From Nitrogeniibacter mangrovi (GTDB lineage Bacteria > Pseudomonadota > Gammaproteobacteria > Burkholderiales > Rhodocyclaceae), in contig NZ_CP048836.1 in NCBI RefSeq assembly GCF_010983895.1, forward strand, positions 372,001-436,000: a stretch of 64,000 nucleotides of DNA, written 5' to 3'. Below the pieces are notes generated by a model that made no database searches, had not been told where the DNA came from, and worked only from the letters and a program-made list of their open reading frames with translations. Shown here in pieces: positions 1 to 64,000 of this stretch. Within the stretch, counting starts at the first letter, position 1. Every line of letters starts with the position of its first letter. The position numbers were made by a program, and so were the translations under genes.

Positions 1-1
1 G

Positions 2-1639
2 ATCGCGCCGGAGGGGCGCCTGGTGGAGGCGGCCACGCCGCCGTCGCCGACCGACCTGCTCCAGGGCGGGCGCGGGGTTGCCGAGGTGGTGCTCGATGAC
101 ATCCTCACCGCCATCCGGCGCGCCGGCACCGATTCGCGCATCAGCGCGCTGGTGATCGCGCCCGGGCGCCTGGGCCCGGCGCCGGCCAGCAAGCTGGCGG
201 CCATCCGCGACGCGATTGCGGACTTCAAGCGCAGCGGCAAGCCGGTGTATGCCCATGCCGGCCGTTTCAACCAGGCCCAGTATTACCTGGCCAGCGCGGC
301 CGACCAGATCGTCATGGCGCCCGACGGCTATGTGCTGGTGCAGGGCTTGGCCGCCTACGACGCCTTCTACAAGCGCGCGCTCGACACCCTGGGCGTGAAG
401 GTTCACGTGTTCCGTGCCGGCAAGTACAAGTCCTTCGTGGAACCATACTCGCGCGAGGGCATGTCCACCGAGAACCGCGAGATGACCCAGGGGCTGATCG
501 ACTCGATCTGGGCCGATCTGAAGTCCGACATGGCGGCGGCCCGCAAGATCAACGAGTCGGCCATCGACACCTATGTGAACGATTACCGGCGCCAGCTCGA
601 AGCCGCCGGCGGCGATCCGGCGGTCATGGCGCAGCGCGCCGGGCTGGTCGACCAGCTGCTCGACGACAACGCCTGGGAGAGCCTGCTGGCCGACAAGGTG
701 GGTCGCAACGGCGCCGGCAAACTGCGTCTGGTGGACATGGACGCCTACCTGGCGGGCACCCACGACTGGATTCCGCAGCAGGGCGCCGGCATCGCGGTGG
801 CGACCCTGGAAGGGGCCATCGTCGACGGCGACGGGCCGCCGGGCACCGTGGGCGGCGATTCGGTCGCCCGCCTGCTGCGCTCGATGCGCGACGACCACCG
901 CATCCGTGCCGTGGTGCTGCGCATCGACAGCCCGGGTGGGAGCGCCTTCGCGGCCGAGCAGATCCGGGTGGCGGTGCAGGCGCTGCGCGATGCCGGCAAG
1001 CCGGTGGTGGTGTCCATGAGCTCGGTGGCCGCTTCCGGCGGCTACTGGATCGCCACCGGCGCCGACGAGATCTGGGCGCAGCCGATGACCCTGACCGGCT
1101 CGATCGGCGTGTTCGGCCTGTTCCCCGACCTGTCCGAACCGCTCGAGCGGATCGGCGTCGACATCGACGGGGTGCGCACCTCTCCGCTGGCCGGGGCCAT
1201 GGACCCGCGACGGCCGCTCTCGGACGACGCGCGCGAAGCCTTGCAGCTGAGCGTGGAGCACACCTACACGCGCTTCGTCCAGCGCGTGGCGGCGGCGCGG
1301 CACATGTCCATCGCCGATGTGGACGCGCTGGCCCAGGGGCGCGTATGGACCGGCGCCGAAGCCAAGGCGCGCGGCCTGGTCGACCAACTCGGCGGCCTCG
1401 ACCAGGCGGTGGCCGCGGCGGCACGGCTGGCCGGCGTGACCGACTACCATCGCATCGACGCGACCGAATCCCTGCCCCTGCAGCTGCAGCTGCTCAAGAT
1501 CGTCCTGCCCGAGGCGCGCGCCATCCGTCCGACAGCAGCGGACGCCTGGCTCTCGGCGCTGGACGCCCAGGTGCGGCAGTGGGCAAGCTGGAACGATCCG
1601 GCCCATCTCTACGCCCACTGTCTGTGCCAGCCGATGTAG
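2..1639 (+). CDS. sppA: Signal peptide peptidase SppA, 67 kDa type (5' end outside window)
   Basis: This membrane-anchored serine protease degrades signal peptides left in the inner membrane after protein export. The visible part is 545 residues and is open at the left edge, so roughly 70-80 N-terminal residues including the membrane anchor are missing compared with the ~618-residue E. coli type. It contains two tandem ClpP-fold S49 domains. The general-base lysine is in the motif GKYKSFVEPY in the first half. The nucleophilic serine is in the motif SSVAASGGYWIA in the second half, with the usual GSIGVFG segment after it. Both catalytic residues are present, so the enzyme should be active. 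The family call is firm. Confidence 0.93.
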   Translation: MAPEGRLVEAATPPSPTDLLQGGRGVAEVVLDDILTAIRRAGTDSRISALVIAPGRLGPAPASKLAAIRDAIADFKRSGKPVYAHAGRFNQAQYYLASAADQIVMAPDGYVLVQGLAAYDAFYKRALDTLGVKVHVFRAGKYKSFVEPYSREGMSTENREMTQGLIDSIWADLKSDMAAARKINESAIDTYVNDYRRQLEAAGGDPAVMAQRAGLVDQLLDDNAWESLLADKVGRNGAGKLRLVDMDAYLAGTHDWIPQQGAGIAVATLEGAIVDGDGPPGTVGGDSVARLLRSMRDDHRIRAVVLRIDSPGGSAFAAEQIRVAVQALRDAGKPVVVSMSSVAASGGYWIATGADEIWAQPMTLTGSIGVFGLFPDLSEPLERIGVDIDGVRTSPLAGAMDPRRPLSDDAREALQLSVEHTYTRFVQRVAAARHMSIADVDALAQGRVWTGAEAKARGLVDQLGGLDQAVAAAARLAGVTDYHRIDATESLPLQLQLLKIVLPEARAIRPTAADAWLSALDAQVRQWASWNDPAHLYAHCLCQPM

Positions 1640-1724
1640 GCGCAGCATCTTGTTGCAGATTGGCGGATGCCGTCGGCACCGCGGGCGGGTAGTGTTCGGT
1701 GCCAATCGCGATCCGGAGGAGACC

Positions 1725-2108
1725 ATGAAGAGACGTCTGATGCTGGCCCTGGCCCCGCTGTGGGTGGCCGCCTGCAGTACCGCGCCCGTGCCCGAGGCGA
1801 CAGTGGTGAGCGCGCCGGAGGCGCCGAGCGGCGGCCCGCAGCAGATGGAATTCAAGCTCGCCAGCGGACGCTACGACTGCGATGCGGGCCAGACCGTCGT
1901 GGTCCAGCGCCATGCCGACGACGGCAATCGCATCGAGGTGCGCTGGAAGGGCCGTTCGGCCGCGCTCGAGCGCAACCCGTCGGCCTCGGGCCTGCCGCGC
2001 TACGAGAGCGGAGCCAGCCCGCTGGTGTGGATCGATCTGCCGTGGAAGAGCTTCCTGCTCGACCAGCAGTCGGGCAAGCCGCTCGCGAGCGATTGCGTCG
2101 CTAGCTGA
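1725..2108 (+). CDS. Small lipoprotein, MliC-like (possible lysozyme inhibitor)
   Basis: A 127-residue protein whose signal peptide ends in a lipobox (LWVAAC), so it should be lipid-anchored in the envelope. The ATG at 1725 was chosen because GGAGGAG lies just upstream and the signal peptide begins there. The mature part has a Cys after YD near the start, a segment with SASGLPRYES, a VW pair and a final SDC. This order resembles MliC/PliC c-type lysozyme inhibitors, which share an 80-residue beta-barrel closed by a Cys-Cys bond. That assignment rests on pattern only. The last 8 bases overlap the end of the convergent hemW gene. Confidence 0.72.
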   Translation: MKRRLMLALAPLWVAACSTAPVPEATVVSAPEAPSGGPQQMEFKLASGRYDCDAGQTVVVQRHADDGNRIEVRWKGRSAALERNPSASGLPRYESGASPLVWIDLPWKSFLLDQQSGKPLASDCVAS

Positions 2109-3306
2109 GGAACTGCTGCAGCAGGTCGTTGAGAAAGCGCTGCCCGGCTGCGGTCGGGCGTAGCTGCTGCCGATCCGCCTCGACCAGGCCGCGATCGCGC
2201 AGCGCGATCAGGGCCGCCTCGATGTGGGCCAGCGGCAGCCCGGTCCGGGCCTCGAACAGGTCGGCCGGCACGCCGTCGATCAGGCGCATGGCGTTCATCA
2301 TGAATTCGAAGGGCAGATCGTCGATGCCCACCGCGTGCTGATCCTGGATGAAATCGCCGCCATGGTGGGCCGCCAGGTAGGCCCCGGGATGCTTGTGGCG
2401 CATCTGACGCACGATCCCCGCGTGGCTCGACAGCTTGCTGTGGGCGCCGGCGCCGATACCCAGGTAGTCCCCGAAAGTCCAGTAATTGAGGTTGTGCCGG
2501 CACTGCATGTGCTTGCGTGCGAACGCGGAGGTCTCGTAGTGCCGGTAGCCGGCCTCGGCCAGGGTCGCCTCCACCTGTTCCTGCATGTCGGCCGCGGTGT
2601 CCGGGTCGGGCAGCGGGGGCGGGCTGTGATGGAACGGGGTGTTCGGTTCCAGCGTCAGGTGGTAGCAGGACAGATGCTGCGGCCCGAAGCCGACGGCGGT
2701 GGCCAGGTCCGCCGCCAGATGGGCTGTCGACTGCTCCGGCAGGGCATACATCAGGTCGAAGTTCACGCGCTCGAAATGGGTCAGCGCCAGCTCGGCCGCG
2801 CGCCGCGCCTCGGCGCCCGAGTGGATGCGCCCGAGGGCGTGCAGGTAGCGGTCGTCGAAGCTCTGGATGCCCAGCGACAGGCGGTTGACCCCCGAGGCCC
2901 GGTAGGCGGCGAAGCGGCCGGCCTCCACGGTGCCGGGGTTGGCCTCGAGGGTGATCTCGGCCATCGGATCGAGGGGCACGCGCATGCGCACCGCGGCCAG
3001 TAGCCGGTCCAGACCGGCCTCGGAGAGCAGGCTCGGGGTGCCGCCGCCGATGAAGACGCTGAGGACGCGACGCCCCCAGATCGCCGGCAGGGCGGCCTCG
3101 AGGTCGGCGATCAGCGCATCGATGTAGGCGCCCTCGGGAATGCCGTCGTGCTGGGCGGTGTGCGAGTTGAAGTCGCAGTAGGGGCACTTCTTCACGCACC
3201 ACGGGAAGTGGATGTACAGCGCCAGTGGCGGAGGCGACTTGAGCGGCGACGGCGCATCGCCCTGCGGCGATTGCGGGCGCAGGGGGATGACGCGCCGTTC
3301 GTTCAT
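2101..3306 (-). CDS. hemW: HemW, radical SAM heme chaperone
   Basis: A 401-residue radical SAM protein of the HemN/HemW family. HemW proteins were long annotated as oxygen-independent coproporphyrinogen oxidases but are thought to bind heme and deliver it to target proteins. The CX3CX2C cluster motif (CVKKCPYC) is near residue 55 and is followed by a GGGTPS motif and the HemN C-terminal region. The chosen ATG at 3306 overlaps the rdgB stop by 4 bases, which fits translational coupling at the end of the kinase-phosphatase-rph-rdgB-hemW operon. A proline-rich stretch of about 25 residues precedes the catalytic domain. Confidence 0.93.
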
Positions 3307-3905
3307 GGCTGGCCCTGTTCCGCCTGGAGGCGCTCGATCAGGTGACGGCAGGCGGCGCCCCGGTGGCTGAGCGCGTTCTTGAGCTTGGGATCGAGTTCGG
3401 CGGCGGATTGCTGCAGATCCTCCAGCCAGAACAGCGGGTCGTAGCCGAAGCCCTGATCGCCGCGCGGTTCCTTGAGGATGCTGCCGTGCCATTCGCCTTC
3501 GGCGACGATCGGCTGCGGGTCGTCCGCATGGCGCACCAGCGCCAGCACGCACACGAAGCGCGCATCGCGGTCGGCTTCGCCGGCCAGATCGGCGAGCAGC
3601 CGGTCGATGTTGCGCGGGTCCGATTTGGGTTCGCCCGCGTAACGCGCCGAGCGCACGCCGGGCGCGCCGCCGAGCACGTCCACGCACAGGCCGGAATCGT
3701 CCGCCAGCGCCGGCAGGCCGGTGCACCGGGCGGCATGGCGTGCCTTGGCGATGGCGTTCTCGATGAAGCTGGCGAAGGGCTCGTCGGCCTCGGGGACGTC
3801 GAAATCGGCCTGGGGGCGCACGCTGATGCCCAGCGGCGCGAGCAGGGCGGCGAATTCCTTGAGCTTGCCGGCGTTGTTGCTCGCGAGGACGAGTTCGCCA
3901 ATCAT
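3303..3905 (-). CDS. rdgB: RdgB/HAM1-type XTP/dITP pyrophosphatase
   Basis: A 200-residue nucleotide-pool cleaning enzyme that hydrolyses dITP, XTP and related non-canonical purine triphosphates to monophosphates. It begins with the family signature [14 protein letters not shown] and contains the typical [17 protein letters not shown] and FGYDPLFW motifs. Length is standard for the family. The ATG at 3905 overlaps the rph stop, and the gene's own stop overlaps the hemW start. The rph-rdgB-hemW order is common in proteobacteria. Confidence 0.96.
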
Positions 3906-4627
3906 GCGATGTCGCGCTCGAGGGCGGCCCGCTGCAGGCCGTTGAGCTCTTCGATGCCGGCGGTGGCCAGGTCGAGCAGGGCGTCGAGTTCGGCCCGGGT
4001 GAAGGCGGCGCCTTCGGCCGTGCCCTGCACCTCGACGAAATGGCCGGTGGCGGTCATCACCACGTTCATGTCGGTGTCGCAGGCCGAGTCTTCGGCGTAG
4101 TCCAGGTCGAGCACCGGCTGACCGTCGTGGATACCGACCGACACCGCGGCGACCAGTTCGCGCATGGGGTTGGCGGGCAGCACGCCACGCGCCACCAGGC
4201 CGTTGAGGGCGTCCATGACGGCCACGCAGGCGCCGGTGATCGAGGCGGTGCGGGTGCCGCCGTCGGCCTGGAGGACGTCGCAGTCGATGATGACCTGGCG
4301 CTCGCCCAGGGCGTTGAGGTCCACCACCGCGCGCAGGCTGCGGCCGATGAGGCGCTGAATCTCCTGGGTGCGGCCGCTCTGCTTGCCACGTGCGGCCTCG
4401 CGGGCGCTGCGGGTGTGGGTGGAGCGCGGCAGCATGCCGTATTCGGCGGTCAGCCAGCCGCGCCCCTGGCCACGCAGGAAGCCGGGTACCGAGTCTTCGA
4501 CGCTGGCGGTGCACAGCACCTGGGTGTCGCCGAACTCGATCAGCACCGAACCTTCGGCGTGGCGCGTGAATCCGCGGGTGATGCGCACGGGGCGCAGGGC
4601 GTTGGGGCTTCTGTGGCTGGGTCGCAT
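3902..4627 (-). CDS. rph: Ribonuclease PH
   Basis: A 241-residue phosphorolytic 3'-5' exoribonuclease that trims tRNA 3' ends. The N-terminus ([18 protein letters not shown]), the [10 protein letters not shown] and [16 protein letters not shown] motifs and the later DADMN-like segment ([10 protein letters not shown]) are all diagnostic. Length matches the family (~238-240). It is preceded by a 31-base gap from the PP2C phosphatase gene and followed by a 4-base overlap with rdgB. Confidence 0.97.
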
Positions 4628-4658
4628 TGGGGGTCCGATGTTGCTTTTGGGGGCGGGC

Positions 4659-5579
4659 TCAGCTGCTGCTGAACTTCTTGATGGCCACGTTGATCTCGCG
4701 GATGGCCTGTTCGATTTCCTCGTCGGAAAGATCGGGGCTGCCGCTGCCGACGCTGCGGTCGAAGCTCTCCATCTGGGTGGTGAAACTGCTCACCGCCATG
4801 GTCTGAGTCGACACCACCTCCGGCAGTTCCTCGGCGAAGTCGTCGTGCCAGACGAGGCTGATCAGGGAGAGGTTGTCCGCATGGGCGCCGGCGGCCACTT
4901 CGGCCGCGTCGAGCACCCGCGGGGTCTCCTTCATGAGGTTCTTCGGTGCCGTGTAGCGCTTGACGAGCTCTTCGGTACCCAGCGGGCCCCAGACGCCGTC
5001 GGTACACAGCAGCAGCACGTCGCCCGAGTATAGCGGCGTGGGACGCGAGAACTCGATCTGCGGCGCATGATTGCCGCCCAGGCAGCTGTAGATGCGGTTG
5101 CGGCCGGGGTGCTGAGCGGCGCCCTCGGCGTCGAGCAGGCCCTGGTCCATCATCAGCTGCACCCGTGAGTGATCCTTGGTCTGCGCCTCGACCTCGCCGT
5201 TGCGGATCAGGTACAGGCGCGAATCACCGGCATGGGCCCAGTGCGCCAGGCCGTTCTGGATCAGGCACACCACGGTGGTGGTCCGCGGCGCCTCGGGCAA
5301 ATGCTTGTCGAAGGCGTAGTCGAGGATGGCGTGATGGGCATTGGTCATCACGTGGGAGAGGAACAGCACCGGATCCTGCACCACCGGCTGGGCTTCGCGC
5401 TGGAAGGTCTGGGTGATGTACTGGGCCGCGATCTGGGCGGCGACCTCGCCATGCAGGTGACCGCCCATGCCGTCGGCGATCACCATCAGGAGCGCGTCGC
5501 GCGAATAGCAATAGGCGATGCGGTCCTGGTTGGAGGGGCGCTTGCCGGGCCGGCTTTCCTGGTAGATGGTGAATTTCAT
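4659..5579 (-). CDS. PP2C-family Ser/Thr protein phosphatase
   Basis: A 306-residue soluble PPM/PP2C phosphatase. It starts with a conserved RPSNQDR motif, then ADGMGGH (metal-binding Asp), [11 protein letters not shown] and [10 protein letters not shown], and ends with a metal-binding HADNLSLI segment, so the catalytic set looks complete. About 60 C-terminal residues after the core are acidic and of unknown function. The ATG at 5579 was chosen because it overlaps the stop of the upstream kinase gene by 4 bases. The kinase is the natural partner, so the two probably form a reversible phosphorylation pair; the substrate cannot be read from sequence. Confidence 0.92.
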
Positions 5580-6574
5580 GAGCGACCGATGAATGATTTG
5601 AGTCGGGAGCCGACATCGGCGAACCATGAGGCCGGCATGGCCTCGTCGGGGCCGCGCTGCACCAGCGCCTTCTGTAAAGCGTAGACGCTCTGCGGTCGGT
5701 CCAGCGGGTCGAGTTTAAGGCACCAGTCGATGGTTTCGAGCAGTTGTTCGCTGTACCGGTCCGCAAAGACCTTGGTGGCCGGTTTGAAGGTGTCGTTCTT
5801 GCGCCGTTCGTCCGAGCGCGGTGGCGCGCTGCCGCCGATGCAGGCGTAGAGGCTGGCGCCCACGCTGTAGATGTCGCTCCATGGCCCCAGCGCATCGCGC
5901 CCGGCGAACTGTTCGGGCGAAGCGAAACCGGGCGTGTACATGGGCTTGAGCATGGGCTGGCCGGTCATCAGGGTCTGGCGCGCGGCGCCGAAATCGAGCA
6001 GCACCGGCGTGCCGTCGGTGCGCAGGTAGATGTTCGAGGGCTTGACGTCCAGGTGCAGCAGCTTGTGCGCATGCACTTCGCGCAGGCCGTTGAGCATGCG
6101 GGTGAACACCCCGCGCAGGAAGCGTTCGCGCAGGTCGTCGCGATGTTTGTGCACATACTCGTGCAGGGTGCGGCCGCGCTCGAACTGCATCACCATGTAG
6201 ACGGTGCCGTTGGCGCGGAAGAAGTTGAGCACGCGCACCACGTTCGGGTGCATGAGCTTGGCCAGGGCGCGACCTTCCTCGAAGAAGCACTTCATGCCGT
6301 AGCGGAAGGCCGCCTGGTGCTCTTCGGAGATCTTCGGCTCGATCTCGCCCTCGCCGCGCAGGGCGAGGGAATTGGGCAGGTATTCCTTGATGGCGACCGG
6401 GGTGCCTTCCTCGTCGTAGGCCAGATAGACGATGGAAAATCCCCCAAGGGACAACTGGCGCTCGATGCGATACTGATCCAGCTGAAAACCGGAAGGCAGC
6501 GCCTGGTTGACTTGAGGGGCATTGGTGTGGTCGTTAAGATGCGTTTTTTCGTGATTGTCTTGCCCGACACGCAC
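5576..6574 (-). CDS. Hanks-type serine/threonine protein kinase
   Basis: About 332 residues, cytosolic, with a eukaryotic-like kinase domain filling most of the protein. Visible are the glycine loop (LSLGGFSIVYLA), the ATP-binding lysine in VAIKEYLP, the catalytic loop HLDVKPSN and the magnesium-binding DFG, so it should be active. No transmembrane or sensory C-terminal extension is present, unlike PknB-type kinases. The start is uncertain: no good ribosome site is seen. GTG at 6574 avoids overlap with divergent yicC, while the open frame reaches back to a GTG at 6646 inside yicC. It heads the kinase-PP2C-rph-rdgB-hemW unit. Confidence 0.88.
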   Translation of the reverse strand: MRVGQDNHEKTHLNDHTNAPQVNQALPSGFQLDQYRIERQLSLGGFSIVYLAYDEEGTPVAIKEYLPNSLALRGEGEIEPKISEEHQAAFRYGMKCFFEEGRALAKLMHPNVVRVLNFFRANGTVYMVMQFERGRTLHEYVHKHRDDLRERFLRGVFTRMLNGLREVHAHKLLHLDVKPSNIYLRTDGTPVLLDFGAARQTLMTGQPMLKPMYTPGFASPEQFAGRDALGPWSDIYSVGASLYACIGGSAPPRSDERRKNDTFKPATKVFADRYSEQLLETIDWCLKLDPLDRPQSVYALQKALVQRGPDEAMPASWFADVGSRLKSFIGRS

Positions 6575-6612
6575 CGTGTAAAGGCAAGGGCGATCCGCAT
6601 GGGAGAGCCTGA

Positions 6613-7482
6613 ATGATACTGAGTATGACCGGTTTTGCGGTCGCACACCGTGAATTGGGTCGGGTCAGCCTCCATATGGAGCTGCGCAGCGTCAATTCAC
6701 GCTTCCTCGACCTCGTGTTCCGTCTCGGCGACGATGTGCGCCAGGCCGAGCCCGCGTTGCGCGAGCTGCTCTCGGCGCGCCTGAGCCGCGGCAAGGTGGA
6801 ATGCCGGCTGGCGCTGCAGAAGAACGACACCGCCGAGGCGGGCGACCTGAGTCTCAATGCCGGCCTGCTCGGGCAGCTCGACGCCGCGCAGACGGCATTG
6901 CTCGAGCGCTTTCCCACGGCAGCCCCGCTGAGCGTGGCCGAGCTGCTGCGCTGGCCCGGCGTGCTGTCCGACGACAGCCTCGGTTTCGACGAGCTGATGC
7001 CGGTGATCACCGAGATGGCCGAGGCGGCGCTGGGCGAGTTCATCGCCAGCCGCCGGCGCGAGGGCGACAAGCTCGCCGGGGTGATCGGTGAGCGTGTCAC
7101 CGCCATGCGTGCGCTGGTGCAGACCGTGGCGCCGCGCATGCCGGAACTGGTCCAGGCCTACCAGGCCAAGCTGCGCGAGCGCCTGCGCGAGGCGGTCGAA
7201 TCCCTCGACGAGGACCGGGTTCGCCACGAGGTGGCCCTGTTCGCCCAGCGGGTCGACGTGGACGAGGAGCTCGATCGGCTGCGCACCCATCTGGACGAGG
7301 TCGAACGCATCCTCGCTAAGGGCGGCATCGCCGGCAAGCGCCTCGATTTCCTCATGCAGGAACTCAACCGGGAGGCCAACACGCTGGCCTCGAAGAGCGC
7401 CGGCACCGACGTGACCGCCGTGGCCATGGAGCTGAAGGTGCTCATCGAGCAGATGCGCGAGCAGGTTCAGAACATCGAGTGA
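6613..7482 (+). CDS. yicC: YicC family endoribonuclease
   Basis: A 289-residue protein with the family N-terminus MILSMTGFAVAHRELG and the C-terminal half ending RLDFLMQELNREANTLASK followed by a conserved lysine-glutamate helix. YicC-family proteins are endoribonucleases implicated in small-RNA turnover. GGGAG lies 7 bases before the ATG. In many proteobacteria gmk follows yicC; here a strong hairpin terminator follows instead, so gmk is not in this transcription unit. Confidence 0.94.
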   Translation: MILSMTGFAVAHRELGRVSLHMELRSVNSRFLDLVFRLGDDVRQAEPALRELLSARLSRGKVECRLALQKNDTAEAGDLSLNAGLLGQLDAAQTALLERFPTAAPLSVAELLRWPGVLSDDSLGFDELMPVITEMAEAALGEFIASRRREGDKLAGVIGERVTAMRALVQTVAPRMPELVQAYQAKLRERLREAVESLDEDRVRHEVALFAQRVDVDEELDRLRTHLDEVERILAKGGIAGKRLDFLMQELNREANTLASKSAGTDVTAVAMELKVLIEQMREQVQNIE

Positions 7483-7504
7483 CGCGTCCCCGGCGATGAC
7501 ATGA

Positions 7505-7530
7505 AAGAACCGCCCCGAGGGGCGGTTCTT
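7505..7530 (+). terminator. Hairpin terminator after yicC
   Basis: A perfect inverted repeat of about 12 bp (AAGAACCGCCCC and its complement) with a very tight central GA turn lies 22 bases after the yicC stop. The right arm ends in TTCTT and is followed by a mixed GCTTTC rather than a long T run. It therefore fits a Rho-independent terminator with a weak tail. Confidence 0.8.
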
Positions 7531-7594
7531 GCTTTCGGCGCAGGGATGGCGGCCGTGCGGGTCCGAGCGGGCGGACGGTTCGGCGTGCCCGTGC

Positions 7595-7834
7595 TCAGCC
7601 GTGAACGGTGCGCAATTTGCCCAGCAGTTTCTCGGCCCGTTTCGGGGGGCCGTACACCATTTCCAGCAGCAGGGCGATGGGGATCGGCAGCGGGCGGCCG
7701 CTTTCGTAACGGCTGCCGGCAGACTGGGTGACGCCGATGGGGGCCCAGAATTCAGACTGACTCAGCTTCCTCTTTCTGCGCCACTCGAGGACTTGTTCGG
7801 ACGTCGGCGATTGAGCTTTGTGTCGCTGCGGCAT
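7595..7834 (-). CDS. Small XRE-like helix-turn-helix protein
   Basis: A 79-residue protein that is essentially one DNA-binding domain. The segment LEWRRKRKLSQSEFWAPIG forms the first helices and the next segment (VTQSAGSRYESGR) looks like the recognition helix of the Cro/C1 fold. Short proteins with this GVTQS-SRYESGR core are common in betaproteobacterial genomes. The ATG at 7834 is preceded by GGA about 9 bases upstream; the frame could extend 21 residues further. It stands alone, and the 376 bases upstream contain an AT-richer, repeat-containing region that may be its own operator. Target genes are unknown. Confidence 0.8.
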   Translation of the reverse strand: MPQRHKAQSPTSEQVLEWRRKRKLSQSEFWAPIGVTQSAGSRYESGRPLPIPIALLLEMVYGPPKRAEKLLGKLRTVHG

Positions 7835-8210
7835 GGCTAATCCAAAAGTAGTAGTTTTAATAATGTACCGGCACTTTAGCCTTTTAGAGTGTGGCAATCA
7901 ATTCCTTTCATGTCGGGAAGGGGGCGTGGAAATGAATGGTAACAATTGAATAAACACCGGGACTTAGGTGAATTTTTTTGGTGTCGAACTATGTCCTATG
8001 GCGTAATTCCCATGTCCTGCAAGGGATTTGCGCTTAGGTGATCGACATAATGAAAATGTCGTAAGGGTGGGGTCTCGGCGCGACACCGCCGATGGTGGTG
8101 TGGTCCATGCTTCCGGGACGCTCGCCTCGAACGGGCGCACGGCGGGAGCGGGGCGCCGCCCGGTCGCCGGATGGGGCCGCAGCCCAGGGGCAGGCGCGGC
8201 CGCTGGCGGC
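7835..8210. other. AT-richer intergenic region with short repeats
   Basis: This 376-base gap between the HTH gene start and the DUF1840 gene end is far less GC-rich than its surroundings over about 7840-8065. It contains the repeated word CTTAGGTGA near 7963 and 8033, the word ATGTCCT twice near 7990 and 8010, and a hairpin at 8043-8061. The right part, after about 8070, returns to high GC and shows no convincing gene. No good sigma-70 promoter pair was found by eye. It probably carries the promoter and operator of the HTH gene. Confidence 0.55.
8043..8061. repeat. 6-bp inverted repeat in the HTH upstream region
   Basis: CGACAT and ATGTCG are separated by 7 A-rich bases. It has no T run on either side, so it is more likely a protein-binding site than a terminator. 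The association with the neighbouring HTH gene is inference from position only. Confidence 0.4.
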
Positions 8211-8537
8211 TCAGGTGCCCCAGGTGACGGGCTTGCCTTCGTCGCGGGCGTACTCGAGCATCTCGAGCAGCGGCCAGGCCCGCTGGGCGAGGCGGACAGG
8301 GGCGGCCATGCCCTGGTCGTCCGCGGGGTCGGCGTCGTCAGCCTCGTATTCGTGCTGCTGGGCCTTGTCGGCGTCGATGGCCGTGCGCAGGGTGTCGATG
8401 GCCGCAGGCAGCTGCTCGACGGTGAAGATGCCGGTGGCGGCTCCAGGGTCCTTGCCCAGCAGGTGCAGCAGACGCTTGGCGGCGTCGCCGAACATGATCA
8501 CGTCGGCGGCGGCGGCGGATTTGAAGGTGATGAGCAT
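8211..8537 (-). CDS. DUF1840 family protein
   Basis: A 108-residue cytosolic protein that matches the betaproteobacterial DUF1840 pattern: an N-terminal MLITFKSAAAADVIMFGD, a central VEQLPAAI segment and a final AWPLLEMLEYA segment. Its function is not known. The ATG at 8537 has GGAGAA just upstream, which is better than the open frame's earlier starts. It lies 68 bases downstream of the hpt-like gene and could be cotranscribed with apt and hpt. Confidence 0.85.
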   Translation of the reverse strand: MLITFKSAAAADVIMFGDAAKRLLHLLGKDPGAATGIFTVEQLPAAIDTLRTAIDADKAQQHEYEADDADPADDQGMAAPVRLAQRAWPLLEMLEYARDEGKPVTWGT

Positions 8538-8605
8538 GTGGTTCTCCGTGGATGCGATGGGGCGCGGACGGGTCTCAGAGTTCGAGTGATGCCGACGCGC
8601 CGGGT

Positions 8606-9163
8606 TCAATGCCCCTTCAGGGCATAGATGCCGGGGGCGTTGCGCCAGTAGCCCTTGTAGTCCATGCCGTAGCCGAACAGGAAGCGGTCGGCCACGTCGA
8701 GGCCGGTGAAATCGGCGCGCATGCCCGGGATCGCCTTGCGCTCGTGCGTCTTGTGGACGAGCACCGCGGAGCGGACCTGCCGTGCCCCCAGTTCCTCAAG
8801 GCGCGAGAGGATGGCAGCGAGGGTGTGGCCTTCGTCGAGGATGTCGTCGATCACCAGGACGGTGCGGTCCCGGGGCGGCTCCGTGGGCGGCACCCGCCAT
8901 TCGAGCGTGTGACCGCACAGGGCGTCGCCGTAGCGGGTGGCGTGCAGGTAGGCGACCTCCAGCGGAAAGTGCAGCCGGGGCAGGAGCTTGCCGGCGAGGA
9001 TGAGGCCGCCGTTCATGACCACGTAGATGAGCGGGTTGGTGTCGGCGAGGCGCTCGCTGATCTCGCCGGCCATGCGCTCGATGGCGGCCTCCACCATGGC
9101 CTGGTCGGCCAGGCAGTCGGCGTCGCTGAGGGTGCGGAGGATGGCGTCCAGATCCTCTTTCAT
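8606..9163 (-). CDS. hpt: Hypoxanthine-guanine phosphoribosyltransferase
   Basis: A 185-residue type I phosphoribosyltransferase for purine salvage: hypoxanthine or guanine plus PRPP gives IMP or GMP. The PRPP-binding motif VLVIDDILDEGHTL is present, preceded by the VVMNGGLILAGKLLP loop and followed by a KTHERK segment typical of the hypoxanthine branch. It begins 5 bases after the apt stop, so the two salvage enzymes are cotranscribed. Confidence 0.92.
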   Translation of the reverse strand: MKEDLDAILRTLSDADCLADQAMVEAAIERMAGEISERLADTNPLIYVVMNGGLILAGKLLPRLHFPLEVAYLHATRYGDALCGHTLEWRVPPTEPPRDRTVLVIDDILDEGHTLAAILSRLEELGARQVRSAVLVHKTHERKAIPGMRADFTGLDVADRFLFGYGMDYKGYWRNAPGIYALKGH

Positions 9164-9168
9164 GGGTG

Positions 9169-9711
9169 TCAGTGTCCTTCGAATTGAATCAGGGTGTGGA
9201 TGGGCAGGCCGCTGTCCCGCAGCTGCGCGGAGCCGCCCAGGTCGGGCAGGTCGGCGATGGCGACGGCTTCGACGAGCTGGCCCCCGAGGCGTTCGATGAG
9301 CCGTCGGGCGGCGCTCAGGGTGCCGCCGGTCGCGATCAGGTCGTCCACCAGCAGCAGGCGCTGGCCGGGGGTGATGGCGTCGGTATGGACTTCAAGCACG
9401 CCCTGGCCGTACTCGAGCGCGTAGGCCTCGCCGATCGTCGGCGCCGGCAGCTTGCCCTGCTTGCGGATTGGAATGAAGCCGGCGCCCAGCGCATGGGCGA
9501 GGACCGCGCCGAGAATGAAGCCGCGCGCATCGATGCCGGCGACCCGGTCGATGTCGCTGCCAGCATGGCGCTGGACCAGCGCGTCCACAACGCGCCGGAA
9601 AGCGCCTGCGTCCAGGTACAGCGGGGTCAGGTCGCGAAACTGCACGCCCGGTTTCGGCCAGTCCGGGATGGTGCGGATGTGTTCGCGCAGCAGTGCCGGG
9701 AGGGAGGGCAT
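9169..9711 (-). CDS. apt: Adenine phosphoribosyltransferase
   Basis: A 180-residue enzyme that converts adenine and PRPP to AMP. The sequence shows the family start ([19 protein letters not shown]), the [10 protein letters not shown] motif, the RKQGKLP hood loop and the PRPP motif [13 protein letters not shown]. Length is standard. It is the first gene of the apt-hpt(-DUF1840) unit and is divergent from ribA across a 328-base gap. Confidence 0.96.
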
Positions 9712-10039
9712 TCAGATCTCCAGGGTGAATGATGCGGTGCCGGCGCTTTGTTCGGATGCCGGCCGGTACCGAATCGCCGAGGTCCGATTCTAGCCCGGTT
9801 CGTGCACCGGCCCGGGCCCGTTTTGCCGGCACCGATCGGCATCGGTGGCGGCGAGGCCGGAAGCGGCTGGGAACGTTCGTGCGCCTTTCGCGGTCCATTG
9901 GAAGGTCGGCGGGCCGCAATGGCGCGGTGGAGAAGGTTTTCGGGTTTGGCGCAGAGACTGCCATAATGGCGGGCCGACACGAGAGACCGCCGGGATGGCG
10001 GCCGCAAAAGAAGCGCCCCGCGCACGAGGAGAACCTGAC
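9712..10039. promoter_or_regulatory. Divergent apt / ribA control region
   Basis: A 328-base gap between two divergently transcribed genes. On the minus strand a TAGAAT box (9787-9792) lies about 75 bases before apt. On the plus strand a CATAAT box (9962-9967) lies about 70 bases before ribA. Neither has a convincing -35 at 16-18 bases, so both are weak calls. No FMN-riboswitch-like series of conserved stems was recognised. Short open frames in the gap show no recognisable protein. Confidence 0.4.
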
Positions 10040-10702
10040 ATGACACTCCGTTTCGTCGACGCCTGTCGTCTGCCGAACCGCTTCGGCGAATTCACGCTGC
10101 ACGGCTTCGAGGACGAAGCGACCGGCATCGAGCATCTGGCGCTGACCCATGGCGACGTGACCGGCGAAGCACCGGTGCTGGCGCGCATCCATTCGGAATG
10201 CCTGACCGGCGACGGTCTTTTCAGCGAGCGCTGCGACTGCGGCTACCAGCTCGAGGCAGCGATGCGTCGCATCGTCGACGAAGGTCGCGGCGTGATCCTC
10301 TACCTGCGTCAGGAGGGCCGCGGCATCGGCCTGCTCAACAAGATCCGCGCCTACAAACTGCAGGACCAGGGGGCCGATACGGTGGAGGCCAACGAGCTGC
10401 TGGGTTTCCCGGCCGACATGCGTGATTTCTCCATCTGCAAGCCGATGCTCGACCATCTGGGGGTGCGCGCCGTGCGCCTGATGACGAACAACCCGCGCAA
10501 GCTCGACAGCCTGGCCGACCTGGGTCTGCATATCGTCGAGCGGGTGCCGCTGCAGGTGGGGCGCAATCCGCACAACACGGCCTACCTCGACACCAAGGCC
10601 GCCAAGCTGGGGCACCTCATGAAGCCGGCCAAGGCCTACCGGCCGGCGCCACCGGATGCCCAGGGGGCGGACGAAGTCGCGGTGAGCTGCCAGGTACAGT
10701 AA
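10040..10702 (+). CDS. ribA: GTP cyclohydrolase II
   Basis: A 220-residue enzyme for the first step of riboflavin synthesis, opening GTP to a diaminopyrimidine. The zinc-binding set is intact ([19 protein letters not shown], three Cys), as are the RQEGRGIGL catalytic loop and the LMTNNPRK substrate motif. AGGAGAA precedes the ATG at 10040, so the longer upstream frame was rejected. It is a single-domain RibA, not fused to RibB, and is followed by a shared terminator. Confidence 0.96.
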
Positions 10703-10736
10703 GGGGCGCGCCGTCGGTTGCCGACGCAGGAAAGGA

Positions 10737-10758
10737 AAGGGCCGCATCCGCGGCCCTT
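10737..10758. terminator. Bidirectional hairpin between ribA and the flavoprotein gene
   Basis: A perfect 9-bp stem (AAGGGCCGC and its complement) with loop ATCC lies between two convergent genes, 34 bases after ribA and 3 bases before the end of the minus-strand gene. Each arm ends in AA or TT, so it could act in both directions. Confidence 0.7.
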
Positions 10759-10761
10759 CGT

Positions 10762-12006
10762 TCATTCCGGCAGCGCGATCTGTCCGTCGGCGCTGAACTG
10801 GTAGTCGCGGAACACGTGCTCGGCATCGAGCAACTGGTAGGTGCCATCCTCGTTGCGACGGGTCGTGTCCTTGAGCCGGTAGGTGTAGTGGCCGCAGGTC
10901 CAGCAGTCGAAGTTGCGCATGTGGGTGCACAGGCAGGTCTTGTCGAACACCTTGATCTTGCGCGCGTCCGGATGCGCGGCCACTTCCCGGTTGTAGGCCT
11001 CGATGTACTGGCAGTAGCCCTTGGAGTCGAGCAGGTAGCCGTAGGCCTCGCAGTTGGGGCGGATGCCGCTGCCGATGGCGGGGCTGCTCTTGAGCATGCG
11101 CATCGGGTATCCGGTGGGGGAGATCTGGTTGACCTCGATGTCGTCCTCGGAGGCCTTGAAGTACTCCTGCTGGACGTCTTCGGGCAGGCCGCATTCGCGG
11201 CTGACGGTGAAGCGCGTCGCCACCTGCACGGCCGCGGCGCCCATCTCCAGGTAATTGACCGCATCGGTGCCGGTGAATACGCCGCCGGCCGGAATCAGCG
11301 GAATGTCCAGCTGCTGTTCGGCGAGCCAGTCGCGGATCTCGGCGACGATGACCGGCAGCGAGTACTGCGCCCAGTCCATGCCGAAGCCCAGATGCCCGCC
11401 CGCCAGCGGCCCCTCGACCACCACGTAGTCGGGCAGGCGGCCGGTGCGCGCGCTCTTCTTGAGGAACAGCTGCAGGGCGCGCAGCGAGGAGACGATGATG
11501 CCGAGCTTGGCGTCGCGGAAGCGCGGATGATCCTCGATCAGCGCGAAGGAGCCCAGGTGCAGGCCGGCGGCCAGGGTGATGCCGTCGATGCCGGCATCGA
11601 GCGCGGCCGTCAGACGCACGCGCAGCGTCTCCTTGGGCGCGTTCATGGTGAGCTTCTCCATGCAGTTGATGAAGATCAGCCCGTCGCCCTGCTTGGCCTC
11701 CATGGTCGCGCCCACGTGCCGGGCGGTGGCCTCGGCGAGCAGGCCCATGTTGAACTGCACCACCGACTTGTCGGAGTTGGCCACGTTGAACTTGTACTGC
11801 TGAAGCTTGTCCTTGACGTACTTCGTCTTGAAACGGCGGTCGGACACCGTCGGCACCATGGCATCGGAGATGTGCCCGATACCACCGAGGCGCGCCGCCA
11901 CGAGGGACAGTTCTGCGGTGGAGATATCCACCCCCATGCCGCCGATCATGATCGGCACCAGTTCTTTCTGCCCCAGTCTCAGGCGAAAGTCGTCAACACG
12001 TTTCAT
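10762..12006 (-). CDS. Nitronate monooxygenase-like FMN flavoprotein with a Cys-rich tail
   Basis: A 414-residue TIM-barrel flavoprotein of the 2-nitropropane dioxygenase family. The N-terminal IMIGGMGVDIST motif, the FMN-phosphate region (IPAGGVFTG, MGAAAVQVATRF) and GPLAGGHLGFG are present; the His in GGHLG matches the catalytic base of nitronate monooxygenases. Beyond the usual barrel the last ~110 residues hold a cysteine cluster (CLCTHM, then CWTC within 12 residues) that could bind metal. The true substrate is therefore uncertain and could be another NAD(P)H-dependent reduction. Confidence 0.83.
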   Translation of the reverse strand: MKRVDDFRLRLGQKELVPIMIGGMGVDISTAELSLVAARLGGIGHISDAMVPTVSDRRFKTKYVKDKLQQYKFNVANSDKSVVQFNMGLLAEATARHVGATMEAKQGDGLIFINCMEKLTMNAPKETLRVRLTAALDAGIDGITLAAGLHLGSFALIEDHPRFRDAKLGIIVSSLRALQLFLKKSARTGRLPDYVVVEGPLAGGHLGFGMDWAQYSLPVIVAEIRDWLAEQQLDIPLIPAGGVFTGTDAVNYLEMGAAAVQVATRFTVSRECGLPEDVQQEYFKASEDDIEVNQISPTGYPMRMLKSSPAIGSGIRPNCEAYGYLLDSKGYCQYIEAYNREVAAHPDARKIKVFDKTCLCTHMRNFDCWTCGHYTYRLKDTTRRNEDGTYQLLDAEHVFRDYQFSADGQIALPE

Positions 12007-12027
12007 TCTGTCAGAGCCCCCCTCCGG

Positions 12028-12051
12028 CGTGGGCGCGCATTTTCGCCCACG
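12028..12051. repeat. 8-bp inverted repeat upstream of the nitronate monooxygenase-like gene
   Basis: CGTGGGCG and CGCCCACG are separated by 8 bases, about 20 bases before the start codon on the minus strand. It lies in the transcript leader between xthA and the flavoprotein gene. It has no T run in either direction, so it is not a standard terminator. Confidence 0.4.
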
Positions 12052-12173
12052 CGACGGTGCGCGGGTTTGGTCTAGGTCAATTTTGGCCGATAAGGCCGGA
12101 CGCCGCGCGCCAGGATGCGATTCTACCCTGCCTCGGCCCGCGGCGGCCGATTGGCTGCACGAACGCAGGCCGC

Positions 12174-12953
12174 TCAGGCGTCGTCGTAGTCCACCGTCAA
12201 GGGCGCATGATCGGAAAAGCGCGCTTCCTTATAGACCGATGCGCGGCGTGCGCGTGCGGCGATGCCTGGCGTCGCGATCTGGTAATCGAGGCGCCAGCCC
12301 ACGTTCTTGGCCCAGGCCTGGCCCCGGTTCGACCACCACGTGTAGCATGCATCAGTGGCCTCCGGATGCAGCTGGCGGTAGACGTCCTTCCAGCCGACCT
12401 CGTCGAACAGGCGGGTGAGCCAGGCGCGCTCCTCGGGGAGGAAGCCGGAATTCTTCTGGTTGGATTTCCAGTTCCTGAGATCGGCCTCCTTGTGGGCGAT
12501 GTTCCAGTCGCCGCAGACGATGACCTCGCGTCCCGAGGCGATGAGCTCGCGCATATGGGGCAGGAAGATGTCCATGAAGCGGTACTTGGCCGCCTGCCGC
12601 TCCTCCGAACTGGAGCCCGAGGGCAGGTACAGCGAGATCACCGACAGGTTGCCGAAGTCGGCTTCCAGGTAGCGCCCCTCGGCGTCGAACTCGGCGTTGC
12701 CGAGGCCCTCGATCACCCGCTCGGGCGCCTTGCGCGCATACAGCCCGACGCCGCTGTAGCCCTTCTTTTCGGCTGGGTGAAAAAATCCCTTGTACCCCGG
12801 CGGCGAACGCATATCCTCTGACAGGTCGTTCACCTGGGCCTTGAGTTCCTGCAGGCAGACGATGTCGGCGTCCTGCCCCGCCATCCATTCGAAAAAGCCC
12901 TTGCGCGAGGCGGAGCGGATGCCGTTGAGGTTGATGGTGATGACGCGTAACAT
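12174..12953 (-). CDS. xthA: Exodeoxyribonuclease III
   Basis: A 259-residue AP endonuclease/3'-phosphodiesterase for base-excision repair. The exonuclease-endonuclease-phosphatase fold motifs are in order: INLNGIRSA near the start, CLQELKAQ (metal-binding Glu), VCGDWNIAHKEADLRN, and the final SDHAPL with the catalytic Asp-His. The ATG at 12953 gives the standard start MLRVITINLNGI; the longer frame runs into divergent pyrE and was rejected. Only 34 bases separate it from pyrE. Confidence 0.95.
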   Translation of the reverse strand: MLRVITINLNGIRSASRKGFFEWMAGQDADIVCLQELKAQVNDLSEDMRSPPGYKGFFHPAEKKGYSGVGLYARKAPERVIEGLGNAEFDAEGRYLEADFGNLSVISLYLPSGSSSEERQAAKYRFMDIFLPHMRELIASGREVIVCGDWNIAHKEADLRNWKSNQKNSGFLPEERAWLTRLFDEVGWKDVYRQLHPEATDACYTWWSNRGQAWAKNVGWRLDYQIATPGIAARARRASVYKEARFSDHAPLTVDYDDA

Positions 12954-12987
12954 GGCCTGTCCAAAGGGTTTCTGATCGGAAGAGAAC

Positions 12988-13632
12988 GTGGAGTTTAGCC
13001 GGGATTTCATTGCATTGGCCTGCGACAAGGGCGTGCTTCGCTTCGGTGAGTTCATGACCAAGGCGGGGCGCAAGTCGCCCTATTTCTTCAACGCGGGACT
13101 ATTCAATGACGGGGCCTCCTTCGGGGCCCTGTGCAGCTTTTACGCGCGCGCCATCGTGGCGGCCGAACTCGACGCCACCATGCTCTTCGGCCCGGCCTAC
13201 AAGGGCATTCCGCTGGTGGCCGGCACGGCCATGCGCCTGGCCGAAATGGGCGTGAACCTGCCCTACTGTTTCAACCGCAAGGAAGCCAAGGATCACGGCG
13301 AGGGCGGCACCACGGTCGGTGCGCCGCTGGCCGGCCGGGTCCTGATCCTCGACGATGTCATCTCGGCCGGCACCTCGGTGCGCGAATCGGTCGAGATCAT
13401 CCGCGCCCATGGCGCCGTGCCCGCCGGCGTGGTGATCGCCCTCGATCGCATGGAGCGCGGCACCGGCGCGCTGTCGGCGGTGCAGGAAGTGCGGGCCCAG
13501 TACGACATCCCGGTGGTGGCTGTGGCCACGCTGGACGATCTCATCGGCTATCTCGGCGGTAACGATGAACTGGCCGCCAACCTGCCTGCGGTGCAGGCGT
13601 ACCGCGCCGCCTACGGCGTCAACTCGGACTGA
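12988..13632 (+). CDS. pyrE: Orotate phosphoribosyltransferase
   Basis: A 214-residue pyrimidine-synthesis enzyme joining orotate and PRPP to give OMP. The PRPP motif [13 protein letters not shown] and the [11 protein letters not shown] catalytic loop are intact. Translation starts at a GTG (12988) with GGAAGAG about 6 bases upstream. It is followed after 4 bases by a gene for an exported coiled-coil protein, so the two are cotranscribed. Confidence 0.96.
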
Positions 13633-13636
13633 CCGG

Positions 13637-14275
13637 ATGAAGCATCTGCGCTACGTTGCGATCGCCGCCCTGCTCCTGTTCGTCGACACGGCTGCGGTGG
13701 CCGCTGCGCCCAAGGGGCCGACAATCTTCTGCTGCGAGAACTCCAGCGGCCAGCGTGTGTGCGGCGACACCCTGCCGCGTGTCTGCTATGGCCGTGCCTA
13801 TCGCCGGGTGGCCTCCGACGGCACCGTGATCGAACGTGTCGCCGCGCCCATGACCGCCGAAGAACGCGCCGAAGCGGCCCGCGTGCAGCGCCTCAAGGAA
13901 CTGGAGGAGGCGCGCCGGCGCAGCCAGCGCCTCCAGGATCGCGCCCTGCTCGACACCTACCGTGATCTGGGCGACATCGACACCCGCGAGCGTCGCGCCC
14001 TCGACGACATCCAGCGCGATCTGGACAAGGCCCGGCAACGCATGGCGGAGTTGAAGGCCGAAGCCGACCGGCTGGCCGAAGAAGCCAAACTGCACCCGCC
14101 CGGCGCCATGCCGGTGGATCTGCAACAGGCGATCAACGACAACACGTCAGAGCAGAATGCCCAGGCCACCGTGATCGAGGCCAAGCAGAAGAACATGGAA
14201 GCGGTGCGGGCACGCTACGCGCGCGACCGGGAGCGCTACAAGGTGCTGACGGAGTCGATGCCGGAGCGCAGGTAG
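13637..14275 (+). CDS. Exported coiled-coil protein of unknown function
   Basis: A 212-residue protein with an N-terminal signal peptide (about residues 1-25, cleavage after AVAA). Next comes a short Cys-containing region (FCCENSSGQRVCGD, then VCYG) with the look of a DUF4124-type domain. The rest, from about residue 80, is a charged alpha-helical coiled coil rich in Arg, Glu and Ala. It should act in the periplasm. No enzymatic motif was seen. It directly follows pyrE, an arrangement that does not reveal its role. Confidence 0.75.
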   Translation: MKHLRYVAIAALLLFVDTAAVAAAPKGPTIFCCENSSGQRVCGDTLPRVCYGRAYRRVASDGTVIERVAAPMTAEERAEAARVQRLKELEEARRRSQRLQDRALLDTYRDLGDIDTRERRALDDIQRDLDKARQRMAELKAEADRLAEEAKLHPPGAMPVDLQQAINDNTSEQNAQATVIEAKQKNMEAVRARYARDRERYKVLTESMPERR

Positions 14276-14408
14276 GCCCGGCAACCGGCTGACAGCGCGA
14301 CGAGCGCCGTCGCCATGGCGCCGGGAGGTGGCGGGATGGAAGGGGCCGCATCGTGTCCGGGGTGGTGGCGGGCGGATGCACCGGACGTGTTCGACTCAGG
14401 AGGCAAGG

Positions 14409-16736
14409 ATGGCGCAGGTGATCCGCTCCCGCGTGTTGTTCGGGCTGCTGCTGGGTTACACCCTTTTCGTGGTGTTCGGGAGTCTGGTTCCGCTGCACTT
14501 CCAGCCCATGCCCATCGACGTCGCATTGCAGCGTTTCGGGCACATCCCGTTTCTCGATCTGGGTATTGGTTCCCGCGCCGACTGGGTCGCCAACCTGCTT
14601 CTGTTCATTCCCCTGGCCTATCTGGCCTGTGCGCTCGTGGCGAAGGGCGCACGCCCGTCCCTGGGGCATGTGGTGGCCGTGACGGTGCTGGCGGGCCTGG
14701 GCTCGGTGCTGCTCGAATTCGTCCAGCTGTTTTTCCCCCCCCGGACCGTCTCCCAGAACGATGTGCTGGCGGAAACCCTCGGCGCGTTGACCGGCGCGGT
14801 GGCGTATCGGCTCAGCGGCCAGTATGTCCTGGGCTGGGCCGCCGGTTTCTTCCAGGCCGAATCGGGCGTCGGGCGCCTGCGGCGTATTCTCGTCGGCTAT
14901 CTGGTGGTGCTGCTGGGCTTCAACCTCATGCCGCTCGACCTGACCTTCGATGTCGGCCTCCTGTTCGAGAAGTGGAGCCGCGGTCTTCTCGTCCTGGTGC
15001 CGTTCTCCGGTTTCGGCGGCGGTGTCGTCGAGTGGAGCTACGCGGTGGTCTCCGACGTCGTCATCTGGATACCGTTTGCGTGGCTGCTGCGTCTGGCCGG
15101 GTACTCCAGCCGACGCACGGTGTTTCTGACGGTCGCGGCCGCCGGCCTCATCGAGTTCGCGCAACTGTTCGTCTATTCGCGGGTCAGCGACGTCACCGAC
15201 ATACTCCTGGCGGGCGTGGGGGCTTGGCTCGCCGGCCCGGTGATGGCCGTGTTCGAGCGCGCCGCCCGCCGGGGGCGCCTCGCGGCCTGGGCCGGGCCTG
15301 GCGTCGTGGCCTGGGGTCTCGCGTTGCTGGCGGTCTTCTGGTGGCCGTTCGATTTCGATTTTGTTCATCTGGGGGCCGCGCGGGTGAGCGCGATGGCGGG
15401 GCGCACCCTCTTCGAGACCTATTACTTCACGTCCGAATATCACGCGCTCAACGAGCTGTTGCGCAAGGTCGCCTTCTTTCTTCCCCTGGGGGTGCTGTGG
15501 GCGCTCAGGGGCGGACGCCGGGGCACCGGCACCGTCCTGTTCGTGTCGACGGCGATGCTGGTCGAGGGGGGGCAGCTGTTCCTGCCGGAGAAGGTGGCCG
15601 ATGTGACCGACATGCTGATCGAGGCGAGTGGCGCGTTGCTCGGTCTGTGGTTAGCGCGTCGCGTCATCAAGGCGGCCCAGGCCTTGCCCACCGGGGGCGA
15701 CGAGGCGGCGCAGGCCGTGCCGCCACGAGCGCGTCATGATGCCCCGGCCCCCAGGGCTTCGATGATGTTGGCCACCTGGGGCAGTCTGCTGGTCGTGGTG
15801 CTGGCCCTCGCGCTGTTGCCGGGGGTGCCGGGGGTGCCGTACAACGTGCGCGAGCTGTTCGGCGATGGTGTTGCGCGCCTGTTCGTGGCCCTGGCGCTGG
15901 GCGCCTACATCTGGTCGCTCGGCGTCGGTGCTCTGATGCTCGTCGAGCGGCTGGCGGGCAACCGCTGGGCGTCGGTGGTACTCCCCCTGGCGTTGCTCGC
16001 GCATGGCCTGATCGGGTTCCTCCTCCTCGATGCGGTGGTGCCGCTCGAAAGCCTCGACGACGTGCTCGGCTCACCGGTGCTCGGTTGGGTCGCGCCGCTG
16101 GAGCATGCGCTGCGCTTCCTGGCGCTGGATGCCATGCTGGGTTTCGCGGCGGTGACTGCGGCCAGCCTGCTGGTCAGCCTCGGCCGTGGGGGGAGTGCGG
16201 CGCTCGGTGTCTTCATCAGTCTCGTGTTTCACGCTGTGTGGCTGTGTCCGCTGCTGTACTGGGGCATCGTGCGCGAGGCGGCAACCGACAATCTGACCGA
16301 GTTGCTGCGCGACAACGCCGCCTTTTCCAGCTGGTTGGCGCTGCTCGGTGCGTTGTTCGGGACCTGGCTGGGCGGCGGAGCGCTGGCGGGGATACTCGCC
16401 GGCAGGCTGCGGGCGGCTCGGGGCGGCGCTTTGCTCGTGGTTGGTCTGGCCATGGCGGGCGGGCTGGGCCAGCTTGCCCTGGAGCCCTTGATCGTCAAGT
16501 ACGGCCAGGTGTTTTCCGCGTGGCAGTTTCTCCTCAGTCCCGACCGGGCGCATTACGTCGGCGGCGAGGCCCTGGTCCTGCGGGCGGTGGTGCTGCTGGC
16601 GGCGCTCGTGCTGGGGCTCGCGATCTTGCTGTTTCCGTCCCTGCGCGCCCGCACGGGCGCTCGCGCGTCGATATCACCGACGCGGGGCGCCGTTGCCGGC
16701 ATCGGTATGCCCATGGACGCGCATGTCCCTGACTGA
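14409..16736 (+). CDS. Large polytopic membrane protein with two VanZ-like regions
   Basis: A 775-residue inner-membrane protein. Two regions resemble VanZ domains (about residues 10-150 and 220-430): each has the pattern of a charged P-F-x-D loop, N-x-L-L-F-x-P-L-helix or equivalent, then E-F/G-Q-L-F and a V-x-D-x-L motif. The C-terminal 300 residues add about eight more hydrophobic helices of no known family. VanZ domains are linked to teicoplanin resistance and envelope functions in other bacteria, but the role here is unknown. CAGGAGG lies 5 bases before the ATG at 14409. The end overlaps the sirtuin start by 14 bases. Confidence 0.78.
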   Translation: MAQVIRSRVLFGLLLGYTLFVVFGSLVPLHFQPMPIDVALQRFGHIPFLDLGIGSRADWVANLLLFIPLAYLACALVAKGARPSLGHVVAVTVLAGLGSVLLEFVQLFFPPRTVSQNDVLAETLGALTGAVAYRLSGQYVLGWAAGFFQAESGVGRLRRILVGYLVVLLGFNLMPLDLTFDVGLLFEKWSRGLLVLVPFSGFGGGVVEWSYAVVSDVVIWIPFAWLLRLAGYSSRRTVFLTVAAAGLIEFAQLFVYSRVSDVTDILLAGVGAWLAGPVMAVFERAARRGRLAAWAGPGVVAWGLALLAVFWWPFDFDFVHLGAARVSAMAGRTLFETYYFTSEYHALNELLRKVAFFLPLGVLWALRGGRRGTGTVLFVSTAMLVEGGQLFLPEKVADVTDMLIEASGALLGLWLARRVIKAAQALPTGGDEAAQAVPPRARHDAPAPRASMMLATWGSLLVVVLALALLPGVPGVPYNVRELFGDGVARLFVALALGAYIWSLGVGALMLVERLAGNRWASVVLPLALLAHGLIGFLLLDAVVPLESLDDVLGSPVLGWVAPLEHALRFLALDAMLGFAAVTAASLLVSLGRGGSAALGVFISLVFHAVWLCPLLYWGIVREAATDNLTELLRDNAAFSSWLALLGALFGTWLGGGALAGILAGRLRAARGGALLVVGLAMAGGLGQLALEPLIVKYGQVFSAWQFLLSPDRAHYVGGEALVLRAVVLLAALVLGLAILLFPSLRARTGARASISPTRGAVAGIGMPMDAHVPD

Positions 16737-17490
16737 CGCCGACACCATCGACGCCGTGGCCGGGCTCATCCGCGGCGCGCGGCGCGTCCTGTTCATCACC
16801 GGCGCCGGGATCTCCGCCGATTCGGGTCTGCCCACCTACCGCGGTATCGGCGGCCTGTACGACGAGCAACTGACCGGGCACGGCATTCCCATCGAGCAGG
16901 CCCTGTCCGGGCAGATGATGGCGCGCCGGCCCGAGGTCACCTGGCAGTACCTGGCGCAGATCGAGGCCACCTGCCGCGGTGCCGAGGCCAACGACGCCCA
17001 CCGGGCCATCGCGCGGATCGTGGCCGAGCGTCCGGGCTCGATGGTGCTGACCCAGAACGTGGACGGCTTTCATGCGGCGGTCGGCACCGCCGGGCTGGTG
17101 GAAATCCACGGCAACCTGCACCAGCTGTTGTGTACCGAATGCGGCCGTGGCCGGCGGGTGGCGGACTTCGTCGGCCTGCAGATCCCGCCGGCCTGCCCCA
17201 CCTGCGGCGGGCTCATGCGGCCCGACGTGGTGCTGTTCGGCGAGGCACTGCCGTCCCAGGCGGTCATGAAGCTCGAGCATCTGCTCGCCGACGGCGTCGA
17301 TCTGGTCGTCAGCATCGGCACCTCGAGCGCCTTTCCCTACATCGCCGGGCCGGTGGTGTGGGCGGCCGAGGACGGCGTCCCCACCGTCGAGATCAATCCG
17401 GGCCAGACCCCGGTGAGCGGCTTCGTGACCCATCGGCTGGCGATGGGGGCGGCGGAGGCGATGCGGGCGATCGAGGCCCGACTGGGCTGA
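16723..17490 (+). CDS. Sir2-family NAD-dependent protein deacylase
   Basis: A 255-residue sirtuin. NAD-binding GAGISADSGLPTYRG, the TQNVDGFH core, the catalytic His in VEIHGNL and the zinc-binding pairs CTEC and CPTC are all present, as are GTSSAFPYIAG and EINPGQ. It should remove acyl groups from lysines using NAD. The start at ATG 16723 overlaps the end of the VanZ-type gene by 14 bases, so it is probably cotranscribed. Its 3' end overlaps the tail of a convergent gene by 98 bases. Confidence 0.93.
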   Translation: MSLTDADTIDAVAGLIRGARRVLFITGAGISADSGLPTYRGIGGLYDEQLTGHGIPIEQALSGQMMARRPEVTWQYLAQIEATCRGAEANDAHRAIARIVAERPGSMVLTQNVDGFHAAVGTAGLVEIHGNLHQLLCTECGRGRRVADFVGLQIPPACPTCGGLMRPDVVLFGEALPSQAVMKLEHLLADGVDLVVSIGTSSAFPYIAGPVVWAAEDGVPTVEINPGQTPVSGFVTHRLAMGAAEAMRAIEARLG

Positions 17491-18517
17491 GCGGTTCGGC
17501 GACGATGCGCAGGCTGCCGTCGGGGCGGTCGGGCGCGGTGACGAGGGAGAACCGGTCCGGCCGGCCGGTGTGAGCCAGACGGGCGCCCACCTCTCGCTGA
17601 AGCACCCGGGCGTGTGCGGCGTCCTGCGGCGCGACGATCCAGCGCCAGTGGGCGGGTGCATGAGCCGACAGCCGCGCCACCAGCGCGTCGACCGGGGTCG
17701 GTAGGGGCAGATCCATGGGGCGCTCGGCGGATCGTTCGGCATCGGCGCGTGCCGGTTCCGCTGCAGCCGACGGTGCCGCCGTCACGTCGCCGCCGGTGGC
17801 GGATTTGGCCATGAGAGCGGGCGGTGCGGGCCGGGCTTGGCCGAGTCGGTCGTCCATCGTGTCCGCGAGGGGCGCCCCTGGCGGCATCACTGGCATGGCC
17901 TTGCGTTCCTGGCGTTTGGTCGGGGCGCGTTCGCGCGAGGGTTCGGGCGCCCGCGTCGGCGCCTGTCCGGCGGCGCGATTCGCCGTCGATTGTTCGGCCA
18001 CGCGGGGTGCGACCATTGGCGCCGCCGGCGCCCTCTCCTCCAGCGCGACCGGCGCCGACACCCCGGGCGCGGCCGGGTCGAACCCTACCTTGAGGGCGAC
18101 GCTGGCCGCGATGCCGGCCATGGCGGCCACGCCCAGCCCGTTCAGCCAGCGCCGCCAGGGGCGACGCGGCGGCGCGGCGGGTGTCGGGGCGCGATGGCTG
18201 GCCTGTTGCTTCAGCCAGCGGCGGGTGGTTTCGTCTAGCCCGGCCTCCAGCGCGGTGCCCGGCGCCGTGCCGTGGGCGATTTGCTCGAGCAGTGCCTCGC
18301 GGCGCGGGCGCTGGGCGGCGTCGAGGCGCGCCGCTTCGGCGAGCACGGCCGCTTCGAGGGACGCGGGCGGTTCGAAATCGAGCGCGGGGGTCTCGCCGCC
18401 CAGCGCGTTCATCACGCGTTCGAACATCGCGGCGGGCGGCTCGAACGGCGGTTGCCGGCGGATCAGCTCGGCCAGGGCGCCGCGGCCGGCGAGGAAGCGG
18501 TCGCAACCGGTACTCAT
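17393..18517 (-). CDS. Probable anti-sigma factor / single-pass membrane protein
   Basis: A 374-residue protein with about 124 cytoplasmic residues, one membrane helix (about 125-145) and a long Ala/Pro/Arg-rich periplasmic part. Its ATG overlaps the stop of the sigma-factor gene by 4 bases, which is the classic place for an anti-sigma partner. No recognisable anti-sigma zinc motif was seen, so the role is inference from position and topology. The last ~35 residues are low-complexity and lie antisense to the sirtuin 3' end, so the true end of the ordered protein may be earlier. Confidence 0.68.
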   Translation of the reverse strand: MSTGCDRFLAGRGALAELIRRQPPFEPPAAMFERVMNALGGETPALDFEPPASLEAAVLAEAARLDAAQRPRREALLEQIAHGTAPGTALEAGLDETTRRWLKQQASHRAPTPAAPPRRPWRRWLNGLGVAAMAGIAASVALKVGFDPAAPGVSAPVALEERAPAAPMVAPRVAEQSTANRAAGQAPTRAPEPSRERAPTKRQERKAMPVMPPGAPLADTMDDRLGQARPAPPALMAKSATGGDVTAAPSAAAEPARADAERSAERPMDLPLPTPVDALVARLSAHAPAHWRWIVAPQDAAHARVLQREVGARLAHTGRPDRFSLVTAPDRPDGSLRIVAEPLSPVGPRSPASPPPPPSPADGSRSRSPGSGPD

Positions 18518-19098
18518 CCGGGGGGCTCCAGCTGATCGCGCAGGTGGCGGAAGGCGTAGCGCAGGCGGCTCTTCACGGTCTCGAAGCCGACGCCGACGGT
18601 GGTGGCGATGTCTTCCAGGCTCATGTCGGCGAAAAAGCGCAGGGCGACGGCTTCGCGCTGGGGGCCGGGCAGGGTCATGAGGGCGGCGCGGACGCGGCCG
18701 CTGTCCTGCTGCAGGCGCAACGCGGCTTCGGGGGACAGATCCTCGTCACCGGTCTCGGGCAGCGTTTCGTCCTGCGTGGTGTGGCGCTGCCAGGCCGAGC
18801 CGCGGGCATCGAGGAAGAGGTGGCGGGCGATCTGGAACAGGAAGGTGCGAAAGGCCGCGCTGGGCGTGTAGTCGCCGCAGCGCGAGAGCACTCGGATCCA
18901 GGTGCTCTGGGCGATGTCCTCGGCCTCCTTCAGATCGCCGCGGGTGAGCCAGGCGACGAAGTTGAACAGGGCGCGGTTGTGGCGGGCGAACAGCTCGGCC
19001 GCCGGTTCGCGCACGAAACCGCGCGCGACGAGCAGCATCAGCTCCTCGTCGGGCAGGGCAGTGATCGGCGTGTCTTCGGGCGGCCGGGGGGCGGTCAT
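18514..19098 (-). CDS. ECF-type RNA polymerase sigma factor
   Basis: A 194-residue sigma-70 family protein with only regions 2 and 4. Region 2 has LFNFVAWLTRGDLKEAEDIAQ and TFLFQIARHLFLDARG. Region 4 has LPGPQREAVALRFF followed by a helix-turn-helix, DIATTVGVGFETVKSRLRYA. Translation from ATG 19098 overlaps the end of the VWA lipoprotein gene, and its own stop overlaps the membrane protein gene. The three form one unit in which the sigma factor probably directs its own operon. Confidence 0.93.
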   Translation of the reverse strand: MTAPRPPEDTPITALPDEELMLLVARGFVREPAAELFARHNRALFNFVAWLTRGDLKEAEDIAQSTWIRVLSRCGDYTPSAAFRTFLFQIARHLFLDARGSAWQRHTTQDETLPETGDEDLSPEAALRLQQDSGRVRAALMTLPGPQREAVALRFFADMSLEDIATTVGVGFETVKSRLRYAFRHLRDQLEPPG

Positions 19099-20813
19099 TG
19101 CAGGGCGACGGGCTCCTTGCCGGGGGTGAGGGCGCTGGCCAGATCCATCAGGCGCAGGGCCTCGCCGCGGTAGCCGAAGCGGTCGGGGCCGAGGGCGCTG
19201 GCGGCCAGGGCGCGGGCTTGGGAAAGAGACCATTGTCCGGTGTATTTGCCGCCGCGCAAGCGCTGGCCGAAGCCGGCGATGGCGGTGGCGAAGCGGAAGT
19301 CGGCGCTGGCGGCGGCGATGTCGCGGGCCTCGCTGCGCGCGACCGGCCGTTCCATGAGCCGGCTTGTGGCTTCGCCGGGCTGCTTGTAGCGCAGCCGCAC
19401 CAGGGCAAGTTCGTCGCGGCGCGCATCGCTCGGGCGCGGATCGGTGCCGTAGCGCAGCGGTTCGATCAGCCCCGGCGCCTCGACCGGCGTGAGTTCGTAG
19501 AGGGCGGTGACGGTGTGGCCGGCGCCGATGTCGCCCGCGTCCACCTTGTCGTTGTTGAAGTCCTCGCGTGCGAGCCGGCGGTTCTCGTAGCCGATGAGCC
19601 GGTACTCGCGCACCGTGGCCGGGTTGAACTCGACCTGGATCTTCACGTCGCGGGCGATGGTGGCCAGGGTGGAGCTCATCTCGTTGACCAGCACCTTGTG
19701 TCCTTCCATGAGGGTGTCGATGTAGGAATAGGCGCCGTCGCCGGCGTCCGCCATCTGCTCCATGAGCTGTTCGTTGAAATTGCCGGTGCCGAAGCCCAGG
19801 GTCGAGAGCGACACGCCGCTGGCCCGCTCGCGCTCGACCCTCTGCTTGAGCTGGCGGAAGTCGGTGAGCCCGACGTTGAAGTCGCCGTCGGTGGCCAGCA
19901 GGATGCGGTTGATGCCGTCCTTCACGAAGCCGGCGCGCGCGGTGCGATAGGCCAGTTCGATGCCGCTGGCGCCGGCGGTGCTGCCGCCGGACTGAAGGGC
20001 GTCGATGGCGGCGAGGATCGTCGCCTTCTCGTTGCCCGGCGTGGCGGGCAGCACCACGCCGGCGCGACCGGCATAGGTCACCAGGGCGATGCGGTCCTCG
20101 GCGCGCAGCTGCCGCACCAGCAGCTTGAGCGCCGACTTGAGCAGGGGCAGCTTGTCGCGGCTGTTCATGGAGCCGGACACGTCCACCAGGAACACCAGGT
20201 TGGCCGGCGGCAGGGTGGCCTTGGCCACGTCCCTGCCCTTGATCGCGACGCGCATCAGCACGTTATGGGCGTTCCAGGGCGAACGGGCCAGTTCGGTGTG
20301 CACCGCGAACGGGCGCGCGTCGGTCGGCCCGACGTAGTCGTAGGGGAAGTAGTTGATGAACTCCTCCACCCGCACGGCGTCCATGGGCGGCAGGCGACCT
20401 TCGTTGAGGAAGCGGCGCACGTTGGCCCAGCTGCCGGTATCCACGTCGATGCTGAAGGTGGACACCGGCGCCTCGGCCACCACCTTGGCCGGATTGTCGT
20501 CCAGCGCCTGGTAACGCTCCCGGTCTTCGGGCAGGGCGTAGGGCATGGGCGCCGGATGCACCATGCGCTTGGCTTCGAGCGACATCATGCCGGCGGCCCG
20601 GGGCGCGCGGTTGCGCATCGGCTCGGCGAGCACTTCGGCCTTGCCGCTCGGGGCCGGCGCGGCCGCCTGGTCGGCGACGGCGGCCGCCTGTTCCGGTATC
20701 GCCGCCGGTCGCGGCGCGACGGGCTTGCTGGCGACGGGCGGATTGGATGGCTGGTTCTGGGTGGAGCAGGCGCCGAGCAGGAGGGCGGCGGCGATCAGAG
20801 GAAGGCGTTGCAT
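19095..20813 (-). CDS. VWA-domain lipoprotein (YfbK-like)
   Basis: A 572-residue exported protein with a signal peptide ending in a lipobox (LLLGAC), a disordered Pro/Ala-rich region, a YfbK-type N-terminal domain and a von Willebrand A domain around residues 205-370. The metal-ion adhesion site DVSGSMNSRDKL and TDGDFNVG are intact, so metal-dependent ligand binding is likely. The C-terminal part matches DUF3520 of YfbK. It is the first gene of a VWA-sigma-membrane protein operon, suggesting a surface-sensing or envelope role; the ligand is unknown. Confidence 0.9.
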   Translation of the reverse strand: MQRLPLIAAALLLGACSTQNQPSNPPVASKPVAPRPAAIPEQAAAVADQAAAPAPSGKAEVLAEPMRNRAPRAAGMMSLEAKRMVHPAPMPYALPEDRERYQALDDNPAKVVAEAPVSTFSIDVDTGSWANVRRFLNEGRLPPMDAVRVEEFINYFPYDYVGPTDARPFAVHTELARSPWNAHNVLMRVAIKGRDVAKATLPPANLVFLVDVSGSMNSRDKLPLLKSALKLLVRQLRAEDRIALVTYAGRAGVVLPATPGNEKATILAAIDALQSGGSTAGASGIELAYRTARAGFVKDGINRILLATDGDFNVGLTDFRQLKQRVERERASGVSLSTLGFGTGNFNEQLMEQMADAGDGAYSYIDTLMEGHKVLVNEMSSTLATIARDVKIQVEFNPATVREYRLIGYENRRLAREDFNNDKVDAGDIGAGHTVTALYELTPVEAPGLIEPLRYGTDPRPSDARRDELALVRLRYKQPGEATSRLMERPVARSEARDIAAASADFRFATAIAGFGQRLRGGKYTGQWSLSQARALAASALGPDRFGYRGEALRLMDLASALTPGKEPVALQ

Positions 20814-20950
20814 GGCGTTCGTCCTTGTGCAGTGGATCTGTTGCTGGAACGAACGGAGCGGCATCTTGGGGTTGCCGCGATTGGAAACAAAATGTAAACG
20901 CGATGAAGCCGTGCTTGCTTGAACCATCGGCTGGCGGATTGTGATGACGA

Positions 20951-21652
20951 ATGGCTACAATCCAGACGTCTCTATCCAATCAGGGTTTCAATATGGGAAT
21001 GCAGACGGGAAACGGTGCGAATCCGCTGCGCTTGCTGATTCTGCTGGCGCTTCTGGCGCTGGCCGTGCTGGCTTTGTTCAATCGGAATCTGCTCTGGCAG
21101 AACATTCGGCCGTGGCAACGCGGCCAGGCGACGCTGTCGGCCGATCTTCGCGCATTGACCGGGCGCATGAGCGAATCCGATGTCGTCCGCTTTGCCGGCG
21201 AGGTACCGTTGCGCTGTGACCCGATGCCCCCGGGGAACGAGCGGCTTGGCGACCGCGTCTGCCATGCCTACATTCGTCGTTTCGACGAACATCGTGCCTA
21301 CTACGTCGCGTTCTTTTTTCGCGACGGTCGGCTCGCGAGCATGAAAGTCGACGTGCCCTGGTGGTTGCACGGGCTCATGGAGACCCGCTTGATTGCACAG
21401 TATGGGCCGCCCCAGGGGCGCCAGTTGCTCCCCACCAACGGGGAGCGCCTCGAAGGTTGGCAGTTGCCCGGAGGCGCCGTCTTCTACAATCGCGACCCCG
21501 ACCTGAACCCGCTCCAGTGGAACACCGTGTACTGGATGAGTGCCGAGCAGTCCGCCCAGATCGGCGGGGCCTTCGTGCGTGGCGTCGGCAGCCATGAGAA
21601 CACGCCCATGCAATGGATGCGCTGGCTGCTCGGGCGCTGGGTGCACGGTTGA
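20951..21652 (+). CDS. Single-pass membrane protein of unknown function
   Basis: A 233-residue protein with one strongly hydrophobic helix (about residues 27-45) and a large C-terminal domain rich in Trp and aromatic residues, with two Cys in the middle (LRCDP and DRVCHAYI) that could pair. I do not recognise the family. The start could be the ATG at 20951, or 20993/20999, which would leave a standard membrane-anchor start; no ribosome site decides. It is divergent from the VWA operon and convergent with the MoaD-like gene. Confidence 0.7.
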   Translation: MATIQTSLSNQGFNMGMQTGNGANPLRLLILLALLALAVLALFNRNLLWQNIRPWQRGQATLSADLRALTGRMSESDVVRFAGEVPLRCDPMPPGNERLGDRVCHAYIRRFDEHRAYYVAFFFRDGRLASMKVDVPWWLHGLMETRLIAQYGPPQGRQLLPTNGERLEGWQLPGGAVFYNRDPDLNPLQWNTVYWMSAEQSAQIGGAFVRGVGSHENTPMQWMRWLLGRWVHG

Positions 21653-21678
21653 TGCAGGCACCCGACCCGAGGTGAGGC

Positions 21679-21936
21679 TCACCCCCCGCTGAGCGCCTGC
21701 ACCAGCAGCACCTCCTCGACGCCCTCGAGCCGGTGGTCCAGGTCGAAGACCTGTTGTCCACCGATGAAGCAGCGCATGTGGCGGCGGATGTGGCCCTGCT
21801 CGTCCACCATGCGAAAGCGGATGCCGGGGAACTGGCGGTCGAGGTCGTCGAACACCGCCCCCAGCGTCGCGCCGTGGGCCTCGACGCGGGTGGCGTGGGT
21901 GTAGTCGTGCAGCGGGGTGGGGATCAGCACTCTCAT
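21679..21936 (-). CDS. MoaD/ThiS-family ubiquitin-like protein
   Basis: An 85-residue beta-grasp protein that ends in Ser-Gly-Gly. A C-terminal diglycine is the signature of small sulfur carriers and ubiquitin-like modifiers that are activated by adenylation. Its ATG overlaps the stop of the BNR-repeat gene by 4 bases, so the two are translationally coupled. No moaE, moeB or thiF-like gene is in this window, so the partner enzyme lies elsewhere and the function (sulfur carrier or conjugation) is open. Confidence 0.85.
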   Translation of the reverse strand: MRVLIPTPLHDYTHATRVEAHGATLGAVFDDLDRQFPGIRFRMVDEQGHIRRHMRCFIGGQQVFDLDHRLEGVEEVLLVQALSGG

Positions 21937-23069
21937 GTCGGGACGCCGGTGCTCACCGCGTAGATCTCGGGCAGGTGCCGGGCGATGCAGTGCCAGGATT
22001 CGCCCTCGTCGTGGCTGCCCCACAGCTCGCCGCTGGTGGTGCCGAAGTACAGGCCGAGCGGATCGTGCGCATCGCTGCACATGGCCTGGCGCTTGACCGT
22101 CCACCAGGCCTGGCGCGCGGGCAGGCCGGCGTCCTGGCGTACCCAGGTCTCGCCGCCGTCGCGGGTGTGGAAGGCGGCCGGGCGGCCGTCCGGGCTGGTG
22201 CGCGGCCACACGGTGCCGCCGTCCATGGGGAACACCCACACGCGATCGGCATCGCGCGGATGGACCACCAGCGGAAAGCCGATGTCGCCCACCTCGGCCG
22301 GCATGTTGCGGCCGATGCGTTGCCAGCGCGTGGCGGGCCGGTCGAGGCGATAGATGCCGCAGTGGTTCTGCTGGTAGAGCCGGTCGGGGTCGCTCGGGCA
22401 CATCCGCACGCAATGCGGGTCGTGGAAGCTGGGGTCGGTCGCGTCGAAACCCTCGACCACCTCGAGGCCCTCGAGCCGCGGGGTGAAGGTCGCGCCGCCG
22501 TCGACCGACTCATGCACGCCGCCGCCGGACATGGCGAAGTACAGGTGCTTCGGGTCGCGCGGATCGACGAGGATCGAGTGCAGCTTGGGGCCGTCCGGCG
22601 TGCCGTCCTGGAAGCTGCCCATCCAGCGGCGGTAGTCGGCATCGTCGTTGATGCAGGAGAAGGGCGTCCAGGTGTCGCCACCGTCGTCGGAGCGGAACAG
22701 GCCTTGCGGAGCGGTGCCGGCGTACCAGGTGTCCGCCTCGTCGGCATGGCCGGGCGTGAGCCAGAAGGTGTGGTCCACGCTGCGTCCGCTGCCGTCGGCG
22801 GCCGCGGCGAAGGCGGGCGGGCGGGCCGCTTCCTGCCAGTGCGCCCCCAGGTCGGCGGAGCGGAAGATCGTCGGCCCGAGGTGGCCGGTCTTGGCGGCGG
22901 CGAGCAGGGTGCGGCCGTCGCGTGGGTCGAGGACCAGGTGGTTGATGATGTGGCCGAGGAAGTGGGGGCCGTCGGCCTCCCAGCGTTGGCGCGCAGGATC
23001 GCCATGGAAGATCCAGGCGCCCTTGCGGGTGGCGACGAACAGGGTGGGGGCGGTGTCTTGGGGGCTCAT
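21933..23069 (-). CDS. BNR/sialidase-like beta-propeller protein
   Basis: A 378-residue protein composed of repeated Asp-box motifs of the form S-x-D-x-G-x-T/S-W (for example SDDGGDTW, RDGGETW, HDEGESW), typical of sialidase-like propellers. No signal peptide is visible, so it is probably cytosolic. Despite names like glycosyl hydrolase in databases, the sialidase catalytic Tyr-Glu and Arg triad cannot be recognised here. Pairing with a MoaD/ThiS-like protein recurs in proteobacteria, and its role is not known. Confidence 0.78.
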   Translation of the reverse strand: MSPQDTAPTLFVATRKGAWIFHGDPARQRWEADGPHFLGHIINHLVLDPRDGRTLLAAAKTGHLGPTIFRSADLGAHWQEAARPPAFAAAADGSGRSVDHTFWLTPGHADEADTWYAGTAPQGLFRSDDGGDTWTPFSCINDDADYRRWMGSFQDGTPDGPKLHSILVDPRDPKHLYFAMSGGGVHESVDGGATFTPRLEGLEVVEGFDATDPSFHDPHCVRMCPSDPDRLYQQNHCGIYRLDRPATRWQRIGRNMPAEVGDIGFPLVVHPRDADRVWVFPMDGGTVWPRTSPDGRPAAFHTRDGGETWVRQDAGLPARQAWWTVKRQAMCSDAHDPLGLYFGTTSGELWGSHDEGESWHCIARHLPEIYAVSTGVPT

Positions 23070-23137
23070 GGTCGGCTCCTGTCAGGGGGGTCTCATCCCT
23101 GGTCGACGACGATGCGCCGAATTCGACAGCGCCGCGC

Positions 23138-23893
23138 ATGTCAGAATGCAACATGGTGTGTGCGAGCTTCCGCTTCTATGAGGAATTGAACGACTTCCTC
23201 GCGCCGGCGCTGCGTTTTCGCAGCGTGGCACGCCGCTGCGCCGAGGGCGCGACCACCAAGCACATGATCGAGGCGCTGGGCGTTCCGCACACCGAGGTGG
23301 AACTCATCCTGGTCAACGGCGAGTCGGTGGGTTTCGATCGCCCGCTGTGCGAGGGTGACCGGGTGTCGGTGTATCCGGTGTTCGAGTCGCTCGACATCAC
23401 GCCGCTGCTGCGGGTGCGCGCGCAGCCCTTGCGCGAGACCCGCTTCGTCGCCGATGCCCATCTGGGCGGGTTGGCGCGCCTGTTGCGGCTGCTCGGCTTC
23501 GACACCCGCTTCGACAACCATTTCGCCGATGCCGAGATCGTGCGCCTGTCGGTGGCGGAGCGGCGCATCGTGCTCACCCGCGACCGCGAACTGCTCAAGC
23601 GCCGCGAGGTGACCCATGGCTGCTACCTCCACGCCCTGGTCCCGCAGGCGCAATGCCGCGAGCTGGTCGCCCGTCTCGATCTGGCCGGCAGCGCGCGGCC
23701 GTTCTCCCTGTGCCTGGAATGCAATGCCCCGCTGAGGCCGCTAGCGCGCGCGGCGGCCCTCGGGCGCGTGCCCGACGGGGTGGCGGCGCGCCACCGGCGG
23801 TTCGTCACCTGCGACGCCTGCGGCCGCGTGTTCTGGGAAGGCTCGCACTGGCAACGGATGCGGCAGGTCGTGGGCGAGCTGCTCGGGCGGTGA
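23138..23893 (+). CDS. ThiS-like / Mut7-C PIN-type RNase fusion
   Basis: A 251-residue protein with a beta-grasp ubiquitin-like domain in about the first 90 residues, then a Mut7-C domain. Mut7-C domains have a PIN-like nuclease fold; here FVADAHLGGLARLLRLLGFDT gives the acidic start and a Cys-x-x-Cys pair (CLEC, CDAC) forms a zinc ribbon near the end. It is divergent from the BNR/MoaD pair, so two ubiquitin-like folds sit within 2.2 kb. The first ATG at 23138 is used; a second is at 23153. Confidence 0.88.
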   Translation: MSECNMVCASFRFYEELNDFLAPALRFRSVARRCAEGATTKHMIEALGVPHTEVELILVNGESVGFDRPLCEGDRVSVYPVFESLDITPLLRVRAQPLRETRFVADAHLGGLARLLRLLGFDTRFDNHFADAEIVRLSVAERRIVLTRDRELLKRREVTHGCYLHALVPQAQCRELVARLDLAGSARPFSLCLECNAPLRPLARAAALGRVPDGVAARHRRFVTCDACGRVFWEGSHWQRMRQVVGELLGR

Positions 23894-24003
23894 ATCGGCG
23901 CCCGTGGCCGGTGCGCCGGCATCCGGTGCAAGCCATTGATTGGTGGATGATTTGCCGGCATTGGCGCGACCATTCGGGGCGCGCCGGCAGCGGGTCCATG
24001 CGC

Positions 24004-24009
24004 TATACT
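24004..24009 (+). promoter_or_regulatory. Candidate -10 box for the plus-strand pigment unit
   Basis: TATACT lies 72 bases before the GTG start of the first plus-strand gene of the pigment cluster. No good -35 hexamer is found at 16-18 bases, so the call rests on the -10 alone. Confidence 0.4.
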
Positions 24010-24080
24010 GCGCCGCGAACGGGAACAGGCCCTGTGATGCGCCCCTGCGGGCGAGGCGGGACAACAAGGAGTAAGGCAGC

Positions 24081-25406
24081 GTGCAGCAGACAACGGACGG
24101 CTTCGATTGCGACGTGCTGGTCATCGGTGGCGGGCCGGCCGGCTCGACGGCGGCGGCCATGCTGGCCGGGCAGGGCCATGCCGTGGTGCTGCTGGAGAAG
24201 GCCCATCATCCGCGCTTCCACATCGGCGAATCGCTGCTGCCGGCCAACCTGCCGCTGTTCGAGCGCCTCGGCGTCGCCGACGAGATGCGCGCCATCGGCA
24301 TGGTCAAGCGTGGCGCCGAGTTCGTCTCTCCCTGGCATGAACACCGCCAGGTGTTCCAGTTCGCCGACGCCTGGGACAAGTCCATGCCCTTCGCCTATCA
24401 GGTCAAGCGCGCCGATTTCGACCATGTGCTCATCCGCAACGCGGCGCGGCGCGGCGCCGAGGTGATCGAAGGCTGCAAGGTGCACGCGGTGGATTTCCTG
24501 CCCGATGGCGGCGGCGCCGAGATCCGCGCCGCCCACGACGATGGCCGCGAGCAGCAGTGGCGGGCGCGCTTCGTGGTCGACGCCTCCGGCCGGGACACCT
24601 TCATCGCCAACAAGCTCAAGGCCAAGCACCGCAACCCGGACCACAACAGCTCGGCCATCTATGCCCATTTCGCCGGCGCCAGACGCCACGACGGCGACGC
24701 CGAGGGCAACATCACCATCTTCTGGTTCGAGCACGGCTGGTTCTGGTTCATTCCCCTGCGCGACGGTGTCACCAGCGTGGGTGCCACGGTGTGGCCGTAC
24801 TACCTCAAGCAGCGCCGGGGCACGATGGCCGAGTTCTTCATGGAGACCATCGCCCTGTGCCCGGCGCTCGCCGAGCGCCTCGCCGGCGCCGAGCGGGTGA
24901 CCGAGGTGGAGGCCACCGGCAACTTCTCCTACGTGACCGACCACACCCATGGCGACAACTACGTGCTGCTCGGCGACGCCTTCGCCTTCATCGACCCGGT
25001 ATTCTCCTCCGGGGTGATGCTCGCCATGCAAAGCGCCATGATCGGCGCCGAGGCCATCGACACCAGCCTGCGCCAGCCGGCCAGACGCGCCCAGGCGCTG
25101 GCCCGTTTCGACAAGCTGATGCGCCACGGGCCGAAGGAATTCGCCTGGTTCATCTACCGCATCACCTCGCCCACCATGCGCGAGCTGTTCATGGGGCCGC
25201 GCAACCTGCTGCGCATGCAGGAGGCGCTGCTGTCGCTGCTCGCCGGCGACATCTTCGGCAAGACCCCGATCTGGCCGTCGCTGTACGCCTTCAAGGTGCT
25301 CTACTACACCATCTGCCTGTTCAGGCTGCCGCGCACGATCGCCGCCTGGCGCCGGCGGCGCATCAACATCCGGCCGGTGGACGGACTGGGCCTCGAGGAT
25401 CGATGA
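24081..25406 (+). CDS. FAD-dependent halogenase-like oxidoreductase
   Basis: A 441-residue flavoprotein of the tryptophan-halogenase/p-hydroxybenzoate hydroxylase superfamily. Residues 11-16 give GGGPAG for FAD binding; LLGDAFAFIDPVFSSG is the second FAD motif. The flavin-halogenase signature W-x-W-x-I-P is present (WFWFIP, about residue 230). A KRGAEF segment near residue 75 resembles that of phenol-type halogenases. It could halogenate the aryl head of the pigment, as in brominated xanthomonadins, or merely hydroxylate it. Translation starts at GTG 24081 after AAGGAGTAAGG. It heads a coupled five-gene unit. Confidence 0.85.
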   Translation: MQQTTDGFDCDVLVIGGGPAGSTAAAMLAGQGHAVVLLEKAHHPRFHIGESLLPANLPLFERLGVADEMRAIGMVKRGAEFVSPWHEHRQVFQFADAWDKSMPFAYQVKRADFDHVLIRNAARRGAEVIEGCKVHAVDFLPDGGGAEIRAAHDDGREQQWRARFVVDASGRDTFIANKLKAKHRNPDHNSSAIYAHFAGARRHDGDAEGNITIFWFEHGWFWFIPLRDGVTSVGATVWPYYLKQRRGTMAEFFMETIALCPALAERLAGAERVTEVEATGNFSYVTDHTHGDNYVLLGDAFAFIDPVFSSGVMLAMQSAMIGAEAIDTSLRQPARRAQALARFDKLMRHGPKEFAWFIYRITSPTMRELFMGPRNLLRMQEALLSLLAGDIFGKTPIWPSLYAFKVLYYTICLFRLPRTIAAWRRRRINIRPVDGLGLEDR

Positions 25407-26398
25407 CGGCGCGCGTGATCCACTGGCTCGGCGCGCATGACGCGCTGCCGCCCGGGCGCAACCTGCTCGGCGGCGTGGCCTACGGTGGCGGCGATGCGTG
25501 GGGCGGGCCCGGGCCGGTGCTGCCGGTGGATGTGCCGGTTCTCGACGGGGAGGCCGCCGCGGCCAGCCTGTGGCTCACCGATGCGCCGGTGCGCACCGGT
25601 GACTACGGCCCGGTCCGTTTCGCGCGCACCGACGAGCTGATCTTCGGCGTCCTGCGCATCGACGAGGCGAACATGGGCGATACGCTCGAGGCGGCGACGC
25701 GCGACGCCTACACCGCGCTGTTCCAGACCCTCGACGCCTGTGGCTATCCGACCCTGATGCGGGCCTGGAACTACCTGCCGCACATCAACCGCGAGGACGG
25801 TGGCGTGGAGCGCTACCGCCGCTTCAACGCCGGCCGCCAGGCCGCGTTCAGCGCCAGCCGGCGCCCGCTCGCCGGCAAGGTGCCGGCCGCCTGCGCGCTC
25901 GGTACCGGCGGAGGCGAGCTGTCGATCGCCTTCCTGGGCAGCGTCAATCCCTTCGTGCCGGTGGAAAATCCGCGTCAGGTCAGCGCCTATCACTATCCGC
26001 CCGAATACGGCGAGCGCAGCCCCACCTTCTCGCGTGCCGGGCTGGCCCGCATCGGCGGGCGCGATGCCCTGCTGGTGTCGGGCACGGCCGCCATCGTCGG
26101 CCATCGCTCGTTGCACTCGGGCGATGTCATGGCCCAGGCCGACGAGACCCTGGCGAACCTCGCGGCGGTGGTCGAGGCCGCCAACGCCTATCCCGGCGCG
26201 CGCCGTCACGCCATGGACGCGCTCGACTACACCGTCTATGTCCGCCATGCGGCAGATGCCCCCGCCGTTCTGGCGCGGCTGCGTGCCGCGGTCGGGGCCG
26301 GCGCGCGCGTGGTGTGCGTGCAGGCCGATGTGTGCCGGGCGGAACTGCTGGTCGAGATCGAGGCCATGGGCGGGCTGGACGCCAAGGAGACGCCATGA
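25403..26398 (+). CDS. Chorismatase-like 3-hydroxybenzoate synthase (XanB2-type)
   Basis: A 331-residue enzyme related to pteridine-dependent-dioxygenase-named chorismatases such as XanB2 and Hyg5. The motif WNYLPHIN then RYRRFNAGR and the later SGTAAIVGHRSLHSGD with ETLANL are typical of that family. XanB2-type enzymes split chorismate to 3- or 4-hydroxybenzoate, which would supply the aryl starter of a xanthomonadin-like polyene. It is translationally coupled to the halogenase-like gene (4-base overlap) and to the next gene. Regiochemistry cannot be read from sequence. Confidence 0.87.
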   Translation: MTARVIHWLGAHDALPPGRNLLGGVAYGGGDAWGGPGPVLPVDVPVLDGEAAAASLWLTDAPVRTGDYGPVRFARTDELIFGVLRIDEANMGDTLEAATRDAYTALFQTLDACGYPTLMRAWNYLPHINREDGGVERYRRFNAGRQAAFSASRRPLAGKVPAACALGTGGGELSIAFLGSVNPFVPVENPRQVSAYHYPPEYGERSPTFSRAGLARIGGRDALLVSGTAAIVGHRSLHSGDVMAQADETLANLAAVVEAANAYPGARRHAMDALDYTVYVRHAADAPAVLARLRAAVGAGARVVCVQADVCRAELLVEIEAMGGLDAKETP

Positions 26399-27228
26399 TG
26401 CGGAACGCACATCTGCTCGGCGCCCTGATGGTGCTGGTGACGGGCACGGCCGCGGTGGCCGCCGAGAAGCCCCTGTGGGAGCTGGGTCTGGGCGTCGGCG
26501 CGGTGAGTTTTCCGGACTACCGCGGCAGCGACCGCCAGCGCCTGCATCCGGTGCCGATCCCCTACGTGATCTATCGGGGCGACTTTCTCAAGGCCGACCG
26601 CAAGGGGGTGCGCGGGGTGTTCTTCGACACCGACCGCGTGGAGCTGAACGTGTCCCTGGCCGCCTCGGTGCCGGTGAACAGCGACGGCAACGACGCCCGC
26701 CGCGGCATGGCCGACCTCAAGCCCACGGTCGAGATCGGCCCCTCGCTCGACATCGCCCTGTGGCGCAGCGACGACCGCCGCGCCCAGCTCGACCTGCGCC
26801 TGCCGCTGCGCTGGGCCACGATCGTGAGCGGATCGCCGCGCGACGTCGGCCTCGTGTTCAGCCCGCGCATCAACCTCGACGTGCGCGATCCGCTCGGCTA
26901 CGCCGGCTGGAACCTCGGCCTGCTGACCGGCCCGATCTATGCCGACGCGCGCAACAACGCCTATTTCTACGACGTGACGCCAGCCGATGCGACCGCCACC
27001 CGGCCCGCCTACGCGGCCGGTGGCGGCTATGGTGGCACCCAGTTCCTCGCCGCCCTGTCCAGGCGCTACCCGCGCTACTGGATGGGCGCCTTCGTGCGCT
27101 ACGACACCCTGCGCGGCGCGGTGTTCGAGGACAGCCCGCTGGTGCGTCGAGACTCGGCCTGGGCGGCTGGCTTCGGCATCGCCTGGATGCTCGGCGAGTC
27201 GAGTCGCCGGGTCGAGGCCGAGGACTGA
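26395..27228 (+). CDS. MipA/OmpV-family outer-membrane protein
   Basis: A 277-residue protein with a signal peptide (residues 1-22) and a beta-barrel pattern of alternating aromatic and charged residues. It begins ELGLGVGAVSFPDYRGSD, the usual MipA/OmpV start, and ends with strand motifs (FGIAWMLG). It should sit in the outer membrane as a 12-strand barrel. Its place within the pigment unit suggests a role in positioning or transport of the polyene lipid, which is inference. AAGGAG precedes the ATG at 26395, which overlaps the previous stop. Confidence 0.88.
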   Translation: MMRNAHLLGALMVLVTGTAAVAAEKPLWELGLGVGAVSFPDYRGSDRQRLHPVPIPYVIYRGDFLKADRKGVRGVFFDTDRVELNVSLAASVPVNSDGNDARRGMADLKPTVEIGPSLDIALWRSDDRRAQLDLRLPLRWATIVSGSPRDVGLVFSPRINLDVRDPLGYAGWNLGLLTGPIYADARNNAYFYDVTPADATATRPAYAAGGGYGGTQFLAALSRRYPRYWMGAFVRYDTLRGAVFEDSPLVRRDSAWAAGFGIAWMLGESSRRVEAED

Positions 27229-27240
27229 TCCGGTGCCGGC

Positions 27241-28017
27241 ATGAGTCACACGGTGCTCCCCCTGCTCGTCGGCCTGCGCGAACGGCTGCGCTTCCACGCC
27301 GGGCTGGGCATGCTCGGCGTGCTCGGGCTGGGCTGGTTTCCGCTCGCGAGCCTGCTGCATCTGGTCCTGCCCGCGCGCCTGGGGCGGCCATTGGGGCGGC
27401 GGGCGATCCGCTTCGGCTTCGATGTTTACCTGCGCTGGCTCAGTCTGATCCGGGCCTGCCGCTTCGAGCTCGACGCCCTCGACGCGCTGCGTGACGGCGG
27501 CCCGCTGATCCTGGTGGCCAACCACCCCTGTCTGATCGACGCGCCGCTGATCCTCTCGCGCCTGCCGGACGTGGCCTGCGTGATGAAGACCGCGCTGATG
27601 CGCAACCCGCTGTTCGGCGGCGCGGCGCGCCTGGCCCGCTATGTGCGCAACGAGCCGTCGGTGGGCATGGTGCTCACGGCGGTGGAGAACCTGCGCGCCG
27701 GCAGCCACCTGCTGCTGTTTCCGGAAGCCACCCGCACCGTCGCCAAACCGCTCAACCGCTTCACGCCAAGTACCGCGCTCATCGCCCAGCGCGCGCAGGT
27801 GCCGGTGCAGACCCTGATCATCGAGACCGATTCGGCCTTCCTGTGCAAGGGCTGGCCGGTGTTCCGCCAGCCGCGCATGCCGATCCGCTACCGGGTGCGC
27901 CTCGGCGAACGCTTCGACCCGCCCGGCGACGTGGCCGAATTCACCGCCCGCCTCGAGGCCTACTTCACCCGCGCGCTGGCCGAATCCGCCATGGCGCCCC
28001 CCGTGCCCTGTCCATGA
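27241..28017 (+). CDS. PlsC-type acyltransferase
   Basis: A 258-residue membrane-associated lysophospholipid acyltransferase-like enzyme. The catalytic HX4D motif is NHPCLID and the acyl-binding FPEATRT motif follows about 65 residues later. One or two N-terminal hydrophobic segments suggest a membrane anchor. In aryl-polyene clusters such enzymes attach the polyene acyl chain to a glycerol or sugar carrier. It begins 12 bases after the MipA-like gene and overlaps the glycosyltransferase start by 4 bases. Confidence 0.9.
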   Translation: MSHTVLPLLVGLRERLRFHAGLGMLGVLGLGWFPLASLLHLVLPARLGRPLGRRAIRFGFDVYLRWLSLIRACRFELDALDALRDGGPLILVANHPCLIDAPLILSRLPDVACVMKTALMRNPLFGGAARLARYVRNEPSVGMVLTAVENLRAGSHLLLFPEATRTVAKPLNRFTPSTALIAQRAQVPVQTLIIETDSAFLCKGWPVFRQPRMPIRYRVRLGERFDPPGDVAEFTARLEAYFTRALAESAMAPPVPCP

Positions 28018-28772
28018 TGCCGCCGTCCACCACCCATCTCGTCGTCATCCCGAGCTACAACCCCGGCCGCGTGGTGTTCGACACCGTGCGCGCCGCGCGG
28101 GCGCACTGGGCGCCGGTGTGGGTGGTCGTGGACGGCAGCACCGATGGCACCGGCGAACAGCTCGAGGCCCTGGCGGCGGCGGACGATGGCCTGCGGGTGC
28201 TGCGCCTGGCACGCAACAGCGGCAAGGGCGCGGCGGTGCTCCATGCGCTCGATGCGGCTGCGGCCGAGGGCTTCACCCATGTGCTCACCATGGATTCGGA
28301 CGGCCAGCACCCGGCCCATCTCATCGGCGAATTCATGGCCGCCTCGCAGGCCCGGCCGGAGGCCATGATCCTCGGCAAACCGGTGTTCGACGCCAGCGCG
28401 CCGCTGCTGCGGGTGCGGGGACGCAAGGTGTCGAACGCCTGGGCCGACCTGGAGACCCTGTGGGCCGGGATCGGCGATTCGCTGTACGGCTTCCGCGTCT
28501 ATCCGGTCGCGCCGCTGCGCGCGATCATGCACGGGCAACGCTGGATGCGTCGCTTCGATTTCGACCCCGAGGCGGTGGTGCGCCTGGCCTGGCGCGGCGT
28601 CAGGCCGCTCAACCTGACGGCGCCGGTCAAGTACCTGAGCGCGGCCGAGGGCGGGGTGTCGCACTTCAACTACTGGCGCGACAACAAGCTGCTCACCTGG
28701 ATGCACACCCGGCTGTTCCTGGGTTTCCTCTTGCGCCTGCCGGTGCTGGCGTGGCGGCGCCTGCGCGGCTAA
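28014..28772 (+). CDS. Family 2 glycosyltransferase
   Basis: A 252-residue GT-A fold transferase of the dolichol-phosphate mannosyltransferase type. The nucleotide-binding start (VIPSYNP), the VVVDGSTDGT loop and the DXD-like MDSDGQHP are visible. No transmembrane tail beyond a hydrophobic patch near the C-terminus is seen. Together with the neighbouring acyltransferase it probably makes the glycolipid head of the pigment. Its last bases overlap the end of the convergent PAP2 gene (4 bases). Confidence 0.88.
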   Translation: MMPPSTTHLVVIPSYNPGRVVFDTVRAARAHWAPVWVVVDGSTDGTGEQLEALAAADDGLRVLRLARNSGKGAAVLHALDAAAAEGFTHVLTMDSDGQHPAHLIGEFMAASQARPEAMILGKPVFDASAPLLRVRGRKVSNAWADLETLWAGIGDSLYGFRVYPVAPLRAIMHGQRWMRRFDFDPEAVVRLAWRGVRPLNLTAPVKYLSAAEGGVSHFNYWRDNKLLTWMHTRLFLGFLLRLPVLAWRRLRG

Positions 28773-29455
28773 CGGCTCAGGCGCCCGTACCAGGCCAGCG
28801 ACCCCCAGGCACCCAGCCCCCCCAGGACGAGGCCGCCGAGCATGTCGATGGCCACGTGCTGCTTGATCGCCAGGGTCGAATACACGATGGCCACGCCCCA
28901 TAGCAGATTGGCCAGGCGCAGCGCGCGCGGCGCGCCCACTTCCGCCAGCAGCCGATGCAGCCACAGGCCGGAGAACAGCGCGGTGGCCACATGCATCGAC
29001 GGGCAGGCGTTGCCGGTCGCGTCGATGCCCTGCAGCAGGGCCATCTCCGGCGTGTTCGCCAGATCCACCAGATGGGGCGGGACCGCCGTGGGCCAGAGCA
29101 CGAAACTGCCCAGACCGAGCACGCACACCGCGCCGATGGCGATGCCGTAGCCCACCAGCGCGCGGCGCGTCTCGATGAAGGCCGGCGGCAGCGACACATA
29201 CAGCCACAGGGACAGGTAGGCGGGCAGCCACACGGTGGAGAAGGGCACGGCGCGGTCCAGCGCGGTCAGCGGCATCACGGTGGGCGGGACGCGCGGATTC
29301 TCCAGCAGCCAGAAGTAGGCGACGAAGAAGGCGGTGATGTAGACCGTGGTGCCCACGGCCTTGAGCGGGGCATGGCGGCGGGTGCGCGCGAACAGGCGCC
29401 CGAACCAGCCCGGGGCGGGCAGCGCGGCGGTGGCGACGGTGCCGGCCGGTCTCAA
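28769..29455 (-). CDS. PAP2-superfamily membrane phosphatase
   Basis: About 228 residues and about six membrane helices. The phosphatase motifs are CPSMHVATAL and KQHVAIDMLGG (catalytic His residues), as in the inositol-phosphotransferase/PAP2_3 type; the first motif is poorly defined. It may dephosphorylate a lipid-phosphate carrier of the pigment pathway. No ATG is available; the TTG at 29455 lies across the ketoreductase stop and would be used by translational coupling. It is the last gene of the minus-strand pigment unit. Confidence 0.8.
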   Translation of the reverse strand: MRPAGTVATAALPAPGWFGRLFARTRRHAPLKAVGTTVYITAFFVAYFWLLENPRVPPTVMPLTALDRAVPFSTVWLPAYLSLWLYVSLPPAFIETRRALVGYGIAIGAVCVLGLGSFVLWPTAVPPHLVDLANTPEMALLQGIDATGNACPSMHVATALFSGLWLHRLLAEVGAPRALRLANLLWGVAIVYSTLAIKQHVAIDMLGGLVLGGLGAWGSLAWYGRLSR

Positions 29456-30174
29456 ATCATCCCGCCATTGACGGAGATGATCTGCCCGGTGATGTAGGCG
29501 GCCTGGTCGGAGGCCAGGAAGCCCACCAGGTCGGCCACTTCCTCGGGCCGGCCGGCACGCTTCATGGGCACCAGGCGGGCGAGGGTCTCGGGTGGGAAGC
29601 TGCCCGCACTCATGTCGGTCTCGATCACGCCCGGCGCCACCGCATTGACGGTGATGCCGCGGCTGGCCAGCTCCAGCGACAGGGTCCGGGTGGCCGAATG
29701 CAGGGCGCCCTTGGCGGCAGCGTAATTGGTCTGCCCCCGATTGCCGGCGATGGCCGCCACCGAGGTGATGGTGATGATGCGCCCCCAGCGGGTGCGGATC
29801 ATCGGCATCGTCAGCGGCTGGGTGACATGGAAGAAACCGTTGAGGTTCACGTCGATCACCCGCGTCCATTGGGCGTCGGACATGCCGGGGAAGACCGCGT
29901 CGTCATGGATGCCGGCGTTGTTCACCAGGATCTGCACCGGGCCGCCCTCGAGCAGGCTGTCGATCGCCGTGGCAGTGGCTGCTGCATCGGTGACGTCGAA
30001 GCAGACCACCTCGGCCGAGCCGCCTTCGGCCCGCAGCGCCTCGGCCAGGGTATCGGCGGCCTCGCGATGGCGGTTGGCATGGATGAGGACATGGCAGCCG
30101 TCGGCGGCGAGGCGGCGGCAGATGGCGGCTCCGATGCCGCCGCTGCCGCCGGTGACCAGGGCGCGCCGGCTCAT
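29452..30174 (-). CDS. 3-ketoacyl-ACP reductase (FabG-like, aryl-polyene KR)
   Basis: A 240-residue short-chain dehydrogenase. The NADPH motif TGGSGGIG, the NNAGI motif, the catalytic Ser (TSVAAIAG) and the YAAAK Tyr-Lys pair are intact. In an aryl-polyene pathway it reduces the beta-keto group after each extension, like ApeQ. It overlaps the dehydratase gene upstream by 4 bases. Confidence 0.93.
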   Translation of the reverse strand: MSRRALVTGGSGGIGAAICRRLAADGCHVLIHANRHREAADTLAEALRAEGGSAEVVCFDVTDAAATATAIDSLLEGGPVQILVNNAGIHDDAVFPGMSDAQWTRVIDVNLNGFFHVTQPLTMPMIRTRWGRIITITSVAAIAGNRGQTNYAAAKGALHSATRTLSLELASRGITVNAVAPGVIETDMSAGSFPPETLARLVPMKRAGRPEEVADLVGFLASDQAAYITGQIISVNGGMI

Positions 30175-30638
30175 GCCGCGTCTCCGGCTGCGCCCGGCAG
30201 CCGGGGGGCGACGATCACCGCGGCGCGGCCGCGCAGCAGCACCTGGCCGTCGGCGGAGACCTCGAAGCGGTAGAGGATGGTGGACTCGTTGCCCGACAGG
30301 CGCTCGGCCTCCACGCACAGCGGCGCGTCGATGGTGTCGAGCCGGTCCACGAGCAGCTCGACCCCGCGCACGCTGGCGAGGAAGCCCACGCGGGGGCGCT
30401 CGGTCGGCGGCTGCAGGATGGCGCCGTGCACGGCCATGGCCTGGGCGGCGTACTCGACGCCCACCGCGGCGCCGAGGCGCTCGCCGTTGCGCAGCGGATG
30501 GGCCGGATCGCGATGACTGCTGGCGCGACAGCGAATGCGCGCCTCGTCGCAGGCCTCCACCGTGTCGAGCAGGCACATGCTGCCGGTGTGGGGAATCCGG
30601 GTGGCGATCCAGTCGCGGTCGTGGATCGGCGCGCTCAC
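30171..30638 (-). CDS. Hotdog-fold dehydratase (ApeP-like)
   Basis: A 155-residue hotdog protein. It begins with IPHTGSMCLLD, then has GVEYAAQAMAVHG with the helix that usually holds a catalytic acid. Such 150-residue proteins act with a smaller partner as beta-hydroxyacyl-ACP dehydratase in aryl-polyene clusters. The GTG start at 30638 overlaps the previous stop. The partner (small hotdog) is the gene at 38660-38965. Confidence 0.85.
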   Translation of the reverse strand: MSAPIHDRDWIATRIPHTGSMCLLDTVEACDEARIRCRASSHRDPAHPLRNGERLGAAVGVEYAAQAMAVHGAILQPPTERPRVGFLASVRGVELLVDRLDTIDAPLCVEAERLSGNESTILYRFEVSADGQVLLRGRAAVIVAPRLPGAAGDAA

Positions 30639-31450
30639 GCGGCGGCCTCGATGTCGATGCCCAGGTGGCTGCCCGCCAAGTGTTCGAGCACGCAGCGCTG
30701 GCGGTGGCCGCCGTTGAGGATGCGGGCCACGCCGGCGAGCAGGGGCAGGGCGCGGCCGGTGGGAATGCCGGTGCGCAGATGCTCGAGCCGGGCGTCGGCC
30801 AGCGTGCTTGGCGTGGTGTCCTCGATCTGCATCGTCAGCCGGGCGATGTCGTTCCAGCCCGGCATGCGCGCCAGCACCAGGCCCACGCCCATGGCGTCGA
30901 CAATCGGGCGTGCTTCGCTGAGGGGGTGGGGATAGGGCGCGTCGTAGCTCACCAGCAGGATCTGCTCCAGCCCCTCGGCCTGCAGCTGCACCACCGCCTC
31001 GAGCAGGCCGGCGGCGAAGCTGCCGTCGTAGGCCGACACGATGGTGGACGGGGCCTGGGCACCGGTGGCGATGCCCCAGTAGCCGGAGGCGGCGTTGTTG
31101 ACCGAGTTGTGGAAGCGGGTCGGCGAGATCAGCCGGTCGTCCGAGGCCAGGGTCTCGCAGATGGCGTGGCAGTTGTCGCCATCGCCGCCCGAGGAGGCGA
31201 ACACCGAGCTCAGCGTCGCCGGATCGACCGTGGCCGCGGCGCAGGTCTGCAGGCCGGTGGCGATGGCGAGCTTGACCACCTTGCCGACCCGGCGCCGTTC
31301 CGCGGGTGGCAAGGCGCTCAGCGCCGGGATGACCGTGGGGGTCGCCTCCGGCGCCGTGCGCGTGCTCAGACGGGCGAGCAGCGCGGGCCAGTCGTCGAAG
31401 CCCGGGCCGATGGCGCCGACGGCGCGCAGGCTGGCGTGCAGGGTGCTCAT
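30635..31450 (-). CDS. Ketosynthase chain-length factor-like protein
   Basis: A 271-residue protein with the beta-ketoacyl synthase fold, shorter than a full ketosynthase. Where the catalytic Cys should be there is SVNNAASGYW, with no Cys, so it is not a catalytic ketosynthase. Such proteins form a heterodimer with a true ketosynthase in type II systems and set the chain length. Its ATG overlaps the stop of the true ketosynthase upstream (31447-32652), which is probably its partner. Confidence 0.87.
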   Translation of the reverse strand: MSTLHASLRAVGAIGPGFDDWPALLARLSTRTAPEATPTVIPALSALPPAERRRVGKVVKLAIATGLQTCAAATVDPATLSSVFASSGGDGDNCHAICETLASDDRLISPTRFHNSVNNAASGYWGIATGAQAPSTIVSAYDGSFAAGLLEAVVQLQAEGLEQILLVSYDAPYPHPLSEARPIVDAMGVGLVLARMPGWNDIARLTMQIEDTTPSTLADARLEHLRTGIPTGRALPLLAGVARILNGGHRQRCVLEHLAGSHLGIDIEAAA

Positions 31451-32652
31451 GCGTCCTCCCGGGCCAGGATCAGGCTGGCGTTGGTGCCGCCGAAACCGAA
31501 TGAGTTGGAGAGCACGCGGGTGAGCCGGGCCGGTTCGCTGGTGCGCTGCAGCCGGATCGGGATGGCCGGGTCGGGGGTTTCGAGCCCCACGTTGGCGGGC
31601 AGCAGGCCGTCGTTCAGGGCGATGGCGCAGATGACCGCCTCCAGGCCGCCGGCGGCGCCCAGGGTGTGGCCGGTGGCGCCTTTGGTGGAACTGGCCGCTA
31701 CCCGGTCGCCGAACAGCGCGGCGACCGCCGTGCCCTCGGCGGCGTCGTTGCTGGGGGTGCCGGTGCCGTGCAGGTTGATGTAGTCGATCCGGTCGGCCGT
31801 CAGACCGGCCCGGGCCAGCGCGGCGCACATGGCCTGATGGGCGCCACGGCCCTCGGGGTGGGGCGAGGACATGTGGTGGGCGTCGCTCGATTCGCCATAG
31901 CCGAGCAGGACGATGCGATCGTCCGCGGCGGTCGGTTCGCGGGTGAGCAGGCCGAAGGCGGCGGCCTCGCCGATGGAGATGCCCTTGCGCCCGGCGTCGA
32001 AGGGGCGGCACGCCTGCGGCGCGGTCAGCTCCAGCGAGTTGAAGCCGTACAGGGTGGTCAGGCACAGGGAGTCGACCCCGCCGACGACGGCGGCATCGAC
32101 GACGCCGGTGGCGATCATGCGCTGGGCGGCGGCGAACACCTTGGCGCTCGACGAGCAGGCCGACGAGACCACGAAGGCGGGGCCATGCAGCCCGGCGGCG
32201 GCGCGCACGAAGTCGGCCACCGAAAACACGTTGTGGCTGCCCTGGTAGTTGTAATCGGCCGGCAGGGCGCCCGAGGCCGGATCGCGCCGACGATACGCCT
32301 GCTCGGTATCGAGGATGCCGGCGGTGCTGGTGCCCAGGAACACGCCGATCCGCTCCGGCCCCCAGCGGTCGGCGGCGGCGCGTACGGCCTCGAAGAACCC
32401 GTCCTGCTGCAGGCCCAGCCACGCGAGGCGGTTGTTGCGGCAGTCGAAATGGGCCAGATCCGGCGGCAGCCGTACCCGGTCCACGTCGGGCACCTCCCCG
32501 ATCCAGGTGGCCAGGTCCACGGTCTCGAACGCGCAGGGTGCCAGGCCGCTGCGCGCGGCCGACAACGCGGTGCGCATCGGCGCCAGGCCGGTGCCGATGC
32601 AACTCGTTGCGGTGTAGTGACTCAGGTGCAGGGGTTTCACGGCGCGGGTCAT
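31447..32652 (-). CDS. Beta-ketoacyl-ACP synthase (KS), aryl-polyene type
   Basis: A 401-residue ketosynthase. The nucleophile is in SSACSSSAK (about residue 166), the two His residues are in NLHGTGTPSND and KGATGHTLGA, and the end is SNSFGFGGTNASL. It should extend the growing polyene and probably pairs with the chain-length factor downstream. Start choice is uncertain: ATG 32652 (used) or 32670; neither has a clear ribosome site. Confidence 0.93.
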   Translation of the reverse strand: MTRAVKPLHLSHYTATSCIGTGLAPMRTALSAARSGLAPCAFETVDLATWIGEVPDVDRVRLPPDLAHFDCRNNRLAWLGLQQDGFFEAVRAAADRWGPERIGVFLGTSTAGILDTEQAYRRRDPASGALPADYNYQGSHNVFSVADFVRAAAGLHGPAFVVSSACSSSAKVFAAAQRMIATGVVDAAVVGGVDSLCLTTLYGFNSLELTAPQACRPFDAGRKGISIGEAAAFGLLTREPTAADDRIVLLGYGESSDAHHMSSPHPEGRGAHQAMCAALARAGLTADRIDYINLHGTGTPSNDAAEGTAVAALFGDRVAASSTKGATGHTLGAAGGLEAVICAIALNDGLLPANVGLETPDPAIPIRLQRTSEPARLTRVLSNSFGFGGTNASLILAREDA

Positions 32653-32671
32653 CGGTGGGTGTGTGCGCATT

Positions 32672-33412
32672 CTAGCAAAGCACCCCGCGGGCATCGTGTC
32701 GATCGGGCGTGGCGCGGGCGATCAGCAACACGTTGGCGAATGGCGTGCCCCGGCTCATCGGTGCGATCTCGACGGTGAAGCCGCGGGCTTCGAGCAGATC
32801 GATCCAGGCGGCGAGCGGACGGGGGTGCAGGCCCGTCGGGCGCCGCCCGCGCGCGAGCAGGACGGCCCGGTCGGTCAGGTCGGCGATGCGGAAGCGCCAG
32901 CCGGCGTCGGCATCGCCGACCCGCAGCATCAGGACGCCACCGGTGTCGAGGGCACTACGCGCCTTGTCGATGGCCGCGACCTGGGCGTCCGGATCCATGT
33001 AATGCAGCACGTCGAGCAGCATGACGCGGTCGGCGCGACCGAAGGCCGCCGTGCGCAGATCGCCCCGCTCCACCCGGGCATCGGGCGGCAGCGCTCCTGC
33101 GCTGCGACGGACCTCGCGCAGGTCCAGTTCGATACCGCGATAGTGGCTGAAGCGGGCAACCGCGGGCCAGTGCGCCGGCAGCGCGCCGGTCGGCTGCAGA
33201 TGGGCGGCGGCGTCCAGCCAGTTGGCCAGCAGGCCCTGGCCGCAGCCCAGGTCGAGGATGCGGGTGGGGGCGGCGAACAGGCCCGTCTGGATCAGGCCGG
33301 CGAAGATCGGGTCGCAGGCGAGCTTGCCACGGGCGAAATGCCAGGCGAACGGGCCCCGGGGCCGGTAGGGGGCCGCGGCCCGCGCGACCAGCGGCGTCAG
33401 CGCGAAGCTCAC
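32672..33412 (-). CDS. SAM-dependent class I methyltransferase
   Basis: A 246-residue Rossmann-fold methyltransferase. The SAM-binding motif I ILDLGCGQG and a following acidic residue (IELD) are present, as is MLLDVLHY. It could methylate the aryl hydroxyl of the pigment, a modification known in this compound family, but this is inference. The GTG start at 33412 overlaps the deacetylase stop by 4 bases. Confidence 0.83.
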   Translation of the reverse strand: MSFALTPLVARAAAPYRPRGPFAWHFARGKLACDPIFAGLIQTGLFAAPTRILDLGCGQGLLANWLDAAAHLQPTGALPAHWPAVARFSHYRGIELDLREVRRSAGALPPDARVERGDLRTAAFGRADRVMLLDVLHYMDPDAQVAAIDKARSALDTGGVLMLRVGDADAGWRFRIADLTDRAVLLARGRRPTGLHPRPLAAWIDLLEARGFTVEIAPMSRGTPFANVLLIARATPDRHDARGVLC

Positions 33413-34218
33413 CCGATGGCCTGCGACAGGGTGACCGGCGTGAGCCCGGCGGCGTCGCAGCGGGCGAGCAGGCGCGGCAGCACCGCCAGGATGACCGGCT
33501 CGCCGGTGGCCGCGCAGCGGGCGGCGTGGCCGTCGTGCAGCAGCAGGATGTCGCCCGCCGCCAGGTGCCGGGTCAGGCGCGCCAAGATCGTGTCGGCGTT
33601 CGTCTCGCGGGTGTCGAAGCCGCGCCGGGTCCAGCTCGCCAGGTGCAGCCCGAGGCGGGCCAGGACCGGTTCGAGAAAGGGGTTTCGCAGGCCCGCGGGG
33701 GCGCGGAAGAAGGCCGGCGCGCGTCCGCCCAGTGCGTGCAGGGTCGCCTGGGCGGCGCCGATTTCACGGGTCAGCGCGGCCGGGCCGAGCAGTGAGAAAT
33801 GGTGGCGGTGGTGTTCGCTGTGGTTGCCGAGCTCATGGCCGCGGCGGACGATCTCGGCGATGAGCGCCGGATGCGCGCGCGCCCGGGTGCCGATGCAGAA
33901 GAAGGTGGCGCGGGCGCCGTGGGCCTCGAGCACGTCCAGCACCGCCGGCGTGACCGCCGGATCGGGGCCGTCGTCGATGGTGATGGCGATCTGGCGGCGG
34001 GCGGCGGCGGTGGCCGGCAGGCGGATCCGGTTGGGGCCCAGCCAGGTGCTGCGCGGCCACAGGCCGACGGCGGTGATGAGCCCGTGGTTGAGGATCACCG
34101 CGCCCAGCGCCCAGGGCCAGGCGGCCGGGGCGAGCGCTACGCCGGCGAGCGCCGCGACATGCAGCAGCGCCGAGCCCCACAGCAGCGCTCCGGGCCGCCA
34201 CGGTCGCGGCGAGTTCAT
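33409..34218 (-). CDS. Polysaccharide deacetylase-family protein (NodB domain)
   Basis: A 269-residue protein with an N-terminal membrane region (about residues 12-50) and a NodB domain. Motif 1 is TIDDGPDP (catalytic and metal Asp), motif 2 is GNHSEHHRHH (metal His), and motif 3 RAPAG follows. All required residues appear present. In this operon it could deacetylate a sugar on the pigment lipid or a cell-wall partner; that is inference. Start ATG 34218 was chosen for the 4-base overlap with the upstream hydrolase gene. Confidence 0.86.
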   Translation of the reverse strand: MNSPRPWRPGALLWGSALLHVAALAGVALAPAAWPWALGAVILNHGLITAVGLWPRSTWLGPNRIRLPATAAARRQIAITIDDGPDPAVTPAVLDVLEAHGARATFFCIGTRARAHPALIAEIVRRGHELGNHSEHHRHHFSLLGPAALTREIGAAQATLHALGGRAPAFFRAPAGLRNPFLEPVLARLGLHLASWTRRGFDTRETNADTILARLTRHLAAGDILLLHDGHAARCAATGEPVILAVLPRLLARCDAAGLTPVTLSQAIG

Positions 34219-34832
34219 GGCCGCAGCCCCGTGGCGAGCAGGCGGTCCCACAGCTGTCGCCAGGTGGGCCAGTCATGGCCGCCGTCGACGGTGGCGACCC
34301 GGTCCGGCGGCAGCACCTCGGCCATGAGCGCATGGCCGGGGGCGAAGCGGTCCTGGCGACCGTAGCCGAGCCACACCGGCGGTGGCTGCCGGCGCGCCAG
34401 GGTCTGCAGCGCCCGCCAGCCGCGCAGCTCGCCCTCGTCCGGCGCGAGGCCGCCGGCGTCCCAGTGGCGCAGGCCGCCGGCCGCGGTGATGGCGCCGGTG
34501 ATCATCCGGTTGCCCGGGTAGGGGGCCAGCAGCACGAGGCCGTCCACGCCGTCCGGGTAGGTGTCCGCGTAGGTCAGCGCGGTGAGTGCGCCGATGGAGA
34601 TGCCGCCGAGCAGCAGGCGACGCACTCCGGCGCGCCGGGCCGGGGCGATCACGGCCTCATGCAGGGTGTGCACCAGGGCGCCGCTGGCCACCGCGTTCAG
34701 ATCGGTCGGGTGGGTGTGCAGGTCCACCCCCGCGGCGCGGGCGGCGGCGTCGAAGCCATGGGTGAGGAAATCGGCGGGGGTGTCGTAGGCGCCGGGCAGC
34801 AGCACGACCCGGGTGTCGGCGGGGAGGCTCAT
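34215..34832 (-). CDS. Alpha/beta-hydrolase fold protein
   Basis: A 205-residue hydrolase. The nucleophile elbow is GGISIG (a G-x-S-x-G), the acid is in GRQDRFA and the His is in DGGHDWPTW, so the catalytic triad is complete. Likely an esterase or thioesterase acting on the polyene product. It has no signal peptide. It overlaps the MMPL exporter gene stop and the deacetylase start by 4 bases each. Confidence 0.82.
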   Translation of the reverse strand: MSLPADTRVVLLPGAYDTPADFLTHGFDAAARAAGVDLHTHPTDLNAVASGALVHTLHEAVIAPARRAGVRRLLLGGISIGALTALTYADTYPDGVDGLVLLAPYPGNRMITGAITAAGGLRHWDAGGLAPDEGELRGWRALQTLARRQPPPVWLGYGRQDRFAPGHALMAEVLPPDRVATVDGGHDWPTWRQLWDRLLATGLRP

Positions 34833-37162
34833 GTGCGGCGCGGCCCCGTGGCCGGATGCATCAGCGCCGAGAACACCAGCGCCAGCAGCGCCCCCGGGCC
34901 GACCACGATGCCGATGGCGTGGAGCACCGGCACCGAGGACAGGGCGAGGATGCCGAAGCCGGCCAGGGTGGTGAGGTTGGCGACCACGAGGGAGGCCAGG
35001 GTGCGCAGCGAGGGGCCGTCGGTGCCGTGTTCGCCGGCATCGAAGAACAGGGCGTAGTTGGAGCCGACCGCCACCACCAGCAGCATGCCCACCAGGTGCA
35101 GCAGGGTGAGGCGCTCGCCGGCGAGACTGAGGGCGCCGATGACCACCAGCACCGTGGCCAGCAGCGGCAGGGCGAGGCGCAGCAGGCGCGCGGGGCTGCG
35201 CAGGGCGATGGCGAGCAGGATCAGGATGGCGAGCACGCCCCCGCCGGCGGCCGTGCGTGCCTCGTGCAGGTAGCCGGCGTAGAGCCGCTCCGACTCGGAC
35301 TTGATGTCCACGAAGACCGCGTCGGGCACGCCGCTGGCCTCCAGTGCGGCGCGCACCGCCCGTGGATCGATGGGGTGGGCGTCGTCGACGGCACGCACCG
35401 GCATCAGGGCCCGCCAGGTGCTGTCGTGGTGGATCAGCATGGCGTCCACCGCCAGGGCCAGTGCGGTGCCGTCGAGGCTGGCGCGGGTGAGCGCTGGCGC
35501 GTGGCGCGCAGCCGCGACATCGTCGATGAAGGGCCCCAGCTTGTCGGCCCGCAGGGGCAGGTCGGCGGTAGCGGCCGCCAGCCGGGTGCGCAAGGTGTCG
35601 GCATCGGGCAGCGCGGCGATGCGTGCCGCCTGGGTGGCCCGACTGGGCAGGAAGCGCGCCGGGCTGTCGAAGCCGCCGATGCGCCCGTCGGCGGCGAGGC
35701 GGTCGAGCACCTTGCCGAGCCCCTCGGCGCGGGCCAGCGCGGTGTCGGCGTCATGCGCCGAGGCGACGACGAGGAAGCGCACGTCGGGAGCGGGCAGATC
35801 CTGGCGCAGGCGGGCGTCGAGTTGCTGGTCGGCTTCGGGGACCGGGCTGAGGGCGCCGAGCTCGTGGTGCCAGAGGTGGTCGCGATGGACATACAGCGTC
35901 GCCGCCGCCAGCGCACCGGCGACCAGGGGCAGCAGGCCCACCCGGCGGCTCCGGCCCATCAGCCAGCGCAGGCCGCGTCCCAGCACGCTCACGTCACGGA
36001 TGGCAAAGCGCGCGGGGGTGAGGGCGGGTAGCACATAGCGGGTGGTCAGCACGGCCGTGACCAGGCCGGTCATGGAGAACAGGCCGACCTGGGCGAGGCC
36101 CGGGAAGCCGGTGACCAGCAGGGCGCCGAAACCGAAGACCGAGGTCAGCACGCCGAGGCGGATGGTGCGCCAGAAGCGTCCGGCATCGGCGCCGTCGCGC
36201 TGGATGAAGTAGTAGATGGCGTAGTCCACCGCCTCGCCGAGCAGAGGCAGGCCGAAGCCCAGGGTGATGCCATGGACCTGGCCGAAGCCCAGGCTCACCG
36301 CGCAGATGCCGGCCAGCGCGCCGGTGGCCACCGGCGCCAGCCCGAGCAGCAGCGCGGTGGGCGAGCGGTAGATGAGCAGCAGCAGGATGAGGATGAGGGC
36401 CGCGCCGGTGCTCGACAGGCGCGCCACCTCGTCCTTGATCGTGGCCCGGGCATTGACCGCGAACACCCCGGGTCCGGACACCAGCAGGCGCAGGTTTTCG
36501 TGCCCGGCGCCGGTGGTGAGCCGGGCGAAGGTGGCGCGCAGGGTGGCGATGGCGGCGGCCTGCCCGTCGGTGTCGGCGCCCGAGGCCGCGGTGGTCGCCA
36601 GCAGCAGGGTGCGGGCGCCGTCGCGCGAGGTCCACAGGCCCGCCTGCGTCGGCGCGTCGCGGTAGCGGCTGAAATGCTCGATCACCTGGAGTGTCTCGGC
36701 CGTCGGGTCGCGGGCGATGATGGGCTTGAGCAGCAGGCCGGCGGAGGAGGCGAGCAGGTCGATGCTCTCGGCGATGGCCGCATGCAGTCCGGCGACGCTG
36801 AAGCGCTCGGGGGTGACCGCCGGGCTGAGCCGGTAGCGGTGATCGAACAGCCAGCGCTGATCCTTGTCGGTGCCGATGGATTCGCCGTTGCTCACCGCGA
36901 CGAAGGCGGGCGAGGCGCGCAGGGCGCCGGCCAGCGCCTGGGAGGCCTGCTTGCGCGCGCCGGCGTCACCGCCCTCGATGCCGATCAGGAGCATGCGCGA
37001 GGCGACGCCGTCGCGCAGCAGGTCCACCAGCAGCGCCTGCGCTTCGGTGGGGGCGCTGGGCAGGAAGGCGGACAGGTCGGCGGTGAAGCGGGTGCGCGAG
37101 ACGCCCACGGCGCACACCAGCAGCACCAGCAGCCAGACGATGAGCGGGGTGCGCCGCTTCAT
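34829..37162 (-). CDS. MMPL/RND-family exporter
   Basis: A 777-residue inner-membrane transporter with about 12 membrane helices in two halves, each preceded by a large periplasmic loop. It starts with a hydrophobic helix and RTRFTADLSAFLP, typical of aryl-polyene and hopanoid exporters. It probably lifts the pigment precursor from the inner membrane toward the LolA-like carrier encoded next (37159-37743). Its ATG overlaps the LolA-like stop. Confidence 0.92.
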   Translation of the reverse strand: MKRRTPLIVWLLVLLVCAVGVSRTRFTADLSAFLPSAPTEAQALLVDLLRDGVASRMLLIGIEGGDAGARKQASQALAGALRASPAFVAVSNGESIGTDKDQRWLFDHRYRLSPAVTPERFSVAGLHAAIAESIDLLASSAGLLLKPIIARDPTAETLQVIEHFSRYRDAPTQAGLWTSRDGARTLLLATTAASGADTDGQAAAIATLRATFARLTTGAGHENLRLLVSGPGVFAVNARATIKDEVARLSSTGAALILILLLLIYRSPTALLLGLAPVATGALAGICAVSLGFGQVHGITLGFGLPLLGEAVDYAIYYFIQRDGADAGRFWRTIRLGVLTSVFGFGALLVTGFPGLAQVGLFSMTGLVTAVLTTRYVLPALTPARFAIRDVSVLGRGLRWLMGRSRRVGLLPLVAGALAAATLYVHRDHLWHHELGALSPVPEADQQLDARLRQDLPAPDVRFLVVASAHDADTALARAEGLGKVLDRLAADGRIGGFDSPARFLPSRATQAARIAALPDADTLRTRLAAATADLPLRADKLGPFIDDVAAARHAPALTRASLDGTALALAVDAMLIHHDSTWRALMPVRAVDDAHPIDPRAVRAALEASGVPDAVFVDIKSESERLYAGYLHEARTAAGGGVLAILILLAIALRSPARLLRLALPLLATVLVVIGALSLAGERLTLLHLVGMLLVVAVGSNYALFFDAGEHGTDGPSLRTLASLVVANLTTLAGFGILALSSVPVLHAIGIVVGPGALLALVFSALMHPATGPRRT

Positions 37163-37743
37163 GAGCCCGCCGCCGGGATCGGGGTGATGCGCATCTCGGA
37201 GCGGTCACCGTCGGCCTGCAGCACGCTCACGGTGTCGATCTGGCCGCCATGGCCCTCGATGCGGATGCGCACGACCAGGGCGGCGATCCGGGTGTCCGAG
37301 GGGGACAGGTCGAGGGTCCAGGCATGTTGCGAGCCGCTCAGGGTGAGCAGGTAGTTCCGCTCCAGGGCCGCGCGGTCGCCCGCCAGGGTGCTGCGGATGC
37401 TCTCGATCAGGGCGGCGGCGTCCGGGTAGTCGCGCAGGTCCATGTGCAGGCTGCCCGAGGGGCGGGTGAGGGTGAGCGCGTTGCCGTCGAGCACCATGGA
37501 TTCGGGCCGCGGCGTGAGCGCATGGCGTTCCAGGTGGTCGGGACGGCGATACACCAGGGTGCCGGTGGACTCGACCGGGGTATCGAGAATGGCCAGGTAT
37601 TTGCGCTCGGTGAAGTGCACCGTGCCGCCGGCATTCTGCGCCAAGGTGTGCATGAGGCGATCGACCGTCCAGCCGGTGGCGGCAGCAGCGGCGGTGGCGA
37701 TCTGGAACAGCAGCGGAATCAGGATGAGGCGGCGGACGCTCAT
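37159..37743 (-). CDS. LolA-like periplasmic lipid carrier
   Basis: A 194-residue periplasmic protein with a signal peptide (residues 1-22) and the LolA-type beta-clam pattern: VHFTERKYLAILDTPVES, GTLVYRRPDHLER, and MVLDGNALTL. LolA relatives in aryl-polyene clusters carry the pigment lipid across the periplasm. It sits between the MMPL exporter and an LpxL-type acyltransferase, overlapping both by 4 bases. Confidence 0.85.
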   Translation of the reverse strand: MSVRRLILIPLLFQIATAAAAATGWTVDRLMHTLAQNAGGTVHFTERKYLAILDTPVESTGTLVYRRPDHLERHALTPRPESMVLDGNALTLTRPSGSLHMDLRDYPDAAALIESIRSTLAGDRAALERNYLLTLSGSQHAWTLDLSPSDTRIAALVVRIRIEGHGGQIDTVSVLQADGDRSEMRITPIPAAGS

Positions 37744-38663
37744 TGCGGGCGGGCGGACCAGAAGTCGAAGAAATTGAACCAGTTCAGCGGGGCTTCGCGG
37801 CAGCAGCGTTCGAGCTCGGCGGCATAGCGCGCCATGGCCGCATCGATGGCCGCCTCGCGCTGTGCCGGCGCGCACTCGCCGAAGTCGGCGATGGGCACGA
37901 AGCGGATCCGGTAGCGGTTACCGCCCAGGTACAGCCCGGCCATGAAGATGACCGGCTGGCGCAGCATGGCGGCCATGCGGAAGGGGCCGACAGGCAGGGC
38001 CGCGGGGTCGCCGAGCAGCGGCAGCCGGCGGGTCGGCTCGTCGCCCAGGCTGCGATCGGCGAGCAGGCCGACCAGGGCGCCCGCTTCGAGCGCATCGCGC
38101 ACCTGCAGCATGGTGTCCACCCGCCCCAGGGGGATGATCTCGGGCCGTGCGGCGGGATTGATGGCTTCGAGGGTGGCGTTGATCTTGCGCGCGTTCTCTT
38201 CGTACATGGTCAGCGCGATGCGCTGGTCGGGCAGCTGGCGGCCGAGCGCCCGGGTGAGCTCGAAGCTGCCCAGGTGGGCGCCGAACAGCAGCGCGCCGTG
38301 GCCGGCGTCATAGCGCTGGCGCATCATCGCCTCGCCTTCGATCTCGATGCGGAACAGGTCGAAGCGGTCGTTGAGCAGGTAGATGCGATCGAGGATGGTG
38401 GCGGCGAAACTGAACAGGTGACGGCCGACGTCGCGCCAGCCCGCGGGGCGGCCGAGTGCGCGCGTCAGGTAGGCGCGCGAGGCGCGCCGGGCGGTGGCGC
38501 CGAAGCACAGGAAATAGCCGGTGATCGGCCACAGGACGAGACGGGCGACGCGCCGGCCCAGATGCAGCGCGATCCAGCGCATCAGCGCGAGGGCGAAGCG
38601 GTTGCTGCGCTCGGGCTGGTGGCGCCACGAGGCGCCCTGCGCCGGATCGGTGCGTGCGCTCAC
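37740..38663 (-). CDS. LpxL/HtrB-type acyltransferase
   Basis: A 307-residue inner-membrane acyltransferase. The N-terminal helix is followed by the HtrB-type catalytic motif H-x4-D/E, here HLGSFE, and the conserved YEENARK and ADRSLG segments. It should transfer an acyl chain, perhaps the polyene, to a lipid A-like or glycolipid acceptor. The GTG start at 38663 overlaps the small dehydratase stop by 4 bases; the longer open frame antisense-extends into the ligase gene and was rejected. Confidence 0.9.
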   Translation of the reverse strand: MSARTDPAQGASWRHQPERSNRFALALMRWIALHLGRRVARLVLWPITGYFLCFGATARRASRAYLTRALGRPAGWRDVGRHLFSFAATILDRIYLLNDRFDLFRIEIEGEAMMRQRYDAGHGALLFGAHLGSFELTRALGRQLPDQRIALTMYEENARKINATLEAINPAARPEIIPLGRVDTMLQVRDALEAGALVGLLADRSLGDEPTRRLPLLGDPAALPVGPFRMAAMLRQPVIFMAGLYLGGNRYRIRFVPIADFGECAPAQREAAIDAAMARYAAELERCCREAPLNWFNFFDFWSARPQ

Positions 38664-38965
38664 GTGGTGGCGGCCTGTGGCTGCAGGGTGCCGGCGGCGA
38701 TGAGCTGGGCCTCGTGCTCGATGCGGAACTCGAGGCCGTTGGCCGCCGGGGTGAGGAGGATGCTCAGGGACATGTCCGGTGCGGCCGGATGCACGAACTT
38801 GGCGGAGCGCACCAGCCAGGCGGTATCCGGCTGCCATGCGCTGGCCTGGCGGATCACCTCGTCGAGCAGCAGCGCACCGGGCACGATGGGGTGGCCGGGG
38901 AAGTGGCCGGCGAACACCGGATGGTCGGCGGTCAGGGCGAACTCGGTGTGTCGGGGTGGGCTCAT
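38660..38965 (-). CDS. Small hotdog dehydratase (ApeI-like)
   Basis: A 101-residue FabZ-like hotdog protein. The signature FAGHFPGHPIVPG holds the catalytic His. It is the small partner of the ApeP-like dehydratase encoded at 30171-30638 in this same unit. Start and stop each overlap neighbours by 4 bases. Confidence 0.9.
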   Translation of the reverse strand: MSPPRHTEFALTADHPVFAGHFPGHPIVPGALLLDEVIRQASAWQPDTAWLVRSAKFVHPAAPDMSLSILLTPAANGLEFRIEHEAQLIAAGTLQPQAATT

Positions 38966-40323
38966 GGGGTGTCGGACTCCTCGGGGCCGGGGGTCTCGGC
39001 CAGCAGCCGGGCGCGTACGTCGCGGGGCAGCTTGCCGGTGGCGTTGCGCGGCAGCCGGTCGAGCAGGACCAGCGGCCGGGGCAGGAACAGCGGGTCGATG
39101 CGGGTGCGCAGTGCGGCGACGATCTGCGCCGCGGTGAGACCCGGGGCGACGACGAAGGCGGCCAGCCGGGTGATCTCCCGGCCGGATTCGTCCGGCAGAT
39201 GGAAGGCACCGTCCTCGACGCCGTCGATGGCCTGCAGCTGGCGGTCGAGGTAGGCCAGCGAGCTGCGCTTGCCGGCGATGTTGATCAGGTCGGCGTTGCG
39301 GCCGACGAGGCGGAAGCGGCCGGGGCCGGTGAGCTCGATGCGGTCGCCCAGCGGGACCGGCTGTTCGATGTGCCCGCCCAGCGCCCAGGTGGCCGCGTCC
39401 CGGTCCTCCAGGCGGATGTCCGGGAACAGCTGCCAGGGCTCGCCGGCGGCCGTGCGGCGGGTGGCGATCTGGCCGGTTTCGGTGCTGCCGTAGATTTCCA
39501 GCAAGGGGCCGCCGAAGGCCGCTTCGGCCGCGCCGGCGAGATCCTCGTCCAGCGGGGCGGTGGCGCTGAGCAGCAGATCCGCCGGGGGCATCGCCTCGTC
39601 GGCACGCAGCACGGTGCGCAGGTGATGGGGCGTGGTCACGAGCAGGCGCGGCCGGGGCAGGGCCGCGAGCTGGGCGGCGATCTCGCTCGGGAAGAAGGCA
39701 CGATCGGCGCCGAACGCGCCGCCGCCCTGGAGCGCGAGCAGGATGGTCGACTCGAACCCGTACATGTGCTGCGGCGGGACCGTGCCGAGCAGGCTGAAGG
39801 CCCCTTGGGCGCGTTCGGCCAGGCCCAGCTGACGGGCGGCGGCGCGGGTGTTGGCGACCAGCTTGCCCCAGGTCTTCAGGTGCGGGACCGGGGTGCCGGT
39901 CGAACCGGAGGTGAACACCCAGGCGATGGCCTGCTCGGGCGGGAGCGCCGGCACCGGGGGGGCGTCGTGCGTGTCGATGCCGGCCAGATCCGGAAAGGGG
40001 CTGTGCGGCAGGGCGGCGGCGAGGGCATCGTTTCCCTCACTGACCACGAAGGCATCCGGTGCGAACGCCGCCATGTGACGGACGGCCTCCGGGGTGTAGG
40101 TGGACGGCATCAGGTTGATCCGTCCCGTCATCATGCCGGCGGCGAGGGTGAGCGCGAAGTGGTAGCGGTCGCTGCAGGCATTGAGGATGTGGGTGCCGGC
40201 GGGGAAGCCCTCGGCCACCGCCCGTGCATGGGCAAGGAAACGGCGGCGGGTGACGGGCGCGCCGCCGCGCCAGGCGATGACGCTGTCGTCGTGCGGGTGG
40301 GTCAGCAGAGGCAGGCGATCCAT
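38962..40323 (-). CDS. Aryl-acid:ACP ligase-type AMP-binding enzyme
   Basis: A 453-residue adenylate-forming enzyme. The P-loop FTSGSTGTPVPHLKTW is near residue 140, YGSTETG near 275 and the C-terminal lysine in RNATGKLPRD near 437. In this cluster it should activate the hydroxybenzoate starter and load it on the ACP, like ApeH. It is preceded by a 15-base gap from the membrane protein gene. Confidence 0.9.
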   Translation of the reverse strand: MDRLPLLTHPHDDSVIAWRGGAPVTRRRFLAHARAVAEGFPAGTHILNACSDRYHFALTLAAGMMTGRINLMPSTYTPEAVRHMAAFAPDAFVVSEGNDALAAALPHSPFPDLAGIDTHDAPPVPALPPEQAIAWVFTSGSTGTPVPHLKTWGKLVANTRAAARQLGLAERAQGAFSLLGTVPPQHMYGFESTILLALQGGGAFGADRAFFPSEIAAQLAALPRPRLLVTTPHHLRTVLRADEAMPPADLLLSATAPLDEDLAGAAEAAFGGPLLEIYGSTETGQIATRRTAAGEPWQLFPDIRLEDRDAATWALGGHIEQPVPLGDRIELTGPGRFRLVGRNADLINIAGKRSSLAYLDRQLQAIDGVEDGAFHLPDESGREITRLAAFVVAPGLTAAQIVAALRTRIDPLFLPRPLVLLDRLPRNATGKLPRDVRARLLAETPGPEESDTP

Positions 40324-40338
40324 GAGGCGGTGCCGCGC

Positions 40339-41037
40339 TCAGGGCTGACGGGGCGAGCCGGACGAGGTCGCGCGCAGGTGTTCGCGGTGCGCACTCCAGC
40401 GTTCGAAGGCCGGCCACGCGGAACGGATCGAGTCGACCAGGCCCGTCTGCAGTGCCGCGGGCAGCACACGCCGGCGCACCAGATACTCGATCAGGAACAC
40501 CGCTGGAATGAGGATCGGCGTCAGCACGTTGGCGAACAGCGACCAGGAGGCGACGTGGCCGCTGAAGAAGAGCACCAGCGACGCCGCCGCCATGAGGCAG
40601 AAGACGGCGGTCCACGCCACGGTGACGCGGCGCGTGTAGCGCGCCAGCGGCGGCGCCAGGGGGCCGTGGACGGTTTGCGCGAACAGCGACACCATCGGCG
40701 TGCGACCCGCACCCAGGGTCCGCCCGAACAGGCCCGCCAGCGAGGCGAAGGTGCCGGCATGCTGGATCAGCTCGATGTAGGCGAAGCGGGCCGCGAGCAC
40801 GTGCCGGAAACCGATGAGCAGGGCCAGTCCGGTCAGCCACAGCGCGAGTGCGACCCGTCGGTGCCGGCTCGTCCAGGCGAGCCACAGCGTGGTCAGCGCC
40901 ATGGGCAGCAGCGCCAGCGCCGCCCCGGTCTGGCTCGGGGTGCCCGCGGCGGTGAAGTGATGGAGCAGACCGATGTAGAGCGCGATCAGCAGCCCGGCGA
41001 CCACGGTCAGCAGCAGGTGCCTTGCGCGCGCGGTCAT
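40339..41037 (-). CDS. Polytopic membrane protein of aryl-polyene clusters (COG4648-like)
   Basis: A 232-residue protein with about six membrane helices and no catalytic motif that I recognise. Proteins like this are frequent between the first ACP and the AMP ligase in aryl-polyene loci. Its role is not established. Start ATG 41037 overlaps the ACP stop by 4 bases; the longer frame runs through the ACP gene and was rejected. Confidence 0.82.
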   Translation of the reverse strand: MTARARHLLLTVVAGLLIALYIGLLHHFTAAGTPSQTGAALALLPMALTTLWLAWTSRHRRVALALWLTGLALLIGFRHVLAARFAYIELIQHAGTFASLAGLFGRTLGAGRTPMVSLFAQTVHGPLAPPLARYTRRVTVAWTAVFCLMAAASLVLFFSGHVASWSLFANVLTPILIPAVFLIEYLVRRRVLPAALQTGLVDSIRSAWPAFERWSAHREHLRATSSGSPRQP

Positions 41038-41321
41038 TTCGTCCGGTGGGTGGCCACGTAGTCGGTGAGGCTGCGCAGCGAGGCGAAGATCTTGACGTTG
41101 TCCTCGTTGTCGGCCCGCAGCGAAAAGCCGTAGCGTTTCGACAGCACCAGGGCCACTTCGAGGATGTCGATTGAGTCCAGGCCCAGGCCTTCGCCATAGA
41201 GCGGCGCCTCCGCCTCGATGTCGGCGGGTGCCATCTCCAGGTTGAGGGCGGCAACGATCTGTTCGGCCACTTCGAGGATCAGAGCGTCGTCGGCGGGGTG
41301 GTTTGCGGCGGTGTCGTTCAT
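41034..41321 (-). CDS. Acyl carrier protein (second ACP)
   Basis: A 95-residue acidic protein with the phosphopantetheine site GLDSIDILE (attachment Ser near residue 50). It should carry the growing polyene as a thioester. It has an N-terminal extension of about 12 residues relative to AcpP. A gap of 87 bases separates it from the upstream ketosynthase gene, and no terminator is seen there. Confidence 0.92.
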   Translation of the reverse strand: MNDTAANHPADDALILEVAEQIVAALNLEMAPADIEAEAPLYGEGLGLDSIDILEVALVLSKRYGFSLRADNEDNVKIFASLRSLTDYVATHRTK

Positions 41322-41408
41322 TCTGGGGTTCGGTATGCCATTCGTTCATGCCCGGGTGCGGGCGTCAGGGCGCCATTTTAGCGGCTGGCGCGGCCCGGCT
41401 GAAGCGGA

Positions 41409-42653
41409 TCAGTCCTCCGCCCGACGGAAAGCCAGCACCGCATTGCTGCCACCAAAGGCGAAGGCGTTCGACAGGCAGGCGCGCAGCGGGCGTTCCAGGG
41501 CGCCGCCACGCACATGGAGCACGCCTTCGCAGGCCGGATCGACCGTCTCCAGGTGGGCGGTGGGCGGAATCCGCCCCTGGCGCAGGGCCTGCACGCAGAT
41601 GATGGCCTCGAGGGCGCCGGTCGCCCCCATCATGTGGCCGTGCATCGATTTGGTGGCGCTGACCGGCAGGGTGTTTGCCGCTGCGCCGAAGACCTGGCCG
41701 ATGGCGTCGATCTCGATGGGGTCGCCCTCGGGGGTGGCGGTGCCGTGGGCGTTGACGTAGTCGACGTCGGCGGGGGTCATGCCGCCGTCCGCGAGGGCCT
41801 GGCGCATGGCCTCGACCTGTCCGCGTGCCGAGGGCCGCACCAGGTGCTCGGCATCGCTGCTGCAGCCATAGCCGGTCAGTTCGGCCAGGATCGTGGCGCC
41901 GCGTGCGCGTGCATGATCCCAGTCCTCGAGAATCAGCGCCGCGCCGCCTTCGCCCAGGACCAGACCGGCGCGGTCGGAGGCGAAGGGGCGACAGGCTGCG
42001 GCGGCGCCATGGGGCTCGGCCGGGGCCAGCACCCGCAGCGCTTCCCAGGCGCGCACCACGCCCAGCGACATCGGGCTGTCGGAGCCGCCGGCAATGACCA
42101 CGTCGGAGCGGCCCTCGCGTACCCGCCGGAAGCCTTCGCCGATGGCGGTGGCCGCCGCCGCGCAGGCGATGGTGTAGGTCAGGCAGGCCCCGGCCATGCC
42201 GAACTCGATGGCGATGTGCGAGGCGGCGGTGTTGTTCATGCCCAGCAGCAGCGACAGGGGCGGGACGCGGCGGCGACCGTTCACGTACATCTCGCGATAG
42301 CCGCGCTCGAAGGTCAGCGTCCCTGCCAGCGCCGTGCCCCAATAGACCGCACCGCGTGGGTCCGGTCCTTCGGTGCGGGCCAGACCGGACTGCGCCCAGG
42401 CGCGCCGCGCCGCCACCAGGCCAAGCTGGCCGGAGCGGTCGAGGGTCGAGATGTGGGTGCCGAGCTCCGCCAGAGGGTCGAAGCCGCTCCAGTGCACCGC
42501 GGGGATGGAAATGGCCAGGTGGTCTTCGTCCCGCTCATGCAGTGCGACCGCCGATTCTCCGGCCAGCAGCCGGGTGAACAGCGCGTCGGCGTCGCTGCCC
42601 CAGGGGCCACCGACACCGATGCCGGTGATCGCGACTCGACGGGGCCGACTCAT
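41409..42653 (-). CDS. FabF-type beta-ketoacyl-ACP synthase
   Basis: A 414-residue ketosynthase. The nucleophile is in YTIACAAAATAIG (about residue 166), the His residues are in NAHGTATPEGD and SMHGHMMGATGA, and the end is SNAFAFGGSNAVL. It is one of two apparently catalytic ketosynthases in the pathway; this one may prime the aryl starter. It overlaps the first ACP gene by 4 bases. Confidence 0.94.
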   Translation of the reverse strand: MSRPRRVAITGIGVGGPWGSDADALFTRLLAGESAVALHERDEDHLAISIPAVHWSGFDPLAELGTHISTLDRSGQLGLVAARRAWAQSGLARTEGPDPRGAVYWGTALAGTLTFERGYREMYVNGRRRVPPLSLLLGMNNTAASHIAIEFGMAGACLTYTIACAAAATAIGEGFRRVREGRSDVVIAGGSDSPMSLGVVRAWEALRVLAPAEPHGAAAACRPFASDRAGLVLGEGGAALILEDWDHARARGATILAELTGYGCSSDAEHLVRPSARGQVEAMRQALADGGMTPADVDYVNAHGTATPEGDPIEIDAIGQVFGAAANTLPVSATKSMHGHMMGATGALEAIICVQALRQGRIPPTAHLETVDPACEGVLHVRGGALERPLRACLSNAFAFGGSNAVLAFRRAED

Positions 42654-42895
42654 GAGCCCGACGTCGGCTGCAGGCCCAGGCGATCGAGCTGGGTGACGAG
42701 ATCCTGGACCGTGGTCGGGTTGGGCAGGTCCTTGGGCAGGGTGATGCCGGTCTTCTCCTCGAAATCGAAGAGCAGTTCGAGCAGCATCAGCGAATCGATG
42801 CCGATGTCGGCCAGGGTGGCCTCGGGAACGACCGTCTCGGGCGCGATGTTGCCGTGGTTCTTGGCGAAATCACGAATCAGGTCCAGAGAGTTCAT
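42650..42895 (-). CDS. Acyl carrier protein (first ACP)
   Basis: An 81-residue ACP with the Ppant site GIDSLMLLE (attachment Ser about residue 37) and the usual acidic helices. It is the first gene of the minus-strand pigment unit, 80 bases downstream of a TATAAT box. The ATG at 42895 was preferred over the 16-residue longer frame because the shorter version matches a normal ACP length and start. Confidence 0.93.
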   Translation of the reverse strand: MNSLDLIRDFAKNHGNIAPETVVPEATLADIGIDSLMLLELLFDFEEKTGITLPKDLPNPTTVQDLVTQLDRLGLQPTSGS

Positions 42896-42974
42896 GCAAA
42901 ATCCATTCGGGGTGCCGGCGGGCAACTCGGGGCTGGGGCGCACGACCGAACGCGCACCATGCGATCAAGCCGGG

Positions 42975-42980
42975 ATTATA
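42975..42980 (-). promoter_or_regulatory. Candidate -10 box (TATAAT) for the aryl-polyene operon
   Basis: A perfect TATAAT on the minus strand lies 80 bases upstream of the first ACP start in a 227-base gap. Seventeen bases upstream the sequence GAAAAT is a poor -35, so this promoter may need an activator. The box is the only perfect consensus -10 I found in an intergenic region of this window. Confidence 0.6.
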
Positions 42981-43072
42981 CCCGCAGGCTCCGGGGAATT
43001 TTCATGCCCGCCGGCCCCGGGCCGTTGGTGGTCCGAGGGCGGAGCCCGCCTGATTTCTCGAGCGGTGGACAG

Positions 43073-43095
43073 AAAAACCGGGATCGCGGGATCCC
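43073..43095 (-). terminator. Terminator after the giant sensor gene
   Basis: On the minus strand the hairpin GGGATC-CCGC-GATCCC lies 28 bases after the stop at 43123 and is followed by GGTTTTT. The stem of 6 bp with a T run fits a Rho-independent terminator that separates the sensor transcript from the pigment-operon promoter. Confidence 0.7.
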
Positions 43096-43122
43096 TTGCG
43101 GCCGTCGGCGCAGGCGCCGGGA

Positions 43123-46100
43123 TCAGCGCCCCTGCGTCGGGCCGACCCGATGCTTGTGCTTCTCCGTGCTGCTTTTTGCCTCTGCCGGGGCGACGAACCG
43201 GGCGGTGAACTCGCTGGCGGGCAGGGGTTTGCTGATCAGGTAGCCCTGGATCAGGTCACAGCCCATGGCGGCGAGCAGATCGTGCTGGGCCCGGGTTTCC
43301 ACGCCCTCGGCGACCACCTGAAGGTCGAGGTTGTGGGCCAGGGCGATGATGCCGCGCACGATGGCGGCATCGGTGTCGGTATCCGCGTCGGCCCGGGCGC
43401 TGGCCAGATCGGTGACGAAGCTGCGGTCGATCTTGAGGATGTCCACCGGCATGCGCTTGAGGTAGGCCAGGGAGGAGTAGCCGGTGCCGAAATCGTCGAT
43501 CGCCAGCCGCAGGCCGAGGCGCTTGAGCCGGTAGAGATTGTCGATGGCTTCGCCCTGACGGTCCATCCAGACACTTTCGGTCAGCTCGACGATGAGGTCT
43601 TCGGTGGCGACCTGGTGCTGGTCGAGGATGCGCTCGACCGTGGTGGCGATGTGTTCGTCCTGCAGCTGCTGGCCCGACAGGTTGATGGCGACGCGGAATC
43701 GCTGGCCGGCGGCGCGCCAGGCCTTGAGCTGGAGGCAGGCGGCGCTGAGCACCCACTCGCCGATGGGCAGGATGAGACCGGTCTCCTCGGCGATGGGGAT
43801 GAACTCGTTGGGGCCGAGCAGGCCGCGGGTGGGGTGGCGCCAGCGCACCAGGGCCTCGGCGGCGATCAACTGTCCGCTGCCGGCGTCGATCTCCGGCTGG
43901 TAGTGCAGTTCGAACTCCTGCCGTTCGACGGCGTGGCGCAGGTCGTTCTCGAGCCGCATGTGTTCGCTGGCCGAGGTTTCCATCGATTCTTCATAGAACA
44001 CGAAGCTGTGCTTGGAGTGCTTGGCGCGGTACATGGCGGTGTCGGCATGGCGCAGCAGCGTGCTCAGATCGGTGCCGTCGCGCGGGAACAGGGCGATGCC
44101 GATGCTGGCGTTCACGAAGATGTCGTGGCCGTCGATGACGTAGGGCGCGGCCAGATCGGTGGCGATCTTGTTGGCCACGGCGGCGGCCACCGAGGCCGAG
44201 CTGAGGTTCTCGAGCACGACGGTGAACTCGTCGCCGCCGAGGCGGGCGACGCAGTCGCCGGTGCGCACGCTGTGGGCGATGCGGCGGCCCACCGTCTTGA
44301 GCAGGCGGTCGCCGACCTCGTGGCCGAGGGTGTCGTTGACGAACTTGAAGCGGTCGAGGTCGAGGAACAGCACCGCGAGCAGGGCGTGCTGGTCACGGGC
44401 CTGTTCGAGCTGGCGTTGCAGGTGCTCCTTGAAATGGGTGCGGTTGGGCAGGCCGGTGAGGATGTCGGTATAGGCCAGGTGGCGGACATGACGCTCGGAG
44501 CGGCTGGCATCGATGGTGCGGCGCACGCGCTGGACGACGACGTTCAGGTGCAGCGGTTTGGTGATGTAGTCGTTGGCGCCGGCGGCGAAGGCGCGTTCGA
44601 TGGAGTGGCGATCGTCCAGCGAGGTGATCATCAGCACCGGAATGTCCTTGCCCTGCGGCAGCTCCTTGAGCCGGGTGCAGGTGGCGAAACCGTCGGTGCC
44701 GGGCATGACGGCGTCGAGCAGCACCAGATCGGGGTCGCGGCTGGCGAGCAGGTCGATGGCGGAGGCGCCGCTGTCGGCCTCGTCGACGGTGAAACCATTC
44801 AATTCGAGCGCGTAGCGCAGCGCCGAGCGGGTGCTGCGATCGTCGTCGACGACCAGGACACGGGCCTTGGCGTCGGAGGGCGCCGGGGGCGTGGTCAGGG
44901 GTTCGGGGAGGAAGTCGCGCAAGGCGTCGGCGACGCGGTTGTACTCGGCGCACAGCTCGGCGGCCAGGCCGACGGCATCGAGCGCGGGGTCGGCCAGTTC
45001 CAGTTCGAGGGTTTCGGCCTTCTGCGCCAGGGTCGCCGCGCCGAGGTTGCCCGCCGCGCCCTTGATCTGGTGCGCACTGCTCTTGAGGGTGGCCCGGTCG
45101 CCCGCGGCGGCGGCACCCTGCAGGGCCGAGAGAATCTGCGGCATGTCTTCGAGGAAGGGCTGGATGGCCTTGTCCACAGCGCCGCCGAGGGCGTCGCGCA
45201 GGCGTTCGAGGACGGTGGGATCGACCGGGCTGCCCGAGGCGTTCGGCGGCTCGTCGTCGGCGCTCTCGGCGCTCTCGGCGCTCTCGGCGGCACCGGGGGC
45301 GCGGACGGCAAAGGGCATGTCGAACCAGCGACGCAGGGTGGCGGCCAGTGCATCGAGGGTCAGCGGCTTGGCCAGGTGATCGTCCATGCCGGCCTCGATG
45401 CTGCGTTCGACGTCCTCGCGGGCGGTGTCGGCGGTCATGGCGATGATCGGGGTGTGGCGCCCGCACAGGCGCTCGCGCTCGCGGATCGCCCGGGTGGCGG
45501 CGTTGCCGTCCATGCCGGGCATGTGGCAGTCCATGAGGATCAGATCCCAGCGCTCGCGGCCGTGCGCTTCGAGCGCGGCCATGCCGTCGGCGGCCAGCTC
45601 GACGCTGAGGCCGAGCATCTCGAGCATGCTGCGCACGATGACCTGGTTGGTCCGGTTGTCGTCCACCACCAGGACCTTGAAGCCGCCGACGCGACCGAGG
45701 CTGGGGGGCGGATGCGCGTCGGCGCCGTCGTCGAGCAGGCGCAGCACGCCCGACAGCCGCGAACGCCGCAGCGGCTTGGCCAGCGTCGCGCTCCAGTGGC
45801 GGTCGTCCTCGTCGCCCACGCGGGCGAGGGGGGCCATGAGCACCCAGCGGGCGGTGGCGCAGGCTGCGCTCTTGCGCAGCTTTTGCAGATCGGCGGCGGG
45901 GATGGCGCCGTCGGCCAGCACCAGATCGATGGGTGCGGCGTCCTGTTCTGCGGCGCCGATCTGTTGCTCCGCGCACTTGGGCGTGTCGCAGATGGTCGCC
46001 CTGGCGCCATACAGGGGCAGCTCCGTCTCGAGGTAGGCGCGGCCGATCCGGCTCTCCTCGATCACCAGCACCCGCTTGCCCTCGGCGATGGCCGGGGGGC

Positions 46101-47628
46101 GGGCCGTCTGCGACGTCGGCGCGGCGTGCAGGGGGATGGTGACGGCGAAGCGGCTGCCGCGGCCGGGCGTGCTTTGCAGGCTCAGCGTGCCGCCCATCAG
46201 GTCAACCAGCTGGCGGCTGATGGCCAGGCCCAGGCCACTGCCCTGGTGCCGTCGGGTGGGGGTGGCGTCGCCCTGGGTGAAGGAGTCGAAGATGCGGTCG
46301 TGCAGTTCGGAGGCGATGCCCGGACCGGTGTCGCAGATGCTCAGACGGATGTCGTGCCGGCCCTCATGGGGCGCCTCCGAGCCGTCGATCTGCAGCCACA
46401 CTTCACCGCGCTCGGTGAACTTGATCGCGTTGCCGAGCAGGTTGGTGACGACCTGGCGCAGCCGGTCGCCGTCGCCGATCCATGCGGTGGGCAGATCGGG
46501 CGCGACGTGGTGGCCCAGTTCGAGGCCCTTCTCATAGGCCTGCGGGCTGAGCGAGTCGATCACGTCCTCGACCAGCTGGCGCAGGTCGAAACGGGTCTGG
46601 TTGAGCTCGATCTTGCCCGCCTCGAGGCGCGAGAAATCGAGCACGCCATTGACCATGTCGATCAGATGCCGGGCCGAGTCCCAGGCCATTTCGGTGAGCA
46701 GCTGCACCTTGGCGGGCAGACGGCTGGCGCGCAGCATGTTGAGACTGCCGATCACCCCGTTGAGCGGGGTGCGGATCTCGTGGCTGACGGTGGCGGCGAA
46801 GCGGCTCTTGAGCTTGGCGTAGGCCACGGCGCTGTCGCGTGCGGCGATCAGCTCGTGCTCCCGGCCCTCGAGCTCCTCCATCATCCGGTTGAAGGCCTGT
46901 TCCATGTCGGCGATGTCGCGCGGGCCGTCCAGGTCGGCGCGCACCCCACGCTCGCCGGCCATGGCCGAGGCCATGGAGCGCGCCAGATCGCGCAGCGGCC
47001 GGGTCAGACGGCGCGAGAGGATTTCGACAAGGACCGCGAACAGGGCAGCGAAAAGCAGCGAGATGGCCAGGTTGGAGACGAACAGGTCGTGGCGCAGGGC
47101 GTTGATGACACTCTTGCTCTGCACCACCCGGACCGTGCCCAGATGCTGGGTCTTCGGGGCCTCGGTCATGGTGAACGGGGAGGCGGCCTCGGGCGTGATG
47201 TCCACGGCGGCGGTGAAGCTCCAGATGGCATCGTCTTCGAGCTCGATGGCAGCACCGGGACCGTCCGGGTGACGCGGCATGGGCGGCAGCGACAGGGTCG
47301 GCGCCCCCTCCTTGCTGCGCGAGACCAGCACCTTGCCGCTGGCGTCGAAGATCTGGACCGCGACCACATCGGGGAAGGACAGCGTCGCGGCGACCGCGGC
47401 GGCCGCGTTCTCCGGCGCCGCCGAGAGCAGCGCCAGACGGCTCTGGTCGGCCAGGCTCGCGACCACGCTCGAGCCCTGGCGGATCAGGGTTTCGCGGATC
47501 TGCCGATCGCCGCGCACCGAACTGGCCACCGACGCGACGATCGCCAGCAGGACCAGGCCGAAGGCGATGGTCATGCTGAGCTGGGCGCCGAAGGTGCTTC
47601 GACGGAAATAGGCGATCAGACCCGGCAT
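43123..47628 (-). CDS. Hybrid sensor histidine kinase with REC-HPt-REC, GGDEF and EAL domains
   Basis: A 1501-residue inner-membrane protein. Two helices (about 17-38 and 181-203) flank a ~140-residue periplasmic sensor. HAMP follows, then HisKA with [10 protein letters not shown] (His ~282), HATPase_c ([23 protein letters not shown]), a degenerate receiver at ~515-625, a full receiver (Asp ~699 in [11 protein letters not shown]), HPt (His ~852, [11 protein letters not shown]), another full receiver (Asp ~971), GGDEF (~1129, intact, with an upstream RTGD I-site) and EAL (~1258, intact with DDFGTGYSS). The phosphorelay therefore can feed directly into c-di-GMP synthesis and breakdown. The signal is unknown. 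It follows a TonB receptor and a binding protein in the same direction. Confidence 0.94.
45262..45288. repeat. Three perfect 9-bp tandem repeats in the sensor gene
   Basis: The unit GCTCTCGGC is repeated three times in the plus-strand direction, encoding repeated Glu-Ser-Ala in the linker between the first full receiver and HPt. Copy-number changes would stay in frame and alter linker length only. Confidence 0.8.
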
Positions 47629-47659
47629 CGATCAGGGTGGGGTCACGCGTGCTGCCGGT

Positions 47660-48616
47660 TTAGCGAACGGGAAACAGCAGTGCCACATCTTTTTCTATGG
47701 TCTCCAGGTTGAGGCCCAGATGGCCGGCGGTGCGGGTGTTCAGTGCGAGGCGGACCTCGTGCAGTGGCTGGACGGCGCGCGGCTTGCCGCGGCCGTCGAG
47801 CAGCTCGAGGGCCGCGGCGGCGAGCTGGTGGCCCATGTCGGTGTTGTCCGGATAGAGGGCGAACAGCGCGCCGCGTCGTACGTGTGCCAAGGTGCTGGAA
47901 AACACTATTAACGACCGGTCCCAGGCTTGCTGAAGGATGAAAGGCAAAATGACCTGGTCATCGAGCACGGTGTTGTCCTGGGGCAGCCAGATGGCGTCGG
48001 TGCCCGAGCGGGCCTCGGCGGCGATGTCGTGAAAGCGTTGTAGCGCCGCGCGCAGATCGTCGGTCTCCAGGGGGACCAGTTCAATGCCATGCGCCTTGGC
48101 CGCCTGCTGCGCGATGGCGATGAGCCAGGCGTTCTGGCGCGACGAGTAGACCGTGAAGACCCGCTTGACGGACGGTGCGAGCCGTTTCAGATGCGCGAGC
48201 AGGAGCCGTGGATCGGGCGCCAGGCTGATCATGGTGCCGGTGGGTGGGCCGTCGCTGGGCGGGGCGAGCACGGCGCCGCCGACCACCGGTACGGTGTCGG
48301 GCAGGGCACTGGCGGCCTGGAGTCCGTGGCGCCCCAGGGCGATGACCGCCGCGACGGACTGCTGCTCGAGCCGGCTTCGGAGCGCATCGGGCGTCATGGC
48401 CGCGTCGAGGGCCACGGGAACGATCCGTCCTGGTGCGCTGGCCTCGATGCCCGATAGGATCTGGCGGAACACGCTGCGATAGGGCTCGCCCAGGTCCGGG
48501 TAGAGCACGGCGATCTGCCCGTTGCGGGGCCCGCCGGTGGCGTCCGCCGCGTGGCCGTTCGGCGGCGTGGCGAAAAGGCAGAGGATCAGCAGGAGGCTGC
48601 GCAGAAGGGCCTGCAT
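47660..48616 (-). CDS. Periplasmic substrate-binding protein, PF04392 type
   Basis: A 318-residue exported protein with a signal peptide (residues 1-23) and a two-lobe fold of the ABC-transporter substrate-binding type (IAVLYPDLGEPYRSVF, AVIALGRHGLQAA, WLPQDNTVL). No permease or ATPase gene is nearby. It lies between the TonB receptor and the giant sensor, so it may bind a ligand and present it to the sensor rather than feed a pump. Start could be ATG 48616 (used) or TTG 48628; neither has a clear ribosome site. Confidence in the family is good, in the ligand none. Confidence 0.85.
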   Translation of the reverse strand: MQALLRSLLLILCLFATPPNGHAADATGGPRNGQIAVLYPDLGEPYRSVFRQILSGIEASAPGRIVPVALDAAMTPDALRSRLEQQSVAAVIALGRHGLQAASALPDTVPVVGGAVLAPPSDGPPTGTMISLAPDPRLLLAHLKRLAPSVKRVFTVYSSRQNAWLIAIAQQAAKAHGIELVPLETDDLRAALQRFHDIAAEARSGTDAIWLPQDNTVLDDQVILPFILQQAWDRSLIVFSSTLAHVRRGALFALYPDNTDMGHQLAAAALELLDGRGKPRAVQPLHEVRLALNTRTAGHLGLNLETIEKDVALLFPVR

Positions 48617-48632
48617 CGACGGCAACAACGTG

Positions 48633-50747
48633 TCAGAACCTGAGGGTTCCCGAGAGCAGGAACGTGCGCCCCGGCAGCGGGAAGTCGTCTTCCAGGCCCG
48701 GCGCGGGGCTCGGCTCGTAGGCCTTGGCGTCGGCGACGTTGTTGACGGTCAATGACAGGTCCAGATCCTTGAGTACGTTCTCGGCGCGCAGGGTCACGTC
48801 GAGGAGGGCATAGTCGGAGAGCGCCGCGCGCGTGTCGGGGGTCTCGTTCGGGCGGGTCGGCTCGCGGCTGCGGTCGGCCACCCAGCTGAGCCGGGGGGTG
48901 ACGACGATATCGTGGGCGAGCCGCCAGTCGGCACGCAGGTAGGCGCTCTGGCGCGGCGCGTTGCCGGGCGCCTTGCCGGTGTCCTCGTCGCGGCTGAACT
49001 GGTAGGCGTAATAGCCACCGAACTTGAGCCGGGCGCTGGCGCGCCAGCTGAACTCCAGCTCCAGACCGCGCCCGACGACGCGACCGGTGTTCTGCGCGGT
49101 CGCCCCGGTGGTCGGATCGCTGTTGGGCACCTGGCGCAGGGTGTCGCGGATGGTGTAGTGGAACAGGTTGGCGGACAGCTCGGTGTCCTGGTCCGGTTGC
49201 CAGGTGACGGCCGCTTCCCAGGATTCCATCTTCTCCGGCGAGACGTCCGGATTGCCCAGGGCGACCGGGTTGTTGATGTTGTATTGCTCGACGAAGGACG
49301 GCGCGCGGAAGGCGCGGCCGTAGAGCAGCTTGGCGCTGACCGTATAGCCGGCGTCCCACACCAGCGCCAGGCGCGGGTTGGTGGTGTGGCCGAAATCGGA
49401 GTAGGCGTCGTGACGCACGCCCGAGGTGAGCGTCCAGTTGCGCGACAGGCTCCACTCGTCCTGCACGTAGAGGTAGCGGTCCTGGCGGCTGTGCGGCCGC
49501 ATGAAGGCATCCGCGGCCGCCACCTCGGTCAGGCCGGTGGGCAGGGGCGTGGGCACGTAGCCGATGCCCGGAAAATAGGTCAGGGCGTAGTTCTTGGTTT
49601 CGCGGACCTTGTACAGATCGAGCTTCTGATAGCCCGCGCCGAAACGCATCCGGTGATCCGCCCAGCCCGTGTACACGGCGGCGGCGGAGAGTCCTCCGTG
49701 GCGCTCCCATTTGTCGGGCCGCCCCTGCACGCCCTCGGGAAAGGTGTTGAATGCGCCGGGTGGATAGAGCCGTAGCCTGGAAAAATCGGTCATGTGAAGA
49801 AAGGTCGCCTGAACGGTGACGTCCCAGTCGCGTGCCAGATCACTCGGATGCCAGGTCAGGTCCGCGGTCCACCGGCGGGAGCGCCCCCGGCCCACGGGGT
49901 CGAGCGCGCTGGCGACCCCGGCGCCGAGTCCGAGATCACGACGGTCCTTCACGGCAGCCCGGAACTGCCAGTCATTGAGCACCACGTCCAGCGCCAGGTC
50001 GACACCCTCGCGGCTAAGCGACAGCGGCCCCGGTGCAAGCGAGGCATGCGTGCCGAGCCGCGCATCGATGCCACTTTGCGCGTCGTAGGGCATCGTCTGA
50101 TCGTCGCCGTCGGTTTTTTGCCAGGACGCATAGAATCCGAGCGCGAACGGCCCTGCTCGTCCCGCATGATTGACCCACGCATCGCGCGTGTTGAAACTGC
50201 CGATACGCAGACCGGCTTCCGTGCCCTGCCAGCCGGTCGGGCTGCGCGTGATGATATTGATGACGCCGGAAAAGGCGTCGGCGCCATAGAGCGCGCTACC
50301 CGGGCCGCGGATGATTTCGATGCGCTCGATGTTGTCCACCGGCATGCCGCCCCAGGCGTTGCCCCGGTCGCCCGCGAAGACGCTGGTCATCGGAATGCCG
50401 TTGATCAGCAGCAGGACCTGCGGGTTGTACTGCGAGAAGTTGCCTCGCAAGCTGTAGATGGGGTTGTAGATCAGGCTTGACCGGGAGACATGGAGTCCGG
50501 GCACGCCCGCCAGCGCCTCGTCGAGATCTCGTGCCCCCAAGGCCTGGATATCCTCCCGCGTGACGACGCTGGCCACCGCCGGCGCCCGCCGCAGGGGCTG
50601 GGCATTGCCGGTGGCGATACTCACGAAGTCCTTGCCGCCATAGGCTGCAAGCAGATCCGGGTCGGCGAATGCCTCGGTGTCGGCCGCCGCGTTTGCCGTC
50701 ATCGTCAATAGGGCGCAACCCGCAATCAGGGCGCGAATACCTGCCAT
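48633..50747 (-). CDS. TonB-dependent outer-membrane receptor
   Basis: A 704-residue receptor with a signal peptide (1-22), a plug domain at about 45-155 (VASVVTREDIQALG, then RIEIIRGPGSALYGADAFSGVINIIT) and a 22-strand barrel ending in the usual terminal Phe. No separate N-terminal signalling (STN) domain is present. It probably imports or senses a scarce ligand; the type is unknown. It heads the receptor-binding protein-sensor series, with a promoter candidate at 50777-50805. Confidence 0.93.
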   Translation of the reverse strand: MAGIRALIAGCALLTMTANAAADTEAFADPDLLAAYGGKDFVSIATGNAQPLRRAPAVASVVTREDIQALGARDLDEALAGVPGLHVSRSSLIYNPIYSLRGNFSQYNPQVLLLINGIPMTSVFAGDRGNAWGGMPVDNIERIEIIRGPGSALYGADAFSGVINIITRSPTGWQGTEAGLRIGSFNTRDAWVNHAGRAGPFALGFYASWQKTDGDDQTMPYDAQSGIDARLGTHASLAPGPLSLSREGVDLALDVVLNDWQFRAAVKDRRDLGLGAGVASALDPVGRGRSRRWTADLTWHPSDLARDWDVTVQATFLHMTDFSRLRLYPPGAFNTFPEGVQGRPDKWERHGGLSAAAVYTGWADHRMRFGAGYQKLDLYKVRETKNYALTYFPGIGYVPTPLPTGLTEVAAADAFMRPHSRQDRYLYVQDEWSLSRNWTLTSGVRHDAYSDFGHTTNPRLALVWDAGYTVSAKLLYGRAFRAPSFVEQYNINNPVALGNPDVSPEKMESWEAAVTWQPDQDTELSANLFHYTIRDTLRQVPNSDPTTGATAQNTGRVVGRGLELEFSWRASARLKFGGYYAYQFSRDEDTGKAPGNAPRQSAYLRADWRLAHDIVVTPRLSWVADRSREPTRPNETPDTRAALSDYALLDVTLRAENVLKDLDLSLTVNNVADAKAYEPSPAPGLEDDFPLPGRTFLLSGTLRF

Positions 50748-50776
50748 GCGAACCTCGAGGTGGAGGGCTAGCGAAC

Positions 50777-50805
50777 GTTATATGTGTTTTTCATGGTCGA
50801 GCCAA
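50777..50805 (-). promoter_or_regulatory. Sigma-70 promoter candidate for the TonB receptor gene
   Basis: On the minus strand TTGGCT (50805-50800) and TATAAC (50782-50777) are separated by exactly 17 bases, 30 bases before the receptor ATG. The gap it sits in (50748-50851) is AT-rich compared with the genes. It also holds the inverted repeat GGAATT-N8-AATTCC (50819-50838), just upstream of the -35, a possible operator. Confidence 0.6.
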
Positions 50806-50851
50806 GCCGAATATACGCGGAATTTCGAGTGCAATTCCGTCCATCGTGAGC

Positions 50852-51652
50852 TCAGCGAGGCCATGAACGGGGCTCGTGTCCGTCATAGTGGACCTGCGAG
50901 GTGGGGATCGGAAACAGCCCGCCAGCCACATCTTGTCGGGCGGCCTTCCATACCGGAGGCATGCCACCGAGAAAGATGGTGGTGGTGAAACAGGCGTATT
51001 CGTCCCGCGTCAGTCCGAGATCCAGGCACAGGGCCGACACAATGGCGGCATAGTTCATGCGCATGCGCCAGCGTCCTTCGAGCAGGTGTCGCTCGATACG
51101 GAGTGCGGTCCGCACATGTGGCCCGTCGGCCAGATCCAGTGCCCGGGCCCGCGCGATGGTCGGCGCGATGCGCTCGTCGTCGGAAACCACCGGGCGGCCG
51201 TATCCACCGAGACGGCGATCCCGTTTCAGCGTCGTGGCGATGGCGTCCTGCAGATCGTCATCCGTGGCGTCCACGTAGCGGGCCAGGAAATCGTAAGACG
51301 CCAGCCCGGGGCCCATGCCGTAGATCTCCGCATCGGACACCGCCACGGCCGCGCCGATCGCCAGGCCGGCCGATGCCCGGCTGGAGCCGGCCAGCGCGGC
51401 GACCCGATTGTTCCAGATGCGTGGATCCGGATAGCTGGTGTAGGTCCACAAGGTCTCGAGCAGCTCGATCTCGTTGGGCGCGAACTGGCGGCCGGTCAGC
51501 GCAAACAGATACAGGTCGAACCACCGGCGCTCGCGGCAGTGATGATGTAACGGCTTGCCCCGTACGCGTGCGCCGACACCGGGAAAGAAGCCGCCTGTTG
51601 CGCTCTCGACATGGCCGATGCGGGCGACCCATTCGTCGGGCGTGGTTTTCAT
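50852..51652 (-). CDS. Citrate-synthase-fold protein (divergent, short; B)
   Basis: A 266-residue protein related to citrate synthase or citryl-CoA lyase but shorter than the usual 370-430. In a citrate synthase three catalytic positions are expected: the His of HGGA, the His of GFGH and an Asp near the end. Here the segments are SDAEIYGMGPG (no His), GGYGRPVVSDDER (Arg in place of His) and MNYAAIVSAL (Asn where Asp is expected). It is therefore unlikely to be a standard citrate synthase and may be a structural or altered-chemistry partner of protein A (51649-52419), to which its ATG is coupled. Confidence 0.72.
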   Translation of the reverse strand: MKTTPDEWVARIGHVESATGGFFPGVGARVRGKPLHHHCRERRWFDLYLFALTGRQFAPNEIELLETLWTYTSYPDPRIWNNRVAALAGSSRASAGLAIGAAVAVSDAEIYGMGPGLASYDFLARYVDATDDDLQDAIATTLKRDRRLGGYGRPVVSDDERIAPTIARARALDLADGPHVRTALRIERHLLEGRWRMRMNYAAIVSALCLDLGLTRDEYACFTTTIFLGGMPPVWKAARQDVAGGLFPIPTSQVHYDGHEPRSWPR

Positions 51653-52419
51653 CGTGCGGCCTCGGGTTCGTAGCGTTCGCTGAGCGTGAAGAAGGGAAAC
51701 TGCTTGTGGCTCTTGCCCGACTGCTCCAGCGCGTGGGCAAGGGTGCCGGGCAGCCGCAGCAGCAGGAACAGGGCTTCGCCCTGCTCTGGGCTCAGGTCAA
51801 GGTCGACACAGGTTGCGGCCGCCACGCCGAGCAGACTGAGGCCAAGGCCGGCGGTCGCCGACAGGCCGGTGTGCGCCTCGCGCAGTGTGACGAGACAATT
51901 CGCCAGGGGCGATGCGCACAGAATCTCCAGACACTGAAGAACGGGCCGGGCGGTGTCCCGTGTCAGCGGGGAGAAGCCCGGCCAGATGCCGCCTTCATCA
52001 GCCAGGTCGGCGAGTGCCCCGGCCAGCGTCGAAGCCGTGTCGGCTCCGTGTTGCCAGGCCTGCATGGCCCGGCGCAATTCCCCCGCACCGCCGTGATCGC
52101 CGCTGGCCACCGCCAGGGCGGCCATGAGGCTGGCGGCCGGTCGCGAGCCGCCGATGCCGCCGCACATGGCGGCATGCACCGACGGGTCGCGCGGGCCGGG
52201 GTTGGCGAGGGCGACGGCCAGGCGTTCGAGCAGGGCGGCCTGGTCCGCCGTCGGGGCGTCCCCGGTCAGCAGCAGCCACAGCATGTCGATCCAGCGCGCC
52301 TGACCGAGCAGCTCGCCGTAGTAGTCGTAGCCGTAGAGCCGCACCGAGCGGCCCAGGAAGGGCGAGCGCGGGTCGGGAGTCTCGTCCCAGATGCGGGTGT
52401 GGATGACCGGTTCGCTCAT
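51649..52419 (-). CDS. Citrate-synthase-fold protein (short; A)
   Basis: A 256-residue citrate-synthase-like protein. The first catalytic motif is kept as ASGDHGGAGE (His present). The second, normally GFGHRVY, is WPGFSPLTRD and lacks His. The C-terminal part LFLLLRLPGTLAHALEQ matches the family's pattern of RLPG-x-x-AH-x-x-E. It overlaps both the ThDP enzyme stop and the B-protein start by 4 bases. The pair may act as a heteromer condensing or cleaving a CoA ester with a product of the ThDP enzyme; this is inference. Confidence 0.75.
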   Translation of the reverse strand: MSEPVIHTRIWDETPDPRSPFLGRSVRLYGYDYYGELLGQARWIDMLWLLLTGDAPTADQAALLERLAVALANPGPRDPSVHAAMCGGIGGSRPAASLMAALAVASGDHGGAGELRRAMQAWQHGADTASTLAGALADLADEGGIWPGFSPLTRDTARPVLQCLEILCASPLANCLVTLREAHTGLSATAGLGLSLLGVAAATCVDLDLSPEQGEALFLLLRLPGTLAHALEQSGKSHKQFPFFTLSERYEPEAAR

Positions 52420-54206
52420 CGTGCGGTTCCCAGCGCTTCGAGGCGCATGCGGATGGGGGGCTCCTGCTCCGCGTCGATACGCACGTCGAGCAGGGTCGGT
52501 GCGTTGCGCGTGAGCAGGCGGTTCAGATCGAGGGCGGCCAGTTCGGCCTCGGAGTTGATGACCCGGCCGTCCACGCCCAGGGCGCGCGCCTGGGCGGCGA
52601 AATCGATGCGGGGCAGCTGGAAGCCGATCGGCTCGGCGCCGGCCAGGCGCTGGCCGTGCTTGACCATGCCCAGCGCGGCGTCGTTGAGCACGACGAAGAT
52701 CACCGGCAGGCGTTCGGTTTGGGCGACCGTGAGTTCCTGGCCGCTCATCAGGTAGCTGCCGTCGCCGGTCAGGCACACCACCGGCTGGCCGCGCCGTGCC
52801 AGGGCCACGCCGATCGAGGCGCTGATGGCCCAGCCCATGGGGGCGAAGTCCATCAGCACCCGCAGCCAGCTGGCGGCCGGATTGCGCTGCTCGTGCAGGC
52901 CGAGTGCGGCTTCGGTGCTGGCCGGGCGCTGGCGCCGGCAGTGCAGTTCGAGGTGATGGATGGCCCAAGCGGTGCTGTTGCCCGGATCGGCGAGGAAGTT
53001 GGTGGTGGGCGGGCAGCGCTCGGAGAGTACTTCCATGAGCACCTGGGGGCGAACGCCCGGGGCGCGTTGCGTGGGCGTCGGCGTCAGGCGGGTGCCCGGC
53101 GCCGGTGTGGAGGTTCGCGGCGCCGGTGGGTGCGCGGCCATCAGCGTGAGCAGGTGGCGCGCCACGCCGACCGGGTTGCCCTGCACCTGCAGGCGCGCCA
53201 TCGACGAACGCTGCAGATGTTCGATGCGCGCGTCGATGTGAATGAGGCGGTCGTTCAGCAGCGCCTCACTCCAGCCGGCGCTGGTCCATTCCCCGAGGCT
53301 GACGCCGACCGCCACGATCAGGTCCGGATCGTCCATGAGCAGCGCGCGCGCCTGATCGTGGCCGGCGAAACCGAACACGCCGCGATAGAGCGGATGCGCC
53401 GGATTGACGAAGCCCTTCGCGTCCGGCGTGGTGACGAAGCGGGCGCCGTGGGCCTCGATGAGGCGCAGGAACAGGTCCACCGCGCCGCCGCAGCCCTGGC
53501 CGAGGAGGAACACCGGGCGTTTGGCGTCGGTGAGGGCGTCGAACAGGGCCTCGACCGCGGCGGCATCGACCAGCGCGGGCGCCTGCAGCATCCGCTTCAG
53601 GCCCTGTGCCGGTGCGTGCCAGTGCGACGGCGCCGGCGCGCGCTGGATGTCCACCGGGATGGTCAGGTGCGCGGCGGCCCGGTGCTGCATGGCATGGGCG
53701 ATGGCGCTGACCACCTTGGGCTCGGCCTGCTCGGGATGGGAGAGCAGGGTGTTGTAGCCGGTACAGTGGCGGAACATGCCCAGGGTGTTGACCCCGGTGC
53801 AGCCGGACTCCTGCAGGGCGCGGCGGCCGAAGGCGGTGAGCTTCGGCTGGCCGGTGATGGCCAGCACCGGGATGTTGTTGTCGTGGGCACAGGCCACGCC
53901 GGTGATCAGGTTGGTGGCGCCGGGGCCCGAGGTGGCGATGCACACGCCCAGGCGGCCGCTTTCGCGGGCGTAGCCTTCGGCCATGAAGGCCGCGCCGGCC
54001 TCGTGCCGGGTGGTGACGATGCGCGGGCCGTGGCGCCGGGCGCTGCGCGCCAGCGCGTTGTAGAGCGGTTCGATGGCGCCGCCGGGCACGCCGAAGACGT
54101 ATTCGACGCCGATCTGTTCGAGGTGGGCGATGATCAGGTCGGCGACGTCGGTTTGCCTGCTTTCGTCATCCGACCGCATGAGGGCGGTAGGGGTGGGGCG
54201 ATCCAT
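52416..54206 (-). CDS. ThDP-dependent enzyme of the acetolactate-synthase family
   Basis: A 596-residue thiamine-diphosphate enzyme. The catalytic Glu is in TTRHEAGAAFMAEGYA and the ThDP-magnesium motif is GDGSYLMSGQEL...VLNDAALGM. The AHAS-specific FQE segment is replaced by LQESGCTGVNTLG, so it is probably not a true acetolactate synthase and its keto-acid substrate is unknown. The ATG at 54206 is preceded by AAGGAC. It heads a three-gene unit with two citrate-synthase-fold proteins, downstream of palindromes at 54260-54368. Confidence 0.88.
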   Translation of the reverse strand: MDRPTPTALMRSDDESRQTDVADLIIAHLEQIGVEYVFGVPGGAIEPLYNALARSARRHGPRIVTTRHEAGAAFMAEGYARESGRLGVCIATSGPGATNLITGVACAHDNNIPVLAITGQPKLTAFGRRALQESGCTGVNTLGMFRHCTGYNTLLSHPEQAEPKVVSAIAHAMQHRAAAHLTIPVDIQRAPAPSHWHAPAQGLKRMLQAPALVDAAAVEALFDALTDAKRPVFLLGQGCGGAVDLFLRLIEAHGARFVTTPDAKGFVNPAHPLYRGVFGFAGHDQARALLMDDPDLIVAVGVSLGEWTSAGWSEALLNDRLIHIDARIEHLQRSSMARLQVQGNPVGVARHLLTLMAAHPPAPRTSTPAPGTRLTPTPTQRAPGVRPQVLMEVLSERCPPTTNFLADPGNSTAWAIHHLELHCRRQRPASTEAALGLHEQRNPAASWLRVLMDFAPMGWAISASIGVALARRGQPVVCLTGDGSYLMSGQELTVAQTERLPVIFVVLNDAALGMVKHGQRLAGAEPIGFQLPRIDFAAQARALGVDGRVINSEAELAALDLNRLLTRNAPTLLDVRIDAEQEPPIRMRLEALGTAR

Positions 54207-54259
54207 GGCACTGTCCTTGATGCAAGTCGAGATTCGACGGCGGGCCAGACGCAAGACAA

Positions 54260-54274
54260 AGGTCATAATGACCT
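54260..54274. promoter_or_regulatory. Palindrome 1, candidate operator
   Basis: AGGTCAT and ATGACCT around a single A form a perfect 15-base palindrome, 54 bases before the ThDP enzyme ATG. It overlaps a second small repeat, ATGAC-CT-GTCAT (54268-54279). Confidence 0.6.
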
Positions 54275-54311
54275 GTCATGAAAATGGCGATGCCGATTCG
54301 GTTGCGCAAGT

Positions 54312-54321
54312 TAGTGCACTA
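54312..54321. promoter_or_regulatory. Palindrome 2, candidate operator
   Basis: A perfect 10-base palindrome, TAGTGCACTA, about 37 bases upstream of palindrome 1. Confidence 0.45.
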
Positions 54322-54352
54322 TGACATTCGCGGTCGTGCGGTATTTAACGCA

Positions 54353-54368
54353 TATTACCTAAGTAATA
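54353..54368. promoter_or_regulatory. Palindrome 3, candidate operator
   Basis: TATTAC and GTAATA flank CTAA, giving a perfect 6-bp inverted repeat (16 bases). It is about 30 bases beyond palindrome 2. The half-site TTAC-N4-GTAA could suit a dimeric regulator of several families; none can be named. Confidence 0.5.
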
Positions 54369-54427
54369 CTCGATCCTCATGGAAGCGTGATGGTTTTGGC
54401 ATTTTTTGGTGCGTCGCAAAATGCCAA

Positions 54428-54464
54428 TGAAAACAGCCCCGGGTCGCGGTGGCGGCCCGGGGCT
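54428..54464 (-). terminator. Terminator after the DUF3683 oxidoreductase gene
   Basis: A 9-bp stem (AGCCCCGGG and complement) with a 12-base loop lies 51 bases after the stop at 54515. On the minus strand it is followed by TGTTTTCATT, a modest T tail. This fits a Rho-independent terminator. Confidence 0.7.
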
Positions 54465-54514
54465 GGCAGGGCTTTCGCGGGATGCCGGGGGCGCTGATGA
54501 CCGCGCCCGGCCGG

Positions 54515-57500
54515 TCAGAGCAGCACGCGCTCGATACCGCCCCGGTTGGCCTGATCCACGTACTGTGGCATCCACTGCTCGCCGAGAATGTGGCGGGCGA
54601 TCTCGACCACGATGTAATCGGCCTCCACGTTGCCGTCGTCGGTATAGCGCGAGAGCCCCTGCAGGCAGCTCGGGCACGAGGTGAGCACCTTCACCGGGGC
54701 GCTGGCGTCGCCGTCGCGCAGCGCCGCGGCGCCGGCCTCGATCTCCTGCTGTTTGCGGAAACGCACCTGGGTGGAGATGTCCGGGCGTGCCACCGCCAGG
54801 GTGCCCGACTCACCGCAGCAGCGGTCGTTCAGGTCCACCCGGGTGCCCATGAGCTCGTTGGCCACCTTGATGCCCGAATGGATCTTCATGGGCGTGTGGC
54901 AGGGCTCGTGGTACATGTATTTCGTGCCCGTGATGCCCTCGAGCTTGACGCCTTTCTCCATCAGGTATTCATGGATGTCGATGAGGCGGCAGCCCGGGAA
55001 GATCTTCTCGAACTGGTACTTCTGCAGCTGATCCATGCAGGTGCCGCAGGAGACCACCACGGTCTTGATGTCCAGGTAGTTCAGGGTGTTGGCCACGCGG
55101 TGGAACAGTACCCGGTTGTCGGTGGTGATCTTCTGGCCCTTCTCGTCTTCGCCGGCGGCGGTCTGCGGATAGCCGCAGCACAGGTAGCCCGGGGGCAGCA
55201 CGGTGGTGGTGCCCACGTGGTAGAGCATGGCCTGGGTGGCCAGGCCGACCTGGCTGAACAGGCGCTCGGAGCCGCAGCCGGGGAAGTAGAACACCGCCTC
55301 GGAGTCGTCACGCCGCACCTGCGGGTTGCGGATCACCGGGATGACGGTGTCGTCCTCGATGTCCAGCAGCGCGCGGCTGGTGCGCTTGGGCAGGCCGCCG
55401 GGCATGGGCTTGTTGATGAAGTGGATCACCTGGGCCTTGATCGGCGCCTTGTGCAGCGTCGCCGGCGGTTGCGCCACCTGGGGCTGGATCAGGCCGAAGG
55501 ACTTCGCGGTCTTGTAGGCCCAGCGCTGGGCCTTGTAGCCCCACTCGATCATGCCCTTGCGGATCAGCTTGATGGTGGTCGGGTCCTTCACCGTGAGGAA
55601 GGCCATGGCGGCCGCCTTGCCCGGGTTGAACGACTTCTTGCCCTGCTTGCGCAGCAGGTTGCGCATCTTGATCGACACGTCGCCGAAGTCGATGTCCACC
55701 GGGCACGGCTTCTCGCACTTGTGGCACACCGTGCAGTGGTCGGCCACGTCCTCGAACTCGGCCCAGTGCGCCAGAGACACGCCGCGCCGGGTCTGCTCTT
55801 CGTACAGGAAGGCCTCGATCAGCGAGGAGGTGGACAGGATCTTGTTGCGCGGGCTGTACAGCAGGTTGGCGCGCGGCACGTGGGTGGCGCACACCGGCTT
55901 GCACTTGCCGCAGCGCAGGCAGTCCTTGATGTCGTGGGCGATTTCGCCCACGTCGGTCTGCTCCATGATGAGCGATTCGTGGCCCATGAGGCCGAAGCTC
56001 GGCGTGTAGGCCCGCGCCAGGTTGGCGCCGCGCTGCAGCTTGCCGCGGTTGAAGCGGCCTTCCGGGTCCACCTTCTGCTTGTAGTCCCAGTAGTTGGCCA
56101 TCTCCTCGTCGGTGAGGAAATCGAGCTTGGTGATGCCGATGCCGTGCTCGCCGGAGATGACGCCGTCGAGCGCGCGGGCGATGCCCATGATGCGCTCCAC
56201 CGTCTCCTCGGCCATGCGCAGCATGGCGTAGTTGTCGGAATTCACCGGGATGTTGGTGTGCACGTTGCCGTCGCCGGCGTGCATGTGCAGGGCGACGAAC
56301 AGGCGGCCGCGCAGCACCTGGTCGTGGGTGGCGTCGATGCGTTCGCGCACCGGGCGGTACAGGTCGCCGTCGAACACCTTCGTCAGGCGGGCGCGCAGCT
56401 CGGTCTTCCACGAGGTACGCACCGAGTAGTCCTGCAGGCGGTGGAACAGCACCGGATCCTTGGCGGTGTTGGTCAGCGTGCCGGCCTCGATGCCGTACTG
56501 CTCGAACTGCGCCTCGGCCTCGGCCAGGGGCAGGTCGAGGTGGTCCAGCAGCCACTGCCAGCGCGCGCGGATGCGCGCCACGTAGTCGAGCGCCGACTGG
56601 CGCCGGTCGCCGATCAGCTCCTCGGCCTCGATGTCGGCGTCCTGGGTGTTGAGCGGCAGTTCGCCCGACAGCGCCTCGGTGAGGGCGTCGCACAGCTCCA
56701 GCTTGTTGCGGGTGGACAGCTCGATGTTGATGCGCTCGATGGCGTCGCAGTAGTCGCCCATGCGCGGCAGCGGGATGACCACGTCCTCGTTGATCTTGAA
56801 GGCGTTGGTGTGGCGCGAGATGGCGGCGGTGCGCGAACGGTCGAGCCAGAACTTCTTGCGCTGCTCGTCGGAGACGGCGATGAAGCCTTCCGAGCCGCGC
56901 GCGTTGGTCATGCGGATCACTTCCGAGGCGGCCTTCATGACCGCCTCTTCGTCATGGCCGACGATGTCGCCGATGAGCACCATCTTGGGCCGGCCGTGGC
57001 GCTTGGCCTTGGTGGCGTAGCCCACCGCCTTCACGTAGCGCTCGTCCAGGTGTTCCAGCCCCGCCAGCTGCACGCCGAGGCCGTGGCCCTCGCCGCCGGG
57101 CTTGAAGAAGTCGGTGATCTCGACGATGGCCGGCACCGCCTCGCGCACCTGGCCGAAGAACTCCAGGCACACGGTGCGGGTCACCGGCGGCATCTGGTGC
57201 AGCACCCAGCGGGCGGCGACGATGATGCCGTCGGTGCCTTCCTTCTGCACCCCCGGCACGCCGCCGAGGAACTTGTCGGTCACGTCCTTGCCCAGGCCCT
57301 GCTTGCGACAGGCGGCGCCGGGCATCGCCAGCACTTCTTCCCCGAGCGGGGTGCGACCCGAGGCGTCGAAGCGCTTGAGGCGGAAGTGCACCGTCTCCTG
57401 CTCGTGGATCTTGCCGAAGTTGTGGTCGAGGCGTTCCACCTCCAGCCAGTTGCCGTCCGGCGTGACCATCTTCCACCACGCCAGGTTGTCCAGCGCGGTG

Positions 57501-58402
57501 CCCCACAGCACCGCCTTCTTGCCGCCGGCGTTCATGGCGATGTTGCCGCCGATGCACGAGGCCGAGGCCGAGGTCGGGTCCACCGCGAACACCCGGCCGG
57601 CCGCGGTGGCCGCTTCGGCGACACGTGCGGTGACCACGCCGGCACCGGTGCGGATGGTGGCGTAGGGCGCGTCCATGGGGCCGTTGCGTCCCGGCAGCAC
57701 CACGTCCTCGACGGTGCCGATGTCGATCAGCTTCTCGGTGTTGATGACCACCGACTTCGGGTCCATCGGGATCGCGCCGCCGGTGTAGCCGGTGCCGCCC
57801 CCGCGCGGAATGATGGTCAGGCCCAGCTCGATGCAGTCGCGCACCAGATGGCCGATTTCCTGCTCGGTGTCCGGATAGAGCACCACGAAGGGGTATTCCA
57901 CGCGCCAGTCGGTGGCGTCGGTCACGTGGGAGACGCGGGCATGGCCGTCGAAGCAGATGTTGTCCTTGCGGGTGTGGCGCGACAGGACGCGCATCACCTG
58001 CTTGCGCAGATCGAGGGTTTCCTCGAACTGGAGCTCGAAGCGGGCGATGGCGCGCGAGGCTGCCTGCACCAGCTTTTCGACCTTGTTGCTGCGCTCGGGG
58101 TCGTCCGCCTGCGATTCGACGCGGCGCTTCTCCACCTCGGCGAGACGGTGGCGCAGGGCGCCGACCAGGGCGCCGCGCCGATCGCGGTTGGCCAGCAGGT
58201 CGTCGAGCAGGTAGGGATTGCGCTGGATGACCCAGATGTCGCCCAGCACCTCGTACAGCATGCGCGCGGAGCGCCCCGTCACCCGCTCGCTGCGCAGATC
58301 GTGGAGGATCTGCCAGCTGTCTTCGCCGAGCAGGCGGATGACGATCTCGCGGTCCGAATACGAGGTGTAGTTGTACGGAATTTCGCGCAGGCGTTGGGTC
58401 AT
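54515..58402 (-). CDS. Giant FAD/Fe-S oxidoreductase (DUF3683; D-lactate/glycolate oxidase-like fusion)
   Basis: A 1295-residue cytosolic fusion. The first ~140 residues are a DUF3683 domain. A FAD-binding type-4 domain follows (about 150-330; [16 protein letters not shown]) with a FAD-oxidase C-terminal domain. Two ferredoxin-type clusters are near residues 829 ([11 protein letters not shown]) and 889 ([11 protein letters not shown]). Three CCG-type Cys-rich motifs lie near 1047, 1120 and 1197 (e.g. [18 protein letters not shown]). This order equals GlcD plus GlcF in one chain, so it should oxidise a 2-hydroxy acid and pass electrons to quinones. Similar giant fusions occur in betaproteobacteria; the natural substrate is unsettled. 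Confidence 0.9.
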
Positions 58403-58438
58403 GGTGGGGCGCTTCCGGGCAGTCGCGGAAAACCACTG

Positions 58439-58444
58439 ATTCTA
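58439..58444 (-). promoter_or_regulatory. Candidate -10 box for the DUF3683 oxidoreductase gene
   Basis: On the minus strand TAGAAT lies about 37 bases before the ATG at 58402, with no good -35 partner. The rest of this 221-base gap (58403-58623) shows no convincing gene. Confidence 0.35.
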
Positions 58445-58623
58445 ACAAGCTGCGGCGCAACATGCAGCATAAAACAAGACCTTACGGGTGGTTGGGTCTT
58501 GCCTGAGGCGGGCTCGAATCCCCCGGCCGTGTGCGTGGTTTCGCTTCCGCCTGAGCGCCACTGCGCGCGGCAATGGCGCGTGGCCGGCGGTCCGCCGGCC
58601 GATGGTCGGGCGCCCCGCGCCGT

Positions 58624-58974
58624 TCAGTCGACCGCCGCGGTGAGCGCGATCTCCACGCGCCAGCCTTCGTTCGCCAGGGCGGCCACCTGCACGCAGACAC
58701 GGCAGGGCGCCGCGCCTTTCGGCAGCCAGCTGTCCCACACCGCGTTCATGCCCTCGTAGTCGTCCATGTCGGTCAGGTAGATGGTGGCCATGAGAATGCG
58801 CGACTTGTCGCTGCCCGCCTCGGTCAGCAGGCGGTCGATGCTGCCGAGCACCTCGCTGGTCTGGGTCTCGATGTTGGTGTCGATGCTGGTGGGCACCTCG
58901 ACGGTGTACAGGGTGCCGTTGTGCACGACGATGTCGGAGTAGCGTTCGGTGGTGCCGAAGCGTTGCACGCTCAT
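58624..58974 (-). CDS. RidA/YjgF-family protein
   Basis: A 116-residue trimeric RidA-family protein. RidA removes reactive enamine/imine intermediates from PLP enzymes. The core signature is present: ETQTSEVLGSIDRLLTEAGSD, MATIYLTDMDDYEGMN and the C-terminal VEIALTAAVD. The Arg that binds the substrate carboxylate in true RidA is expected in the CRVCVQVAALA region (CR at about residue 92), so deaminase activity is possible. Divergent from the cytochrome gene. Confidence 0.9.
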   Translation of the reverse strand: MSVQRFGTTERYSDIVVHNGTLYTVEVPTSIDTNIETQTSEVLGSIDRLLTEAGSDKSRILMATIYLTDMDDYEGMNAVWDSWLPKGAAPCRVCVQVAALANEGWRVEIALTAAVD

Positions 58975-59075
58975 GGAAGTCTCCTGTCGATGGCCCGAAG
59001 CGAGGTGCGTGGGCCATGGCGTCGAGTCTAGCGGCTTTCCGAGCTGGCGGGGGCGAGGTGCGGCGGTTGTGGTTC

Positions 59076-59109
59076 AAACGATCGTTTTAGCAAACTTTTA
59101 GCATTTGCT
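59076..59109. promoter_or_regulatory. Two palindromes between ridA-like and cytochrome genes
   Basis: A perfect 12-base palindrome, AAACGATCGTTT (59076-59087), is followed directly by AGCAAA-N9-TTTGCT (59089-59109). The first resembles the AAAC-N4-GTTT core recognised by PsrA-like TetR regulators. Either could control the cytochrome gene (59185) or the divergent RidA gene (58974). Confidence 0.55.
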
Positions 59110-59184
59110 GACGGAAGTCTTAGGAGCGCGCCGATCGGCCGCTCCGTACAGTGGGCTCACCGTGATTGACCGGAGTTCCCAACG

Positions 59185-59682
59185 ATGAAACGAACCCTTC
59201 TTGCCCTGTCGCTCGGCCTGCTCGCGGTTGCCGGCGCGCGGGCGGACGCGCCGGCGCCCAGCGTCGAGCGTGGCCGCTACCTGATTGCCGTGGCCGGCTG
59301 CAACGACTGCCACACGCCGCGCTTCGCCCAGCTCGGCGCGGCGATTCCCGAATCCGAGCGCTTCACCGGCATGGCCGTGGGCTTCAGCGGCCCCTGGGGT
59401 GTGAGCTACCCGGGCAACCTGCGCCTGCGCGCCGCTGCCGTGGGTGAGGACGAATGGCTGGCCCGGGTGCGCGCCGGCGGCCGCCCGCCGATGCCGTGGA
59501 ATGCACTGCAGGCCATGACCGAGGCCGATCAGCGCTCGGTGTTCCGCTACCTGCGCGCGCTCGGTCCGGCGGGTGCGCCCACGCCCGCCGCGCTGCCACC
59601 CGGCGCGCCGATTCCGACCCCGCATTTCGTGTTCGTGCCCCAGGCGCCGACCGCGGTCGGCCTCGCCCCCGGGCGCCCCTGA
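59185..59682 (+). CDS. Periplasmic monoheme c-type cytochrome
   Basis: A 165-residue protein with a signal peptide (1-21). One heme site, CNDCH, lies near residue 39; a Met in RPPMPW near residue 106 could be the second axial ligand. The C-terminal 35 residues are Pro-rich and probably unstructured. It should act as a soluble electron carrier in the periplasm. The hemerythrin-like gene starts 16 bases later, suggesting a common transcript. Confidence 0.9.
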   Translation: MKRTLLALSLGLLAVAGARADAPAPSVERGRYLIAVAGCNDCHTPRFAQLGAAIPESERFTGMAVGFSGPWGVSYPGNLRLRAAAVGEDEWLARVRAGGRPPMPWNALQAMTEADQRSVFRYLRALGPAGAPTPAALPPGAPIPTPHFVFVPQAPTAVGLAPGRP

Positions 59683-59698
59683 ACTGGAGGAGCTTTCC

Positions 59699-60394
59699 AT
59701 GCGTTTTCTGCGTTCTTGCGGCGCGCCCGCGCGCCATGACATCTATGCCGGTATCCACAAGGGTCTGCGGGCCTTCATGGCGGACACCCTGCTGCGGGTC
59801 GGCCGTCTCGATGCGGATGATTCGCAGGCGGTGACCGAGGCCCTGGCGGCCATCGACGCCTTGCTCGATCTGTGTCTGTCCCACCTCGCCCATGAAGATG
59901 CGGTGATCCATCCCGCCATGGAGGCCTGTCAGGCCGGGGCGAGCCGGCCGGCGGCGGAGCATCACGAGGACCATGTCCATGCCATCGGCCGCCTGCGGCT
60001 GCTGTGCGACACCTTGCGCCATGCCCCGCGCCCGGATCGCGCCGAGGTGGCCCAGCGCCTGTATCGCCTGCTGGGCTGCTTCGTCGGCGAGAACCTGCTG
60101 CACATGCATCTGGAAGAGATCGACCACAACGACTGCCTGTGGCGTCACTACGGCGACGCGGAACTGCAGGCGCTGGAGGGGCGCATCGTGGCGAGCCTGT
60201 CGCCGGCCGAGATGGCCGTGGGCTTGCGCTGGATGGTGCCGGCCATGGCGCCCGCCGAGCGACTGGCGCTGCTCGCGCCGCTGTCGGCCAAGCTGCCAGC
60301 CCACGTGTTCGACGGCCTGATGACCGTGGTGCGCCCTCATCTGTCGGCATCCGATCTGGTCCGGCTGGAGGAGGGGCTGCGTCAAGCCGCCTAG
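59699..60394 (+). CDS. Hemerythrin-like HHE domain protein
   Basis: A 231-residue cytosolic protein. The iron-ligand set of a hemerythrin fold is spread as IHKGLRAF, LAHEDAVIHPAME, EHHEDHVHAI and HMHLEEIDHN, so a di-iron site is likely. The last 60 residues form an extra helical domain. Such proteins bind oxygen or nitric oxide, or repair iron-sulfur clusters. GGAGGAG precedes the ATG at 59699. Its stop overlaps the convergent GAF gene stop. Confidence 0.87.
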   Translation: MRFLRSCGAPARHDIYAGIHKGLRAFMADTLLRVGRLDADDSQAVTEALAAIDALLDLCLSHLAHEDAVIHPAMEACQAGASRPAAEHHEDHVHAIGRLRLLCDTLRHAPRPDRAEVAQRLYRLLGCFVGENLLHMHLEEIDHNDCLWRHYGDAELQALEGRIVASLSPAEMAVGLRWMVPAMAPAERLALLAPLSAKLPAHVFDGLMTVVRPHLSASDLVRLEEGLRQAA

Positions 60395-61728
60395 GTTTCC
60401 TCGAGCACGACCGGCCGTTTCAGCTGCAGGCGGAAGCGGCCGCGCCCGGTCTTCTCGATGCGCACGTCCGCGCTGCGGTCCGCCAGTCGGCGGGCGAGGA
60501 GGATGAGGCGGGTGTCGAGGTTGTCGCAGATATCGGGCAGGCGGAGGCCGTCGTCGAGACGCAGCTCGCGGTTGGAGAAATCGCAGCGCCCGCTGCGCGC
60601 ATGCTCCTGCAACAGCCGGCGCAGGATGGCGCCGGCCACGCCCTTGATGAGGTAGTCGTCATCGAAGAACACGCTGTCGTCGCGCGCGAAGTGGCGCACC
60701 CGCAGGGGGACGCCACGAGGGACGTCGGGCGCCGTCTCGGGGACGGCCACGACATCGTCTGCGGCGTCGGCGTGCAGGGCGCGCATGCTCAGCGCCAGTT
60801 GCGCGCCCAGGGTGACCAGCGCGTCTTCCAGGTCGTAACCGAAGTGGCACAGCTGCTCGCTTTCCACGTACAGCACCGCCACGGTCCGGCCCTCGGTGCG
60901 TATCGGCACCGCCAGTTGGCTGGCCGGTGCGGCCAGGCCGGGGAGCGGGATTTCCGCCGCCAGGGGCGTGTCCCCGCCAGCGTCCGCGATCCGCTCGCGC
61001 ACGGCGCGCCCGTAGGCGTATTCCGCGGCCGGGAACATGATGCGGATCGGCGTGCCCTCGCGCGCCGCCACGCCGATGACGCCGTCGCCGTAGGCGATCT
61101 CGGCGCCGGCGCCCGAGCTGGCGTAGCCGCGGCTGGCGACCACATAGAGGCGTTCGGCCGTGCCGTCGGCCATGAGCAGCATCTGGTGTTCGATGCCGAA
61201 ATGCCGCTCCAGGCACAGCTGCAGGGTGTCCATCAGCGCTTCGAGCGTGGTGCAGGCGCTCAGGGCGTCGACGCTGCGGCGCAGGGCCGGCAGCAGGATC
61301 GGGCCGGTGTCGGGCGGTGGCAGGGTGCGGCCGGGCACCGCCTCGATGTCGAGCACCCGGTAGATGTCGGCGCCGCGCAGGCGGAACACGCCCGCCATGC
61401 CGGTGTGCGAGGCGATGCCGGCGAGCTTGGCCTTCATGCGCTCGAACAGCGCGCCGGCGGTTTCGGTGCGCAGGTAGCGGATGCGCAGCCGGTAGCGCGC
61501 GCCGGTGTCCGGATCCATCATCAGCACGGTGGCGATGGGGTTGGCGAGGATGTTCTCGCGGGTCTTGTTGAAGAACTGGAAGGACAGCGCCACATGGGCG
61601 TCGTCCACATGCATCAGCTGCGAGATGTAGGTGACGTTGGGCGTGCCGTCGGGCGCGCAGGTGGCGATCGCCGACGGCACGATGCCTTCGAGGCAGTTGC
61701 GCAGGGCGTCCATGGACAGGCGCGTCAT
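60391..61728 (-). CDS. Flavin-reductase/PNPOx-like domain plus GAF protein
   Basis: A 445-residue protein. The first ~150 residues resemble a pyridoxamine-phosphate oxidase-like FMN split barrel (CAPDGTPNVTYISQL, SFQFFNKTRENI). A GAF domain follows at about 160-310 (LLMADGTAERLYVVASRGY, AVPIRTEGRTVAVLYVES). The last 100 residues may be a winged-helix or output domain. It could sense a small molecule or redox state. Its ATG overlaps the stop of the next upstream gene, so the two split-barrel proteins are cotranscribed. Confidence 0.82.
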   Translation of the reverse strand: MTRLSMDALRNCLEGIVPSAIATCAPDGTPNVTYISQLMHVDDAHVALSFQFFNKTRENILANPIATVLMMDPDTGARYRLRIRYLRTETAGALFERMKAKLAGIASHTGMAGVFRLRGADIYRVLDIEAVPGRTLPPPDTGPILLPALRRSVDALSACTTLEALMDTLQLCLERHFGIEHQMLLMADGTAERLYVVASRGYASSGAGAEIAYGDGVIGVAAREGTPIRIMFPAAEYAYGRAVRERIADAGGDTPLAAEIPLPGLAAPASQLAVPIRTEGRTVAVLYVESEQLCHFGYDLEDALVTLGAQLALSMRALHADAADDVVAVPETAPDVPRGVPLRVRHFARDDSVFFDDDYLIKGVAGAILRRLLQEHARSGRCDFSNRELRLDDGLRLPDICDNLDTRLILLARRLADRSADVRIEKTGRGRFRLQLKRPVVLEET

Positions 61729-62222
61729 GGCAGCGGCGCCCCGGGGGCCATCCGCTCGCCGGCACGCGGTCCGGGGCTCTGCCCGAACACCGCCTCGGGG
61801 GCGAGGCGGATCACCACGACCTCGTCCGGGGCGCAGGCGAGCACGGTGTGCGCATAGGGCTCGGGGGTGCCGAACGCGCGCAGCCGGGCGGCCATGGCGC
61901 GCACATAGGGCGCGAGTGTGGCCACGTCGGCCGCCTCCGCCGCCACCACCTCGGCGCGTGCGCACTTGAGCTGCACGGTGCGATGGGTTTCCGGCTCGTT
62001 GAAGACCGCGGCCACGGGCGCGCCCGCCGAGATCGCCTCGATCAGGTCGACGGCCTGGGCGCGCGGCACCAGCAGGCGCAGGCAGTGGGGGGCCTCCGGC
62101 GCGATGCGTGCGCCCACCGCCCGCACCAGCGTGGCGAGGCCGTCGCCGCAGCCCGCCGCGACGTGCATGGACAGGTGGCTGGTCAGGAAGCCGGCCAGCG
62201 CCGGGGGGATGGGGTCGTTCAT
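61725..62222 (-). CDS. Split-barrel (PNPOx-like) protein
   Basis: A 165-residue protein with pyridoxamine-phosphate oxidase-like strands (VAAVFNEPETHRTVQLKC, about residue 70-90). It precedes and is coupled to the larger PNPOx/GAF gene. The flavin contacts cannot be checked by eye. Start is ATG 62222 or a GTG at 62231; no ribosome site decides. Function unknown. Confidence 0.7.
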   Translation of the reverse strand: MNDPIPPALAGFLTSHLSMHVAAGCGDGLATLVRAVGARIAPEAPHCLRLLVPRAQAVDLIEAISAGAPVAAVFNEPETHRTVQLKCARAEVVAAEAADVATLAPYVRAMAARLRAFGTPEPYAHTVLACAPDEVVVIRLAPEAVFGQSPGPRAGERMAPGAPLP

Positions 62223-62289
62223 CGGGGTCACGGCCGCGCATGACAGACGAACAATCTACTGCAAATCCGGGACCCCGTGGCGACGCGAT

Positions 62290-62709
62290 TCAGGGGGTGA
62301 GCCAGGCGACCACGCCATAGCGCGCCGCCTTGCCGAGCGCCATCCACAGCATGCACGGCAACCAGCCCAGACGCAGCCAGCCGGCCGCGGCGCACAGGGC
62401 GTCGCCGATCACCGGCGCCCAGGCCAGGATCAGCGCCGGGGCGCCATGGCGTTGCAGCCAGCGGACCTTGTCGGGCGCTTGGGGTCTGGGAACCAGGCGC
62501 GCCAGGGCGTAGGTGCTCATGCCGCCGGCGGTATTGCCGAGGGTCGCCAGCAGCCAGGCCCAGCCGAGCTGCTCGGGATGGCGCGCCAGAAAGCCGGCGA
62601 AGACCAGCTCGGAGCCGCCGGGCAGCAGGGTGGCGGAGAGAAAGCTGACCAGCAGCACCGCGCCCAGCCCGGCTCCGGGGCCCGGATCGAGCCAGGCGAG
62701 AAAATCCAT
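62290..62709 (-). CDS. YqaA/DedA-family membrane protein
   Basis: A 139-residue protein with about four membrane helices. The family pattern is visible: an N-terminal FLSATLLPGGSELVF re-entrant loop with GGSE, then a GNTAGGMSTYALAR motif and a final AAGWLRLGW segment. DedA-like proteins take part in membrane homeostasis and lipid-carrier recycling. The start at 62709 is the first good ATG; the longer frame was rejected. Confidence 0.85.
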   Translation of the reverse strand: MDFLAWLDPGPGAGLGAVLLVSFLSATLLPGGSELVFAGFLARHPEQLGWAWLLATLGNTAGGMSTYALARLVPRPQAPDKVRWLQRHGAPALILAWAPVIGDALCAAAGWLRLGWLPCMLWMALGKAARYGVVAWLTP

Positions 62710-62833
62710 GGGATGCCTCGTGGAGGACAGAGCGGCCAATTGTCGTCGATTCGCGCCGCCGGCGTCCTTGCCGCGCTGCGCCGTGGCCTGCTACCGTGCA
62801 CGTTTCCCTTGTGTTTACGCCACTTCTGCCCCC

Positions 62834-64000
62834 ATGAGCACCACTGCGCCCGACTATCTCGAACGAATCCTCAATGCGCAGGTGTACGACGTGGCGATCG
62901 AATCGCCGCTCGACTACGCCGCCAGCCTGTCGGGGCGCATCGGCAACCGCATCTACTTCAAGCGCGAAGACCTGCAGCCGGTGTTCAGCTTCAAGCTGCG
63001 TGGCGCCTACAACAAGATGAGCAAGCTGCCGCCCGAGGCCCTCTCGCGCGGGGTCATCTGCGCCTCGGCGGGTAACCATGCCCAGGGCCTGGCGCTGTCG
63101 GCACAGAAGATGGGCGTGCGCGCCGTCATCGTGATGCCGACCACCACGCCGCTCATCAAGGTGGACGCGGTGCGCCGCCGTGGTGGCGAGGTGGTGCTGG
63201 CCGGCGAGAGTTATTCGGACGCCTACGGCCATGCCCTGGAGCTGGAAAAGGCCGAGGGCCTGACCTTCGTCCATCCCTATGACGATCCCGAGGTAATCGC
63301 CGGGCAGGGCACCATCGGCATGGAGATCCTGCGCCAGCATCCCAAGCCCATCCACGCCATCTTCTGCTGCGTGGGTGGCGGCGGCCTGATTTCCGGCATC
63401 GCCGCCTACGTGAAGCGGGTGCGGCCGGACATCAGGATCATCGGCGTGGAGGCCGCCGACGCCGACGCCATGACCCAGTCGCTGGCGGCGGGCAGGCGCA
63501 TCGAGCTCGACCAGGTCGGCCTGTTCGCCGACGGCGCGGCGGTGAAACTGGTGGGCGAGGAGACCTTCCGCCTGTGCCAGACCTATGTGGACGACATGAT
63601 CCGGGTGGACAACGACGCCATCTGCGCCGCCATCAAGGACGTGTTCGAGGACACCCGCTCCATCCTCGAGCCGGCCGGTGCGCTCGCGGTGGCCGGCGCC
63701 AAGGCCTACGCGGCGCGCGAGGGGCTGCGCGACCAAGCCCTGGTGGCGGTGGCCTCCGGCGCCAACATGAACTTCGACCGCCTGCGCTTCGTCGCCGAGC
63801 GCGCCGAGGTGGGCGAGCAGCGCGAGGCGGTGCTGGCGGTCACCATCCCCGAGAAGCCCGGCTCCTTCCGCCACTTCTGCCAGCTGCTGGGCAGCCGCAA
63901 CATCACCGAGTTCAACTACCGCTTCGCCGACAGCGCCCAGGCGCACATCTTCGTCGGCGTGGGCGTCCACAACCGCGACGAGTCGCGCGCGCTGGTGAGC
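62834..64000 (+). CDS. ilvA: Threonine ammonia-lyase, biosynthetic (3' end outside window)
   Basis: At least 389 residues, open at the right edge, of a PLP enzyme that makes 2-oxobutanoate from threonine for isoleucine synthesis. The PLP lysine is in SFKLRGAYNK (about residue 60), the phosphate-binding GGGGLISG near 185 and the start of the regulatory ACT-like region (VTIPEKPGSFRHFCQLLG) near 340. The long form with two ACT-like domains is expected (~500 residues). It is divergent from the YqaA-type gene. Confidence 0.95.
   Translation, partial: MSTTAPDYLERILNAQVYDVAIESPLDYAASLSGRIGNRIYFKREDLQPVFSFKLRGAYNKMSKLPPEALSRGVICASAGNHAQGLALSAQKMGVRAVIVMPTTTPLIKVDAVRRRGGEVVLAGESYSDAYGHALELEKAEGLTFVHPYDDPEVIAGQGTIGMEILRQHPKPIHAIFCCVGGGGLISGIAAYVKRVRPDIRIIGVEAADADAMTQSLAAGRRIELDQVGLFADGAAVKLVGEETFRLCQTYVDDMIRVDNDAICAAIKDVFEDTRSILEPAGALAVAGAKAYAAREGLRDQALVAVASGANMNFDRLRFVAERAEVGEQREAVLAVTIPEKPGSFRHFCQLLGSRNITEFNYRFADSAQAHIFVGVGVHNRDESRALVS

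Follow-up and report, generated by a model that had tools for sequence, protein, structure and literature searches.

What would a xanthomonadin-type locus make when genes for a methyltransferase, a NodB-type deacetylase, a PAP2-family protein and an alpha/beta-hydrolase are inserted among its pigment genes? Pigments of this type are yellow and protect against light and peroxide. The window, a 64,000-nucleotide stretch of the Nitrogeniibacter mangrovi genome, contains such a locus, and an earlier note had regarded the four genes as less usual additions that may give a modified glycolipid form of the pigment.

Organization of the locus

The locus consists of 22 tightly packed genes at 24081-42895 (or 42943), arranged in two convergent runs with 5 genes on the plus strand and 17 on the minus strand (Table 1). 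The 21 gene junctions are mostly 4-base overlaps, the remainder being gaps of 8, 12, 15, 19 and 87 bases with the start codons as chosen. In a genome of the same genus (G008) all 22 genes recur with order and orientation unchanged and 53-83% identity, so the arrangement is not due to chance. A hybrid kinase (43123-47628) was rejected as a further member, as its G008 homolog is located about 5.5 kb from the ACP2 gene and not adjacent to it; in Azoarcus, the kinase gene arcW occupies the position of this neighbor.

Table 1 Genes of the locus. Except for the chorismatase and the PAP2 protein, residue conservation refers to homologs covering >80% of a profile.
Product	Position	Strand	Basis	Conservation (homologs)
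ArcA-like flavin-dependent halogenase	24081..25406	+	Trp_halogenase/FAD domains	W220, W222, I224, Lys76 100% (49)
ArcB/XanB2-type chorismatase (hydroxybenzoate starter)	25403..26398	+	FkbO_Hyg5-like N domain, weak L-PSP match	SGTA and Glu318 in 57/57
MipA-family outer-membrane protein (ArcC-like)	26395..27228	+	PF06629 3.7e-44	
PlsC-type acyltransferase (ArcD-like)	27241..28017	+	PF01553	H95, D100, E162, R165 100% (63)
GT2 glycosyltransferase (ArcE-like)	28014..28772	+	PF00535	D94 100%, D96 99% (103)
PAP2-family membrane protein	28769..29443	-	PF01569/PF14378; start codon uncertain	PSxH 36/36, HxxxD 35/36
FabG-type ketoreductase	29452..30174	-	NF004200 371.6 bits, over cut-off	
Hot-dog dehydratase, ApeP-like by weak match	30171..30638	-	PF22817 19 bits vs cut-off 27	P16, H17 99% (138)
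Partial chain-length factor without active-site Cys (ArcJ/ORF16-like)	30635..31450	-	PF13723, alignments	
Ketosynthase 1 (ArcK-like)	31447..32694	-	NF006618 545 bits, over cut-off; alternative start 32652	C166, H295, H329 100% (147)
SAM methyltransferase (ArcM-like)	32672..33412	-	PF13489	D54, G56, G58 100% (35)
NodB-type deacetylase (ArcN-like)	33409..34251	-	PF01522 1.5e-27; alternative start 34218	D82, D83, H133, H137, R172, W196, D202, H228, D229 100% (78)
Alpha/beta-hydrolase, ArcO position	34215..34832	-		S79, D161, H186 100% (33)
MMPL/RND-family exporter (ArcP-like)	34829..37162	-	PF03176	
LolA-like periplasmic carrier (ArcQ-like)	37159..37743	-	PF19574 1.1e-19	
LpxL-type acyltransferase (ArcR-like)	37740..38663	-	PF03279	
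FabZ-like dehydratase (ArcS-like)	38660..38965	-	PF07977	
AMP-forming ligase (ArcT-like)	38962..40323	-	PF00501/PF13193	
Membrane protein, ArcU position	40339..41037	-	four hydrophobic segments; syntenic in relatives	
Acyl carrier protein 1 (ACP1, ArcV-like)	41034..41321	-	PF00550	Ser50 100% (97)
Ketosynthase 2 (KS2)	41409..42653	-	TIGR03150 367 bits, under cut-off 494	C164, H303, H340 100% (16)
Acyl carrier protein 2 (ACP2)	42650..42895	-	PF00550	Ser35 100% (11)

Gene content, intact catalytic residues and gene order support the earlier description of a complete xanthomonadin-type aryl-polyene locus, very probably an intact one of the 'arc' subtype. All genes on the earlier list are found. 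A ketosynthase with a complete active site stands beside a partial chain-length factor without Cys (the ORF16-ORF17 pair). Both ketosynthases retain Cys/His/His, as had been claimed; the chain-length factor is likewise Cys-less, a 271-residue Ketoacyl-synt_2 protein in which, by alignment, Asp takes the ketosynthase Cys position and the C-terminal part is absent. A XanB2-type chorismatase is accompanied by an AMP ligase, its TIGR04444 score of 231.8 bits not reaching the curated cut-off of 325. The ketoreductase, two dehydratases, ACP, exporter, LolA and acyltransferases are present, the first dehydratase by a sub-threshold ApeP match; family matches for the chorismatase and both dehydratases are weak or under curated cut-offs. 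The order follows the published arcA-E, arcH-K and arcM-V. By its nearest named relatives, the chain-length factor points to a probable Rhodocyclales genome.

The earlier list lacked the flavin halogenase, the MipA protein, the GT2 glycosyltransferase and the ArcU-position membrane protein. The best solved relatives of the halogenase are themselves halogenases, e.g. 3e1t, 8zop, CmlS and PltA. The best NCBIfam match of the glycosyltransferase, PpgS, is weak at 44 bits (cut-off 370), and a sequence search of solved structures returned no hits for it. The ArcU-position protein has no Pfam match at E 0.01.

The locus is largely ordinary. Publications already cover this type of locus, its methyltransferase and its deacetylase, and also the hydrolase position, there given as a hypothetical protein.

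Distribution of the tailoring genes

Named loci were the best 80 of 586 confirmed, a choice that biases the set to close relatives; the 59 with adequate flanks were used for counts. Of these 59, 52 have the deacetylase, 25 PAP2, 23 the methyltransferase and 20 the hydrolase. Ten genomes of the same order contain them in 7, 3, 6 and 6 cases, respectively. Outside this order, a class-wide sample of 69 regions (67 genomes) has the deacetylase in 4, the methyltransferase in 3, PAP2 in 4 and the hydrolase in 3, counts that are low but lower bounds, since 29 regions are short and just 40 have at least 7 kb on either side of the chain-length factor. In those 40 the numbers are 1, 1, 4 and 3. The sample sets overlap: L104 and L134 seem to be one contig, and likewise L058 and G022.

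The four genes mark a subtype of the locus. The words 'less usual' hold against the Lysobacter description and the other orders, and fail against nearer relatives, most of which carry the deacetylase, and against Azoarcus with its arcM, arcN and arcO. In the 59 near loci (from the best 80 of 586), the hydrolase is tied to the methyltransferase, with both in 17, neither in 33 and one in 9 (Fisher p 2.7e-7, ignoring relatedness). Exclusion between the methyltransferase and PAP2 is weak in the same loci, 5 having both (p 0.015, ignoring relatedness).

Proposed pathway and product

By analogy with published homologs, the ArcB-like chorismatase would supply hydroxybenzoate, which the AMP ligase would load onto ACP. 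The ketosynthase/partial chain-length factor pair, the ketoreductase and two dehydratases would then assemble the aryl polyene as a type II PKS. Azoarcus arcK and arcT mutants are colorless, and Lysobacter ketosynthase, chain-length factor, ACP and ketoreductase mutants are pigmentless. The halogenase and methyltransferase may decorate the polyene. As proposed in print for related clusters, acyltransferases and the glycosyltransferase could attach it to a lipid, and the MMPL, LolA and MipA proteins could place it in the outer membrane.

Domains and folds suggest three further steps, all tentative. A sugar-lipid intermediate may be N-deacetylated by the deacetylase; the small hydrolase may act on acyl (thio)esters, releasing or trimming them; and the transfer of a phosphate-bearing head group may fall to the PAP2 protein. 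The AlphaFold2 model of the hydrolase (pLDDT 96.2) has serine esterases, lipases and thioesterases as its nearest folds; sequence search of solved structures gave weak matches, the best at E 0.003.

A glycolipid product, including the modified form of the earlier note, is no more than possible; the identified Azoarcus pigment is sugar-free despite a halogenase, glycosyltransferase, methyltransferase, deacetylase and arcO. The literature, searched in part, yielded no carrier lipid or lipid-anchor structure for the arc subtype. We consider it conceivable, if unlikely, that this subtype builds a distinct pigment lipid. In that case the product would be an aryl polyene in (phospho)aminoglycolipid form, its amino-sugar lipid being the work of the glycosyltransferase and deacetylase and its phospho-head group that of an Aur1-like PAP2 protein; PAP2 and the methyltransferase would be alternative tailoring in the operon slot between ketosynthase 1 and the deacetylase.

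Alternative explanations

The PAP2 protein could instead serve in carrier recycling, as an ordinary lipid or polyprenyl phosphatase, a credible reading to which we give somewhat less than an even chance. Its PF01569 match and the fourth place of LpxE among the fold matches of its AlphaFold2 model agree with such a role. The KX6RP motif serves as a marker of lipid phosphatases as against phosphotransferases; it is missing from all 37 sequences (36 homologs and the window protein) but present in the second PAP2 protein of the same genome. The window protein shows an H/H/D triad without KX6RP, the pattern of an Aur1/IPC-synthase-like phosphotransferase, and IPC synthase and Aur1 are the top fold matches, albeit moderate ones (E ~7e-4, TM-scores 0.57, rmsd 12.0 and 5.6 Å). 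Sequence search of solved structures gave two implausible weak matches (E ~0.05). The model hints that the protein is slightly closer to inositol-phosphorylceramide synthase/Aur1 than to lipid phosphatases.

That the four genes are passengers which leave the pigment untouched appears improbable. The core pathway can do without them, since they are missing from many loci outside the order and the deacetylase is also missing from 7 of the 59 near loci (best 80 of 586). Yet they are embedded in the operon, their junctions being 4-base overlaps or short gaps (8 and 19 bases), and their catalytic residues are conserved; retention of the deacetylase in the other 52 near loci and the hydrolase-methyltransferase association, its p value ignoring relatedness, also argue for a function. 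A dialkylresorcinol ester like arcuflavin, with KS2 and ACP2 serving that branch, is highly improbable. Azoarcus does combine the same arc genes with a dar set that includes a ketosynthase and an ACP, but dar-like genes were not seen among the scanned neighbors. DarB is FabH-like. Profile searches of the genome, run with no known DarB as control, gave one PF08541 match and one strong and one marginal PF08545 match (24.7 bits, cut-off 24); with one clear FabH-type gene, there is no clear DarB candidate, and the hybrid product was set aside as unlikely.

Comparison with known loci

The Lysobacter enzymogenes ORF1-17 cluster (PMC3691225) shares the type II PKS core with its ketosynthase/partial chain-length factor, ketoreductase, two dehydratases and ACP, as well as the XanB2-type enzyme, exporter, LolA and acyltransferase. 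It has no halogenase, whereas the window has one, and its main text mentions deacetylase, methyltransferase, PAP2, hydrolase and phosphatase 0 times (PMC3691225). The Xanthomonas pig cluster, known here from descriptions, has a halogenase as in the window; the X. axonopodis figure legend names no deacetylase, methyltransferase or PAP2. As general background, on which the present reading does not draw, Xanthomonas pigments are known as sorbitol-phosphate esters. The starter supply and gene order of the E. coli CFT073 APE cluster are presumably unlike those of the window. The parts of its description consulted (PMC8253772) share aryl-polyene synthesis, acyltransferases, a glycosyltransferase, an RND-type exporter and Lol-like proteins, and name no NodB deacetylase.

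The closest parallel is the arcuflavin (arc) gene set of Azoarcus sp. BH72 (PMC3949708), compared by its published gene list and not by sequence, which includes the arcM methyltransferase, the arcN PS-deacetylase and the 'hypothetical' arcO, at whose position the window hydrolase sits. Common to both, in the same order, are the halogenase, chorismatase, MipA, acyltransferase, glycosyltransferase, ketoreductase and dehydratase; the chain-length factor-like protein, ketosynthase, methyltransferase, PS-deacetylase, ArcO, exporter and LolA; and the acyltransferase, dehydratase, AMP ligase, ArcU and ACP (PMC3949708). The covered part of an Azoarcus MAG locus (L111) reads U-T-S-R-Q-P-O-N-M-K-J-I-H, again as in the window. 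Azoarcus carries arcA, arcE and arcM-O, yet its identified pigment, C41H52O4, is without sugar, nitrogen or bromine. BH72 has arcF, arcG, arcL and a dar cluster (PMC3949708); no counterparts of arcF, arcG or arcL were seen within the window locus, which in turn adds PAP2, KS2 and ACP2 to the BH72 list. The arc genes of BH72 are split into two unlinked loci (PMC3949708), whereas the window holds them in one compact locus, a convenient test case for the function of the deacetylase, the hydrolase and the PAP2 protein.

Gene layout and conserved residues

The xanthomonadin-type aryl-polyene locus comprises 22 genes, called by frame composition and family searches, arranged in two runs that meet tail to tail and share a 4-base overlap. 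The plus-strand run contains the halogenase, chorismatase, MipA, PlsC-type acyltransferase and GT2 genes; the 17 minus-strand genes begin upstream with ACP2 and finish downstream with the PAP2 gene. With the chosen start codons, most junctions are 4-base overlaps and the remainder are gaps of 8, 12, 15, 19 and 87 bases. The GC content is 72.0% in the cluster and 68.4% and 68.8% in the flanks.

Features of the locus and its surroundings
Positions	Strand	Feature
14328-16736	+	802-aa protein with three VanZ-like stretches
24081 to 42895/42943	+ and -	Aryl-polyene locus
43123-47628	-	Hybrid histidine kinase of 1501 aa (domains: HAMP, receiver, Hpt, GGDEF, EAL), directly upstream of the pigment operon
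54515-58402	-	1295-aa FAD-oxidase/Fe-S/CCG fusion; ends are DUF3683 and DUF3400

Residue conservation was scored on homologs from the fetched loci spanning more than 80% of each profile. All aligned homologs retain C166/H295/H329 of ketosynthase KS1 (147/147), C164/H303/H340 of KS2 (16/16), the serines of the two ACPs (97/97 and 11/11), Lys76, W220, W222 and I224 of the halogenase (49/49), D82, D83, H133, H137, R172, D202, H228 and D229 of the deacetylase (78/78) and S79/D161/H186 of the alpha/beta-hydrolase (33/33). We take these positions to be the catalytic residues, assigned from the enzyme families. In the chain-length factor (CLF), an Asp aligns opposite the ketosynthase Cys and the C-terminal part is missing. 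The solved structures nearest to the halogenase are flavin halogenases. The genes and their conserved residues confirm the complete aryl-polyene locus proposed in the earlier note as well as its enzyme list, to which the halogenase, MipA, a glycosyltransferase and an ArcU-like protein are added.

In the deacetylase, a single segment near the N terminus (residues 11-29) exceeds the hydrophobicity threshold, so the enzyme is probably tied to the membrane, where it could act on either side.

After the hybrid kinase come genes for an ABC-type substrate-binding protein and a TonB receptor, and this trio is syntenic in the same-genus genome G008.

Distribution of the additional genes

The methyltransferase, NodB-type deacetylase, PAP2 protein and hydrolase had been regarded as less usual additions, which holds for other orders but not for near relatives. 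We fetched the region around the CLF match in 10 same-order genomes, taken from the 30 other genomes that gave any match, and found the deacetylase in 7, the methyltransferase and the hydrolase in 6 each, KS2 in 5 and PAP2 in 3. A CLF alignment (A1) gave at least 592 pattern matches in named genomes, at least 586 of them confirmed, and the best 80 were kept. Using one profile per gene, the 59 of these loci with 7 kb or more of sequence to either side of the CLF contain the deacetylase in 52, PAP2 in 25, the methyltransferase in 23, the hydrolase in 20 and KS2 in 6. The deacetylase is present in 68 of the best 80, and a simpler tblastn count places it in 49 of 56 loci longer than 20 kb. Deacetylase-bearing loci include the labels Azoarcus, Aromatoleum, Thiobacillus, Polaromonas and Paraburkholderia; a few more, all MAGs, carry the label Gammaproteobacteria or Methylophaga.

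Of 369 genomes drawn across the class, 68, the source genome among them, had a CLF match with E <= 1e-20. The other 67, of the same class and none of the same order, gave 69 regions, with the deacetylase in 4, the methyltransferase in 3, PAP2 in 4 and the hydrolase in 3 (1, 1, 4 and 3 in the 40 regions with full flanks). Recurrent in near relatives and rare in other orders, the added genes therefore mark a subtype centred on betaproteobacteria.

In 67 of the best 80 loci, a deacetylase gene was found upstream of KS1 and in the same orientation. Between the two, nothing was recognised in 27 loci, while 22 contain the methyltransferase, 18 PAP2 and none both. The window carries both genes, the methyltransferase in this slot and PAP2 as the last gene of the operon, so their exclusion is not strict. 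The methyltransferase and hydrolase tend to co-occur (both in 17 of the 59 well-flanked loci, neither in 33, one in 9).

Among nine same-genus genomes, a strong CLF match (66%) is confined to G008. Six others have only weak matches (E 7.7e-13 to 1.6e-11), which may represent a different aryl-polyene type, and the CLF search gave no match in two. In the related locus L034 (G035), the CLF match contains one in-frame TGA and the methyltransferase-to-ACP half was not found in the fetched 40 kb, as if the locus were split in the manner of the Azoarcus arc genes.

PAP2 protein and possible product

Compared with the PDB, the AlphaFold2 model of the PAP2 protein (pLDDT 92.4) is nearest to inositol phosphorylceramide synthase, at E 6.7e-4, and to Aur1 (7.4e-4), followed by a sphingomyelin-synthase-related protein (1.7e-3) and LpxE (1.6e-2). 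With TM-scores by query length of 0.46-0.57 and rmsd of 5.6-12 A, the match is moderate. PSxH and HxxxD are retained; KX6RP, presumably a mark of phosphatases, is absent from the protein and from all 36 homologs examined, and present in the only other PAP2 match of the genome. The fold match and the absent motif suggest a predicted function as a head-group phosphotransferase.

The earlier note suggested a modified glycolipid pigment. The Azoarcus pigment (C41H52O4) is described as a dialkylresorcinol linked to a methylated aryl polyene, and it contains no sugar, nitrogen or bromine (PMC3949708). Halogenase, glycosyltransferase and deacetylase genes alone therefore do not predict a brominated aminoglycolipid, although acetone extraction may have overlooked other forms. 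A search of the source genome, run without a positive control, gave one clear FabH-type gene; on this gene content a resorcinol ester looks unlikely and a lipid anchor would be more plausible. For the E. coli aryl polyene, a glycolipid has been proposed as a possible anchor (PMC8253772).

Comparison with published clusters

Azoarcus sp. BH72 carries arcA (halogenase), arcB (chorismatase), arcC (outer-membrane protein), arcD (acyltransferase), arcE (glycosyl transferase) and arcH-K (Table 1 of PMC3949708). A second, unlinked locus contains arcM (methyltransferase), arcN (PS-deacetylase), arcO (hypothetical), arcP (exporter), arcQ (LolA), arcR (acyltransferase), arcS (dehydratase), arcT (ligase), arcU and arcV (ACP) (PMC3949708). 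The arcK and arcT mutants are reported as colourless (PMC3949708), and the Lysobacter pigment requires KS, CLF, ACP and ketoreductase, as described in PMC3691225. By position, the window hydrolase would correspond to arcO. No arcF, arcG or arcL was seen inside the window's locus. Given the published arc genes and the survey of relatives, the novelty of the locus is mostly gone: the listed arc genes occur here in identical order, in one piece whereas BH72 has two unlinked loci, and PAP2, KS2 and ACP2 are extra relative to that list.
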